From Clavelina lepadiformis (taxonomy: Eukaryota > Chordata > Ascidiacea > Aplousobranchia > Clavelinidae), in contig NC_135247.1 of the NCBI RefSeq assembly GCF_947623445.1, positions 18,788,501 to 18,852,500 on the forward strand: a stretch of DNA of 64,000 nt, given 5' to 3'. The notes under the pieces were generated by a model. The model did no database searches and was not told the origin of the DNA. It worked only from the letters and a program-made list of their open reading frames with translations. This document shows positions 1 to 64,000 of this stretch, piece by piece. The translations under genes were made by a program, and so were the position numbers. Every line of letters starts with the position of its first letter. The first letter of the stretch is position 1.

Positions 1-1
1 A

Positions 2-1422
2 GGAATTCGACAGTTACCGGAAAGCGATCAATCTCAGCTTTCTTCACATGTACAAGTTTTTCGAGCAGAGAAGATTTATGAGCACGAAAACTTTTCCATC
101 AACACATTTGATTACGACATAGCTTTGGTAATTTTTGTTTAATCAAATAGCATTAGAAGTTTGATGAAACCAGAATATGTTGCAACTGAAAAGTGTTTCA
201 AAACAAGAGCTATATTTTGTATGTTTGAAATCAACTTTTTCTGAAAACACTGACGAACAAAATCGATCTGTTGCTACAGGTTCTTGTAGGCAGAGAATTG
301 AAGCAACTTGGCTTGTACTGGCAGCAAACTGGAAATGCAGGTTGGGTGAATTATACGTCATTTGTGAGACCAGTGTGCTTGCCATGCATGGATGGAAATT
401 GCGTCATTGAATACTTGGAGAGAAATGAAAGGACGTTGTTTGGGAGAAAGATTTCAGAAAGTGATAAATGCAAAACTGAAGGTAACTCAATTGCAGAAAA
501 TATATTTTTTAAAATGATTTTGTCTGTAAATTGAAGCTTAAACTTGTTTTAGGCGACTGGTTGATCGAAAAAGGAGAACTTGAAAGAAAGTCTGTTCTAA
601 CAGTCGTTACAGGTTTTGGTGAAACAAGGATTCGTAATCCATCCGATTTTGATTTTAAAGTTTCGAAATTTTTAAACCAAGCACTAATTCGACTTCATAA
701 CGATGAAAGGTGACTCCAAAGTAGATTTCATTTTTCAGAAGCTTGATCCGAATGATTGGAGTAAATATGAAAAATGAGATCTGCGACTGTCGTTTTCACT
801 GTCACTGTTACTGTCACTGGAAAAAATATAAAAAAATTTGAAGTTGCTGTGCTCTTAGAGCTTTTTAAACATGAAACGGTTTACGACGTGTTAGATTTAA
901 TTCATGAATTTTCAGGTGCAATCGAAGTATTGCCCAAATGAGAAAAAAAGGTTTACCCGAAGGAATTACGTTTACTGACCAAATGATTTGTGGAATTGGG
1001 GGAAACCCTGGTATTATAACTGATGCATGTAAAGGAGACAGCGGCGGACCACTTGTACGAGAGGTGGGCGAAGCTGAAACAGAGATTTGCTGAAGCTCAA
1101 TTATAGCAAATGTTAAGTTATTATTAGTTTTTTCTTAAAATTTAAGGAGGATTATCTAAAGTAAATGCAAGTTTACATGATATTTATTACGTTTCAACTT
1201 TATTTACAGTTCAAAGAAAATGTTATTGGCAAAGGATGTTGGATACAAATTGGAATTGTGAGCTGGGGTTGGGGATGTGGATCAACATACACAGAAAATG
1301 GCATAAAATACCAATTTCCAGGATACTACACAAGCGTAGCTCCGCTAATGTCCTGGATTACTGAAATACAACAACAAACAGAATCAGGTTCTGTTCCCAT
1401 TAATCGAAAATGTGTAATTTAA
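2..1422 (+). CDS. Trypsin-family (S1A) serine protease, C-terminal part
   Basis: Five exons are seen: 2-127, 280-481, 553-709, 916-1063 and 1210-1422; the gene continues off the left edge, so the catalytic His is not visible. The first exon ends with the catalytic-Asp motif YDIAL and exon 4 carries the nucleophile motif DACKGDSGGPL. The last exon holds IVSWGWGCG and the typical closing helix YYTSVAPLMSWI. Asp lies six residues before the active Ser and Gly occupies the 226 position, so trypsin-like cleavage after Arg/Lys is expected. The part between the Asp and Ser motifs is longer than in simple trypsins and contains extra Cys (LPCMDGNC), as in multidomain complement-type or clip-type proteases; factor B/C2 kinship is possible but not shown. 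All junctions are GT-AG and keep frame. Stop TAA is followed at once by a polyadenylation signal. Confidence 0.85.
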
Positions 1423-2480
1423 CAAATAAAAACAAACGTTTACAAAAATTACCTTAAATATTTACTAGAATTATCTAATCTTGACTCATTCTGTCGTGCT
1501 GATCTTTGCCAAGTGGAGGCAGGAAGAACTTGCAGGAAATCTTGTGAGAATGCTGCAGATTGTAGAGGAGCACTGAAGAGATGTGTTTGTGATGACGTTT
1601 GTGGAATGTCTTGTATTAATCCAAGTAACAGTTTGGTGAAAGCAAAATAGTTGTACTGTAGTAGAAAACCGATAACGGGACATTCATTATGTTTTCAAGT
1701 AATCGAAACTTTTTATTGGCAAAGTCTAAGCAATATTGGTCCAGTTTTTTACACGTTTTCGGCTTTACAATGCCCATTCATTTGTTTCTCAATTAGAAGC
1801 TCTTTGTGATGATTTGGATACATTCAGCAATGGGACAATCGAAGGCGACAGAACTTATGGCGATACAGTTCATTACGTTTGCAATGAGGGATTCATTCTC
1901 AAAGGAACAAGAACCAGGACATGTAGATCCGACAAAAAATGGACTGGAACAGCTCCAACTTGCTTGGGTAAGATTGGCTGTGTCAGAATTTACATTCAAG
2001 CGCATTTATGCAGTTACCATTCAAAGAAACTTTCCCAAGTTGAACCACACCTTACATTATATACCAAGTCCATTTATATCGCGATGGATAGTATATACTG
2101 TAAAAATAAATATATGAGTTATGTTTGCATGATATTAACTTCTACTTTAAGTTGTAAAAGCTTCCTAATTCCATTCATTTTTACAACATAATCAAATGCT
2201 TTATCAATTTCTTCAATAAAACATCTATATACGCTTGCATTAGAAAGTTAGTTTATTTTGTTACAACTTTTAAATGTAAATACCTTACATTGTTTTACAA
2301 AAAATTAATTTACGAAATTATTGTTTTGGAGTTCATTGTTAAACGTTTTAAGTCTTTTATTGTATAAGAGTGTGTTCAACTAACAATTTATTAACAGTTC
2401 TAACAAAGCAATAGCCCTTTCCTGCACATAACAACTAAGTCAGGGGCTTCTCTTGTTCTTAACGAACTGCTAGTAAGATA
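1322..2480 (+). repeat. Segmental duplication, copy 1 (protease tail + WAP-like + CCP exons)
   Basis: This stretch matches 15768-16965 at high identity over exons and introns alike. It starts inside the last protease exon, at the codons for YYTSVAPLMSWITE, and runs through the WAP-like exon and the next CCP exon into the following intron. The match resumes over the next CCP exon (2550-2732 against 17739-17921). Here the protease part is a working last exon, so this copy is the likelier source. Confidence 0.9.
1425..1430 (+). terminator. Polyadenylation signal of the protease gene
   Basis: AATAAA lies two bases after the protease stop codon. It supports 1420-1422 as the true end of that gene. 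Confidence 0.5.
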
Positions 2481-5400
2481 GTATAAACGTGATTTACATT
2501 TGTAGGTTACTTAACGTTTCTGTCAAAACAATTTTATTATTGTAAACAGAGATAGAGTGCTTCGTACCCAGAGCTCCAAGCTTCGGTTCTGTTGAACCTC
2601 CAAGGTATAGCAGAGTGGCATTGGATGAGATCATAACATACTCTTGTGGTCGAAGACATCGACTGGTCGGTACCTCTAGCGCAATTTGCCAAGAAGACCG
2701 AGCATTTACTTCCCCACCACCACGTTGCCAAGGTAGGTATTGTTAAGATAAAATGTGTAATGGTGGGATGATAAAAGAAACAAGATTTTTAAAATATCAC
2801 ACTTTTATCAATCACATTCAATTAAACACCCTTCCAGAAATAACCTGTCCACGTCGAACCACACCTGCAGACGCCACACCAAGTTCATTGAAGTTGCGAT
2901 GGGTGGTAGATGATGTTCTAAGTTACACTTGCGCTGTTGGGTATGACTTTAGGGGAAATCCTTCATCAACCTGTCTAGTTACTGGACGTTGGTCAAATGA
3001 TTTACCCAATTGTCGCAGTGAGCAGTTTATTGTATTTTTGTCAGCTTATTACTATTCTATTGTCACATTTGTAATAAGAGGTAAAGGGACTCAGATATAG
3101 AGTAGTTTCATCTCATTGTAAACACATTCTCAAACTATACAGAGAAAAAGTGATTATCAAGAATTGCCATTTCTACCTTCTAATATAACACTTCATTGTA
3201 ACAGAATTACTTCTACAGAAGTAAAACTTTACAGAATTACCGTGTCACAATCACCATGAGTTATAAACCAGCACTCTAAAATAGCACGTAAGACTCATAA
3301 TGTGCACGTTGTTGTTTCAGTACGACGATGTGTACACCAAGACGTTCCAGAACATTCTACAGCTAACCCTAATAAAAGTCAATGGGTTTATGGAGACAGA
3401 GTCACTTACACTTGTGGTCGTGGCTACGAGTTGTCAGGATCGGCTGAATCACGCTGCACGTCAAGTGGTCGTTGGTCTGATCCTCCACCTACTTGCACAA
3501 GTAAGTCGGTAGCAAGTTGATGTTGAAACAGTTTTATGAGTTGTTTTAAACGAGCTGAAACGTATTTAATTTAGTGTTGTGTGAACAACATGCTGAAGCT
3601 ATAACCTATTAGAATTTTATTGTGTTTACTTTACAGTAAGATCATGCGAGCATCCCACACCACCACGTAACGTCGACATTATAAGACCAGCAAACAAAAT
3701 GTCTTGGGTGTATGAAGATACTATAACATATGGATGTAGCAGAGGTTTTCGCTTAAGTGGAGCCAAAATTTTGTCATGCACTGAAGACGGGACGTGGTCG
3801 CACCCTGTACCGACTTGCCAACGTAATACTCAACTTTACTGCAGGCATTACATATGTTACAGATTTTCTATTGCCAGGTCCTTCTCCACCGCTTTCACGG
3901 CCCACTCAAAGCCAAAAAGCCTCTTTTAATGTAGTCTGATTGTATTTCGATATCAGATTAAAAACACTCCACTCCGCTTTTGGGGCTTGACTTACGGTGC
4001 ACACGTTTTACAATAAAATGGTAAAATATAATAAAGCAACCAGTTCTGAGTGACCAACAAAAACGACAGGTCCTCTTCCTAAACGCCCATACCACGACTG
4101 CCCTTGAAAGCCACCTTTTTTCGCCAGCTCACCTCTACCGCCTGAAGCCCATGCGGGAGACCAACCGAAAACAGGACACGTATGAATCTGCACTGGACCA
4201 CATCGAAACACTTGAGGCGGTATAAACAACATGACAAAAACAGTGGACAAGAGAAATCAATCAAATCAGATCATCAAGAGAAATAACAAACAGAATAAAA
4301 GTTAACTGATAACTAAGGAAAACAAAAGCGTGGGAAGATGCACGAAAAACAAACAAACAGTAATGCGAAATATTATTTCCCCACACATACAGTATACCTT
4401 GCTAACCAAGTCAACTACTTATCTAGGGCTCTACGATTTATGTTACGGCTTATCCGCAAAAATAAATTGTGTTTTTGCAGAAATCACCTGTGAGCGCTCT
4501 GACCCCGACTTCGGCGAGTCAATCCCCAGAAAGGAAAGATATATTTTCGAGGAAGAAATTACATATTCATGCAACGAAGGATTTGATTTGGAGGGTGCAA
4601 TTAGGTCAATTTGTCAAGCATCTGGAAGTTGGAATAACGATCCTCCAAACTGCTATTTGCCTGGTAAATGCTCGCTTTCATTCAATCCTCGTTAAAAGCA
4701 TTTCAGTAAAACTTAAACGAGAATGTCCTCCCGATAGTGGTAATAAAAGACGGATTGATAATAATTGCTAATTGTCATAAACGTCCTTACTAACTTGACT
4801 TGTAATACGATTTTGACGCATTTAGTTTATAATAATCAATGGTATTACAATTAGGAGATTTTTAAAATTAAATTTTGAAATGACAACACACGTTTAAACA
4901 ACGGTAAGAAGGGGTAGATCCTGCGTATATTAGAACATGAAGGATACTAACGATAATGGCATAATATGCAGGAGTTTGGAAAACCTGGGGTGGATGGACA
5001 CCTTGCTCAGTTACCTGTGGTGAGGGAAACAGAAGAAGATGGAGAGTTTGTGGAAGATATGGTCGTACCGGAGGAGCATGCCTGGGCTCTTCCTTGCAAG
5101 ACGAAGGATGTTCTACTCCATGCCCAGCAAGAAAAACAAGTAAAAGTTGCTTTTCAATCTGAACCGTGACTGCTCGTTACAATTTGAACAATTACATAAA
5201 AATTTACAAAAGCGAAAACATCTGCCTTTACTACCTTAAATCTAAGCGTGAACTAACCTTCTAATCAATCATTCGTAATTATTTCAATTTTCAAGCGCTG
5301 ACCGTGAGTAACCTTAATTGAACTAGTTTAAAAAAATTGAATTTTACAAAATTAACATTTTTCCGAAGCGTTAATAAAAGAAATAATCTATCAATACACA

Positions 5401-6682
5401 TAATTATATAAACAGTTAGATTAGAACTAATTAGAATTATTTAGATTAGGCAAACATCCTGGCCATTGCTTGTCTGTAATTCTTTTTTAATAACCGTTTT
5501 GTTTTTTTTGCAATGACGTTTCCCCGTAAATTCTTTCCCGCGTCTTGTTATCCGGGTTAACTCGCACACACTGTAGCTTACATTGTGATTTTTAGAACAG
5601 GCAACAAAATGTGTGTAGTCCACACAATGTTTATGGCGAATCTTGCCTGAGTCCGGAAGTGTTTTAAATATGAGTTGACACGCTTGTGTGGACGCCGTGA
5701 TTCTTGCTGCCATTAACTCTATACATTTTTATAGCGCTTACATCCACTTCTTATATAACATTAGACTTATGTCTGAGTTACCATAATTTATCAGCTGTAA
5801 ATAAGTCAAGGTAAATCATATTATTGTCTGAACTATGATGAAATTACTTCAATGGATCCACTTGTACATACAGGTTACTCTGACAAGGAGTACTTAATCT
5901 TTCGAATCGAGAAAAACTTCAATGATGCTAGAGACGCTTGTCAGAATTTAGGGGGAGATCTTGCCTTGGTAAAAACAGAGATGATTCAAAATGCACTTTC
6001 AACAATTATTGGGAGTCTTGGACGCACACCTTTCAGTTATGGTTATTTTATCGGAATGACTGATCAAAAACAAGAAGGACGCTGGCACTGGCTTGACGAT
6101 ACACGCCTGACTCATAGAAACTGGAACTGGCGTGAACCGAACAATGCAGGAAATGAAGACTGCGGAAGCATGTCGCGAAACGGAGGATGGAATGATCTCG
6201 CTTGTTGGCGAAAAACCTATTATATTTGCGAAAGAGGTGAGTAGACAAATTAATTATGCAAAGTCATGTTAACCTGAAAGGTTTTATACTAGCTTATACT
6301 TTATACTGCCATTGTTTATGTTGCAAAACTTATCTTGCAATTGCTTGACAAGGCCATGGGTTGTATCTATTTTGTACCAGATATGGACCCGTGCAGCGAC
6401 ACGGTGTGTATGAATGATGGTCGATGCGTTGCCGACAGTAACCTCAGAAGTTACGACTGTCAATGCCCTTCATATACAAGAGGGGATCATTGCGAGAGAA
6501 GTAGGATATATTTACTTATGGTATTTTGCTTTTCGGATTACTCCTGATACACTGCTTTTTTTGTAGTTTTCAACCCTTGCTGGAATTCGCCTTGTCAAAG
6601 CGGAAATTGTCATTCTGAAGACGGCTATTATTACTGCGTTTGTCCGGAAAATTCGTTCGGGTTGCACTGCGACAACGGTTAA
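1469..6682 (+). CDS. Gene A: WAP-like/CCP/TSP1/C-type lectin/EGF mosaic protein
   Basis: Exons: WAP-like 1469-1624; CCP 1797-1967, 2550-2732, 2838-3017, 3321-3500, 3637-3822, 4481-4663; TSP1 4972-5139; C-type lectin 5874-6236; EGF 6381-6500; EGF 6567-6682 ending in TAA. Every internal exon is a multiple of three with phase-1 borders. CCPs show the four Cys and late Trp pattern; the CCP at 2550 has drifted (SCGRRHRLVG against SCDRGYRLVG in gene C). TSP1 shows WGGWTPCSVTCGEG. The lectin has four Cys, EPN and WND motifs, which in known families bind calcium and mannose-type sugars. No signal-peptide exon is visible; the first exon begins only 46 bp after the protease stop, and its acceptor is not at the site used in the gene C copy. 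Gene A may be 5'-truncated or have a start I cannot see. Confidence 0.75.
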
Positions 6683-6713
6683 ACACGAAATTTCAACTTA
6701 CTGTGGCGACCGT

Positions 6714-6719
6714 AATAAA
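6714..6719 (+). terminator. Polyadenylation signal of gene A
   Basis: AATAAA occurs 32 bp after the TAA that ends the second EGF exon, supporting the end of gene A here rather than splicing on to the CCP exons from 7705. Confidence 0.5.
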
Positions 6720-7704
6720 ATATTATAACAATTAGATAAATTGGCACCTTAAAAGCGGTTTTTGTGGGATTTCTCCAGCTGGAATTAATTAAATGTTTAA
6801 ACTGACGTATTTATCGGCGTTAAGCAGTTATTCAAACAAAGGAAATTAAAATGTTTCAAGTAGCATTGTATTTTACCGTGTAATGTTTGATGGTACTTGG
6901 TCAGGGTTTCGGTATAATAGAAGATGTAACATGGCTTGTACGTAGCAATGCATTGTTTCTAGTAATCTTTATTCAAAGCGTAGTTCCAAATCGACATGTG
7001 ACGTAGTAAGTGTGTCAAGTGGTTTTCTGTGCTGATGTAAATCGATTGAATTCTTTGTGAAAAAGTAGAATGTATAACATTGACAAGAGATACGTTTCAT
7101 TGTATGGATAATTTGGCGTTCGCTCATTGGTCAATACTTTAGTATAAAAGCAAATGTTTGGTTTAAATCGCTCTCTTGGAAATTCTCTTCTTTCTGAGTT
7201 ATTTCCTCTGAATTGAAGTTATTACTAAGATATTGGGAATTGGAAGCATGGTGATTAATTGGTTTCGATGTGACAACTTATTCGGACAATATAACAATTA
7301 GACTTTATGAAGTTGGTGTTGATTTGAAGAAACATTATTGAGACAGTAAACGCAACGGAGTCAAAGACAATCATTTCGGAGTCAAACAATAAGACTTGGC
7401 TTGGCCTTGGGCCAGCCTATAAGTAAAGCCTAACATCACACCATTCCCCATATTACATTACTATTTTTTATCTTTCTGGCTTCGTTTCATTTGTCAATAC
7501 GTTTTCATTCTTCGGCCTATTTCTAGAGAAACATCAGTACTCTAATAGATCTAGAATGGTCCGAAAAATTTTGGCATTTCATTATATAATTAATTGCTGT
7601 AACTACTTTTATAGTGCGTCGTTATTGACGCGAGCATAGTTTCTAAATAAATCATTATCGAGCACTGTTTAACGTTTTAGTGTTAAACATTCTTTTGTTT
7701 GTAG
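6720..7704. other. Non-coding gap between gene A and CCP exons
   Basis: No coding exon with domain content or a signal peptide was found on either strand. The stretch contains a TATA-like motif at 7143-7150. Confidence 0.5.
7143..7150 (+). promoter_or_regulatory. TATA-box-like motif
   Basis: TATAAAAG lies about 560 bp upstream of the CCP exon at 7705. It could mark a promoter for the CCP exon group that follows, but no first coding exon was found after it. Confidence 0.3.
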
Positions 7705-8598
7705 TCGTACAGTGTCCAAAGCCGCGGATAGAAGACATAATACAATTATTAGGAAATAATGAGCAGTACGCGTATGACGTGGGAACCAGGTTAAAGTTTA
7801 GTTGCCGGGACATTGAGCAAACAATAGAAGGTTATGACGAAATAACATGCAGGAGGATGGAACCTGGAATAAATCTCCGCCAAATACTTGCGGTAAAACT
7901 GAATGCCATAAAAATACTTAGTGTAGCCTATGGAAACTACGTATATGTTTAGGTTATGTTACACAGACTTTCACACTCATTAGCTGTAAATATTTAAGTT
8001 TCTTCAATGGAAACAGCACAATGCCTGCTCATACCGTTCTCTTATATTTATTCGTATATCATTCAAAAAAAACCATTTATCTCCGCAAGTTCTTTCTTAG
8101 AGACACTGACTTGCCCTTCGGTCACTGCTCCTGCAAATGGAAGAATTGCAGAATCAGCCAACAGAGTTCATGTTCGTGGTTCAACAATCAGATTTGAATG
8201 TAACGGAGGTTATGAGGTCGAAGGAAGAGAATCAATTAGATGCAGAGATGACTACACGTGGGATAGATCTGTACCTACATGCAGAGGTAGGCTACACGGA
8301 TACAGCATCCTTAAACTAATCATCAAGAAGTTTTTACCTGAAGAGTATGTTTTTCGAAATAACAAAATCAACAGCTTGCATCACTTAACAACGTAAAATT
8401 TTATTAACATTCCAGAAAGGAAATGCCCTGATGTTAGTAACCCGCAAAACGGAAGATTTGTTCTGGAATCTGGAAATCGTTTTGCACGCTCATCAACGCT
8501 ACGATTGGAATGTGACGAAGGATACGAAGTGGACGGAAACGACATGATAACTTGCCGGGATGATTATACATGGAGCCATTCAAGGCCTTCATGCAGAG
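7705..8598 (+). pseudogene. Three orphan CCP exons
   Basis: CCP-like exons are 7705-7892, 8101-8286 and 8416-8598. The second and third are intact phase 1-1 exons with four Cys and the final Trp (TLTCPSV start; KCPDVSNPQ start) and resemble each other, as recent tandem duplicates would. The first matches the CCP exon at 59011-59196 of gene D but is 188 bases long instead of 186. Its 3' part (GTWNKSPPNTC) reads only in a shifted frame, so it is frameshifted. No signal exon and no terminal exon could be joined to them; the sequence just downstream is a foreign duplication. I read this as the remains of a gene, although alternative splicing from gene A cannot be excluded. Confidence 0.6.
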
Positions 8599-8759
8599 GT
8601 AAGCATAAATACTACTTCATCATTTCTTTGAAGGCAAGCAATTTTTTATTAAGTTAACATTATTTAGCGATTTATGTTTAAATGATTTGGCTGAGGTCAC
8701 AAAGTGTCCTGCTTTCGATAAACAAAACCATAAAATAAAGATCGATTTGTCTCGGTCCA

Positions 8760-9631
8760 TTTTATTTATCCATGACCTACTCCAGACAAATCTGTTTGCA
8801 TTCATAGATTTTTCAAGCGAATAGGGATGCTGAAACCAAAGTGGCAAACTTCTTTCCAACACCAGTTGTAGCCAAACACTTCTGGTTGTTGGTTCAAGGA
8901 TGACACAATCACATCAGCATGCGTCTGAAATATCTTACTTGTTTGAATTAATAATAAACTTGGTAGATTACGCGATAGGACGTATATATGATCTTGTTGA
9001 AAAGTTTAATAATTTTTCTATAAATACAAAGTTTAACAAAGGAATTATTATTAGTATAGAGTTATTTGAAATCATTGAATATATCTTATAGTTACAATTT
9101 GTATAAGTTATTTCTTTCAATCGCATCTTTTGTGGCCAGGTCACTTATGAGACGTCATAAAATAAAATTAATCCACCGGGTATTTTAATGAATTTAAACC
9201 TGCAGGAAACCTTACAAAATTGTTGTTTGTGGTTTCTTTGGCGTCACCGGGTCATGAGTTTCGCATTTTCATGCTGATACGACAGTATTACTTATGGGGG
9301 AAAGGTTGATATATAGAACAACATAGCTATATGTGTTACCAAACTCGGTAGGGAGAAACTTCTTAAAGCAAAATACCCACTCACAAGCATCGTTATAAAA
9401 TCTCTTTTTTTGACCAAAAGTCTCTCATTATGACGGAACCAAGAGAAGAATTTCGATAAGATCGCATCTTTCTCAAAGCAGGTGAGAAATGTCGAAATAA
9501 ATGGCATTGTACGCATGAGTGAACACGTGCCGACGTCATAGGGTTAGTAAAAAATCAAACGTTGAGTTGTACGGAAAAGAAAAGTCGCGCAGTTAAGTAC
9601 TTTAACGAGAAAGGACAATCCTTAAAATCGC
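8760..9631 (+). repeat. Segmental duplication: copy of the discoidin gene 3' end and flank
   Basis: This stretch matches about 25201-26073 at high identity. It contains a pseudo-copy of the last discoidin exon (8808-8951) with the same length and same acceptor as the source exon, but the Trp of the GWHNH motif has become TGA. The remaining 680 bp copy the 3' flank of the discoidin gene. The right-hand junction runs straight into the middle of a CCP exon. Confidence 0.9.
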
Positions 9632-9639
9632 AACTTTTT

Positions 9640-9746
9640 TGTCACCTATTTTCCTGACTGCAAGTCGCCTAAAGGCATAAAAAATGGTTATTGGGAAGGG
9701 GACAATTTCTTTTTCGGCAGCAGGGTTTATTATCACTGCAATCTCG
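9640..9746 (+). pseudogene. Truncated CCP exon fragment
   Basis: Codons from Cys at 9659 (CKSPKGIKNGYWEGDNF) to the donor after 9746 match the 3' half of the split CCP exons at 55496-55666 and 63527-63697. The 5' half of the exon is missing and is replaced by the copied discoidin flank, so the exon is dead. Confidence 0.75.
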
Positions 9747-10034
9747 GTATCTTCACTTGTGATGCACTTTAAAGCCAACGCACGGCCATTCACAAAGAGT
9801 CATTTACGCCTGAAGCATATTATACAGCAACAGTCGGTTACTCTGTAGAATAAAGTTTACAGGCTACAAAGATGAAATATTATTGACGTAGACACGTTCG
9901 ACAAGTGATAAATGTAATCAATTTAATGTTATTGCTACCAACTAATTCATTAAAATTTACAGAAAACACCAGCCAGGAACAGACAGTGTCACAAGTTAGA
10001 GATAATTCAAGCTAATTGTTGGCTAATTGTTGAA
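9747..10034. other. Non-coding gap before gene B
   Basis: Nothing recognisable on either strand. Confidence 0.4.
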
Positions 10035-12773
10035 GATGGGAAGATTGCAGAAAAGTGTTTTTCTGTTCACGTTCCGTTACCAAGATAAACAACTCTTACA
10101 ATAGTTTTTGACGTTTATGTATACAAACCGGTTTGGAATATTGATAATATTGGGATTGCTGTTGACAGTATAGTTAGTTGATATCTTAACGTTCTGATCA
10201 AAACCGTATCAGTAGTCTCGCTTTCCAACTGATTTTGAAAAATAAAGTGCTTAAGAAGCGTATTACTTATCAAGTTTCCGGCAACAAGAACCTTAAACTA
10301 ATTGCATGTCTCGTTTTGCAGTATTGCTTTCGACCGGACAAGAAACATGCGTGCGCAATTTATCACTTCTTGAAGAGGGTAGAAATTGCAGAAAGTTTTG
10401 CGACACAAACTCTGACTGCAGAAGTTCTTCGAAACAATGCCTGTGCGATGATGTTTGTGGAAAGTCTTGCTATAACCCAAGTAAGACATAATACGCAATT
10501 AAGACGATACCATTCCTTTTACTGGCACTCTTCGTTAAGCTGCCTTGGCACAAAACGAAGTGTTTTTGCTTCGAAATGAAGCAACCTAGAAACACGACTT
10601 CGTGGTGACAACTGGCAAACAATATACTTTGCAAAACAATATACTCCAACAAACGAATACTTGGAAACGTCATCGTCTTTTATGTGCATGAACGCAATAC
10701 TCGTCTGCCATTAGATTTGTTGCAAATATCATCATACCTTAGATGTTACGATCAAATATGGTTTGTTTAAGACGCCCCATGCGAAGCTCTCGAACCTGTC
10801 GAAAACGCCGTAATAGAAGGAGAAAGAGCCTATGGAAATGAGGTCATCTACACATGCAATGATGGATATGTTTTAGTCGGCAGCAGTAAGAGAACTTGCC
10901 GATCCGACAAGAAATGGACGGGTTCAGCACCGTACTGCAAAGGTAAATGAAACCACTGAGCAAGTAAGAATTTATTTTATCTGCAGTTCCACAGTAGTTG
11001 CAGAGTAAATCAATAACTTTAATTTCAATTCTCTGCATCGGTTATGTGTCATCAGCTGTTTGTTCGACTCCCATGCGCACGTCAAGCTCATATCCAGAAA
11101 CAAGCAAAGACGTTTATGAAACTGGAGATGTTGTCACTTACAGCTTCCGCTTTGGTAAGTGTGTTTGCTGTAAAGTTTCAAAACGCAGCCTTCAAGTGAT
11201 AAATTGTAGTGGCGTAAGCCCTGCGTCTTTGACTTGAAGTCTAATGCATAGCCCATAGTAAATGTAGATTGTCAGAGTTAATGCAAAAAGGCTTCGGTGA
11301 AATATTTACGAATTGTGGACACACACACATGCACACACACCTTTCTCACATGACGTTAAAACAGGTTTTATTTTATCCGGAAATCCCAACATAACCTGCA
11401 CATCAGATGGTTGGACGGAACCAAGGTACCTTTGCTCCAAAGTAAATTGTAAATCGCCCAGCGAAATAAACAATGGTTATTACGGAAGGGGACGACTTTT
11501 TCTTCGGCAGCAGAGTTTTTATCATTTCATTTTTATCATTTTTATCAGTTTTTATCGTTTTTATCATTTTTATCATTTGGTATGTTGTCATTGTACAGTA
11601 TTTATGCCCCTTCGACAAAAACAAAATTGAAAAAAAAACTGCATGAACAATCAAGCATTATAAAAATATTTTCATTCCTTTTTTATAGGTGACGAATGTA
11701 GTATTCCGGATTCTTATCAAAACGGAGGAACTTGTATCAACAGGATAGATGATTACACTTGTTTTTGCGGGCACGGATACGAAGGAAAGGATTGCTCAAT
11801 ACGTAAGCAACATTCAAATCATGCATAAGAAGTACTGATATGTAACATCATAGTTTTCATAAGGAATCTATGTAGCTTGAATAAATGCATTCTCAGGCCT
11901 TGATTGCTTGGTGCCTCCTGCGCCAACCGATGGATCCGTTTCACCGTCATCGGGCAACAGAGTGTTATTGGATGGGACAATTACTTACTCATGCGATCCA
12001 GGTTACTTCATGAAAAATCAGCTACATGGGACGTTGAAAGCAACATGTCTGAGGAGCGGGAATTGGAATCGACCCACCCCAGTCTGTGAAGGTAGCCTAC
12101 TTATAAGAAACCTGTGTTGTCAAAAGGCTTTCATATTCTGCTGTAATACTTAAACCTGTGCAGAGAGTCGATGTATTGTTCCTCAAACACCGGCTCACGG
12201 AACCTTGTCAAGATCTGCTGGGGAAAAAGTCCCCGCAGACAGAAGTGTTTCATTTACATGTGATGAAGGCTATACAATGATCGGACAACCAACCATATAT
12301 TGCCGACGCTCCGGAACTTGGTCAAATGAGTTTCCTGAGTGTGTGGATTAGTAAAAGTATTACTTGGCATATCATTGCTGCATGTAAGTTGCAAATTGTT
12401 CTTTGCTTTTTTGACAAACACTTTGAAACGTTTAGAACGACAATGCACTGACTCCGGGGATTGTCATTTTCCTTTCGACTACAAAGGAAGAACCTATAAG
12501 TCTTGTATTGAATCTAAAATTGGTCTCACTGACTGGTGTTCCTTCACTGCAGAGTATGATGATGAATGGGACAGATGTGACAAGTCTTGTCCTTGTGCGT
12601 TTTACTTTGTTGTTGTTCCTGCTCGCACTATTGTGGGGTCGATCAGATTTACTTATGTGGCTGGTGACAGCATCACGTATTCATGCGAAGCTGGATATAA
12701 TATGATGGGACCAGCCACGATAGTTTGTCAGAATACTGGAAAGTGGAGCAGCAACCCACCAAGCTGCGTATGA
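10035..12773 (+). pseudogene. Gene B: decaying WAP-like/CCP/EGF/FN2 paralogue
   Basis: Pieces in order: signal-peptide-like exon from ATG 10035 (MGRLQKSVFLF); WAP-like 10322-10480; CCP 10772-10942; half CCP 11056-11154; split CCP exon 11365-11579; EGF 11689-11802; CCP 11897-12091; CCP 12164-12351; FN2 fused to CCP 12436-12773. Several lesions point to decay. The first donor reads AT instead of GT when aligned with gene C. The half CCP has TYSFRFG where relatives have Cys. Exon 11365-11579 carries an extra base and a repeat expansion. The EGF lacks its second Cys. The donor after ECV (GT in gene D) is AT here, giving a TAG stop at 12349-12351. The 3' part from 11897 could still be expressed. 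Polyadenylation signal at 12934-12939. Confidence 0.65.
11521..11580 (+). repeat. Short tandem repeat grown inside a CCP exon
   Basis: About five to six copies of a TTTTTATCA-type unit sit where paralogous exons have a single TTTATTATCAC before the donor. The donor GGTATGTT follows directly, so the repeat looks like an expansion of the exon's own 3' end. Confidence 0.6.
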
Positions 12774-12933
12774 ACGTGTTATCAGCTCTACCGCATATCT
12801 TTGTGGTTGTCTATAAAACCTCAAACACTTAAGACTGTTGGGAGTGGTTTAGTCGTAATGATAGTTTAGTTTAGTCGTAATGACTTAAGACTGTTAGCAA
12901 TGGTGTCGTTGTAATGGTAAACGATCTTCTTCT

Positions 12934-12939
12934 AATAAA
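12934..12939 (+). terminator. Polyadenylation signal downstream of gene B
   Basis: AATAAA about 160 bp after the TGA that ends the fused FN2-CCP exon. Confidence 0.35.
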
Positions 12940-14370
12940 TGATTTTTTTCAATGACTTCGTGTGCTATAGCCTGGTACACTGGCATGGTATGGCTTCGTG
13001 CCGTCTGTACAGTATATTAAAATTGTAAGAAATATGAAATATATTTGGTGAAAGGTTTGACCAAGCACAGTGTTTATTACTTAGCAGTTGTTGTTGTTTT
13101 TACACTTTAGGCGTTTACGGTTTACGTTTACTTTACGGTTTACACTTTAGGCCTACACCTGAAGTGTAAAAAGCTTCACAAATGATCAGATATATCCTTA
13201 GCTTTCGTGACCCTCAGCAATGAGTATGGTCATGTGCGGTCAGTCTACTTTGACGTTGAGCGAGAAAGTAGGTTGGATTGTGGTGCGCAGTTTTAATCAC
13301 TTGTTTCATTAGAAAGAAACCAAGCTTTTATGTACAGCATGTTTGTTGTGGGAGTGCTTTGAAGATGAGAACCTTTGAGGAATTATGGCTGTTAAACAAT
13401 GTATCAAGTCTGGTAGGAAGGGTTAGTTGTACTTCAATTGCAAACATAAGCTGGAATAACTGACAGAGTTTACACAAACCTCAGTGTTGTTGTTGGTTGC
13501 ATAATGGAAAATACCATTGCTTTAAAACGCGCTGATTACTCTAGAAGAGAAGCGTGTACACGTCACTGGAAATACACGCGCCTGAGGGTGAGGTCACAAC
13601 TTACTACGAGTTAATTCAAAACACATGATCATCAATAAACATCCTAAATCGTATCACTTTATTATCAACTTGTTCCACACTTCTCGCAGTCGTCTAATCA
13701 TACAGGCCGCGATTTTCAACGAAATTATTGGCAGCTTACCTGTAGCACAGGAAAAGAATTTTTTTTAAACATTTCAAAAATCTTTGCTGCAGGTAACATT
13801 CTTGTTCGGCGTGTAATATGTAAATTAGCTCAGATAAACTATTTTTCCAATCTCTCATATTAACGATGTGTTGATAACTTACACGCTTTAGATCATCTTC
13901 ACGTATTGTTCGAGCTTCAAATTCCGTCTTACCTTTGTTGTATCAAAATGAAAGGCCGCAAAATACGTACTGGTCAGTTTTGTACAGAATAAAAACAATC
14001 TTAGTATTAAGCGCAGTGAAAGAACTTCGACCTCAAAGAGAATTGATTTGACGAACTCATATTTAGTCTTTGTATTTGGTGACGAAATCCCACATTTGCT
14101 TTGCACCGTTTGTTGACTTTCTTCAAATATAGCCTCAAGTGATTGTGCAAAAGGGAATTTTTTACGACGGTTCCTGAAACTTATAATCTCAAAACGGAAT
14201 CGTAAAGTTATTTCAGGATCGTTAATGCGCAAACCACAACAAAAAGTTTTCAAACGAAACCGCGATAAATTTTTTCAGCGAGTTCGCCCGTTCAAATCGC
14301 TCCAGGCAATTAAACATACGCTTATAAGATTCCTTTAATGTTAAAGAAAGAAAATTTAGTTTCAGAAAAC
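12940..14370. other. Intergenic gap between genes B and C
   Basis: No supported gene. A 121-codon open frame on the minus strand (13888-14253) has no recognisable domain or splice context. Confidence 0.5.
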
Positions 14371-17300
14371 ATGGAGATCAAGTTTTGTCAAGTTTGTGCA
14401 GTAATCGTTTTGCTTTCAACAACTTACCAAAGTAAACGAGTATTTCATATGGTATTATATTAGTCAAACATATTAAAATTAGTAAAAAACTATCTGTTTG
14501 TGGAAGCCATTTTTGATTGTGCTACTTTTGATTCTTGTTTCAAAGTCTCAGCTCAGTGTCCAAGAAGAAACCAAACAAAGGCAGATGCTGTAGGACGACC
14601 TTGTCGTAAGCCCTGTCCATCACAAGCTCAGTGTAAAGATGGAAAAATATGTCGCTGTGATCATGAATGTGGAATGTCTTGCATCAATATGAGTGAGTTA
14701 TAATGTGTTCCTGATAAAGCTGGAATGTAAAAGTGAATGAAATTGTGCCTACAGTAAAGTCATAAAAACAAAATTATTTTAACATGTAGAGCATGTACGG
14801 TCAGCGAAATTTTAACTTTTTCCCTTGAAACAATTTAACAAGTTTTCGTGCAATGTTATGGAGTTATGTAGTTGAAAAATAAAAACAAAAGTTGACATAA
14901 TATTTAACACTATTTATAGATAACTTATGCGGTCTACCATCGGTGACACCAAATATGGCAAGAGTTCGCGTTTATCGAAGACACTCCAACGGATCACTCG
15001 TATTGAAACCGTCGCCACCTTACCAGTATGATGACATGGCTGAGTATGAGTGTGCGCCTGGTTACCGTTTAGAAGGATCTCAAAATTTTAACTTATGCCA
15101 TGGAAGAAAAAGTTGGACTAGATTGGCGGTTTGTGCTCGTAAGTGAATGTCAATAAACATCAAAGATAAAGTCGTTCAAAACGCGTCACAATGAAGCGTT
15201 TTATGATATGTTGCTGTAACTAAACCATTTGCTATTATCTCCAATACAACAAAGTCGTTGCACATAAACTTGTTACTTTGATTTCAGGAAGTTGCCACAG
15301 GTTTGATCAAGAAAAAGTTTTGCAAAATCTCATGATATGCGGAACAAATTGTGTGACAAGTTCAGACTGCACGGAAGACATGAGTTGTGTGTGTGATGGG
15401 TATTGTGGTAGGAGTTGTGTGAACCCAGGTCATATATTTACACAGAATAATATCCATTATCTTTATTTTTATGTAACTTTCATTGACTAAGTGTTATATT
15501 TCAAAACTTATTTTTCAAAGACATCGATTGCGGGAAAGCCCCACCATCCACACACGCTTCAATCAAATATGACGGGGAAGGATTTCAACGAAGAGCTTAC
15601 TACCGGTGTGACGCCGGGTTTTATCCTCAGTCCGGAAATTTAACGAGGAAATGTACAGGAGGAGGAACCTGGAGTGGAAGATTGATCAACTGCGCTCGTG
15701 AGTAATATGCCAAATCAACTTTATTGTTTAAACGTTGTCCAAAAAATATTATCGATTTTAAAGTAAGATACTACACAAGCGTAGCTCCGCTAATGTCCTG
15801 GATTACTGAAATACAACAACAAAAAAAATCAGGTTCTGTTCCCATTAGTCGAAAAGATTTGATTTTCCAAATAAAAACAAACGTTTACAATAATTATTCT
15901 AAATATTTACTGAAATTAGTTCATCCTGATTCGTTTTGTCGTGCTGATCCTTCCCAAGTGGAGAAAGGAAGAACTTGCAGGAAATCTTGTGAGAATGATG
16001 CAGACTGTAAAGGAGCACTGAAGAGATGTGTTTGTGATGACGTTTGTGGAATGTCTTGTATTAATCCAAGTAACAAATTGGTGAAAACCAAATAGTTATA
16101 CTGTAGTAGAAAACCTATAACGGGACATTCATTATGTTTTCAGGTAATCGAAACTTCTTATTGGCAAAGTCCAAACTATATTGGTCCAGTTTTTTACACG
16201 TTTTCGGCTTTACAATAACCATTCGTTTTTCTCTTAATTAGAAGCTCCTTGTGATGATTTGGATACATTCAGCAATGGGACAATCGAAGGCGAGAAAACT
16301 TATGGCAATACAGTTTATTACACTTGCAACGATGGATTCATTCTCAAAGGAACAAGAACCAGGACATGTAGATCCGACAAGAAATGGACGGGAACAGCAC
16401 CAACTTGCTTGGGTAAGATTGGCTGCGTCGAGATTTACGTTTAAGCGCATTTATGCAGTTACCATTCAAGGAACTTTCTTATATTTATCCACACCTGACA
16501 AGGAATATATACCATGTCCATTTATATCGCGATGGATGGTATATGACGTAAAACTAAATATTTGAATTATGTTTGTAGCAATTTAACTTTTACTTTAAGT
16601 TATAGATTATAGAAGCTTTTTAATTCCATTCATTTGTCTACAACATAATTTAATGCTTAACAAAATAGTACAATGAAACATCTATATACGCTTGCATTAG
16701 AAAGTTAGTTTATTTTGTTAAGATTTTTAAATGTAAATACCGTGCATTGTTTTACAAAAGATTAATTTACGAAATTAATAACTTTTTAATTCTTTATTGT
16801 ATTGCATAAACACGTACAGACAAATGCTTGCTTCATTTTCATGACAAGAGTGTGTTCAAGTAGCATGTTATTAACGGTTCTAACAAAGCAATAGCCAGTT
16901 GCTGAACATAACAACTAAGTCAGGGGCTTCTATGTTCTTGACGAACCAACAAGTAAAATAGTTTGTACAAGATCACATTAGGAGTAGTTCCCGGATCTAC
17001 CAACTGATATATTTCACTCAAACGGCGTCATCAATATTGGGCTTCAAGGAAAAAATTAGTCATCACCTAAGCTACATGACTGTTTCTATAACATCTTCTG
17101 AAACTAAAAGTAACTTTAAAGAAAGCTCGCTTGCACGCACACATGTACAACTCGCTTGCGCGCACACACACGCACAACTGGCTTGCACGGACTCGAGGAG
17201 AGTTCTACAAATTTTTATCTCGCTACAATTCATAAAAGAAAACATGAATATTGGCCGTAAGACATGTTAAATGGATTTGAGCACAGATTCTTCACAAAAC

Positions 17301-19857
17301 CTAAGTAAAAACTGCGTTTGCACATAATTGCAATACAGTGATAAGGAAGTAGTAATGAAAAAACGCAATTTCCTGTCTTTTCCAATTACTGCCATTGTAT
17401 TTCAACATAAAATAAACAAACAAATTTGCGATAATGTGCATGATGCAAATAATGAACTTCGATTTGTAATTTTCATTTTATAGCTGACAAAGTCTAAAAC
17501 TGGTCTTAACTAAACAACGTCGCATGTCTAACTCGGCAAAAAACACGTCAATGCTATGCGGGAATACCTGGAATACCTACACATTTCATATAGGTTAACT
17601 GTCGGCTTATACTGCACTGTTTGTATGAAATTTGCAAATATTAGTATATAGGCTTATAGGTAATAATTAAAAATTGTACGTTTAGGTTGGTACTTGGATT
17701 TACGTTTTGTGTTAAATCAACTTGTTTAATCTGAACAGAGATAGAATGCGTCGTACCCAGTGCTCCAAGCTTCGGTTCTGTTGAACCTCCGAGGTATAGC
17801 AGAGTGGCATTGGATGAGACCATAACATATTCCTGTGATCGAGGATATCGCTTGGTTGGTCAGGCCAAGGCTACTTGTCAAGGAGACCGAACATTCACTG
17901 ATCCACCACCACGATGTCAAGGTGAGCGCTTTCAAAATCAAATTTTAGCAGCAACAAAGGCGCCAAATCTTTTCCTGCAGACACAGAATGTGAAGCTCTG
18001 GGAAACCTCAGATTTGGTGAAATTATCGGCGATGAACGAACTTACAACAAGAGCATCTACTACCGCTGCAGAGAAGGTTACATACTTCATGGAAACGAGA
18101 AACGAACTTGTCGTTCTGATAAGAAATGGACCGGTTCGCCGCCAGAGTGCAAACGTAAGACGTAAATTGCTTCATTCATATCTTGTAAGATGTTAAAAGA
18201 ACTAGTTCAAAAGTATTAATAAAGGAGAAGTGAGTTTTACTAAAATAGCTTTTTGCCCTGCCAGCATTGTGTTATAGTTTTGTTTATCTAAAATAATTTT
18301 TAGCCGGTTGTACTTCACCTCCTCGGTTCGGTGGATCTTTTTTGGAGGAAACTAAAGGAGCTTACAACGTTGGAGAGACGGTTACTTATAGCTGTCGTTT
18401 CGGTATGGTTTATGAGGTTTAAATTTAAACCACAGGACATTTTGAAGTCAGGGGCAAAGCCGAAAACAAGTTTATCTTTAATCAAAGATGATTTGTCGGT
18501 AAATAAGCTGGGGGAAAGCTTTCATTAATATGCAGTGTTTAAGCAAGTATTTCCTAAAATGTGTCGAAAAAAGCAAATTTGTTGCTAATGATATCACACA
18601 ATGTGAAAACAATGTTTATATCAAGTATGAACAGAATTTTTTGCGTAAGCGATACAACATAGACGTGGTTAAAGTATGTTTAATAAGAGCGTTGCACAAA
18701 TATCTTTGGTTGATTGACCCTAACCTACAGTTAACTTCAAGTTGGTGCGGTCATACAGGAAAAGATAAACTATTTTCTAAGCTTCAGCTACTTGGCTTGA
18801 CTTAAGTATTAAAAAGTAAATGACTTGACTTGTTTTTCGACTCGAGTTTAATGACTTGGTTACGGCTCAGCTACGTACGTATATCGCATGAACTCAACTC
18901 ATGTCTGTACAGAAGTGTGCTAATCTTTGTCTATCCAGGGCGTACGTTATCCGGTAATCCAGAGATATCTTGTCAAAGAGATGGTTGGAGCACTCCGCTC
19001 TTCTTTTGTAGACGGAGACAGTGTCGGGCTCCGAAAGTCGTTGCACATGCTACTGTGACAAGTTCAGCTCCCGACAAAGGGTTTTACGAATTCGGAGACA
19101 GAGCCTTTTACGAATGCGAAATGGGTGAGACAATGGGGTATTTGTTTTAAGTTACCGGCGTTTGTGAGAGCAGATAGACACGTTTATGATGACTCTTGTG
19201 AAGGCTATGAACTCTCCCAAAGACAGAATTTTGTCAACTGTGACACAAGAGGAGAATGGCAAGGAACTTATCCATCTTGCAACAGTAAGATGAAAATTAT
19301 ATTTTTTGCTTATAAAGATGCACTTGTTGTAATTTAATCTGGCTCGAATTAAAACTGGACCTGATTACGTTGGTATCAATTTTGGTGTCCTGTTAGAGTT
19401 ATTGAATGACAAGCACCATTTGTTAATCACATCCCAAGAAAACATTGTTCCCAAAATAACTCGCTCACGACAAAGCACACCTGCAAACGCCAGCCATATA
19501 CACATTCATTGTCTGCACCTGCATACAGCGATCAAGCAATAGAATTTCTTGCTCATTACTGCTTCACCTGTTAGTACACGCATGCCGTTCATTAACATAT
19601 AATTATTAATTACGTTACCATAACTTACCAGGTTTTAAAATCGATAAATCATAGTAGTATATAAGGAGGTAAAACGATCATGTAATATGCAGCACCTCGT
19701 TAACTGATCCACAGTATATTTTCTGAGTGTTGCCCTCACTATAGTGAAGGAGCTGAATTATTGTGATAATGAGAAACCGAACCAGCCATGTTTAATCCTG
19801 CTCATTTTTTTTGATTTTATTCGCTGCTTAGTTTATTGTTATTATTATTATTATTTG

Positions 19858-19892
<35 letters not shown>

Positions 19893-20503
19893 TTATTATT
19901 ATTATATTATTATTATTATTATTGTATTATTATTGTATTATTATTATAATATTATTATTATTATTATATTATTATTATTGTATTATTATTATCTATTATT
20001 TTATTTGCTTCGATTCTGCAGAGGCAACGAAATGTGTTCTATTGGTTGCGCCTTTACATGGTTCCATGTACCAGGCGAGCAGATCGGAAATCGGTCGTCC
20101 CGGCTCCCTTGTAGGTTTTGAATGTGATACCGGCTTTACGTTACAAGGAGAAAGTTTCTTGCGATGCTTGGACAGCTTGGAATGGAACCATCAACCACCA
20201 GTTTGTCAAGGTAATGTTATTTAAAGTTCTCTGTTATTAAAGGTTATCAGTCCGGAAATTTTTCATCTCAACTACAATTGACATGACCATCCATTTCCAA
20301 CAGCGAAAGGTTGCCGTATTTTTGGCCCTACCATACCAGCAGGCATAGAAATTGTTGACTGGCATCTATTTGAATATGAGATTGGAGCAACACTTCAAGT
20401 GCGATGCGAAGACAGACTTCAGACCTTGAACAACAACCCTGTTCTGACCTGTACACCCGGAAATAGATGGGATCCACTAATTTATAATTATAAATGTTCT
20501 TAG
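14371..20503 (+). CDS. Gene C: secreted protein with three WAP-like modules and many CCPs
   Basis: Complete model of 14 exons and about 725 aa. Signal peptide 14371-14431 (hydrophobic core VCAVIVLLSTTY); WAP-like 14546-14692; CCP 14920-15138; WAP-like 15288-15428; CCP 15521-15697; WAP-like 15920-16069; CCP 16242-16412, 17739-17921, 17981-18154; half CCP 18304-18402; second half plus next first half 18939-19124; second half 19204-19284; CCP 20022-20210; terminal CCP 20304-20503 with TAG. All internal exons are multiples of three in phase 1-1. No transmembrane segment or GPI signal is seen, so secretion is expected. Exons 15920 to 17921 lie in a segment shared with 1322-2732. The acceptor for 19204 is less certain: an AG at 19202-19203 gives the frame expected from paralogues. 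Role unknown; CCP chains usually bind proteins or glycans, as in complement regulators. Confidence 0.85.
15768..16965 (+). repeat. Segmental duplication, copy 2, inside gene C
   Basis: It matches 1322-2480. It begins with a fragment of the serine-protease last exon (15769 to about 15850, coding YYTSVAPLMSWITE in an intron of gene C), followed by a WAP-like exon and a CCP exon that gene C appears to use. Beyond 16965 about 700 bp unlike copy 1 precede the next matching exon at 17739. Confidence 0.9.
15769..15850 (+). pseudogene. Serine-protease last-exon fragment stranded in an intron
   Basis: It encodes the same C-terminal helix as 1325-1405 with few changes. No catalytic residues or splice acceptor accompany it, so it is a passenger of the duplication. 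Confidence 0.85.
19835..20005 (+). repeat. (TTA)n microsatellite
   Basis: About 170 bp of imperfect TTA/TAT repeats lie in the intron just upstream of the CCP exon at 20022, supplying part of its T-rich acceptor tract. Confidence 0.9.
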
Positions 20504-20578
20504 TTCATTCTATTTAGCTGAAATCGTATATATTAATGGTTGAAATAGTTGCGTACCCACGTGTTATTTGATATTATA

Positions 20579-20584
20579 ATAAAA
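20579..20584 (+). terminator. Polyadenylation signal of gene C
   Basis: AATAAA 76 bp after the TAG of the terminal CCP exon. Confidence 0.55.
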
Positions 20585-23500
20585 GATTTTAAGTTTACAT
20601 CTTTTTAAAACCAGAGCCAAAGAACCGGCAACAACAAGAAAACCGTTTTGTTTATAAAATAAATTTGTTTCGCCTGTAATGTGTCCTAAAGCAACTACAA
20701 AGCTTGCAGTGTTTACAAAACTAGTGGTTAAGCGTTAAGATGAAATATAATGGAATAAGACGAGCAAAGTAATATGAGGTGACATTGGAAACCAGTGAAA
20801 ATATGTCATCATGCTTTAAATCACTCACGATGATTACACATAGTCTATAAACTAACACAATGAAAGATGAAATTAACGTTTGAAATTCAAGAGTAACAAT
20901 AATAGTTTATTTTAATTTATTTTTCAGTTTAAGGTTTTTACGTATATGTTATGCATCATGATGCTGGAAACTTTGCAACCAATCAAATGCAAGTTAAATT
21001 TAAAGCATTTGGTCTAAATCTATAATTATAACTATATAGACTGCAAAGAAAACAGGAAACGTTTGGCGGTGAAGCAAGATTTTAACAAATTTGTCTTCCG
21101 TCAATTTTGCCATCATGGTCGCAAAAGCGTAAGATGCCATAGTTGAGATACTATAAACTCCATTGCAATGTAATATACTTAAATTTATCTCGCAACTGCC
21201 CAATATCTAATAAGATTTGAAAACTATCTTAACCATGATTTATTAATGGCTTAATGTATAGTGACCATGGCATTGATGTAGTGAGTAGTTACTGTAAAAC
21301 TTACGAAATATTGTACCTCAAACTTAAATAAGGGTCTGCCGCATGCCAGTGTTTAACATTAGCTCTTTTTAAACGTAAGTAATGTTAGCGCCTCTCTAGT
21401 TGTTGACGCCAAAACGCGATCGTTTAAATATTGTTTATAGAATATTTGGATCAGTATGATCGTCCTTTACTCTATCTGAGTTTCTCAAAGCGAAATTAAC
21501 AGCAACAGCCTATACAAGACAATTCTCATTGAGTTCTGTGCTTTAACGTCTGGGTGTAAGAAATGCAAAATATATTTTCGTTTAATGAAAGATTTATATA
21601 AAACGTATTGTTGTGCATATTGATGCAAGACATTCCACATTCGTGATCACAGCGACATGTTTTTCCATCTTTGCACTGAGCTTGTGACGAACAGGGCTTA
21701 CGACAAGGTCGTCCTACAGCATCTGCCTTTGTTTGGTTTCGTCTTGGTCACTGAGCTGAGACTTTGAAACAGGTTAAATTGGTGGATTATTAAATAAGCA
21801 AAATGTTCTTTGTTTCTTTCGACTTTGAAAAAATATCGAACTCACATTTACTTTGAGAAATCGTAGATAACATGACAATAGCTGTAAATGCTTGTCGAAA
21901 AATTAATCCATTAATTTCTTTATTTTCAAACCTCCCAAAACAGCATCAAATGCTTTGGTAAAGTTAGAAAATCACTTCACGTTTGTTTGTTTGCAATCAT
22001 CCCAAACAATTGTCTGCAAATTCAAAATCAGGGTAAACAACATGAAGCCAGACTATAATATGAAATTGAACTTTTCTGTTTACCAGATAAAATCAGTTCC
22101 TTGTAAAGATGTATTTTCTTTATGTTGTCCACTTTCTATTACTGACAAGCAGACATAGCGCTACCTTCAATATCCTAGTTGCGTAATACTTGGATATTTT
22201 AGCATTGTAACTATAATTCATGAAATAACTTAAGCAGTCGAAAATATTTTTGAAGTTTGACAGAATGACATTTTTTAACAAATATTTCCATAAACGGTAT
22301 TTGATTTTCCCTTAATACTCACCACAGAACTGCCCAATTTTTCATTTGTTCAATGTAAATAGAGCTTAAAGTCTAATTACTTCAATTACAGCAAGGAACA
22401 TGACCAACAGTGCATAAATTAGGTTAAATTTCAAGTTAACAATCACCTCAATAACGCGATTGCCCAAAAATACACTAGGTTAACAATATCCAGAATGTCA
22501 GTCTCTTTCACTGGCGGGATTACCCCGAATCAATACAATATAATATCAGTGGCAGGTAACGACAACCCAACGCGATTATTACCACAATCAGTAACACATT
22601 ATTAGGTAATAACCGCATGTGGCCAATGTTAAACCATAACTAATTAAAGGGTGCTGTGCCGTGGACATGACGTATTAAGACCGTACGTACATGACGTATT
22701 ATGACGCCTTTTGCTTGTGTGTAAGCGACGGCAGGTCAGCGCATGGCACACGCATAATAATGCAGAATGAATATGCTGTGATAATTTTATATGTCTAAAC
22801 TAGTCTCAATATTTCTTAGAAGGGAGATGCTTCGTCGTTGCTGTTGTATTCGGCAATTGACCTTCTCTTCACTGATGCGTTTTATTAAAGATGCGGCCAT
22901 GAAGCTTCCTTGCTTGAAACGAAGCGGAATTGTTCAAAATTAAAGAAAAATTTCCCAACCCTGACCTAATAGGTCATCAACCTCACAAGCTTGTTAAATA
23001 TCTTCAGCAGGTGAATAAACAGAACTCTACAGTATTTTTAGAGACAAAACTTTTGTGCCAATTCAGAACTATTCTTTTATGATCGCCTATTTCGTTTTAA
23101 TTTTGTTTGCTCACTTTTGTGAGGTTTGCATAGCTAAGTTTTTGCTGGTCGTAATATTGGAATTGGAAACAGATAGAATGTGAAACGCTCCAACTTGGTA
23201 AACTGGTATAACTTAGATTTATATTTGGACTCGGAAAATCTCTTTTTGTCTTGTACGTCAGTATTTTATCTTTTTTTAAAATTAAAGCAATAAAACATTA
23301 ATTACACCGATAAATGACCAACGTGTTTTGGGAATCGGTCAATGTACAAACATTTGCAGCAATGACTAGGCTGCAGTTAAGGTAAATTGTTAACCGAGGC
23401 AGTAATATAAAATACTTATTCGGTTAAATATGTTGTTAAATGTAGTACAGTATAGCAATAAAGACGGTATGTGCCAAAATCCCAGAAAAATTATAAAAGG

Positions 23501-23766
23501 AAATGTCTTATTTGCCACAACGAATATAGCTACGACCTTGTTATATAGAGGGCGGATTCAACGATAATTTACAAACAATAAGTTATGAGGGAATTTTATA
23601 TTCGCTTTGTGATTGAAGTTGTTTGCCACGAACTGTTAAGTAAGACTTGCTTGTTATCCCCTGTTGAAACTTTTTTTTGAAACACGGAGATTCAACGAAA
23701 AGTTACGAACATAATATAACGCAATAAACTTTAAGGAAAGATAAAATCACCTGCAAACACTGATGC
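20585..23766. other. Intergenic region, mostly empty
   Basis: About 3.2 kb without supported genes apart from the inverted gene C remnant at 21616-21905. Two direct copies of ACATGACGTATTA lie near 22665-22705. Confidence 0.5.
21616..21905 (-). pseudogene. Inverted remnant of the 5' end of a gene C-like gene
   Basis: On the minus strand, 21761 down to 21616 matches the first WAP-like exon of gene C (GRPCRKPC, CDHECGMSCINM), but the first Cys codon has become TGA. Upstream on the same strand, about 21905 to 21851 resembles the signal-peptide exon (AIVMLSTISQ followed by an intact GTAAAT donor) with no usable ATG. No later exons follow, so it is a dead inverted partial copy. Confidence 0.8.
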
Positions 23767-23774
23767 TATAAAAG
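23767..23774 (+). promoter_or_regulatory. TATA box of the discoidin gene
   Basis: TATAAAAG lies 182 bp upstream of the discoidin start codon, a fitting distance for a promoter with a 5' leader of about 150 bp. Confidence 0.5.
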
Positions 23775-23955
23775 AGGTTGTTCACTTGCTAGAAGACATT
23801 TAAGCTGAACTGAAAAACTTTCAAACGTTGTCTAACCGCTTGCACTTAGTCAAAATTAAATTGCGTGCGATAGAAACGTCATCACTTGAACAACTTTTCA
23901 TTAATTTAAGTCTAATTAAGCTAAATCTAATTACTGTAAAAAATATTATACAAAC

Positions 23956-25390
23956 ATGAAAGCATTTCTGTTGCTCTTGTGTGTTTCAACATTCTGGAAT
24001 TTGACTTTCTCAGTCACCGTGGTAAGTCAATTCTTTTTAGACTTAACCAAAACCAGGTTGTATAGCCTAATTTTTAACTGATGCATTCGAATTTGTTTAG
24101 AATTAAAAATATTTGTGGTTGCTATCTAGCTGTACAAGAATGTTTGGACAACAAACACTATTTGTCAGAATAAATTTGTATACCTATAGTACACATAGCA
24201 CAAAAACTTAACAATACTCAAACTGCTCTAAAAAGGTTCATTGAGAAAACATTAGATGCAATTGTTTAGGGAGTCAAAGTGCGTCGCAATGACGACCAAG
24301 AGTTGCAAGAGTTGAAGATGGAAGTTATGCAACTCAGGCTGCAGCAAATGAAAGGTTTTTTTTGTAAATATGTAATAAAATATTTTTTCTCACAAAAAAA
24401 TTACTTTTATTCACATTTTCTTTGAAAAATATGTTGCAATAGAAAGTCTGGAGGTTAAACACTTCATCGTATTAAACAATTCGAATAGTTTTAGCGGTGG
24501 AAAATACATTTTCTTCCAGGAAAATTTTGCACAGTCGGATTGGAGGACGGAAGAGTGAAAAATCATCAAATCGCTGCTGTTTCATATTGGGGAAATGGAT
24601 TCGAGCCGCACCAAGCAAGATTAAATGCGGTAAAGCAAGCATCATCTTATGGTGCTTGGGCTTCTAAATACCGTATGTGGAAATAACGTTGTTGAGTTCC
24701 TTCCTTTAAACTTTTATTTCTTTAAAACTGTTTCATGTTTTTCAGGTCTAGCTTTAACATAATAACAACAACTTTGTTTTTCTTGAGATTTTTTATCAAA
24801 ATTAAAACGCAAAGTTTTGCCTATAATTGGCATTTATTTTCTAAAATGAAAAAATAGAATTATTCATAAGTCTTCGTTACACTATTTCACGTCATGTCAT
24901 CACAACTTATCAAAAAACTTCCAAAATTTACTGATTTGCTAATTAATTATTCTCGTTCATTGAACACGTCATTTATTGCAGTTCATGTCGGACAATGGAT
25001 CAGGGTTGACTTGCAATATCCAACCTACGTCACAGGAGTTGTGACGCAAGGCAGACCTCTTGAAAGTCAACAATGGGTGACGTCATACAAGATAGCGTAT
25101 GGAAATACGACAAGCGCTTTGCAAGTACTCCAACGCTACGGCAAAGATGTTGTAAGAAAACTGTTTTTGATCATAAGCATATTTATTAAGTGTTATTGTT
25201 TTATTCATCCATGACCTACTCCAGACAAATATGTTTGCATTCATAGACTTTTCAAGCGAATAGGGATGCGGAAACCAAAGTGGCAAACTTCTTTCCAACA
25301 CCAGTTGTAGCCAAACACTTCTGGTTGTTGGTTCAAGGCTGGCACAATCACATCAGCATGCGTCTGGAATATCTTACTTGTTTGAATTAA
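23956..25390 (+). CDS. Small secreted discoidin (F5/8 type C) domain protein
   Basis: Five exons: 23956-24021, 24270-24354, 24520-24672, 24982-25151, 25247-25390; about 205 aa and all junctions keep frame. Residues 1-18 form a signal peptide (MKAFLLLLCVSTFW). Residues 22-50 are a short charged heptad-like helix (LQELKMEVMQLRLQQ), a possible oligomerisation segment. The rest is one discoidin domain with family hallmarks: Cys near its start (KFCTVGLEDG), WIRVDLQYPTYVTGVVTQGR, and the closing RDAETKVANFFPTPVVAKHFW, GWHNHISMRLEYLTC. Such domains bind glycans or membrane lipids, and a secreted coiled-coil discoidin suggests a lectin-like oligomer; the ligand is unknown. AATAAA overlaps the stop codon at 25389-25394. 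Its last exon and 3' flank were copied to 8760-9631. Confidence 0.85.
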
Positions 25391-26073
25391 TAAAAAACTT
25401 GGAAGATTACGCGACAGGACGTATATATGATCTTTATAATTTTTCTATAATTACAAAGTTTAACAAATGAAATATTATTAGTGAAGCTATAGAGTTATTT
25501 GAAATCATTGAATATATCTCATACAGTAGTTATAATGTACGCAAATTATTTCTTTCAATCGCATCTTTTGTGGTCAGGTCACTTATGAAACCTCACAAAG
25601 TAAAATTAATCCACCGGGTAAATTAATGAATTTAAACCTGCAGGAAACCTTACAAAATTGTTGTTTGTGGTTTCTTTGGCGTCACCGGGTCATGCGTTAA
25701 GCATTCTCATGCTAATACGACAGTATTATTTATCGGAAAAGGTTGATATATAGAACAACATAGCTAAATGTGTTACTAAACTTGGTAGGGAGAAATTTCT
25801 AAAAGCAAACACCCACTCACAAGCATCGTTATAAAATCTCTTTTATTGACCAAAATTCTCTCATTGTGACGAACCACGAGAAGGATTTTGATAAAATCGC
25901 ATCTTTCCCGAAACAGGTGAGAAATGTCGAAATGAACGACATTGTATGCATGAGTGAACACGTGCCGACGTCATAGGGTTCGTAAAAATTGAAACGTTGA
26001 GTTGCACGGAAAAGAAAAGTCGCGCAGTTAAGTGCTTTAAAGAGAAAGGACGATCGTTAAAATCGCAACTTTG
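25201..26073 (+). repeat. Segmental duplication source: discoidin 3' end and flank
   Basis: It matches 8760-9631. Here the exon is intact and joined to the rest of the discoidin gene, so this is the source copy. Confidence 0.85.
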
Positions 26074-26681
26074 TCGTCCACATCAACATTGCACTTTCGC
26101 ATTCAGATAAACCTACACACCCAGTTTAAGACTTGCAATCACTTAAAGTTCTGCAATCGGCAAAACCATGCGAACGCAAACTTGTCCAACCAGCCACTAA
26201 AATTCAAACACGTACACCGCAATCAAAAACAAACAATATAACAAACAATATGCTGCTTATTAAAGCTCCCTCACAGCAAAGAAATAGTTTGCACGACCAT
26301 TTATTTACATGGCATTGTCCTACGGTATGTGCTCAAGGTAGATACTACCCATAAACGAAGCGAACATAGTGGAAATGATCGGCAATAGTGTTTCCAGAGC
26401 TTTGTGTGATGGGAGATACAGCTTAGTGCTTGGAAGAATTGTCGTTTACAGAAAGGTAACAATACTTCATAGAAGTGATAACACATGACGATGATTGTGA
26501 ATTATATGAAGTAAATGTACATTTAACAACTAAAATATGTCCACCAGGCGTAATCACCGGTCACGTGGTCAAAAAAAATCTGAAAATGAAAAGAAATCAA
26601 AAATCGTAGTCAACATCGGAAGTTGACATAAATGAGTACTCCACAAAGGTCGGGTGTTTAATTGCATTTCTGCGGGAAATT
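26074..26681. other. Intergenic gap
   Basis: Lies between the duplicated flank and the uncoupling-protein stop codon on the minus strand. Nothing recognised apart from an ATTAAA-type polyadenylation motif for the minus-strand gene close to 26656. Confidence 0.4.
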
Positions 26682-28868
26682 TTACAGAAGTTTCTTGAAG
26701 GCGATCTTGTATTGTTCCAATGATACGAACATGACGATGTTCCAGGAGCCGAGACGAAGGTAAGCCGGGACAAAACTGCAAAGACCGAGACTTTTAGAAA
26801 ATATGTTTCATAATCAAAAAGATGAATTAAAAATGAACTATGTAAGGATACTTTTATACCCAGGTAAACGTTAGACGGTGTTCGGAGTTCTTTAATACAA
26901 AAAATTTCATACTGCATTATTTACTACGCATCTGTGTGTAGGACCTACCCTTTGTAAAATGCTCTGAAACCTTCTCGTACCATCAGCTTTCCAGCGCACT
27001 CTAGCGGACCCTTGTACTCGCCTGGCTGCGAATTCATGTATCGGGTTTTGACGACATCTACCGGCGAGGCGACCAAGGTCGTAATAAATCCTGGGGAGAA
27101 TTTTGAAAAATAGATATTGATTTCTATGTAAAAACGGCAACTCAGAAATACTGGCACGGTTTTTAGTTAAAACTGTTATGCTGAGAATCATCTCTTGAAG
27201 AACATCTCAACAACAACAAAGATCATCTCAGCCTAAACTATGAGTCTTTCTCCATCAGTTGTGTTATTATCAACTACTTCCTACTTAAGCAAGGAATAAA
27301 ACCATCCTCATGTATTAGATTCCAAGATGAAGCGGACAGAGTTAAATGCTTTTCAAAAAAGACAGAAAATAGGAACGCAACCAACCCGCAATGAAGGCCG
27401 ACGTGAAATGACAGCCCGGGTTGTCATTGAGCAACTTGTAATCGAGGATTAGTTCCTTCACAACGTCGTAGGTGACCAGTTCAGACACGTTGACCACGCC
27501 GAGTCGTAAAGCGTTGGTGCTGAGGCCCTTCCACGCTTCAGTGATTCCAGCTTGGAAAATCGATCTGAACAGAAGGTATACATTGTTTCGTGTTTGTGCT
27601 TAAATTTGCCTGGTTTACGATCCTTGTGATATAGATGAAACTGTGCCGTGTGTTGTTGTTGTCAGTTTAGTATGCATTGTTTCGATATGATATAAAAGCT
27701 CTATTAAAAGCACGAAGTTGTTGATCCAAAAAAGTAAATTTAAATCGATTTCCTGCACTATTTCACCTGTAGGCGCTCCTACAGTTCTTGTACATTCTTT
27801 CCTCTTTCGGCTTGGTGGTCTGGGCCTGCATTCTTATCTTAACCACTTCAGTTGGTTGGAAAAAGCTCACGGCTATCACAGCGGTAGTGGTGCCTGCCAT
27901 GATACGCTGAGGTATCTGCTTGCCTTCCCCGCTACCTGTGGATAGATGTTTTCTATTAAAGCCACGAAGTTGTTATACTTTATACACAGTTACTATATTC
28001 TGTATGGTAAAACGTACGGAGTGATACAGCAAAACGGTGCAAATAACGACCGTTATAATAATTGTAACGACGTCTTACCTGGAAAAAGATCTTGGTAGAA
28101 TCCCTTGACTGAATCATAGAGTCCAAACCTCACCGCGCAGAAAGCGACTTGTCTCTGCAGACCTGCAGCTAGACCACCGTACAAACTGAGAAACCCGTTA
28201 GCCTGGACACCCCGGAAGATTGTCTTAAACATGCCGGGTTTGGAACGTCCGATCTCCGCCACCGATGCCAAATTTGAGCCGGTGCGTATCTGTGCTCCAA
28301 GTCGTTTAAGCGAAGGTTGAACGAGACGTGGATAATGCTTCGCCGCGGATCCCTTGAGTTTGGGAATCTTTTCCCCCTTCAGAGATAAGGGAAGTCCTTT
28401 ATACACGTTTGACATCTTTATGGCTCCCGCTTGGGTTGTCTTGGGGGCGTTGAATCGGGTTTCCGATGCCGGAATCTTGTTTTTGGTCAATAAAGGTTCG
28501 GCGTTCGCAGAACGCACCGTGCGTTGTATGACGGGGGTCTGCTTGCTGCTAATAATCGCTCCCGACTTCGATGACGACGTATTTTCGCCTTCGCCTCTGA
28601 CCTGAAAAAGTAGAATATGATGTCGCTATTTATTTTGTCACAGAACGCCTTTTCCTACAAACAAAACGATGAAGTGACGTCATTTTTTGAAATCTGTTCA
28701 TAATTTGACAAAGAAAAGCAAGCAGATTAGGGGAATTACCTGCAGCCAAACTTTGGCGGTGTCCAATGGGAAAGTGAAAATATCAGCTGTGCATCCAGCC
28801 AGGCCAGCACTTAGTAGTTTCAATGGAACTGTCAATTCTTTGCCGTCTTTTGTGTCGGAATGAACCAT
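26682..28868 (-). CDS. UCP: Mitochondrial uncoupling protein (UCP-type carrier) with long N-terminal loop insert
   Basis: Six minus-strand exons: 28868-28740, 28601-28079, 27935-27767, 27564-27386, 27090-26949, 26775-26682; 411 aa in a closed frame. The three carrier signatures are FPLDTAK (34-39), QPTEVVK (245-250) and SPVDVVK (343-348). Other UCP hallmarks are [30 protein letters not shown], and the C-terminus [18 protein letters not shown]. UCPs sit in the mitochondrial inner membrane and carry protons or C4 metabolites. Typical length is about 300-310 aa; the excess is roughly 100 basic, Ser/Lys-rich residues (about 44-165) in the first matrix loop, all encoded in exon 2. Another oddity is Trp in KVWLQ where UCPs have Arg. 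ATG at 28868 was chosen because MVHSDTK matches the usual short UCP N-terminus. The paralogue type (UCP1-5) cannot be fixed by eye. Confidence 0.93.
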
Positions 28869-28980
28869 AGCGTTTTTTTTCAACGGTTAAATTGTGCAAA
28901 ATTTGTTCCTTCCTGAGTATACTGATGTCTTAGCAAGTCTTTGTTGTGTAAAGATAACGGTCGTATGGTTATGTTGACAA

Positions 28981-29358
28981 TTAGGAAAAATAAAAGGGCC
29001 ACATGTCCTTGGTAACTTTTTTGTCACTCTGTGATTGCAAACAGTTCGAAGACTTAAAATTGTTAAGAAAATTTTTGATTGAAAAGGATTGTCTATTGTG
29101 ACTTTCTTGATTGACTGAAGATTGATTATGACAATATAAATCCTGATTTTCTTCCGAACTTGGCTTCATTCCAGAAAAGTTTTGGTTAATGTCGGTAGCC
29201 GCCCTGTAAAACAAGAATTATATGACCATGAAAATAAAAATAAGCAAATATTCAAAGCAAATATCAGAAATTTTGAAACAAAATTTACAATAAACTGAGT
29301 TTTTAAATCTTTTCTGGGACCAGTGCCACCTGACGCTGAATCTAACTTACTGCTCCAT
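28981..29358 (-). CDS. Possible small two-exon gene upstream of UCP
   Basis: Minus-strand exons 29358-29351 and 29203-28981 join in frame through GT-AG sites to give about 76 aa starting MEQAATDINQNF and ending at TAA 28983-28981. It is rich in Ser, Asn and Gln and contains SFSIKNFL, which looks like an eh1 repressor motif. Its stop lies 113 bp before the UCP start on the same strand, so it could be a separate cistron, an upstream open frame in the UCP leader, or chance. No known homologue is recognised. Confidence 0.3.
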
Positions 29359-29704
29359 CGCTCATTCACCTTTAACCTTAACTAGTCGTCACATCCGGGC
29401 GGCAATCTTATAGTTTTCACAATGACAAGAAACAAACAAACTCACGTAAGACCCTACACTTGCATTTACATTCATCAAAACTAAAATCAACCAAATCTTG
29501 GAGCAGCAATAAGCTTTTGTGTAAATCTTATGTGACGAAACAATTTGCCATGTTGCGTCACAAAGACACTACAAATTAAAGGTACTATGCCAACCGTTAC
29601 CAACCATAGCACAGTTAAAAAAAATTATTCACTTTTGAGCATAATTGGGCCGGTAGAAAGGGAATTTAGCTCAAAAGTTTTGGAAAACTTTCAGTTCAGA
29701 AAAA
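29359..29704. promoter_or_regulatory. Candidate shared promoter between divergent genes
   Basis: The 346 bp between the minus-strand ATG at 29358 and the plus-strand ATG at 29705 hold no coding sequence. The head-to-head arrangement suggests a bidirectional promoter; no TATA box is obvious. Confidence 0.3.
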
Positions 29705-32037
29705 ATGACGTCATGCGCGTTCCCAAGTTCGGTGACTACGTCGAGGCTTTGGTCATTCGAGCGTGACCAGGACCTTACTTCGGATGAATGTGGATGGCCC
29801 AAGGAATTTACTGGCAACAGGATCGTGAAAAGAAGCCGTACATTAAGCGATGAAGATGCAGGAAAGGTATGACATCAAATATAGAGGAAACTGTTGTAGC
29901 TATCCAGCCCGTTTGGCTCCCAATATTATCCCATATCATGTAATACTGTTTTTCTATTTCCGCGGCATAGAAGTTGCTAGATTTTGACCAACTGGAAAAA
30001 GACATTATTAAACATGTGCTTGCTGATGATGACAACTCTCACAGCGAGGCCGTCGACGTTTTTCCTTCATTCAACTACGCGCCCTTTCCATTCCCGAAGA
30101 ATTTCTTAAAGTAGGTTCAACCTTAACAGTTTTATCGTCATACGTGGTAGAAGTATGACGTAAATAGTGTGATTGCGGTTTTACGCTTCGCCGTTCTACG
30201 TAGTTATTACACAGACGTACATCTGGTTACGATTGCCGCATTGGCCGAATGCGCGCAACTAGTCATTGTAAAGTAGGAATCAAAATGTCAAATAAATGTA
30301 CGTTATGTTTTGCAAGAAGCGGTAGAAAAGATTAGCTGAGTATAATTTCGACATTGCGTTACAAGCTACACACTGCAGGCTGCGTTCTTGGGGACAAAAA
30401 ACATATTTCAGTTATTTTTTTGTGCCGCAGATCCAACCCCATCTTGAAGCTCTATCCGAGAGACCCTGGGACGTTCGTGGGATCTGTTGAGACGAAAACA
30501 GAAAAGTTCTTGCAACCAACGCAAATTCTACCCAAGATTTCTTTACGAACACGTAAGCCCGTCAGAATGCTTTCCATTATAAAATTTGAAAAGCGCATGA
30601 ACGCCATAGAATGCATATTCGTGCCTCCGCCAAGTCAGGAAAGAAACCTTCAGTCGGTGTTGTCAGCAAATGCAACATTATTTCGTCACAAACCGTTCCT
30701 ATTTTATCTTGTTTAAGGCTTGCATTCAGTTTCTGTCAGTAACTTTAACCGTTTGATATAACCCCATAACCTCAACCTAACCCAACAATCACAGAATCTG
30801 ATGCACACCAGTTTCAAAATAAACAAATGAACCTCAACCACCGCGTTTCCAGTCCATCAGCTAGACAAGGTTGCTTATAATTCTCCGTTTCGTCTCTTTG
30901 CGCAGCCTATGAACAAAGTTCGCATAACCCAATAACGCTGTTGGTTGAGTAAGCACAAAACAGAATCGACAGATGAGAAGGTTAATATCACCACAATAAC
31001 CCTCTTCTTTGTGTTCACTTTGTGTGGCTCGTATTGAGCGGCCACATATAATTCTGGTTTAAATTAATTGTCTAAAGTCTAAACCATACGTTTTATAATC
31101 CAACAATACATTGGTTTATTTAGCACAAAGCTTTATCAGTCTTGTATCATGACCGCACCGTCCTGAAATTCTGACCAGAATCGAGTGATAGGTTTTCAGT
31201 AATGCTGCCAACAGACAGACTAACTAACGCGCATAAAAACGTCATCTCCTTGGCGGAGGCACCAATGCAATGGTGTACCAAATAATTGTCCATATATGCT
31301 GTTGTGTTGCAAACTGAATGTGCATGAATATCTTTAAGACTGTTTCCGCCAGTATCTATAAATCTTATCAGCAGAGAAATCACCTTAGCCTTTCAGGGCT
31401 TGAAAACTGATAAGCGATCTATGTCTGAAGGCCTTACATGTTTACAGAAGTTTCAAATCACTCTGCACCCCCAAGCTACTTTACGCCACTTCCCAAAATC
31501 CCGGAAGCGCAGCGCACTCATGATAGACTGACTTCTTCCGTTTCCACGGTTGGTATAGAACAACTTCTCAAGATTACCAGGCAAAAGCACGAAGTGCAAC
31601 GGAGCGCCAACATGCGGATGGTAACACTCACCCCAACGCCATACAGAAGCAATATGTTTGCAAGTATGACTCATCAATCGCCCTACGCAACAATGCCAAT
31701 TATGACGGCGAAAGAGGGTAGACCGGATGAGAAGGTCTCTATACCTCTTGTAGAAACGCTGCCACTCACTCAAGCCACGCCAACACCAGAATGTTTGCCG
31801 ATACGAAAAACGTGGCGTATGGAAGGCCAGGTCACTCCGTTACACCAATCCGACAGACAGCTGGCATCACCCAAAGTAAAAAACAGCGACATCTATCGTT
31901 GGAACGAGATGCAAGCGACCACGGCGGAGAAACCAGCTCTGGTTAAAATTCCCACGATCTACTCAGAAACGACAAAGACATTTGCTCAGATTGTGGCTAA
32001 CACTTTGTGCATGAATGAAGGTCACCCCTGCCACTAG
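29705..32037 (+). CDS. Unrecognised four-exon gene
   Basis: Model: 29705-29866, 29971-30110, 30431-30552, 31448-32037, giving 337 aa. Phases 0, 2 and 1 match across every junction, and the last exon is a 590-base open stretch whose upstream boundary is a good acceptor (TGTTTACAG). AATAAA at 32178-32183 supports the 3' end. The N-terminal part is acidic (KLLDFDQLEKDIIKHVLADDD) with an aromatic-proline stretch (FNYAPFPFPKNFLK); the C-terminal half is rich in Pro, Thr and Ser and looks disordered. No domain, signal peptide or membrane segment is seen and I do not recognise the family. The third donor is a choice: without it, exon 3 stays open to a stop near 30716, a shorter alternative. Confidence 0.5.
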
Positions 32038-35000
32038 GTACATAGCAACCAAGGCCGCTCACTTCATTAAGATCTTGTCTAACTTGCAGTGTTCTCGCCT
32101 TGCACGGCTGAAGAATTCTTAACTAAGTGACTTCTCTGCTAGTTCTTAATCACCGTGTTCGCGTGCGTTAAGTTATAAATAAATTACTGATAAGTTACAT
32201 TGAGTCTTTGCTCTGCACGAAGCCATCGGTGAATCGCTAATTTATGTTCAGCTTTTGCATTGTAAGTTTATTTTAAACCTTCGCGAAACGTTTCCCGAGA
32301 CGGCCTTTAATTAATCTGGAAATTTTCCCAGACAGCGTAGAAAATCGTTGTCTAAAATTTACAGTTAAATTGTTATAACACAAACAAGCGTCGTCGTTGT
32401 TTGTGTCGTAACAACCTTCAAATTCGATGCAAACCCTTTCACCAACAATGGATTATTCTGAGTTCAAATCTGCTCCTATCTGGCAACCGTTATGTCAAGT
32501 TGTTCAAGGCGATTGTGATGAAATAAAGCGGACAAACTATTTAAAAGATATCGGAAACAAAGAAATGTGTCGCAACTTTCGGTAATATGCAAAATATTTT
32601 AAACAAAGCAAATCACAATATTTTTCTTTTCTTTCGACATTTAATTTTCTTCCCAGGGACGACGTCTCCGGTAATTTCCCCTTACTATGAAAGAGATATG
32701 ACGGCATTTCATTGTCTCAGGTTTATTTCAGATTTATTTTTATCCAGCTCGCAATGTACATTTTACCTCCCCGCTTAAAACGAAACAATTCACGAGGGCA
32801 TAAAAACTTAACCCCGTCTATGGCTGTTGTACATTTACATACGTGCGCTTCTAACATAATGCCTAATCTCACGCGATGCTATTATGACCTCGCAAGAGGA
32901 AGTTCTTAAACAATGAGCAAGTTACAAAACATATCCGATTGAACGTCGCTGTGGTATCAAGTTGCGATTAACCCAAGAATGCTTGAATTAATAATCCAAA
33001 CAAAAATAATATAACTTGGGTTGAACTTTGTAGGACCAGATTGTTGCAGTAACAACAGTAAATGCAGATATATTCGGTTTTTATTGTTTCACATTTAACA
33101 CTAGTCCTTGCACAGAGTACATTGCTTTGATTATTGCAACAGTTTAGTGAAGCAAAAGCAAAGCTTAGCATGTCGTAGATGGATTCCATACATCGCGCTT
33201 TCGACGCGAAATTAACCTACAAACCAAACCAACATTCGAGTCAAAAATATAAACAAGCAGCGCGTTGGCAAGAAAAGTAAACACAGAGTTTCATCCTGTT
33301 GTCATTCAGAGACATTCGATGACCCTTAATAACACCAGCAGCGCAAGCAATGACGTGCATGTAATTTACGCAATGGCCGAAAGTTACATAATTGTAAAAC
33401 AAAATGCTGCGACCTATGGACCCAGTTCTCAAAACGCGCAGGCAAATTATCTTGCAAACGAGGTTACAAGTCAAACTTATTTTTAGTGGTGCAGACTGGG
33501 TTGACTTATCTGACTAAAGCGGCCCTGAACTTGTGCTACCGAATTTGGTTGAATACGAAACAACTCACTGACAACTATCATATGCTCATGGCTCCCATCT
33601 TTACACTGCAGTATGCCACAGATATAAAGCAATGTTGTCGCTAAGCCAACGTCAACAAACGTCGTTTCTTTCTTCAGTGACGCAACGAAGTTAAACGGGG
33701 TCACGAAGCAAATCGAGTTCATTATTTCAACCGCTTCGCTGCACGCGTTCTCACTGTTTGTTACATCGCCATCGGATAAAAGTTAACTCAATCTTCCACT
33801 GTATACAGAAGGTATGTGGCTAGCGTAACAACCTAACTTACCAGCGTTGCTAAGACTATAACGCAGGTCTGCTTTCTATAGCTTCCCATCGCTACGTAGG
33901 CATTAATCATGCAAACACAGCGCTGCATGAGAGTACAACGCAACCAAAGACGTCTACGTTGTTATTTATATCGGTAACTCTGAGTTTTTGTCTCTTTTTA
34001 AAAAATCGCGGACTCACACCACACCTCCTTCACACGCCCCTTAATAACGCCTCTGTGACGTAAAATATGTTTCAAATGTAGCCAATTGCAACGAAATTGG
34101 GAAGTGACGTGGTTGTCTTACTTATATGAATATTTTTTGCTCGTTACAGTAATAACATTACTCAGAACAAGATATTTTCGATCGCCTCGATACTGATTTA
34201 ATTGAAGGAAACGGTCGATGCGCAAGGACTGATGGCAAGCGTAATGTCGTTTTCGTCGATGGTTGAAGTGATTTGAAGCAGACATGGATGTCAACATTTC
34301 ACATGGGCTACTCGTGTTGTCCACTTACCATGTTGACCGTTGGGACAAAAAAGGAACTGACCTTGTTACAGCATAGTATAACAAGAAATAGTGAATAACG
34401 CCAAAGGAAAATAACCAGACAAGATATGGAAAACACTTGTAGCACACAAAAAAATTTAAGCATTCGCAGTAAGTTGGCTAAATTACCGCACTTCTGCGAT
34501 GTCGTTAGCACGGAAAACAAGACATACAGGAACTCATACGATTGGTTGTTGAATGGACGCCCCTTCTATGTCGTGCAATGGTTAATCGTGAACTTTTATG
34601 GGAGACAAAAAGAACTTTGCCCATTCATCAAACACCATGAAACCGGTTTTTTTGTCGTAACATCCCACAAAATTGCCAAACAAAAACGCTATTGGTTGTT
34701 TTCAGACATGCGAGAACCGACACCTACAAAATGGACCAATCGCAGTCCAGCATTTTGATAGGAAACGTCTGATTTCGCAACACGGGGCCATACAATAGTT
34801 ATCGGCGTAGATGACAGAGCCATTAAAACCCGCTATCAATACGCCTCGGGTCAACGTCTCCCAGAATTTACCGATCACTATGTTTAACGAACCGAGGGCT
34901 GAGTTACGTAAACAGGAGAAACGGTAAACAAACAGTATATTGATCAAGGTTTCCTATTTTCAGACATAGGCGCCTAGTTGCGGCCACTAAGAGAAAACGC

Positions 35001-38000
35001 AATTAAGGTTTTAATAAAATGCCATCACTAAAACGTCGAGCTTCATTTTTCTCTTTGTGAAATCGAATTTCAATATAGGCCTGTGCATTTAATCGCCGAA
35101 CGCTTTTTCCCCACTTCCAAGGGTGCTGAAAATGTCAACCATACCAGCCAACATCTACACTAAAATGTTGATGATCACGAACAAAATAAGACAACGGACA
35201 AAAACTATCTACATTGTACCGACGAAGTAAGGGCGCGCGCACACAACCATGAAAAGAGCAACAAGTTTTCACCTGCACGATGGCTATGTGACCACTAATG
35301 CACCCTTAACTTTTCAATATTGGCGGTAACACAATATCCCAATAAAGTTATGATGTACAAAAAAATAAAACGTATTGTCGGGATTAGGCTAGGTAATGAG
35401 TTACTTAGTTTCCAGCTGGCAAGTAGATATAAACTAGGCCTAGTGGCTTTGCAACATAGGCCTAATCGCGAACATCCTAAATAGCCTAAATCTCAACACA
35501 CATTATGATAACTGCAGGTAGAAAAATTGTGAAAATATTTTAATTTTATTCATTTAGCCTTATATCAAGTTACTAGACGTCACACCATTCATAGTTTTAA
35601 AGTTAAGAAAGTCGAGTACCGTACACAACTAAGTAGGCTAACGTACTTACCTTTCCACTTTCTTCATACTCACAACAGCAGTATTCTTAAGTAAAACAGT
35701 ATATTACAAAAAAATTACGGGAAAAAAGTCTGAAACGTAATTACCGTACAGTGTATTTAACCCGTTTTATACCACGCTTGCCAGCATAGTGTGTGCCATT
35801 TTGCAAGCACTCACGCCTTCGTTCAAAGTTCACTTCAGAGCTTGGTTATCTGCGCCTTTGTCATACGTCATACGCAGGAGAAAAAAGAGTCAGCTGATTG
35901 CAGTTGAGTTAAATCATAGTTTTTAAAAGTTATTTATGTGAATTAAGGTGGATTAAAATTGTTTGTGCCAAAGTTTTAAAACGCTGGAATGCGAAAACTG
36001 TAACGTGTAAAGAATCAAAAATTAAAATATTTGGACATTTTAATTTCTAACTAAAGTGTCAAAGCGAATCTCAAACTGTGCCTGTGCAAATTGTCATAAT
36101 TAGCCCTTATTCCTGCGGGATTCTCGTGCAGATTTAATGATATTATAATGTTATTCGTGTTCTATTTCGTGTGTTTAACAACAAGCGCTATACTACATTT
36201 TGGCCATGTTTAATATACATTACCCAATTTTGGTCATTTTTAAATTACACCACTCGTACTTTAGCGCTCAATGCGTTAGTCCTGATATTGTCAGTCGAGT
36301 ATAATAACAGTTTGTAATTTACAGTCTATCGAATGCAGCTTTATTCTGTAGGCCTACTCTGAAAACAGTAACCGTTTCGTTCAAAACCCAAAATAAATAA
36401 TTATTAAAGTCATCGACAGTTTGGTTTTGGTAATATGATGCTTAACTGGTTATCAAAGGTTAATAAATGCGCTCTCAATGGAGTCAGATTAGCAAACAAT
36501 CGGTCAAGCAATAATTATATATATTATAACAATTAACAACAGTTCACAACCCCAGCAATACGCTTAGTTAAGCAAACCAGTTTAAGCAAATAGTTAAACT
36601 GGTTAAGTGCATTAAGGCAAACTGGTTAAGCGCATTAAATTTTCCTAAAATTTATTGTCATGAAAACGTGTCAGACCGGTGGCCAGTCAATTTGCCAGTC
36701 GGAGCATCACCTATGAATTCTGACCGATAATTACGTTTATTTTTAGAATTCTGTTGTTATAAAATTTTTGAAATCATCTAGAAAAATCCTCTGCAGCAGT
36801 ATATACTCAATCTGCCTCTAAAAACACCAGCTCCGCGAAGAAGTTTCTGTAAAATGAAAAAACTTGACCACGCGAATCATTATGAAAATTTATGCATTCA
36901 TCGTCGCGCGCTTTTTGTGATTGTTTTTTTCTTTCTCAGTCCCTGCGTTACATCTTTGTGTCCAATACTACAAAGTTTGTAATTGGATTTTTTCGCTTAT
37001 AGGCCTAGATTAGCTGGCCTGTAGTATTGCACTATTAGCCACTTGTGCGCTCGTATTAGTTTGTAAGTAAACTCAAGTTGTGTTGTGCTGCAGCAAGCAC
37101 ATGTATAATCAGTAGGCTATACACAGATAGGCCTAGGGCAAGGGTTCTTAAACTTTTTGGCACACGCCCCTCCTTGACGGTACCTAAAAAATCCGCGCCC
37201 CACCTCATTGCAAAATAAAAAAGCTATAAACAAAAGAACATTTTATTTTCAATTAACTTTTATTTATGTGACAGATGTGGTTGTTTTTGGGAAACCAAAC
37301 GTTTAGGCTAATTCGAGGCTTTGTAGAAGATAATGAACATCTTTAATGAAGAATGTAGGAGTTAATGCACATTTGTCTTCTTACATGCCCCCCAGTTTAA
37401 GAACCACTGGCCTAGGCTATACAACATGTGGAGCAATTTAGGCCTCGGTACATAGGCTGTATTAATTAATTAATTAAAATAAAATTAGGTACGGTAACCA
37501 TTACGATTAATGCTAGCAAGATAATAGTACGGCAAATTGTGACCTCATTTATCTTGTTTGATTTTCTTCAATTTTAATAACATAGGCTGGTAGTTTAGCT
37601 CCGTTGCAAACCTTCACGCTGCACAGTGTTGTTGGACAAGTCTGATAGATGACCATGTTGCCAAGGTGTAGAGCCTTCCTGTAACGCAATGCATTGCGTT
37701 TGTTGTTTTTGCAGAAAATTTTTTCTAAAACAAAATGACAATGAAACATCTAGGCTTACAAGCCAAAACGATCCTTTGCCATGCTTTGTTCGGTAAAACT
37801 TTGAATTGCATTCCCGCCAAGGCTTTGTTGATATAACCAGCAATGCGGTTTCAATTCTCGCTTGACTGCGCTCAAACCATAAGCAAATATTTCCAAGATA
37901 TTAAAACAGAAAATTTTTGGCAATGGGCAGTGAGAAAGATGAGAAACGAAAGAAAGGAAACTATGCTTCTTGCCAGACTGCAGAGTATAGAAAAAGTACA

Positions 38001-38965
38001 CTACATAGTAAAAAGTGTGCAAAAATAGTGTTTCAAACCGATTACTTTAAAAATTGAAAACGAGAAACACTGACTTTTTTTCCGATTTCTATCGTATAGC
38101 ACTGCTTTAGGGCACGAGTTGCAGTGCACATTGGTTTCTTCCTTGCACACTGGAATTTTGTTTTTGCAGTAAACTGCCATACTCTGCAGTCCGGGTCTCT
38201 TGTCATTAAAGCGTTTTAGAAAATGCGTTGCGTTGTATGTGCTTGCATGCATGTATACGTATACACACGATACAGTAAAACAAATGTTGTTTTTAACCAG
38301 CAAAATAAACTGTAAGCAGTATTTAAACCAAAACTATTTGAACAGCTGAGGGTGACGTTGTAACATCTCAACACCACGGCTGTATCCGCCCCTGTTCAGG
38401 TGCAGCAAGTCTTCAAAAAACTTGAGGGTTCCAAGCTTCCTAGTTAATGCAAGCATTTTGTTTCAACATCACTATCACACTGATATAAGCACACCCATTT
38501 ACTTGCGCGCAATATGAACATGCACTACCTGAAACGCACAATTATAATTTAAAATTAGTATTGTCATGTAATAACCACATGCAGCGTATCTACAGCCCAA
38601 ATGTCAGGGAGAAAATGACTGGACAATTGGTTCTGTTTTTCTAGATATTACCAGTCGCTTCAAATAATATGCACTGAAGTATTGGATGTTAGGGTCTACG
38701 TTGCATGCTTAATTTGCTTTCTAGGGTTTTTATCAGCAGGTTTCACTCCCATTCTGTTTCGTCAAACTACTGCCAGAGTACTTTTCCTCATTCTACGTTC
38801 ATTCGCAAATTTTTCCGCAAAGTAAATACAGTTAAATATTTGATGTCTATTATACTTTTGTTTGCTTTCATAATCATGTCTATGTACTCTTATTATTCAA
38901 CATACTGCTTACTCATGATGTCACAGCCTCATTTGATGTTTTTGTCTCCGTACTTTAAGCCCAGG
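32038..38965. other. Large gap with no supported gene
   Basis: Nearly 7 kb upstream of topoisomerase II. It contains a small hAT-like element (37139-37409) and a few open frames of 60-110 codons (such as 32427-32585, 33265-33486, 34426-34758 on plus; 33483-33722, 34702-34947 on minus) with no recognisable domains or convincing splice chain. A repeated AACTGGTTAAG motif occurs at 36570-36640. Confidence 0.45.
37139..37409. mobile_element. Non-autonomous hAT-like DNA transposon
   Basis: Terminal inverted repeats CAAGGGTTCTTAAACT and AGTTTAAGAACCACTG bound 271 bp without coding capacity. Flanking 8-bp copies GCCTAGGG and GCCTAGGC differ at one position, the 8-bp target duplication expected of hAT elements. 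Confidence 0.8.
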
Positions 38966-41900
38966 ATGGATGAATTCGATGAATTACCAAAATCCCCTTC
39001 ACAAGGTGGCGGTAGAAAGCGTCTCTCTGTGGAGCGGATCTATCAAAAGAAAACCCAACTTGAGCACATTCTTCTTCGACCCGACACTTACATTGGCTCA
39101 GTGGAGCCTGTTACACAGGTTACTTTCTGCTTTGTCACCTGTTTGTCATTCCTGTAGCAAATTCAACGAACTAATATTTTGATGATAACTTCAATCTGTT
39201 TATATTTGATAATATTTTCCTTGCATCTTTGTTTAATCTTGGTATATGCTGCTTAAATTATTATTTGAGTATGATTTTTATCATATATACTGTGTATCTA
39301 TGCATATATATATACACCTACGACAATATGAACAACATAGATATGATATAAACAATGTTCCCTCTAAGCTGCGCGCGTGCGAAAATGCACACTGCTGACA
39401 CGGTCTCCGCGCACAGAAAATCTGTGCTGCGCACAAGAAAAAAATCCAACCTGAATTGAAAATAAAATAAACGCATAATAATGGCCACAGTGTGCACGTG
39501 GCACGTCTGATGTTGCTTACAGTGGTCCAAGGGACCGCTCAGGGAGTAAGTGTGTTTGCTCAGACTCGTGAAAAATTAGAGAGAACGTTGGATATAAGCC
39601 TACATTATTATACGTTGTTAGGCGATGTGGGTTTGGGATGAAGGTGTTGGAATGGTGAACCGGGAGATCACATTTGTGCCTGGCTTGTACAAAATATTTG
39701 ATGAAATAGTTGTCAATGCTGCAGATAACAAGCAAAGAGACCCAAAGATGAGCTCTATTAAAATTGATATTAATGCGTAAGTCCTGTTTTATTTCTTGTA
39801 TTTTATAAGTTATGTACGTTACATAAGATAAGTATATTGTTATCTGTTATTGAATGCCATAAACTCTATTAAATATTTATTGTTTTCTAACTCTTTCACA
39901 AGTGAAAAGAATCGGATATCTGTTTGGAACGATGGTAAGGGGATTCCTGTCGTGGAGCACAAAGTGGAAAAACTTTACGTTCCTGAAATGATTTTCGGAC
40001 ATCTTCTTACATCCAGCAATTATAATGATGAAGACAAAAAAGTCACTGGTAAGAAAATGAATAGCAACATTGTGAAAGTTTAAGGTGATATGTTATATAT
40101 GTTGACTGCTAAATAGTACAGATCTAGTTGCATGAGTAACTACTCTTATTGTCTTAAATAAGCTGAAACACCAACATTTTATTCTGTTTTAAGGTGGCCG
40201 CAATGGCTATGGTGCCAAGCTGTGCAATATTTTTAGCCACAAATTCACCATAGAAACATCATCAAAAGAATATGGAAAACGATATAAGCAGGTGATGGAA
40301 AAAGATAAGAAATAATATGCAATAGGACATATTTATGCATTTTGTTAATAGGATCTAAGTTCACAATCTTGACTCTTCACGGCAATGTGGTCACTTTTGT
40401 TTCAGTCATGGAGCACAAACATGAGTAAAACGCATGAACGTAAACTGGTCGACAGCACTAAGTCTGACTTCACCTGTATCACGTTTGAACCAGATTTATC
40501 AAAATTTCACATGACGGAGTTGGACAAGGACACTGTCGCTCTCCTATCGAGGAGAGCGTACGACCTTGCTGGATCCTCTCCTGGTGTCAAGATTTATCTG
40601 AATGGGAATAGACTTCCAGTAAGTGCCACTGCGACAGTCTAACATCAGGTTTTGGTCATCTGACTGTTGTTGATTGGACAAGAGACATAATTATGATGAG
40701 ATGATTTATATGAAATGCTAATTTTCATATCTGTGATGTTTTTGCAGCCACATACAAACTTGTTATTATACATTTACATGTTAGAATTGTGTCGTGCACA
40801 TGTTTTATATTTCAAGTTTTGCTTTTAGGTAAACTCTGATATTTTGCTATGTAATTTTATTGTTTTTCTCAAGGTGAAGAACTTCAAAGACTATGTGCAG
40901 CTGTATATCAATGACATCAAAGACGAAAACGGGGAGAAACTCAAAGTGGTTCACGAGCAAGTCAACCCCAGATGGGAGGTGAGTCTAAGATGAACTATCT
41001 CTATTTTGAAGTTAATGTTCCATTACATCAGGGGTGTCAAACTCAATCGCACCAGGGGCCAAAACTCAAAACTTATTTAACGCCGCGGGCCGTAAGGATA
41101 AAACTTGATTGAACGTTTCGTGACACGAGTACATGAATTGGAACAGTCAGCGAAACAGCACCAAATTTTTGTTTTTTTTGACGGTTTTGGCTGGGAATAA
41201 ATCGATTTATTCTATCGCATGATGAGGCAACTGTTGTGCTGCTGTATTGTGCGATTTGTTATAATCTTGTTTCTTGCTTGAAAAAAGTAAGTTATACTGC
41301 ACAATGATCTCGCGGGCCGGAAATAGTTCAATGTATAAAATAGCATTGCGGGCCAAGTTTTATTGTAAAGCGGGCCGGATGTGGCCCGCGGGCCGGGAGT
41401 TTGACACCTATGCATTACATGGTGGTGAAGGTTGTTTTGTTGGAATAGGTCAATGCTATTTTACAGTACGCTCAGCAGGTTGTAAATTGCAGACAAATAC
41501 ACCTTGAAAGTGCAACTTAGCTCATTTCGACGCTGAATGAGTTACTACAGTTCCAACTTTCAAAGCATATACTGTACATAAAAACGTCATATGTTAGTTT
41601 TGAAAAAATATATCACTTTATCTCAATCTTTCAATCAATAAATAACTTACTAAACAGTGATTAAAGAACTCATAGCCCTGGTGGTTGAATATGCTGAGAA
41701 ATGGAACTGAAACTTGAGATTTTTTGGCTCCTTGGTTATAAATCGAAGCAAAACGTTTTGCAATAAGATAAATATAATGCAAACATATAGACTTAAGTTT
41801 TGGAGACATCTTCGGTCATTTTAGCCACTTGGGGTCAATTTCAAATCATCAGCAGGATGTGTACGAACACATTTACCAAGTTCACTTGTTTTTGTTGAAA

Positions 41901-44900
41901 ATGTTCTATAGGGGAATTATTAGGGTTTAGATGTATTATTGTCATGTTACTAGAGACATATATGGGCTTCTGTTAAGGCAGGGGTGTCAAACTCAATCGC
42001 ACCAGGGGCCAAAACTCAAAACTTATTTAACGCCGCGGGCCGTAAGGATAAAACTTGATTGAACGTTTCGTGACACGAGTACATGAATTGGAACAGACAG
42101 CGAAACAGCACCAAATTTTTGATGTTTTTGACCATTTTTGACTGGGCTATTTTTAATTATTCTTCTCTTACATCATTATGTTTCATTCATCTCCTTGCAA
42201 AAGCAGTAAAGAATTAACAAACAATAAAGAAAAAAACAGCCCAGATTACAAGCTTTAGATTAAATCGATTTAGGCTATTCTATCGTATGCTAGGGCAACT
42301 GCTGTGCTGCTGTATTGTGCAATTTGTTATAATCTTGTTTCTTGCTTGAAAAAAGTAAGTTATACTGTACAATGATCTCGCGGGCCGGAAATAGTTCAAT
42401 GTATAAAATAACATTGTGGGCCAAGTTTTATTGTAAAGCGGGCCGCATGTGGCCCGCGGGCCGGGAGTTTGACACGTATGTGTTAAGGTATAAAATGTCT
42501 TAGATTTGCCTCACATCGTCAGACAAAGGATTCCAGCAAATATCATTTGTGAACAGCATCGCCACCACCAAAGGAGGGCGCCATATCGACTATGTCATGG
42601 ATCAGGTATCACAGTCTCACCTGATTTAATGATTTCTATGTTTGTCGTTGTTATCGATTTCAGCAAATGTTTCCTTAAAAATGTATAGGTAATGGAAGAT
42701 TACCATTAACATGTGTAAACATCTTCCAGGTCTCCAAGAAACTGATTGAAGTCGTGAAGAAGAAGAACAAAGGTGGAGTCGACGTAAAGCCGTACCAGGT
42801 GGGGCGACACTCTCTTTGAAGTGTGAATTCTTTTAAAAATGACGCATGGAGTTGGAGTTTGTTGTATATACTATGTACTATACTCCCTTGGAGTTTGTTG
42901 TATATGATGCTGCATTGTAGATCAAAAATCACTGCTGGCTGTTTGTGAATTGTTTGGTTGAAAATCCAACCTTTGATTCTCAAACCAAGGAAAATATGAC
43001 GCTTCAGACCAAGAAGTTTGGATCACAATGCTCTCTCACTGACAAGTTTTTAAAAATGGTTTGTTCTCTTCTTTTAGTTGCGCATATTTTAGTATCGTAA
43101 TCTGCAAAATATTGTTTGATTTTCTCAGGCTGGCAGCAGCGGTATTGTCGACAGCATCATGAACTGGGTCAAGTTCAAGGCTCAGAGTCAGCTGCAGAAA
43201 AAGTCTGCTGGAAAGTCAAATAAGCTTAAAGGTAAGTTTTTGCCAGTTTGTTTGTTGTGCTTGTCCCTAGTACAGCTATGTTTATAGCTATTGTTTTTAA
43301 AAAGTAAATTCTGTGACTCAACAAACATAAAGTAAATTTATTGAACTGAGCTGGTGCAAATTGAAAAAAATTGTTGCAAATAAATTTCTTACAGAAAATA
43401 GTTTTAGAACCACAAACTTAAGACCTAATTTTGTTAACAAAATGTGTATCAATAAACTGGTAGATTGCTGGGAGTGATGATACAAAAAACATTGATGCCT
43501 TGTGCATGTGATTTCTTCGTATTCATACTGTCTGACCCAGTGCATCTTTGATGTCTTAAAATGAAAAAGTTGATTTTAACATTTTATTTGTGTAAATTCA
43601 GTTCCTTCAAAATATGTCATGTATCTGTGAACATTGTGCATTGCTATAAGCGACGTTTGTTCATGTTGAAAATCCAAATAAAGTTTCACCACAGATAGAT
43701 GTGTTCATTTTGTCATCACAATGCAGGTGTTCCTAAATTGGATGATGCGAATGACGCCGGCACCAAACATTCTCTCGACTGCACTCTCATCTTAACGGAG
43801 GGCGACTCGGCTAAAACTTTAGCTGTGTCGGGCCTCTCTGTGGTGGGGAGGGACAAGTATGGAGTTTTCCCGTTAAGGGGTAAACTTTTAAATGTGAGGG
43901 ACGCTTCTCACAAGCAGGTTGGTGGCTCCTCTTCTTAACTCAATAATTTATCTTTGATCATGAAAAGACAGTTTGCTGAAATGCAGCTAAATATTGTAAT
44001 TAACACAATTGTGTAGCAGAACTCATGCAACTAAGATTAGTTATGTTAGTTAAATCAGCTACATTCTAGTATTTAGGACTGTCCGATAAAGCTGAATCAA
44101 CTGATTCCTGGTGCAGAAGAATATTACGTAATTTTAAATAAACTTTGTAAGACAAATGAAAGATCATCTGCTGATTAAATCAGCAACCTTAACGATTACA
44201 TCAACGTGCGATTAACAACGTCTCATCCGTTTTTGTGGCCAGATAATGGAAAATGCTGAGGTGAACAACATTATAAAGATCATGGGGCTGAAATACAACA
44301 AGAAGTATGAGCTGGATGAGGACTTGAAGTCTCTACGATACGGGAAGCTGATGATCATGACAGATCAGGATCACGACGGCTCCCACATCAAAGGTCTTCT
44401 CATCAACTTCATTCACAGCAACTGGCCCAATATGTTGCAAAGGAGGTATCTATGTGGAAGATTACAACTAGCGACTACTTAGATAGGTTCTGTTTGTCTT
44501 TGTTGGGAATCATATTTAACAAAAGATGGCTCGATATTTGACTAAGATCTAAAATCATTTTGATTGTCATAACATTTGCCATTATAAGTGGTCATGCTAG
44601 TTTGGAACTTTAATTATTTTGTGTAGGAGTTGTAGCTGCTAGAATTTTGCTTCTGGTTCGGCTTTATGTCTGTTTACTGTACCCTCTAAGCTTACGTGGT
44701 TTTTTCGTAATTTTTTGTTTACCAGAATGCTCGAAGAATTCATCACTCCTATTGTGAAAGTGACCAAAGGAAGCCAGGTCTTGTCATTTTACACCATTCC
44801 TGAATTTGAAGAATGGCAGAGTTCTATTGAAAACTCAAGCTCATGGAAAGTGAAGTATTACAAAGGTCTGTCTTCCTTCTCAATGCTAAGAAACCTTCTG

Positions 44901-47900
44901 TTTAAGGCAGAAAGAAGTTTTAAAGTAGTTTGCTATTCGCGTTTATTTTATGAATGTAATACAGGTTTGGGTACTTCTACTTCAAAGGAGGCAAAAGCTT
45001 ATTTTGCTGACATGAGTCGACACCGAGTTCGTTTCAAGTATTCGGGTCCAGACGACGACGGCTGCATTGACATGGTACGAGATACTGTAAACATCGTGAT
45101 TAACTGATTTATTTAATCATCCAAAATATCATTTCTGCAGGCATTCAACAAGAAACGCGCTGATGATCGTAAGGATTGGCTGACTAGTTTCATGGAAGAA
45201 AGACGAAGATGCCGCGTCGATTCACGGCCGGAGCCAGGAGCAGATCTGTACAATGCAGATACGCGCACTCTCTCCTACAAGGACTTTGTCAACAAGGAAC
45301 TGGTGATGTATTCGTGCGCTGACCTGGAACGATCTGTGCCCTCTTTGGTGGATGGTGAGTTGTGGGATAACTGGTTACTGATATATACTGATGTTTACAA
45401 CTTTCAATTTACGTTTATTCAAGATAATTCTATTAATTACCATTTTATATCACATACGTTGTCCTGCTATGGTTATGTTCCACTTCTAGGATGAATTTGG
45501 TAATGCAACGTTAATAAACAATTTTGTAAAAGATAGTAACTCTGTTTGTTGTGATCGACACGATTGCTTTAATGAGAGTGCTGCGTGATATTAAGAGTTC
45601 GAATGTCGATTGATCTCATTCAGGGCTTAAACCTGGTCAGAGGAAGGTGTTGTACACTTGCTTTCGACGAAACGACAAACGTGAAGTCAAAGTGGCCCAG
45701 TTGGCTGGTTCCGTTGCTGAACTGTCAGCGTACCACCATGGAGAGGTGAATGTTTGGGAATGAAGTAGAAGTAAAATCAAAAGATACTTACAAATGTACT
45801 TTGTTTGTTCAATGACCTTGTGAAGTCATGCACGATTGTACATAGTAATTGTGTTGTAATCAATTGTAGCTTTACAAGTTCCTACACAATATCAAGCTAT
45901 GTGTTACATTAACATTGTACCATAGACTTTTTAGAAGGTTAAATGATGGGTTGGGTAATTTTAGTTTATTTTGGTAAATTTAGTTATGTCAACATTTGTC
46001 AATCTTATTTAGCAGGGGTTAGGTAATTTGAGCGTACGGGGTAATTTGAGTAAGTTAGACTAAAACCCTTTCAATTTTTTATGTGTTATTATGGACCATC
46101 TTAAGATTATCATAATGGCTTTGCAAAACAATTACATGTTATTATTACATCACAAATTATTTGCCTTGATGAGAAACAAAAGCAGACAAGGGAACTTGCT
46201 CAAACATAGCTCAAACTTTTTTTCATAACATCTTCTGTGAAGTAGCCTCCTCCCCCCCCACTATATACCTTCTATCTCAGAACAAGTAAACCAGGAAACT
46301 AAACTAATTTTTCAGGTCTCGTTACAAGCCACCATCATAAACATGGCTCAGAACTACGTGGGAACCAACAATGTCAACCTGCTGCAACCGATCGGACAGT
46401 TTGGGACCCGATTGCACGGGGGAAAGGATTCTGCCTCACCCCGTTACATCTTCACAATGCTCAGGTTTGAGGAGTTTTTAGTTGATTACGACAATAACTC
46501 TTGAACACAGTTATCAAAATGTATAACTTCGCTTCGTATGTAAGACAGGGTAAGATTTTATGGTCAACGTAGCTTGTTGCCCAAGATTAGTTTTATGGGG
46601 GTAGATGCCTCAATATTTCTGTTCGTTGTATGTTCATTATATACTACAATGCTTTTGAATCGGAAGTTTAAATGAGATAATGTTTGCCCGTCTGTTAAAA
46701 ATAGTAACTTGTTCCTGTGGTGTTGGTTGGTAGTAGAATGAATGCATTGCTTTGACGAACATGGTAATGAATAATGATAAACAAACTTCGTGGTAGGTCA
46801 ATTAATAGATAAGACAATGTTGAAATATTTTCAAAATTATTTCTAACTTTTCAATTTCTAGCCCACTCACTCGGCTGCTATTCCCTGCTGTTGATGACAA
46901 CCTGCTCACGTTCCTCTATGATGACAACCAGAAGGTGGAGCCCTCCTGGTATGTGCCTTACTTTAAGTTTCATTCACTCACAGACTTCACTGTTGCATCG
47001 CAGTGAGAACTGCATTGACTGTTTATCAGCTGAGCTCTGGGATGCTTTTAACAAGCATAGTTTCATTGCCACATTTAAATATGTATAAATAAGTAACAGC
47101 ACGATGAAGTCGAATATATCTGCATGTGGGTTCACGTAGGTACTGCCCCATAATACCAACCATCCTTGTCAACGGATCGGAAGGGATTGGAACTGGTTGG
47201 TCAACTCGAGTTCCGAATCACGATGTTCGTGAGGTGGTCGCCAACTGCCGACGCCTCATCAGAGGAGAGGATCCTGTTCCCATGGTAATGAGACCATCTC
47301 TGTAGAGATTGCTGTGTTTCTTGTTCATGTTCATCATTAATTACTGTGTTTGTTCAAATGCTGTAATTCAAGTAAGTTTTAATATGGTGGTTTGATGACA
47401 ACAGGCCTGTAGCTTTATATGTCCACGTTTCTTAACTTTTCATCAATGGCTTCAGGTTCCGAGTTACAAGAACTTCAAAGGCACGATTGAAGAACTCGAT
47501 GCGAACAGATATGTGGTGAATGGAGAGGTTTCCATGATCGATGAGAAGACACTTGAGATCACCGAGCTTCCGATCAGGACGTGGACCCAGGTATCAGCTT
47601 AATATTGCTCTCTGTGTCTTGTAAACTTGTTTCATCTGTGGATATGTTGCACAAGTGACTCGATCTAGTTTTATCTAATATAAATAATCTGTACATAATC
47701 TTGCTCTCCTTGCAATTGCCTAATCCGTATACTTTAATGGAAATCGCCTTTGTTCACACAGAACTACAAAGAGTCAGTTTTAGAACCAATGGCTCTGGGG
47801 ACCGAGAAAGTCCCTCAGCAGATCTTGGAGTACAAGGAATACAACACGGACATGACGGTCCGCTTCCTCGTCAAGATGTCCGAGCAGAAGCTGAAGGATG

Positions 47901-50900
47901 CAGATGGGAAGGGCCTCCACAAATTCTTCTCCTTGCAGACTTCAATGAGCTGCCACAACACCTTGGTTTGTTATTCTAGTGTTCTTCGCCTTAGAGTTGC
48001 AAATGGCAAAGTTGAATCTTCATGTAGAGAAGGTTATGGCCTCAATAGCTATACTGCTATAGCATTCCTTTAGGGAAATTATTTGTAGTTTATATTATAT
48101 TGCTGATGAATCTACTTTACCCTGCAATCTTCTAGGTCCTGTTTGATGAGTTCGGCTGTCTTCGCAAGTTCAACAACACCACCGAGATCTTGAAGGAGTT
48201 CTTCCAGCTTCGAATGAAGCTCTATGTCAAGAGGAAGGATTACTTGATGGGGTTGCTCACTGCCGAATCGAAGAAGCTCTCTAATCAAGCACGCTTTATC
48301 CTTGAGAAGATTGAAGGAAAAATTTCTATCTGTAAGATTTTTACATCGCCCTCTTCTGTGCTTGTGACATCAGCTCATATTCATGTTATTATTATATTAT
48401 TCATATTCATATTGCCTCTAACAACACATCCAATATGCTAGTTCATAATATTACTTGTAAAAGTACCGTATTTTACGGACCATAAGGCGCAATTTAAATC
48501 CTTTTTTTTCCTCATAAATTGATCGTGCGCCTTATAAGCCGGTGTGCCTAATGTATGAACAAAAAACTAATCAAAGCAATTTATTGATAGTGCGCCTTAT
48601 AATCGGGTGCGCTTTATGGTCCGTAAAATACGGTATGTACAATATTTATTTATAATTTAAAGATGACCATCTCAGATTTATGTTTTGGATGATTTAGTTA
48701 ACAAGGCAAAGAAGATTTTGATCAAACTCCTTCAAGACAGAGGATATGATTCAGACCCCATCAAAGCATGGAAGGAAGCAATGCAGCAGGTGAATATTTG
48801 ACTTTGATTTTAGAGCTGTATGGTATTCAAGACAACTTTTAAACGAATTTTTTTTACTATTTGTAAATTGAAACTACTCACAATGCTAAGTTAATGTATG
48901 AGTGAGGTCACATGTGAACTTGCACCATGGTGTGAGGCAGCGGAACCAACGTTCGTTCTAAGTTGTTCGCTTGTGTAAAAGAACAAGTGTTTTGCATGTT
49001 TAATAATATTGTTTACGTTATATTTATCAGTGTTTGTACACAGCACACATGTTCTTGATGATCATATACTGCACAATAATAGAAGTTTAGCTCAAACTTG
49101 AACAAGCATTGAATAGACTCAAAGTCAAGTTGCCAACTCGATGCCTAAGATAACAAATAACCTGACAAGTCACTCACTTCCGTCATCTTCGTAGGCTGAA
49201 GCGGAGAATGCAGCGACAGATGACGACAACGAATCGGATGATCAGGTGGGTTCGGACTACAACTACATCCTCAACATGCCGCTGTGGAGCTTGAGCAAGG
49301 AGCGAAAAGAAGATCTCCTGAAGCAGAGGGATGCCAAGCAAGCAGAGTTGGAGGCGCTAAAGTGCAAGACTCCGACTCAACTCTGGAAGGACGATTTGGA
49401 TAAATTCACTGAAGAACTTGACGTGAGTTGAAAAGTATTTCACCTGACTTTGTGTCAAGAATGCTGACCCATTGCTTGCTTGGTTATATAATTGACCTGG
49501 TAGACCCTAAATATAAGATTGTTAACTTCTTACACCTTGTGTATAAAGAAGCGCTTACCTGTGGTCAAACCATAGAGTGACTTCATCTGTTATTTTATGA
49601 GCAGAAAGTTGAGCAGAAGGAGAGAGAAGACGCGATGGCACCTTCAGATGCTCAGAAGAAGTCAGTGTTTGGCAAAGGAAGGCTGAAGGGAAAAGTGAAG
49701 CAACTGACCGAAACCAAACCCTCACCACACGGTCAGCTCTTTTCTGTTTGCTTGTCAGTAAATAATGACTTGAAATAATTTGTCCTTTTTCTATATTATT
49801 AGTTTAATAGTTTAATTTTATTAGTTTAATTGTTATTTCCTTCGTTGGAAAGAAAAGCTTAATTGCTTGTATTAATCTCTAGTGTTTATCAATTGACTTT
49901 ACAGGCATCAGAGTTGTCCCGAGAATCGATCCCGCGTTGAAATCTCGACTCACAGCCGGTGACAAGAAGCCAGGTCGTACAAAAGTAAGTGACTACTTTT
50001 CTGCTGCTGCAGCCAGGGCAGTTCTACATCGACATTTGTAATGTCTTAGGTGAAGAAAGAAGACCCGACTGTGAAGAAACTGGACACTTACTTCAAGAAG
50101 GTCGACGAGGATGGTGATAAAGAAAGTGAGTTATTTTTCTCAAATCCACACAAATTTCCATCCACTGTTGTTTGAACCTTTGTTGGTGATAAGCGTCAAC
50201 ATTTGTGATGTCATAATCCTGACCACGGTAATGTTCCAGGTGGCCCTTCTATTGATGCCGATGAGCCGCCATCGTTACTCAGCCGGCTTAAAAAGTCAGG
50301 TCAGTTATTCATGTTCTTTTAAGCCATAAATTTTTGACAAACAGTTAAAAGTTTTGTTTCTTTGTGAAGATAAATTTTATTTATTTGCTCATTTATGTCG
50401 CTTTCTTCAAGTTCAGGTTCACTCAAAGCAGGAACAAAACAAACAACACTGGGATTCAACTCGCTCCCGAAGAAGAAGGATGCGAAAAAGAAGAACCCGT
50501 GGCAGTCGGACAGTGACGATAGCGAGGATGACAAGATCAGTGACATTTCGATCTCGGATAACTCGGAGTCAGACTTTGTGCCGAAAAAGAAGACTCGTGC
50601 AGCAGAAAGTCAGTCTTACTTGATACTAAGTTAATGGAGGTTTGGGTTAGGTTTGAAATCTCTTATTCATTCTTATCACATCGCCTTTTAATTCATGCAC
50701 GTTTTAAGCCCTTTTGGCTTTGCGATACCAACCGCAGTGCAGTCGTGTTATTAAATGTAGTTTGTTTTATTGGTCGAATTCTTTCCAGCGTTAGTTTATC
50801 TTATTCTTTTTCACTAATGCAGAAGAGCCAAAGAAATATCGTTTCGATTCTGACTCCGATAACAATTCTCTGGAAGATATTGACTATGGGAAGGACAAAA

Positions 50901-52567
50901 CAAAGCCAAAGTAATGAACCTTTATCAAAGCGTTTTATAGTAATGTTATGGCTACAAGTGCAATTTACATCTGTATGTAAATAACTAACTCGTGATTCAA
51001 GTGTTTCAGGGAAACTAACATATTCACACCAAGACAATTCATACATTTTTTTAAACATTTCTTAAAACTTTGTGTTTTTACTTTGATGTTAGGAACCAGC
51101 CTTCGTCGGACGAAGAAGATTGGAAGCGAAAAGTGAAAGCAAAGTAAGAAACCGAGCAGATTATTTGAGAGTTAATAATCGTTGACGATATTCATGCTTT
51201 TTACACTTTGCAGGAAAAGCAAGCTCTCGTCTGATGATGAAGATTCTGAGCCGAAAGCAGTGTAAGTGAATTATACCTGTGAGCCTGGTAAATATTCCAT
51301 GAACGCCAACATCTTGTAAGCGCAATATTGCTACTGAGCAAACCAAAGCCCACTTACGTAATACTCGTGCTCAGTTACGTTATTATAAACTCATTGTGAT
51401 GTCACATTTTGAATTTTCCAGGGCCACAGAGTCTTCAGACGAAGAGTTATTTGCAACGAAAGCTAAACCCAAATTAAGGTGAGTTAATCCGAGACGTGAC
51501 AATCCGAGACGCGTTAATCTGACTTCTGCTGTTAGTTGAGAAGGCAATGGCGTCCTTGGATGACTCTGTCGCAAACCGTAAACACTAAACATCCCTTGTT
51601 TGTGCAGGGTTAAAACGGAGTCCGGCCGTGAAGAAGAATCTCCCAAACCGAGCGACAAATGGGACGAGATTATGGGAGTTAAACCTAAAGACAAGGTTGT
51701 TACATCATTTCCACGTCATAAAATGTTTGATGCAGCTTTAACTCAACATTCTTATATTGACATTTACAAGATTATCGTTTAGTTAATAATAATAAGTTAT
51801 TAATTCTTTCCACGTTTAAACCGTTCTGTGCAGAAGCGGGCGCCCCTGAAACGCAAGAAGGCGACAAAGGCAACTAAGACGAGCTCAGCCAGCGACGGAG
51901 GTCAGGAAAAACCGCCTAGGAGTAAGTTCTACACGAAGTCTTTGCTACCATTGTCTTGTCCTTACCATATACACTACACTGCGTACCATGCTATAGTCGA
52001 GTGTGCTCTTTACCGCATTCATTCTTCATGATTTAAGAAATGTTTTTCTTTTTATACCATTGTTTGTAATAACCTGTGAGTTAATGTGGTTCTCTCGTTC
52101 ATTTGATGTTGTTGGTTGACCGCCAGAGATCGCCAAAGTCACTCTTAAGAAGCTCGAAGACTCTGAAATCGAGCAGAAGAAAGTGAAACCAACCAAACCT
52201 GCACCGGTATATATTGGTCGGAGTTAGCCAAATCCACCTGTACATAAAATTTATTACTAATTAGCGTCGTATGCAGAATCACATGAAAACCATTGATCCA
52301 ATTTCCACGTCATTTTGTCATATTTTATGTATGTTGCGTATTTGCTCCTAATTTCGATCTTGTGTTACCCAGGCGAAGCCTAAAGCGGCCGCCAAGCCAA
52401 AGAAGTCGAAAAAAAATGCTTGGTCATCGTCCGAAAACGAAGACGATGACGACGATAGTGATGAGTCATTGGAGGTTAGTGAGCCAGTTCGACCCCGGAC
52501 TACCACTGGGAGGCAGCATAAACCTGCCAAGTACACGTTTTCTGATGATGGCGACAGCGACTTCTGA
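38966..52567 (+). CDS. TOP2: DNA topoisomerase II (type IIA, eukaryotic)
   Basis: Makes transient double-strand breaks and passes DNA through, using ATP, in the nucleus. Thirty-seven coding exons, 1575 aa, frame closed: 38966-39118, 39622-39776, 39903-40048, 40194-40291, 40406-40618, 40874-40978, 42504-42605, 42730-42798, 42921-43058, 43129-43231, 43727-43917, 44243-44445, 44726-44865, 44965-45074, 45141-45354, 45624-45745, 46316-46464, 46862-46948, 47140-47284, 47456-47590, 47762-47965, 48136-48331, 48698-48789, 49195-49422, 49605-49731, 49905-49984, 50050-50125, 50240-50299, 50417-50608, 50823-50910, 51093-51143, 51214-51261, 51422-51478, 51608-51695, 51834-51921, 52127-52206, 52373-52567. 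GHKL ATPase ([23 protein letters not shown]), TOPRIM (LTEGDSAK near 452; DQDHDGSH near 532), catalytic Tyr about 798 in [11 protein letters not shown] (codon 46445-46447). The C-terminal third is Lys/Ser/Asp-rich with many tiny exons. A single gene of vertebrate alpha/beta length. An acceptor-like AG lies one base before the ATG. Transposons sit in four introns. Confidence 0.97.
39353..39590. mobile_element. Small hAT-like element in topoisomerase II intron 1
   Basis: 238 bp with terminal inverted repeats CAATGTTCCCTCTAA and TTAGAGAGAACGTTG, flanked by GATATAAA and GATATAAG (7 of 8 identical). It has no coding capacity. Confidence 0.75.
41029..41412. mobile_element. hAT-like element, short copy, topoisomerase II intron 6
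   Basis: 384 bp starting CAGGGGTGTCAAACTC and ending GAGTTTGACACCTATG, flanked by perfect 8-bp duplications CATTACAT (41021-41028 and 41413-41420). It is near-identical to the element at 41979 but has lost an internal stretch of about 120 bp. Confidence 0.92.
41979..42480. mobile_element. hAT-like element, longer copy, same intron
   Basis: 502 bp with the same ends as the copy at 41029, flanked by perfect 8-bp duplications TGTTAAGG (41971-41978 and 42481-42488). No transposase open frame; non-autonomous. Its right end lies 23 bp before topoisomerase II exon 7. Confidence 0.92.
48464..48635. mobile_element. Palindromic MITE in topoisomerase II intron 22
   Basis: Long terminal inverted repeats (CCGTATTTTACGGACCATAA and its complement) bound 168 bp, 48466-48633, flanked by TA on both sides. 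The internal GTGCGCCTTATAA motif is also repeated. The TA flank suggests a Tc1/mariner-like or related family; exact family uncertain. Confidence 0.8.
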
Positions 52568-54019
52568 TTAGCCGGAAACTTGATTCTCACTGCCATTTAG
52601 CACTGCCGCTAGGTGACGTCTTGTAACTGACCTCTTCTTTCAAGATTAGTAAAATTTTTGTAAGAGTTTTTTGAGAAATTTTGAAGGTTTTTGCTGTTTT
52701 CTAAATTGCATTTGTAGATAAAGCGTTTTACCGAATTGTTTCTCGTTTTTTTTTAGTCTGAAGAGCCCTGTAGAAAATACGATTGAGTTATCGTTTAAAA
52801 ATACTCGTTGTTTACGCCGGCATCATGCAAGCTGTATGTTACATTGGTATTTGGTAGGTTAGAGAGCAAAGGGATTTGTCTGAAAATTTGCTTTGTGACA
52901 TAACCCTGTGATTAGCGTCGATTATTCTACGGTTGCGCTTTAATCCTCTGCACGGTCCAACGTTTGTTGATGATGTCGATGTCAGAGTCCCAATGTAAGA
53001 AACGCTGGTGATGGTTAGAATCCAAAATTATAAAAGAGGAACCGCAGCTCAAACTGTTTTGCAAACACAACAACCTAAATTTAGAAAAATGCAATTCTCC
53101 CAGGTGAATCAGCTCACGAGTTGGCGTTTAACCGAAAGTGACGAACTTGTATTCTGCTGGCTTGCGATCAGAGCAGGGTTGTAACTCATGGGGCCGATGG
53201 GCTTAAGCTGAGTTACTTGAACGCCCAACATGTTACAAGTTGCAGCACTTAACTGAGAGTGAGTTCTGTAAGATGTCTATGAACCTCAATCAGATCGCCC
53301 CGGAAAGTTTTGTGATACGAGCTATCTATTGAGTTGCTGTCGATCTGGAAATGTCATCTAACAGCCAGCAAAGTCAGTAACGTTTAAACACAGAGTTATA
53401 AAGAGTAAGCCTAACCACTTACAGGTTTCGGTACCTGGTTCTTTTGCGATCAGTACAAGCCAATGCGTCAGTATTTAACACTGTTTCATGCTGCTTAGGC
53501 CTATATTGGTTCAGCATCATCGGTTAAGGTGTTGTCGTAATCTAGGCTTACGACTAAAGTCATTTAATAGACTGAGTTTGTTGAATGATTCTGTGCATTT
53601 ACACACAGTTCAAACAAACTAAGAACTTCACTTCAACTAACTGGCGCACAAAAAGAGATGATAGCAGCAGAAAGAACAGGAAAGCGATGCAAAGTTGTAC
53701 AGCAATACAGGAAATCGTAGGCAAGTTGCTAAAGATTGGCAAGGTGTTCAGTAACCTTAACATTACTGAAACGATTCGTGACTTTCAATACAATAAACGC
53801 ACGATAGAATTCATATAAACACAACCCAAAAACTAAAGCACAAGTGTTGTTGCAACATAATTGCGATAGAAGTTGATTTATTACCAAAAACGAAAAGTGA
53901 CAGATCACTAAACGATACAATGGAAAGGAGTTCACTCACCTCGGATTGAAAATAAATTCTGCTTAAATTTTTAATAGATATTTAGACTAAATATATTATC
54001 TCAATTGTTATATTCCAGG
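52568..54019. other. Topoisomerase II 3' region and gene D upstream region
   Basis: No coding exons. The 3' untranslated region of topoisomerase II lies at the left. To the right is a TATA box at 53029-53036, a possible short untranslated exon ending before GTGAATCAG near 53105, and an intron whose acceptor lies directly before the gene D start codon. Confidence 0.45.
53029..53036 (+). promoter_or_regulatory. TATA box of gene D
   Basis: TATAAAAG about 70 bp upstream of a candidate donor (CTCCCAG/GTGAAT). This fits a promoter followed by a short non-coding first exon spliced to the acceptor at 54017-54018. Confidence 0.4.
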
Positions 54020-57000
54020 ATGTTCTTCTACCTGAAGCTAAAGATATTCGCTGTACTTTGCTTTTTTGCAATAACAGGTAAAAGTGTTTTTCGAACGACT
54101 GTACAAGTTGAACGTGAAGTAAGTTAAGTTAAAGGCAACATAAGTCTACCCAAGATTTGAAAGAAGTAAGCTATCACAGTGCAGGTCTATGTATAATGTG
54201 ATGTATATTTGAGCTGATACGTTATGTGCTATGTTTGTGCACAGACGTTTAATAACCAATAAGTAGTAAATGGTTTGATATTTCTAAAGGCTTGTATGAA
54301 TTCTTCGTTTTATTTTGTGATACAGTTGTTTCTATGGCGAACGATCAAGTTTGCTCTGATCGTGATGAAAATAATGTCGAATCGGGGAGGAAATGCAGAA
54401 AGAGCTGCGAGACTGACCAAGATTGTAGGAATCCGAATAAACAATGTCTATGTGACGATCTATGTGGAATGTCTTGCGTTAACCCAGGTACGAGTCGTTG
54501 GCAACATTCAATACTGACATCCATGTGGATGATGTGGTGAGAGTGAAAAATAATCACAAAATAGGTTTCAATAAAAGGTCTCTTGCTACAAATTCAAGTG
54601 TTTTTCCTGCACTTTTTGCCGTTGTTTTGAACGTTCAAGTTTTCTTGAAATTTCGTTACGCTTGAATGCTTTCTTCCTGTTTACGAAATGAGACACTGAA
54701 GCGATGATGACGTCATATGGATCCGCTGCATTGAAAGCAAAGCCTTTGCATGAGTTAATTGTTTTTCGACGCCACAAAATAATAAATAGCTCTTCACTTC
54801 TGCAATCATGCAACATTGTGCTATATGTATAGTCAAGAAAAGCTTTATCATTGTGGTATAAAAACAATTTGTCGTTTTTTGTCAAATATCTTCAATACCC
54901 ATAACTTAGCTGTTTTATCGATTAAAAACTTAGTTTATTTATTTTTTCTTTGCGTATTTTTAAGATTGGATATGCTCAGAACTTGAGCAATTAGAAAACG
55001 TCTCCATAGAAGGAAACAGAACATACGGAAGTGAGGTCACATACATTTGCAACGATGGATACGTTTTGGTTGGCAGCAGCACAAGAAGATGTCGATCTGA
55101 CAAGACATGGACCGGATCAGCGCCATATTGTGATGGTAGGTAAAAACACTTTGGTTTCATGATGTAAATGAACGCAATTACATAGCACCTTTGCTCAGCT
55201 CTGAATTCTGTTGGCAGCATTCGAATGTCCGTACCCCGCCCGTATATCGAGGGCATTCCCCGAAACAGAGAAAAGAGTTTTCTTCCTCGGTGACGTAGTG
55301 ACGTATGAGTGCAACTACGGTTTGTACAAACACATGTAATTCCACGCACGAGCATCAAGTTGTAATCACGTGTAGTACCATAGTGCGATGAATTAGAAAC
55401 TAATCATGTTAAATTGCACAAAGGAGCAGCTGAAAACAGCGCGTGACATGTTTATTGTTTAAATTGGAATCTGATGCTGCAAATGTTCATCACAGGTTAT
55501 ATTTTATCTGGAAATCCCAACATAACATGCACAAGACAGGGCTGGACGACAAACCTGATCCAATGCACAAGAGTGGAATGCGGGCCGCCTCCAAATATAA
55601 CAGACGGTTACTGGGAAGGAAACGATTTTCATTTCGGATGCAGGGTCACTTATCACTGCCATGTTGGTATGTTAAAGCATGAAGTATCTTTCACCATTCC
55701 TTGCAATAATATTTATTAGCTTTAACCAAATATGACTTGTGAAGAAATACAATAGACTCGCCTGAGCTTAGAATCCTTAACTAACCATTACCCCTAAGTC
55801 GATAGAGGTTTTAAATAATCTGCTTTCTAGTTAAAGTTTTTATTCGCCTGTGAAATAGCCACTTTGTTGACATGTACGGCCGCCCTCTCGCCGTCAGGTG
55901 GCCACTGTTTTGTGCGCACCTGTAGGCCACTTGCACAAGCTATAACTGCTCACGTGTTAAGTCTTGTTTACCGTTATAACCACACCCTTCTTAGTATTTT
56001 AACAACGCGTCCGAAGTGTTTACGAATTACTTATGAGTACATTTCCAAGATATCTTGAATTCTGAAACGGGATTTCCATAAATTATTATTCTATGATCGC
56101 CAGGGTATGAGTTCCAACAAAGAAAACATTTTATTTCTTGTTCCACGGATGGTATCTGGCAAGGGGATGTCCCATCCTGCAAAGGTTAGTCAAATTTTTT
56201 GTCATTCATTTTTCAAATAGGATGATGCTCTCTAATTTATTCACAGTGAAGACGTGTTCGGCTCCGATAGCTCCTGTCAATGGAGAGGTAAATGACGACG
56301 GTATCGATTACACTTACGGAAACGAAATTAGCTACATTTGCGACCCCGGTTATGAGCTAAACGGAAGTGACGTTGGACGGTGCAACGAAAACAGGACTTG
56401 GGGAGATGCTCCTAACTGCATTGGTAGGACAATCTAGACAAGTTACTTTGTAAACCATTGAGTTCTATTTGATCAACATTTTATCGTTAACTTGTGCTTG
56501 CGGATCTGCATCTTGAAACGAAAATTTCTGATGCCAAATGAAATTGTAAAAGGAAAAATTCCGGTTCTTTTAAACATGTTCAGACAGGCGTTGTCTGGTG
56601 CCGTCCGCTCCTGCTCATAGCCTCGCTTCTCGAAATCCACAAACAAGAGTCTTACCAAGTCAAAACATTTCATTTAGCTGCAGTGAAGGTTTCACAATGA
56701 TTGGGCCAACAACAATATTTTGTAGTTATGAAGGAACTTGGTCAAATGATTTTCCTGAGTGTGTGGGTTAGTAGAAGCATCGCTATTGGTACCTTCACAA
56801 ACCATACAACCTTTCATGAAATGCTTTTGTCACAATTAGCTAGGAGATGCACTCCTAGGGGCGAATGTCAATTTCCTTTCATGCATGAAGGAAAAAGCCA
56901 TAAATCTTGCATCCAAAGCCGATACGGGGCGTTTTGTGAGACAGCAACAAGCAGAGAAGGATTTGCAAGATGCGACCGAACCTGCCCCGGTGAGCATTCT

Positions 57001-60000
57001 TTTCACTATCTCTCTCTTTTTTACTAAAACTACGACAAAAACACATTAAAAACAAGAGTAATCTCGAAGTTTAAGGTCTACAAGTTATGCGAAGTGTAGT
57101 GAGACAAGCAAATAATACTGATGGGCGTTTGCAAGAATAGTTGAATTATAATTCTGATATATAGTAACTATACAATTCGTTACAAGAAAAGAACTGCTTA
57201 TAGTTTACAGCTTGCAATAAGAGCGAGGATAGTTATTGCTCAAAACGTCGATAGTTAAAATGTTTGCATCGAATCTGGCTCTAGTCTATTTGCTACAAGT
57301 AACTCGAGATCCTGTTTGCTCTTTTCAAACTTGCATAATGCGGTAATGTGCATCAGAGTTTCAAAATATTTTATTGTAAAGTCTGGTTTGCAAAGTTTTA
57401 CTTCTGCAACGAACTAGTTATTTAAACTCATGCTGTTGTTGGATGTTTGTTTTTTTTTACAGTCGGTCGGTCAAGTTGGAGTTCATGGAGTTCGTGCTCA
57501 GAGGGATGCGCAGAAGGTCAACAAAGTCGAACTAGACGATGTCAAAATCCGCCAGGTGGAGCAAGATGTGAAGGACAAGGCTTTGAAAGAAAGGAATGCA
57601 ATATTCAAACCTGTCTCAGTGATGGCGGAGTTCGTAAGTCCCAAACCTTAAATTTAAACAAACTTAAACTTTAACCTGTTAGATCCGTTTTGATTTGCGA
57701 AATTGTAATCAAACAAAGACAAGTGTACGCAATGCCATAAAGGCAGTTTAGCAAAAATTTGTCTTGAAAAATTTTTGATTTCAACATGTGTAGGTGTGAA
57801 CAACAAGATCTACAAATTACTTACAATCGCTTCCAAGTACAACCAAGCCGCGGCAAAATGCGCTCAGTTACCGGGACGGTTGGCGATGCTCAAAACGAAG
57901 GAAATCTTTGACAAAGTTCTAACGATCTTATCACACAACGGTGTCTATTACATTGGGATGAAACAAATAAAAGGAACCTGGCGATATTCCGATGGAAGTC
58001 GAGTTCCTTTGCGTGGAGATGGTGGTTTTCATCGTTGGGCTTGGGGACAGCCCGACAACTTGTGGTTTAACGAACATTGTGGTAGTGTACGAACAGGACC
58101 GAGGAACTGGAACGACATTAATTGTGGAGAACGAATTCATTTTGTCTGCGAAATTGGTGAGTACAGTAGGCTATATACTGTAACTGGCTAAATAGGCTAT
58201 ATACTGTAACTGGCAAAATGGGCTATATACTGTAACTGGCTTAAAAGGCTATATACTGTAACTGGCTAAATGGGCTATATACTGTAACTGGCTAAATGGG
58301 CTATATACTGTAACTGGCTAAATGGGCTATATACTGTAACTGGCTAAATGGGCTATATACTGTAACTGGCTAAATGGGCTATATACTGTAACTGGCTAAA
58401 TGGGCTATATACTGTAACTGGCTAAATGGGCTATATACTGTAACTGGCTAAATGGGCTATTTGCTGTAATTTTTGATGAAAATGGTTACATTTGTATGTT
58501 TATTAAAGTTGAAGCTTTGTGTCACTTTTAACATCATAGAAAACAACTTCAACGTACTGAAATTATAAGTTTAATTTTGTAACATTATATATTTAACATA
58601 GACATCAACCCATGTAGCAATAACCCTTGCCAGAATGGAGGACTTTGCCGAAAGACGGACAACTCATTCAAATGCAACTGTATAAAGCCTTACAAAGGAG
58701 ACATTTGCGACCAAGGTAGCTCTGACCTTCAATCAGTATTTTAAGATTTAAACCACTTAACAAACTGTGCAATGTATTAACCAAGAAAGGTCATAAATAA
58801 TAATCTCTCGTTGGATTTTTTCGTTTTACTTCACTTCTTTAAGGCGACATTTATGCAAACAAGGTGGCTTAAACTTTCAATCATTGTTTTAAGACTTAAT
58901 CCGATGAACAACCTGCGAAATGGATTTAGCAAGAAAAAGATAAATGATAATATCTGTCTCTTTATCTTTTTACTTTCCTTTAAATAGTTTGTTATTTTGT
59001 CTAAATCTAGCGGTTACATGCGATCGTCCTGATGTAACGTCATCAATAGAAATAACAGGAAAACACGAGGACACTTACATTCACGGATCGACAATTTCAT
59101 TTGAATGCAAAAGTCAGAATGAGGTTTTGAGTGGAAACACGAAAATAACCTGCACAGATCGTGGAACCTGGAATAAAATTCCTCCTACATCATGCAGTAA
59201 GAGATAGTTTTAAAGCCCAACCGAAAATATATCCATGCACAAACGTTGTTGTTTGCTCTAATCTTAGGCTACTTGGCTTTCTGTTTAAGCGCTTTCATTT
59301 TGCAGGGTTTGATCCATGCAGCAGCTCCCCTTGCATAAACGGCGGTACTTGCCACCGCAGTGGTCGTGGATATTTATGCGTTTGCTTGGGCAGTGCTTAT
59401 GGAACTAACTGTGAGCATGGTAAGTTATGAATTTTATAGCTCCAACGGCTCAAGACATAGCTGTATATTTATTTAGCTCAAGTCTAAGGTGGCCTTAAAT
59501 TATTGTGATGTTATAATATCTTTTATTACCAAACACTTGGTGTATGCATCATCAAGGACTAAGAAAAACATTTTGTCAAACATGGACATAGGCCCGACAG
59601 TAACATTAACTCGGACGTATATGACAAGCTCTCATAGACCAGGACACATAAAAAATATTGTAAAATGACATGAACCAATCCTGTTACTACAATCAGGATA
59701 TTTGGGATTGTAACAAGGGGTTTTTGAAATTAAAAAGAGTCGCAAAATCAAGCACAGATAAAATTATTATTTCAGTTTTAATCAAGATTAACTAAAGATT
59801 TCCCGGTAAATTTTATTTTGCTGTACAGCGCTTGACCCGTGTTTGAGCGATCCTTGTCAGAATGGGGGACAATGCAGAAGAAATTTCAACTTATTTACAT
59901 GCGAATGTTCTCCTGAATGGACTGGGGACCGGTGCGAGGATGGTGGGGAATTACTTCACAAATATACCAGAACCTGAACCCATTTCAACTGCAAACAATT

Positions 60001-60242
60001 TTGATCCTTTAAAACTGTTTTGAAATTGATTTTTTACAGAATCACCTCGATGCAATGAACTTTCTCCTCCTTTAAACGGTTCCATTATTACCACGGTAGG
60101 AGCCGAGAGTTCTGTTCTTCCCGGATCTTCCACCAGGTTCCAGTGCGATGAAGGTTTTCTGTTGGAGGGGGAGAGTGTCTTGGAATGTCTGAGCAACTCG
60201 GAGTGGAGCGATACAGTTCCTCGCTGTCGTCGCAATCAATAA
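54020..60242 (+). CDS. Gene D: secreted WAP-like/CCP/FN2/TSP1/C-type lectin/EGF mosaic protein
   Basis: Fifteen exons, about 778 aa. Signal peptide 54020-54077 ([19 protein letters not shown]); WAP-like 54326-54487; CCP 54965-55135; split CCPs 55218-55319, 55496-55666, 56104-56184; CCP 56247-56423; FN2 56840-56989 ([13 protein letters not shown]); TSP1 57463-57633 ([11 protein letters not shown]); C-type lectin 57794-58156 with QPD and WND motifs; EGF 58602-58715; CCP 59011-59196; EGF 59306-59419; EGF 59829-59942; CCP 60040-60242 ending TAA. Each internal exon is a multiple of three in phase 1-1. QPD in place of EPN usually shifts C-type lectins from mannose to galactose. No membrane anchor is seen; likely a secreted, calcium-dependent recognition protein. 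An orphan half-CCP exon at about 56678-56765 is left out. AATAAA follows the stop at 60243-60248. Confidence 0.88.
56678..56765 (+). pseudogene. Orphan second half of a CCP exon in gene D
   Basis: [15 protein letters not shown] to FPECVG matches the 3' half of the gene B CCP exon at 12164-12351. The first half is missing, replaced by unrelated sequence, and the only acceptors give the wrong phase, so gene D probably splices past it. Its donor (GTGG/GTTAGT) is intact. Confidence 0.65.
58167..58470 (+). repeat. 26-bp minisatellite
   Basis: About 11.5 tandem units of GGCTATATACTGTAACTGGC plus CTAAATG-like spacer, very uniform in the middle, begin 10 bp after the donor of the gene D lectin exon. 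Likely variable in copy number. Confidence 0.95.
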
Positions 60243-60248
60243 AATAAA
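60243..60248 (+). terminator. Polyadenylation signal of gene D
   Basis: AATAAA starts directly after the stop codon; another AATAAA follows near 60298. Confidence 0.45.
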
Positions 60249-60922
60249 ACAATCATATTCTTGTCTAGAAGCTGCTAATTGATAGGATTTAACTGAATAA
60301 TAAAATTTTAATGCTTATATGATCTTTGCAAATTGGCAACAATAGAGATGTGCAAGGCAAGATAGGCAAGTCCGCAAATATATACTGTATAGTGTCGGAA
60401 TTTTTGTGATAACGAAGCAATTAAAAAGCTACTTTTCAACGCTTATTGAAGAATGCCAACTAATCCTTTTTATCAATGTGCAATCAGCAATGAAACTATG
60501 AACATGTGACTTGTAACCTTTTATTGACTCTCTGCAAAATCACCAGCAGATATGCGACGTAGAAAAAGCCCATTTAAAAAATTAAATAGCAAAAAGATTT
60601 CGGCAAATTCAAGGAAATAGGAAAACCTCATAAGTACGAGTCAAGTCTCTTTAACTCGCCTTTTGTCGACGTTCTACTTCCGAATAACAACGATTCAAAA
60701 TAAGTTGGCAACAGCAGCGAGGAATATTCGGCCGATTATAACATATTTGAATCAAGTAGAATAGTAGATCATGACCATTGATTTGTTTAGAAATTTTAAA
60801 AGGTTTTGAGAAAATATTTGCGTTTAGAGCGAGTTCACTCAGTTACTGGTCTTCAACAAACTAAGTTCGTTCAGTGCAACCAACTTTTATCTTGTAGATT
60901 ATCAGGTTTAGAGCAACAAATT
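60249..60922. other. Intergenic gap between genes D and E
   Basis: No coding exon recognised. It must contain the promoter of gene E. Confidence 0.4.
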
Positions 60923-60955
60923 ATGGTGTTTTTTAAAACTGAATTGTATTCGAGG

Positions 60956-63951
60956 ATGACGTGTTGGATATATTTGAACTTGGTCCTTTTTATCAGCTTC
61001 TATTCAGCCGAATCAACAAGTGAGAACATCTTTTATACATTTTCTCCCAAAGAAGTTGCTCGATTCTCTCCAAAAAATCAGCCAAAAATAAAATAGTTTT
61101 ACACGCAGTGGTGCAGGGTGTAGAGAAAACCTTTGCGTTGTGGATATTAATTAGTTGAAGAAATATCGATAAATTTGTTTTAAATCTTCACCCAGCAAGT
61201 GGACAAGAATGCTTCGAGCGCGATGAAACCGACCTCGAACTGGGGAGAACATGCAAGAAAAGTTGCGAATCCGCTGACGACTGTAAAAACGTTCTGAAAC
61301 AATGTCTTTGTGACGACATATGTGGAATGTCTTGCGTTAATCCAGGTATTTAGCCTATTTTTGATCTTGATCACAGTGATTTGTGAACATTGTTCCTGTA
61401 ATGTGAAAAATATAATTACAGCAACTTTGAGCTTGAAAGCTGTTTTGATAAAAACAGAACCAGAACTAATTTCTCAAAACTTGTTGTTTCGAGTCTCGCA
61501 ATTGGCCGCTTTATTGAATGCTTTGCGGAAATGATAAATCGACACGATTGCCTGTTTAAGACAGAACTCAATTTCATCGAACACCTAACATTTTAAGCTT
61601 GGCTGAAGACTGTACATAAATTGTCATCGAGAAACAATAAATAAAGCAGAGTTCAATGATCTGCTTCTTCTCTATCGACCTCACTGACCACGGCTGTTGG
61701 TTGCACATTTGACAAATCAACAGTTGTCGTTTTGTCAAGGGTTGGGTGTTTCATTTTCTTTTGAATGTCACCACAGCTCGGGGTAGTTGGTGCAAGAGCA
61801 AGTTTGGGAAAATATAACTTTGATTAAGTCGTGTTTTTTTTTTTTAAGAATTGGTTTGTCCCGAACTGGAATCGCCTGATTATGGTCGTATCCATGGCAA
61901 CCGAACCTACGGAAGTGAGGTCACATACACATGCAATGATGGATACGTTTTGGTTGGCAGCAGCACAAGAAGATGTCGATCTGACAAGAAATGGAGTGGA
62001 TCAGCGCCATATTGCGAAGGTGATGTCCATTGCTGGGTTGGCTAAAGCCAAATAAGATCTTTTTGTCCAAACTATACTGATACTCTGCTGTAAAATAACA
62101 ACACGATACTTCATTGGGTTTGTTGATCTGAGCAATCTTACTACGTTGTTTTATCTTTAAATTGTCAATGTAGTAATTATGAAATATCATTTTAGTTTGT
62201 TTTATTTAATAGTTGTTGGTCGGACAAGTAGACCAGATTGCCCTCAAAGAAATGAAAATAAAATCGAAGTTGGACGTAATTGCAAAAAAAGTTGCGAGAC
62301 CGATGAAAATTGCCGGAATCCGAGTAAACAATGTTTATGTGACGACATATGCGGAATGTCTTGCATTAATATAGGTACTGTATTTTGTAGCCTGTGTCAT
62401 GTAGGCCTACGCGGTGTTAAATGTATATGGCTATAGCAATCAGCAAATTTGCATTGCTATGTTGTTTAATCTAAGTAAATACACAGCTGTAATTAGAGTC
62501 GACAAAAATGGTTTATTTTGCGTTTATTGCCTTTATTCCAATATATTTCGTAATGTTTCAAACCAAACCCCTTCAAATTGATTTGAAAAAATTATATTTT
62601 GTCGCATTGGTGAACGACTGAATTGACGCAGGGTGATTTGATGCTCATGAAACTACGTTGTCTGAAGTTTCGATGATACAAGAAAGTGTTAGCCGTGTCT
62701 TTTTGTTAAGAGCAGAGTGCATGTTAATTTCGTTGGTTCGCCAATATTGCACATTTGTTATTTCACTTGTCTTGCTCGACAGTTTTGTTTATTTCTTAAT
62801 TTGTTAAGAATGGGTATGCCCCGAACTTGATACACCTGATTATGGTCGTATCCATGGCAACCGAACATACGGAAGTGAGGTCACATACACATGCAACGAT
62901 GGGTACGTTTTGGTTGGCAGCAGCTCAAGAAGATGTCGATCTGACAAGACATGGACTGGATCAGCACCGACCTGTGAAGGTGATTGTACTTGTCGTTGTT
63001 TTTTCTGTTTCAATTCTTGTCACGTGCTGGATAGCTTGAAAGTTTGCCTTATTGTGAAGGTGACCTGGCGATTTTGCTTCTAGTATTCGTTCCTTTCTTA
63101 TTAAATGCAGCAGAACACGTGATTACTTATGCAACTATTTCTTTTACTTTATCATGCATGTGCGTGTTATTGATACGCGGCTGATTACCATTTATTTCAA
63201 TTAACTGTCAATTTTAGCAATATTCTCTTGTTCAAATCCTTCAAGGATATCAAGGGCATTCCCCGAAACAAGGAAAAGTGTTTTTTTAATCGGTGACGTG
63301 GTAACATATGAGTGCAACTACGGTAAATAAACATTTTACCTCTTTTCTGTTAAATTTCTTATTCCTCCGTATCGAAACCCGAATTGTTCCTGTCATTTAC
63401 AGAAATAGCTCCGATTAAACAGAATATTATCCGGTTGTTTTCAACAATTTCTGTTTTTTTGGAGAGAATCTATTACGACATAAAAAGTGCAAATCCTATG
63501 TTTACGGCTGCAAATGTTCATCACAGGTCATATTTTTTCTGGAAATCCCAACGTAACATGCACAAGACAGGGCTGGACGACAAACCTGATCCAATGCACA
63601 AGAGTGGAATGCGGGCCGCCTCCAAATATAACAAACGGTTACTGGGAAGGAAACGATTTTCATTTCGGCGGCAGAGCCACTTACCACTGCCATGTTGGTA
63701 TGTTAAAGCATGCATGGTAGTCATTCCTCACCTCTCCGCGTTGAGGTTATTGTTACGTTTTGTTTGGAAATAATTGGTCTTTTTTGTTTTGTCTTGGTCA
63801 TAATGTGACAAGTGACACCAGTTACAAAGTGTCTCTCAAGCATAACACACATCAACTTGTTGATTGCCAGGTTACGAACTCAGCACAAGACGTAACTTTG
63901 TTTCTTGTGCTACCAATGGTCGATGGCGAGAAGATGTTCCCTCTTGTGAAG
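60956..63951 (+). CDS. Gene E: tandem paralogue of gene D, 5' part
   Basis: Exons: signal peptide 60956-61019 (MTCWIYLNLVLFISFYSAES; an in-frame upstream ATG exists at 60923); WAP-like 61196-61345; CCP 61849-62019; WAP-like 62213-62374; CCP 62809-62979; half CCP 63218-63322; second half plus next first half 63527-63697; second half 63871-63951. The gene runs off the right edge in an intron. All internal exons are multiples of three in phase 1-1. Compared with gene D, the WAP-like/CCP pair is present twice; the two CCP exons are nearly identical in sequence, so the pair was duplicated recently. Exon 63527-63697 differs from its gene D counterpart 55496-55666 at about 9 of 171 bases. Later FN2, TSP1 and lectin exons are expected outside the window. 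Confidence 0.85.
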
Positions 63952-64000
63952 GTCAATTCCACTTTTCTCATTCAGTTTTCAATAAACTAAAGTTTCTGTA

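Follow-up and report, generated by a model that had tools for sequence, protein, structure and literature searches.

The 64,000-nucleotide window of the Clavelina lepadiformis genome analysed here (chromosome 8, abbreviated C8; NC_135247.1, positions 18,788,501 to 18,852,500) contains the 3' end of a factor B/C2-like serine protease gene, a truncated factor B-like copy, and mosaic genes built of CCP, TSP1, C-type lectin and EGF modules (Table 1). Scattered among these are nine copies of an eight-cysteine, WAP-like module, eight on the plus strand and one a minus-strand relic, all at the positions given in the initial annotation; the module pattern that matched nine times in the window matched 0 times across 30 random first-order Markov windows. 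The previously described spacing, C2-x3-C3-x5-C4-x5/6-C5-x-C6-x3-C7-x3-C8, was recovered in all 8 plus-strand modules. The exons at these eight starts are bordered by AG and GT and are multiples of 3 in length, which is consistent with phase 1-1, although the exon finder demanded phase 1-1 symmetry, and their phase is therefore a matter of consistency, not proof; exon joins throughout are inferred from the genomic sequence. The relic (21616-21771) is 96% identical to 14536-14691 and has a stop in place of the first Cys. A ninth Cys is present in the exon at 1469.

Table 1. Features of the window and of the gene that enters it; positions are those of the window unless prefixed with C8.
Feature	Position	Strand	Basis
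5' part of factor B/C2-like protease gene, upstream of window	C8:18784400-18788500		
3' end of same gene, trypsin-domain exons	1..1422	+	DACKGDSGGP at 1022-1051; last exon 1210 to stop 1420-1422
Putative 81-base phase-1 intron	1388..1468	+	weak donor TCAG/GTTCTG
Split-pair WAP exon, behind protease	1469..1624	+	module scan, exon borders
CCP/sushi exon	1797..1967	+	Pfam Sushi 5.1e-12
CCP-like exons	2550, 2838, 3321, 3637, within 4427-4663	+	exon scan, by eye
TSP1 module	4965..5139	+	Pfam TSP_1 6.6e-9
C-type lectin exon	5874..6236	+	Pfam Lectin_C 1.9e-23
EGF exon	6381..6500	+	Pfam EGF 1.2e-5
Split-pair WAP exon	10322..10480	+	module scan, exon borders
Signal-like exon, phase-1 donor	14371..14431	+	signal-exon scan
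Split-pair WAP exon, first module of truncated factor B-like gene	14546..14692	+	module scan, exon borders
CCP exon of truncated factor B-like copy	14920..15138	+	Pfam Sushi 5.3e-7
Split-pair WAP exon, second module	15288..15428	+	Pfam WAP 21.3 bits (cut-off 20.8); model pLDDT 86.5
CCP exon of truncated factor B-like copy	15521..15697	+	Pfam Sushi 8e-9
Trypsin-domain tail remnant, open frame with next WAP; gene's middle missing here	15767..15919	+	sequence comparison
Split-pair WAP exon behind protease tail	15920..16069	+	Pfam WAP 24.5 bits, above cut-off
Inverted relic of 14546-type WAP exon	21616..21771	-	sequence identity
Signal-like exon	54020..54077	+	signal-exon scan
Split-pair WAP exon, first module of mosaic 54020-60242	54326..54487	+	module scan, exon borders
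Remainder of mosaic 54020-60242	54965..60242	+	exon scan by eye; Lectin_C 4.7e-13
CCPs, fn2-like, TSP1-like, C-type lectin of this mosaic	CCPs; 56840; 57463; 57794	+	by eye; lectin by Pfam
EGF-like modules of this mosaic	58602, about 59300, 59829	+	by eye
Last CCP of this mosaic, open frame with stop at end	60030-60239	+	by eye
Signal-like exon	60956..61019	+	signal-exon scan
Split-pair WAP exon, first module	61196..61345	+	module scan, exon borders; model pLDDT 75.8
CCP-like exon separating two WAP exons	61849..62019	+	exon scan, by eye
Split-pair WAP exon, second module	62213..62374	+	module scan, exon borders

The initial annotation held that the module opens the intact members of the family and, in three of the genes, always comes first after the signal peptide; a signal-like exon immediately precedes 3 of the 8 plus-strand modules (14546, 54326 and 61196). 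The modules at 15288 and 62213 are second modules, preceded by WAP-CCP, those at 1469 and 15920 immediately follow the final exon of a serine protease, and the signal-exon scan found no signal exon upstream of the module at 10322. The description of the modules as joined to CCP and lectin modules was correct but incomplete, as vWA and trypsin domains, arranged as in factor B, also belong to the family. The gene with the WAP exon at 62213 seems to extend beyond the window, to about position 67856.

Comparison of the module to known families supports the earlier proposal of a WAP-like domain with one residue between the paired cysteines. WAP is the sole recurring Pfam family: PF00095 is the best family for all 8 window modules, of which 2 score above the cut-off and 6 below, and it reaches E<=0.1 (best 7.7e-7) in 18 of 23 diverse copies; genome-wide, among the matches listed, 30 of 47 exceed the Pfam WAP gathering score, 10 of the 30 only with in-frame neighbours. 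A profile search of the 23 members against NCBIfam returned 0 families. Among PDB profiles, elafin matches best (E 0.0035), in an alignment with one gap placed exactly between the two Cys. The module resembles the WAP/WFDC four-disulfide core (elafin, SLPI, omwaprin, HE4) in its eight cysteines, its C-x5-C-x5-C..C-x3-C-x3-C pattern and its CGxxC end, and is WAP-type as judged from its sequence. It differs from that core in C5 and C6, which are parted by one residue and followed by Asp in all 77 split modules, in the C2-C3 distance of only 3 (77 of 78 modules), and in the C1-C2 stretch, which is 12-14 residues in 62 of 78 modules. C-x-C-D occurs in 77 of the 78 modules of the scanned DNA, the remaining one being CC, and because the adjacent C5-C6 pair is absent from these 77, we regard the module as a WAP-like variant, not a canonical WAP. 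All eight cysteines are invariant across the 23 diverse copies, pooled pN/pS is 0.32, 0.55 and 0.37 in the three spacing classes, and the module is under constraint at the protein level. A search of the open literature returned neither a WAP module on factor B nor a WAP with a split Cys pair. The C-x-C-D signature provides a simple handle for finding the module in other animals.

The protease gene that ends at position 1422 (C8:18784.4-18789.9 kb) has the order WAP-CCP-WAP-CCP-CCP-CCP-vWA-trypsin, which, judging by its domains, is factor B/C2-like apart from two additional WAP modules. The CCPs, vWA and trypsin domains by which membership in factor B/C2 was judged are present in that order, with Pfam matches for VWA (1.6e-8) and Trypsin (1.5e-30) in segments of the gene that lie before the window start and with Sushi matches in the corresponding pair of CCP exons in the window's truncated copy. 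Complement C2 in the PDB is matched at E 2.5e-23 in an alignment that runs from CCP into vWA (query 101-378); among the best 60 of 434 PDB matches, C2 is outranked by CR1, CR2 and factor H, all rich in CCPs, the best stretch of factor B covers CCPs only, and plasma kallikrein is the nearest match to the trypsin part. The triad motifs of the gene that ends in the window read TAAHV (not TAAHC), FDYDIAL and GDSGGP, and an exact-motif search found all three together in 5 of 9 array copies. Of the 7 vWA groups read, 3 keep the MIDAS motif DxSxS (L060, L063 and L064), whereas it is altered to DxSxD in the nine motif-found copies of the window's array and in L059, L061 and L062.

The association of the module with this protease family extends along the chromosome. 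Each of the 16 vWA exons detected on C8 has a split-pair WAP within 6 kb; some of these exons sit in near-identical repeats, including one of 82 kb that may be an assembly duplicate, and 61 of 75 C8 WAP places are <=10 kb from a vWA or protease exon, compared to 2.1% of random positions. The other 14 places, including 7 of the 9 window modules, are >10 kb from any such exon found. Behind 15 of 22 C8 protease exons a further WAP follows within <=1 kb. On chromosome 1, a 3.1-kb locus at C1:24.66 Mb reads WAP-CCP-WAP-CCP-CCP-CCP, and a GDSGGP exon lies about 5 kb beyond it. These genes share with complement factor B/C2 the CCPs-vWA-trypsin order, the alignment to C2 across CCP and vWA, and the His, Asp and Ser triad motifs, but differ in the two WAP modules among the N-terminal CCPs, in their many tandem copies, in the altered MIDAS of the window's array, and in the further WAP behind many of the C8 protease exons. 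Vertebrate factor B and C2 are not known to contain WAP. Among ascidians, Bf of a solitary ascidian, reportedly Halocynthia, was described by Ji in 2000, and the factor B genes of Ciona are reportedly triplicated, compared to 16 vWA exons on Clavelina C8. Additional N-terminal domains have been reported for ascidian factor B (PMC4714745); the extra domain described is LDL_A, as opposed to WAP in Clavelina.

Two arrangements were considered for the WAP exons behind proteases. The protease copy at the window start has its own stop (1420-1422), followed by AATAAA, and the putative intron at this place, which would skip the stop and join protease to WAP in frame, has a weak donor (GTTCTG); another intron scored equally well in one of two array copies tested. 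These observations favour a reading in which the exons at 1469 and 15920 each begin a gene of their own, perhaps as part of a trans-spliced operon. However, the signal-exon scan found no signal exon upstream of them, neither exon has a Met before C1, and in four diverged copies (L012, L017, L043 and L046) the best-scoring in-frame intron is of phase 1, 60-105 bases long and in the same place, with GTAAGT, GTATAT, GTAATA or GTAAGA as donor. Without the intron, protease and WAP would be in different frames in L017 and L046, and the frame is open either way in L043. We consider separate genes less likely than not, and the predicted in-frame phase-1 intron in the four copies suggests that there the proteases are fused to the downstream mosaics. 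More tentatively still, a Clavelina factor B-like trypsin domain may be spliced in frame to WAP-CCPs-TSP1-C-type lectin-EGF and so carry its own recognition arm, with split-pair WAP joints at both ends; if so, such a lectin-armed enzyme might attach to microbial surfaces through its lectin instead of C3b.

The reading that we favour, with moderate confidence, is that the module is a variant WAP that forms a standing part of an amplified factor B/C2-like family and of the neighbouring mosaics, with a spacer or docking role rather than an inhibitory one. Under this reading, a four-disulfide core with its C5-C6 pair split by one residue and with Asp after C6 would occur in secreted proteins with the predicted order signal-WAP-CCP-WAP-CCP-CCP-CCP-vWA-trypsin, and phase-1 exon duplication probably placed it both immediately after the protease domain and at the head of the CCP/TSP1/lectin/EGF mosaics nearby. 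In the lectin mosaics and in the Ba-equivalent part of the factor B-like proteins, the modules would most likely be compact disulfide-locked spacers or docking units that position CCPs and bind partner proteins and do not inhibit proteases. Because tunicates form the sister group of vertebrates, their factor B partly informs the origin of the alternative complement pathway. A WAP variant in or near amplified factor B-like genes is an unusual addition to a known immune protein family, and a WAP-bearing, tandem-amplified, possibly lectin-fused family of this kind would show freedom to rebuild the recognition part of the convertase.

The initial annotation described WAP domains as protease inhibitors or antimicrobials, and none of our tests supported either role for the module. 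As a trypsin-type inhibitor, it would restrain the factor B-like protease or its activator. In 52 of 78 modules C2 is followed by R or K, at the position that serves as P1 in SLPI and elafin, and the linked protease reads DACKGDSGGP, which presumably places Asp at position 189 and gives a trypsin-like preference. In contrast, Gly follows C2 in 21 of 78 modules, among them the second one in the factor B-like genes. A WFDC review restricts the combination of 6 residues from Cys 1 to Cys 2 and 8 from Cys 2 to Cys 3 to WFDC14 and the C-terminal domain of WFDC4, and states that a distance of 3, 4 or 7 between Cys 2 and 3 may give too little room (PMC11408880). This 6/8 spacing is the review's correlate of inhibition and not a strict rule, since WFDC12 and WFDC2, which lack it, are also listed there as antiprotease (PMC11408880); the module, with C2-C3 of 3 in 77 of 78 cases, departs from it. 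The short C2-x3-C3 loop thus speaks against protease inhibition, which we consider unlikely.

Structural models bear on a further alternative, in which the module has a cystine-knot-like fold with an extra N-terminal Cys and its WAP likeness reflects convergence among small disulfide proteins. The predicted structures of the 15288 and 61196 modules have a beta hairpin in the C-terminal half, as in WAP/WFDC, and the C1-C2 stretch of the former is predicted to be partly helical. Knottin peptides fit the 27-30 C-terminal residues that form the core of the 15288 model at 1.0-2.6 A (1.0-1.7 for the top four), more tightly than omwaprin, elafin and SLPI fit the module (4.8-6.5 A over 34-41 residues). 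One module has weak Pfam matches to Dickkopf and Squash, the third-ranking PDB profile match is a grafted knottin (E 0.031), and C5-x-C6 on one strand would have both side chains facing the same side. However, WAP is the only family that recurs (18 of 23 copies, vs. 1 of 23 for Squash), and elafin tops the PDB profile list. In the VIA-align comparison, which covered Foldseek's top 13 and 45 chains, with the sequence-profile WAP matches 1fle and 4doq outside this set, all Z were 2.0-2.9; as all are <3, no structural match is decisive. We regard a cystine knot as decidedly unlikely. The WAP disulfides are C1-C6, C2-C7, C3-C5 and C4-C8, and the variant WAP that we favour raises the structural question of how four disulfides are accommodated once the adjacent pair is parted. 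An antimicrobial domain of the crustin or omwaprin type is highly improbable: WAP domains can be antibacterial, and the review ascribes the activity of WFDC4 and WFDC14 to cationic charge (PMC11408880), but of the 77 modules scored, 45 are net positive, 10 are zero and 22 are negative, the eight window modules range from -4 to +5 (C1 to C8), and the module seems embedded in large mosaics.

Comparison of CC-type and split-type profiles gave a weak match (hhalign probability 19, E 0.0012, 21 columns). The CC-type WAP-like domains of the same genome lie at C3:19965414 and C3:15833380, both under the Pfam cut-off.

The initial annotation claimed nine WAP-like modules in the window (C8:18788501-18852500, in a genome of 209 Mb), and a six-frame pattern scan recovered all of them, eight on the plus strand and one on the minus strand, with no match in 30 random windows built with the same dinucleotide transitions. 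The claimed starts of the eight plus-strand exons were borne out, each exon being bordered by AG and GT and having a length that is a multiple of three, as was the cysteine spacing, C2-x3-C3-x5-C4-x5/6-C5-x-C6-x3-C7-x3-C8 (8 of 8 plus-strand modules).

WAP was the best Pfam family for 8 of 8 window modules, two of which passed the curated cut-off. Among 23 diverse copies of this genome, 18 matched Pfam WAP at E <= 0.1 (best 7.7e-7) and five had no match there. For a profile of these 23 copies, the top PDB match was elafin (E = 0.0035), aligned with a single gap that falls between the two cysteines of the pair, followed by knottin-type peptides, SLPI and an unrelated coactivator (E 0.03 to 0.84). 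A pattern scan in which the pair could enclose 0 to 2 residues gave 78 modules in the DNA covered, counting near-identical repeats (58 different sequences); 77 have the pair parted by exactly one residue followed by Asp and one has adjacent cysteines (CC). The split pair thus characterises the subfamily as a fixed trait, rather than reflecting drift in a handful of pseudogenes. Pooled pN/pS values of 0.32, 0.55 and 0.37 in three spacing classes (75 modules) show constraint, the strength of which lies beyond these counts because they are uncorrected, involve non-independent pairs and have high pS. A second CC-type candidate did not match the scan pattern. Since CC-type WAP-like domains under Pfam's cut-off lie at two places on chromosome 3, split and adjacent forms coexist in one genome.

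Coordinates of the features discussed (bare numbers, window positions; C1, C3 and C8, chromosome positions)
Feature	Position	Strand	Context
Module exon	1469 (start)	+	directly behind protease
Module exon	10322 (start)	+	
Module exon	14546 (start)	+	behind signal-like exon
Module exon	15288 (start)	+	second module, behind WAP-CCP
Module exon	15920 (start)	+	directly behind protease
Module relic	21616-21771	-	damaged duplicate of 14546 exon
Module exon	54326 (start)	+	behind signal-like exon
Module exon	61196 (start)	+	behind signal-like exon
Module exon	62213 (start)	+	second module, behind WAP-CCP
Protease gene, tail	1-1422		
Truncated copy	14546-16069		
Topoisomerase II-like frames	~38900-50600		
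Three-block repeat	8760-9643 / 25199-26078		
Local direct repeats	41018-41417 / 41968-42485		
82.3-kb tandem repeat	C8:18642536-18724796 / 18721966-18804213		second copy extends to window 1-15713
L042, a copy of the 10322-type WAP region	C8:18055207-18055650	-	
WAP-CCP stretch	C1:24.66 Mb	-	3.1 kb
CC-type domains	C3:19965414; C3:15833380		

The module had been said to open the intact members of the gene family, directly after the signal peptide, which does not hold as stated: a signal-like exon was found in front of three of the eight plus-strand modules. Given these mixed positions, and open frames past the window (from 69058 onward) that read WAP, two CCPs and WAP once more, the module recurs in genes rather than simply opening them.

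With the DNA upstream of the window read, the protease gene ending at 1422 has the order WAP-CCP-WAP-CCP-CCP-CCP-vWA-trypsin. Pfam identifies its last two parts (VWA, 1.6e-8; Trypsin, 1.5e-30), and Pfam Sushi matches the first two CCP exons of the truncated copy, which are homologous to the first two of the protease gene; the remaining two CCPs were recognised by eye, inside the stretch matching C2 and CR1. A model joined by hand, with the WAP modules left out, was compared with the PDB; among the best 60 of 434 matches, complement C2 aligned from the CCPs into vWA (query 101-378, E = 2.5e-23) and factor B matched best over the CCPs (5.6e-20); CR1, CR2 and factor H ranked above both via the CCPs, and the trypsin part was nearest plasma kallikrein. 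The gene has the domain order of factor B/C2, plus two WAP modules. The chromosome 8 array is not the only place with this arrangement, since the chromosome 1 stretch reads, by eye, signal-like peptide, WAP, CCP, WAP, CCP, CCP, CCP, with a protease exon ~5 kb beyond. According to PMC4714745, ascidian factor B carries additional N-terminal domains that are LDL_A, as opposed to WAP in Clavelina, and PMC5465252 cites work whose titles mention triplicated Ciona factor B genes and a 'unique combination of domains'. The literature searched yielded neither factor B with a WAP module nor a WAP domain with a split pair. The MIDAS motif DxSxS is altered to DxSxD in three vWA exons (L059, L061, L062) and in those of the 18.6-Mb array and kept in three others (L060, L063, L064), which suggests functional divergence among factor B-like copies.

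Whole-genome searches, in which only the best candidates were scored and near-identical repeats count twice, gave 24 protease-exon and 17 vWA-exon matches. On chromosome 8, 61 of 75 WAP places have such an exon no more than 10 kb away (against 2.1% of random positions), and a WAP occurs within 6 kb of all 16 vWA exons. The 14 more distant places include seven of the nine window modules (those of the truncated copy, the relic and three in the right part). For a WAP on chromosome 6, no vWA or protease exon was on its contig among the matches listed.

A same-strand WAP lies <1 kb behind 15 of 22 chromosome 8 protease exons and is lacking behind seven; 11 of the 15 pairs are inside the 18.6-18.9 Mb array. 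Intron tests covered six copies. The top-scoring in-frame candidates of the four diverged copies (L012, L017, L043, L046) share their place and phase (phase 1), measure 60-105 bases and have the donors GTAAGT, GTATAT, GTAATA and GTAAGA, respectively; without this intron, the two parts are in different frames in L017 and L046, and L043 is open either way. No Met precedes the first Cys in the post-protease WAP exons of the copies tested. The shared candidate introns and the absence of this Met favour fusion of protease and WAP in the diverged copies. Both array copies have a weak phase-1 donor, GTTCTG, and one has another intron of equal score. Among 12 aligned array rows, near-identical repeats included, seven have TAA between protease and WAP (then AATAAA in five), one has a later stop and four read through openly; these copies may represent fusions, readthrough, short forms or decay.

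In their review, Wen et al. (PMC11408880) link antiprotease activity to intervals of 6 (Cys 1-2) and 8 residues (Cys 2-3) and regard spacings of 3, 4 or 7 as possibly too tight; they also count WFDC2 and WFDC12 as antiprotease. The C2-C3 spacing is 3 in 77 of 78 Clavelina modules, and net charge is mixed (of 77 modules, 45 are positive, 22 negative and 10 neutral), from which we infer a docking or spacer role in preference to inhibition or killing. Since the residue that follows C2 is Arg or Lys in 52 of 78 modules, the module could still be an inhibitor.

The 82.3-kb tandem repeat (99.64% identity over the alignment; copies offset by 79.4 kb) holds many of these WAP/protease genes and represents either a duplication of very recent date or an assembly artefact. 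At L042, a stretch of 444 bases, flanks included, matches the 10322-type WAP region at 94.8-95.5% identity; the two lie ~740 kb apart in opposite orientations and encode an identical module. Within the array, open frames resemble, by eye, DNA topoisomerase II, a housekeeping gene. The three-block repeat keeps its order at ~16.4 kb (90-96% identical), and the local direct repeats are ~1 kb apart (89-94%).
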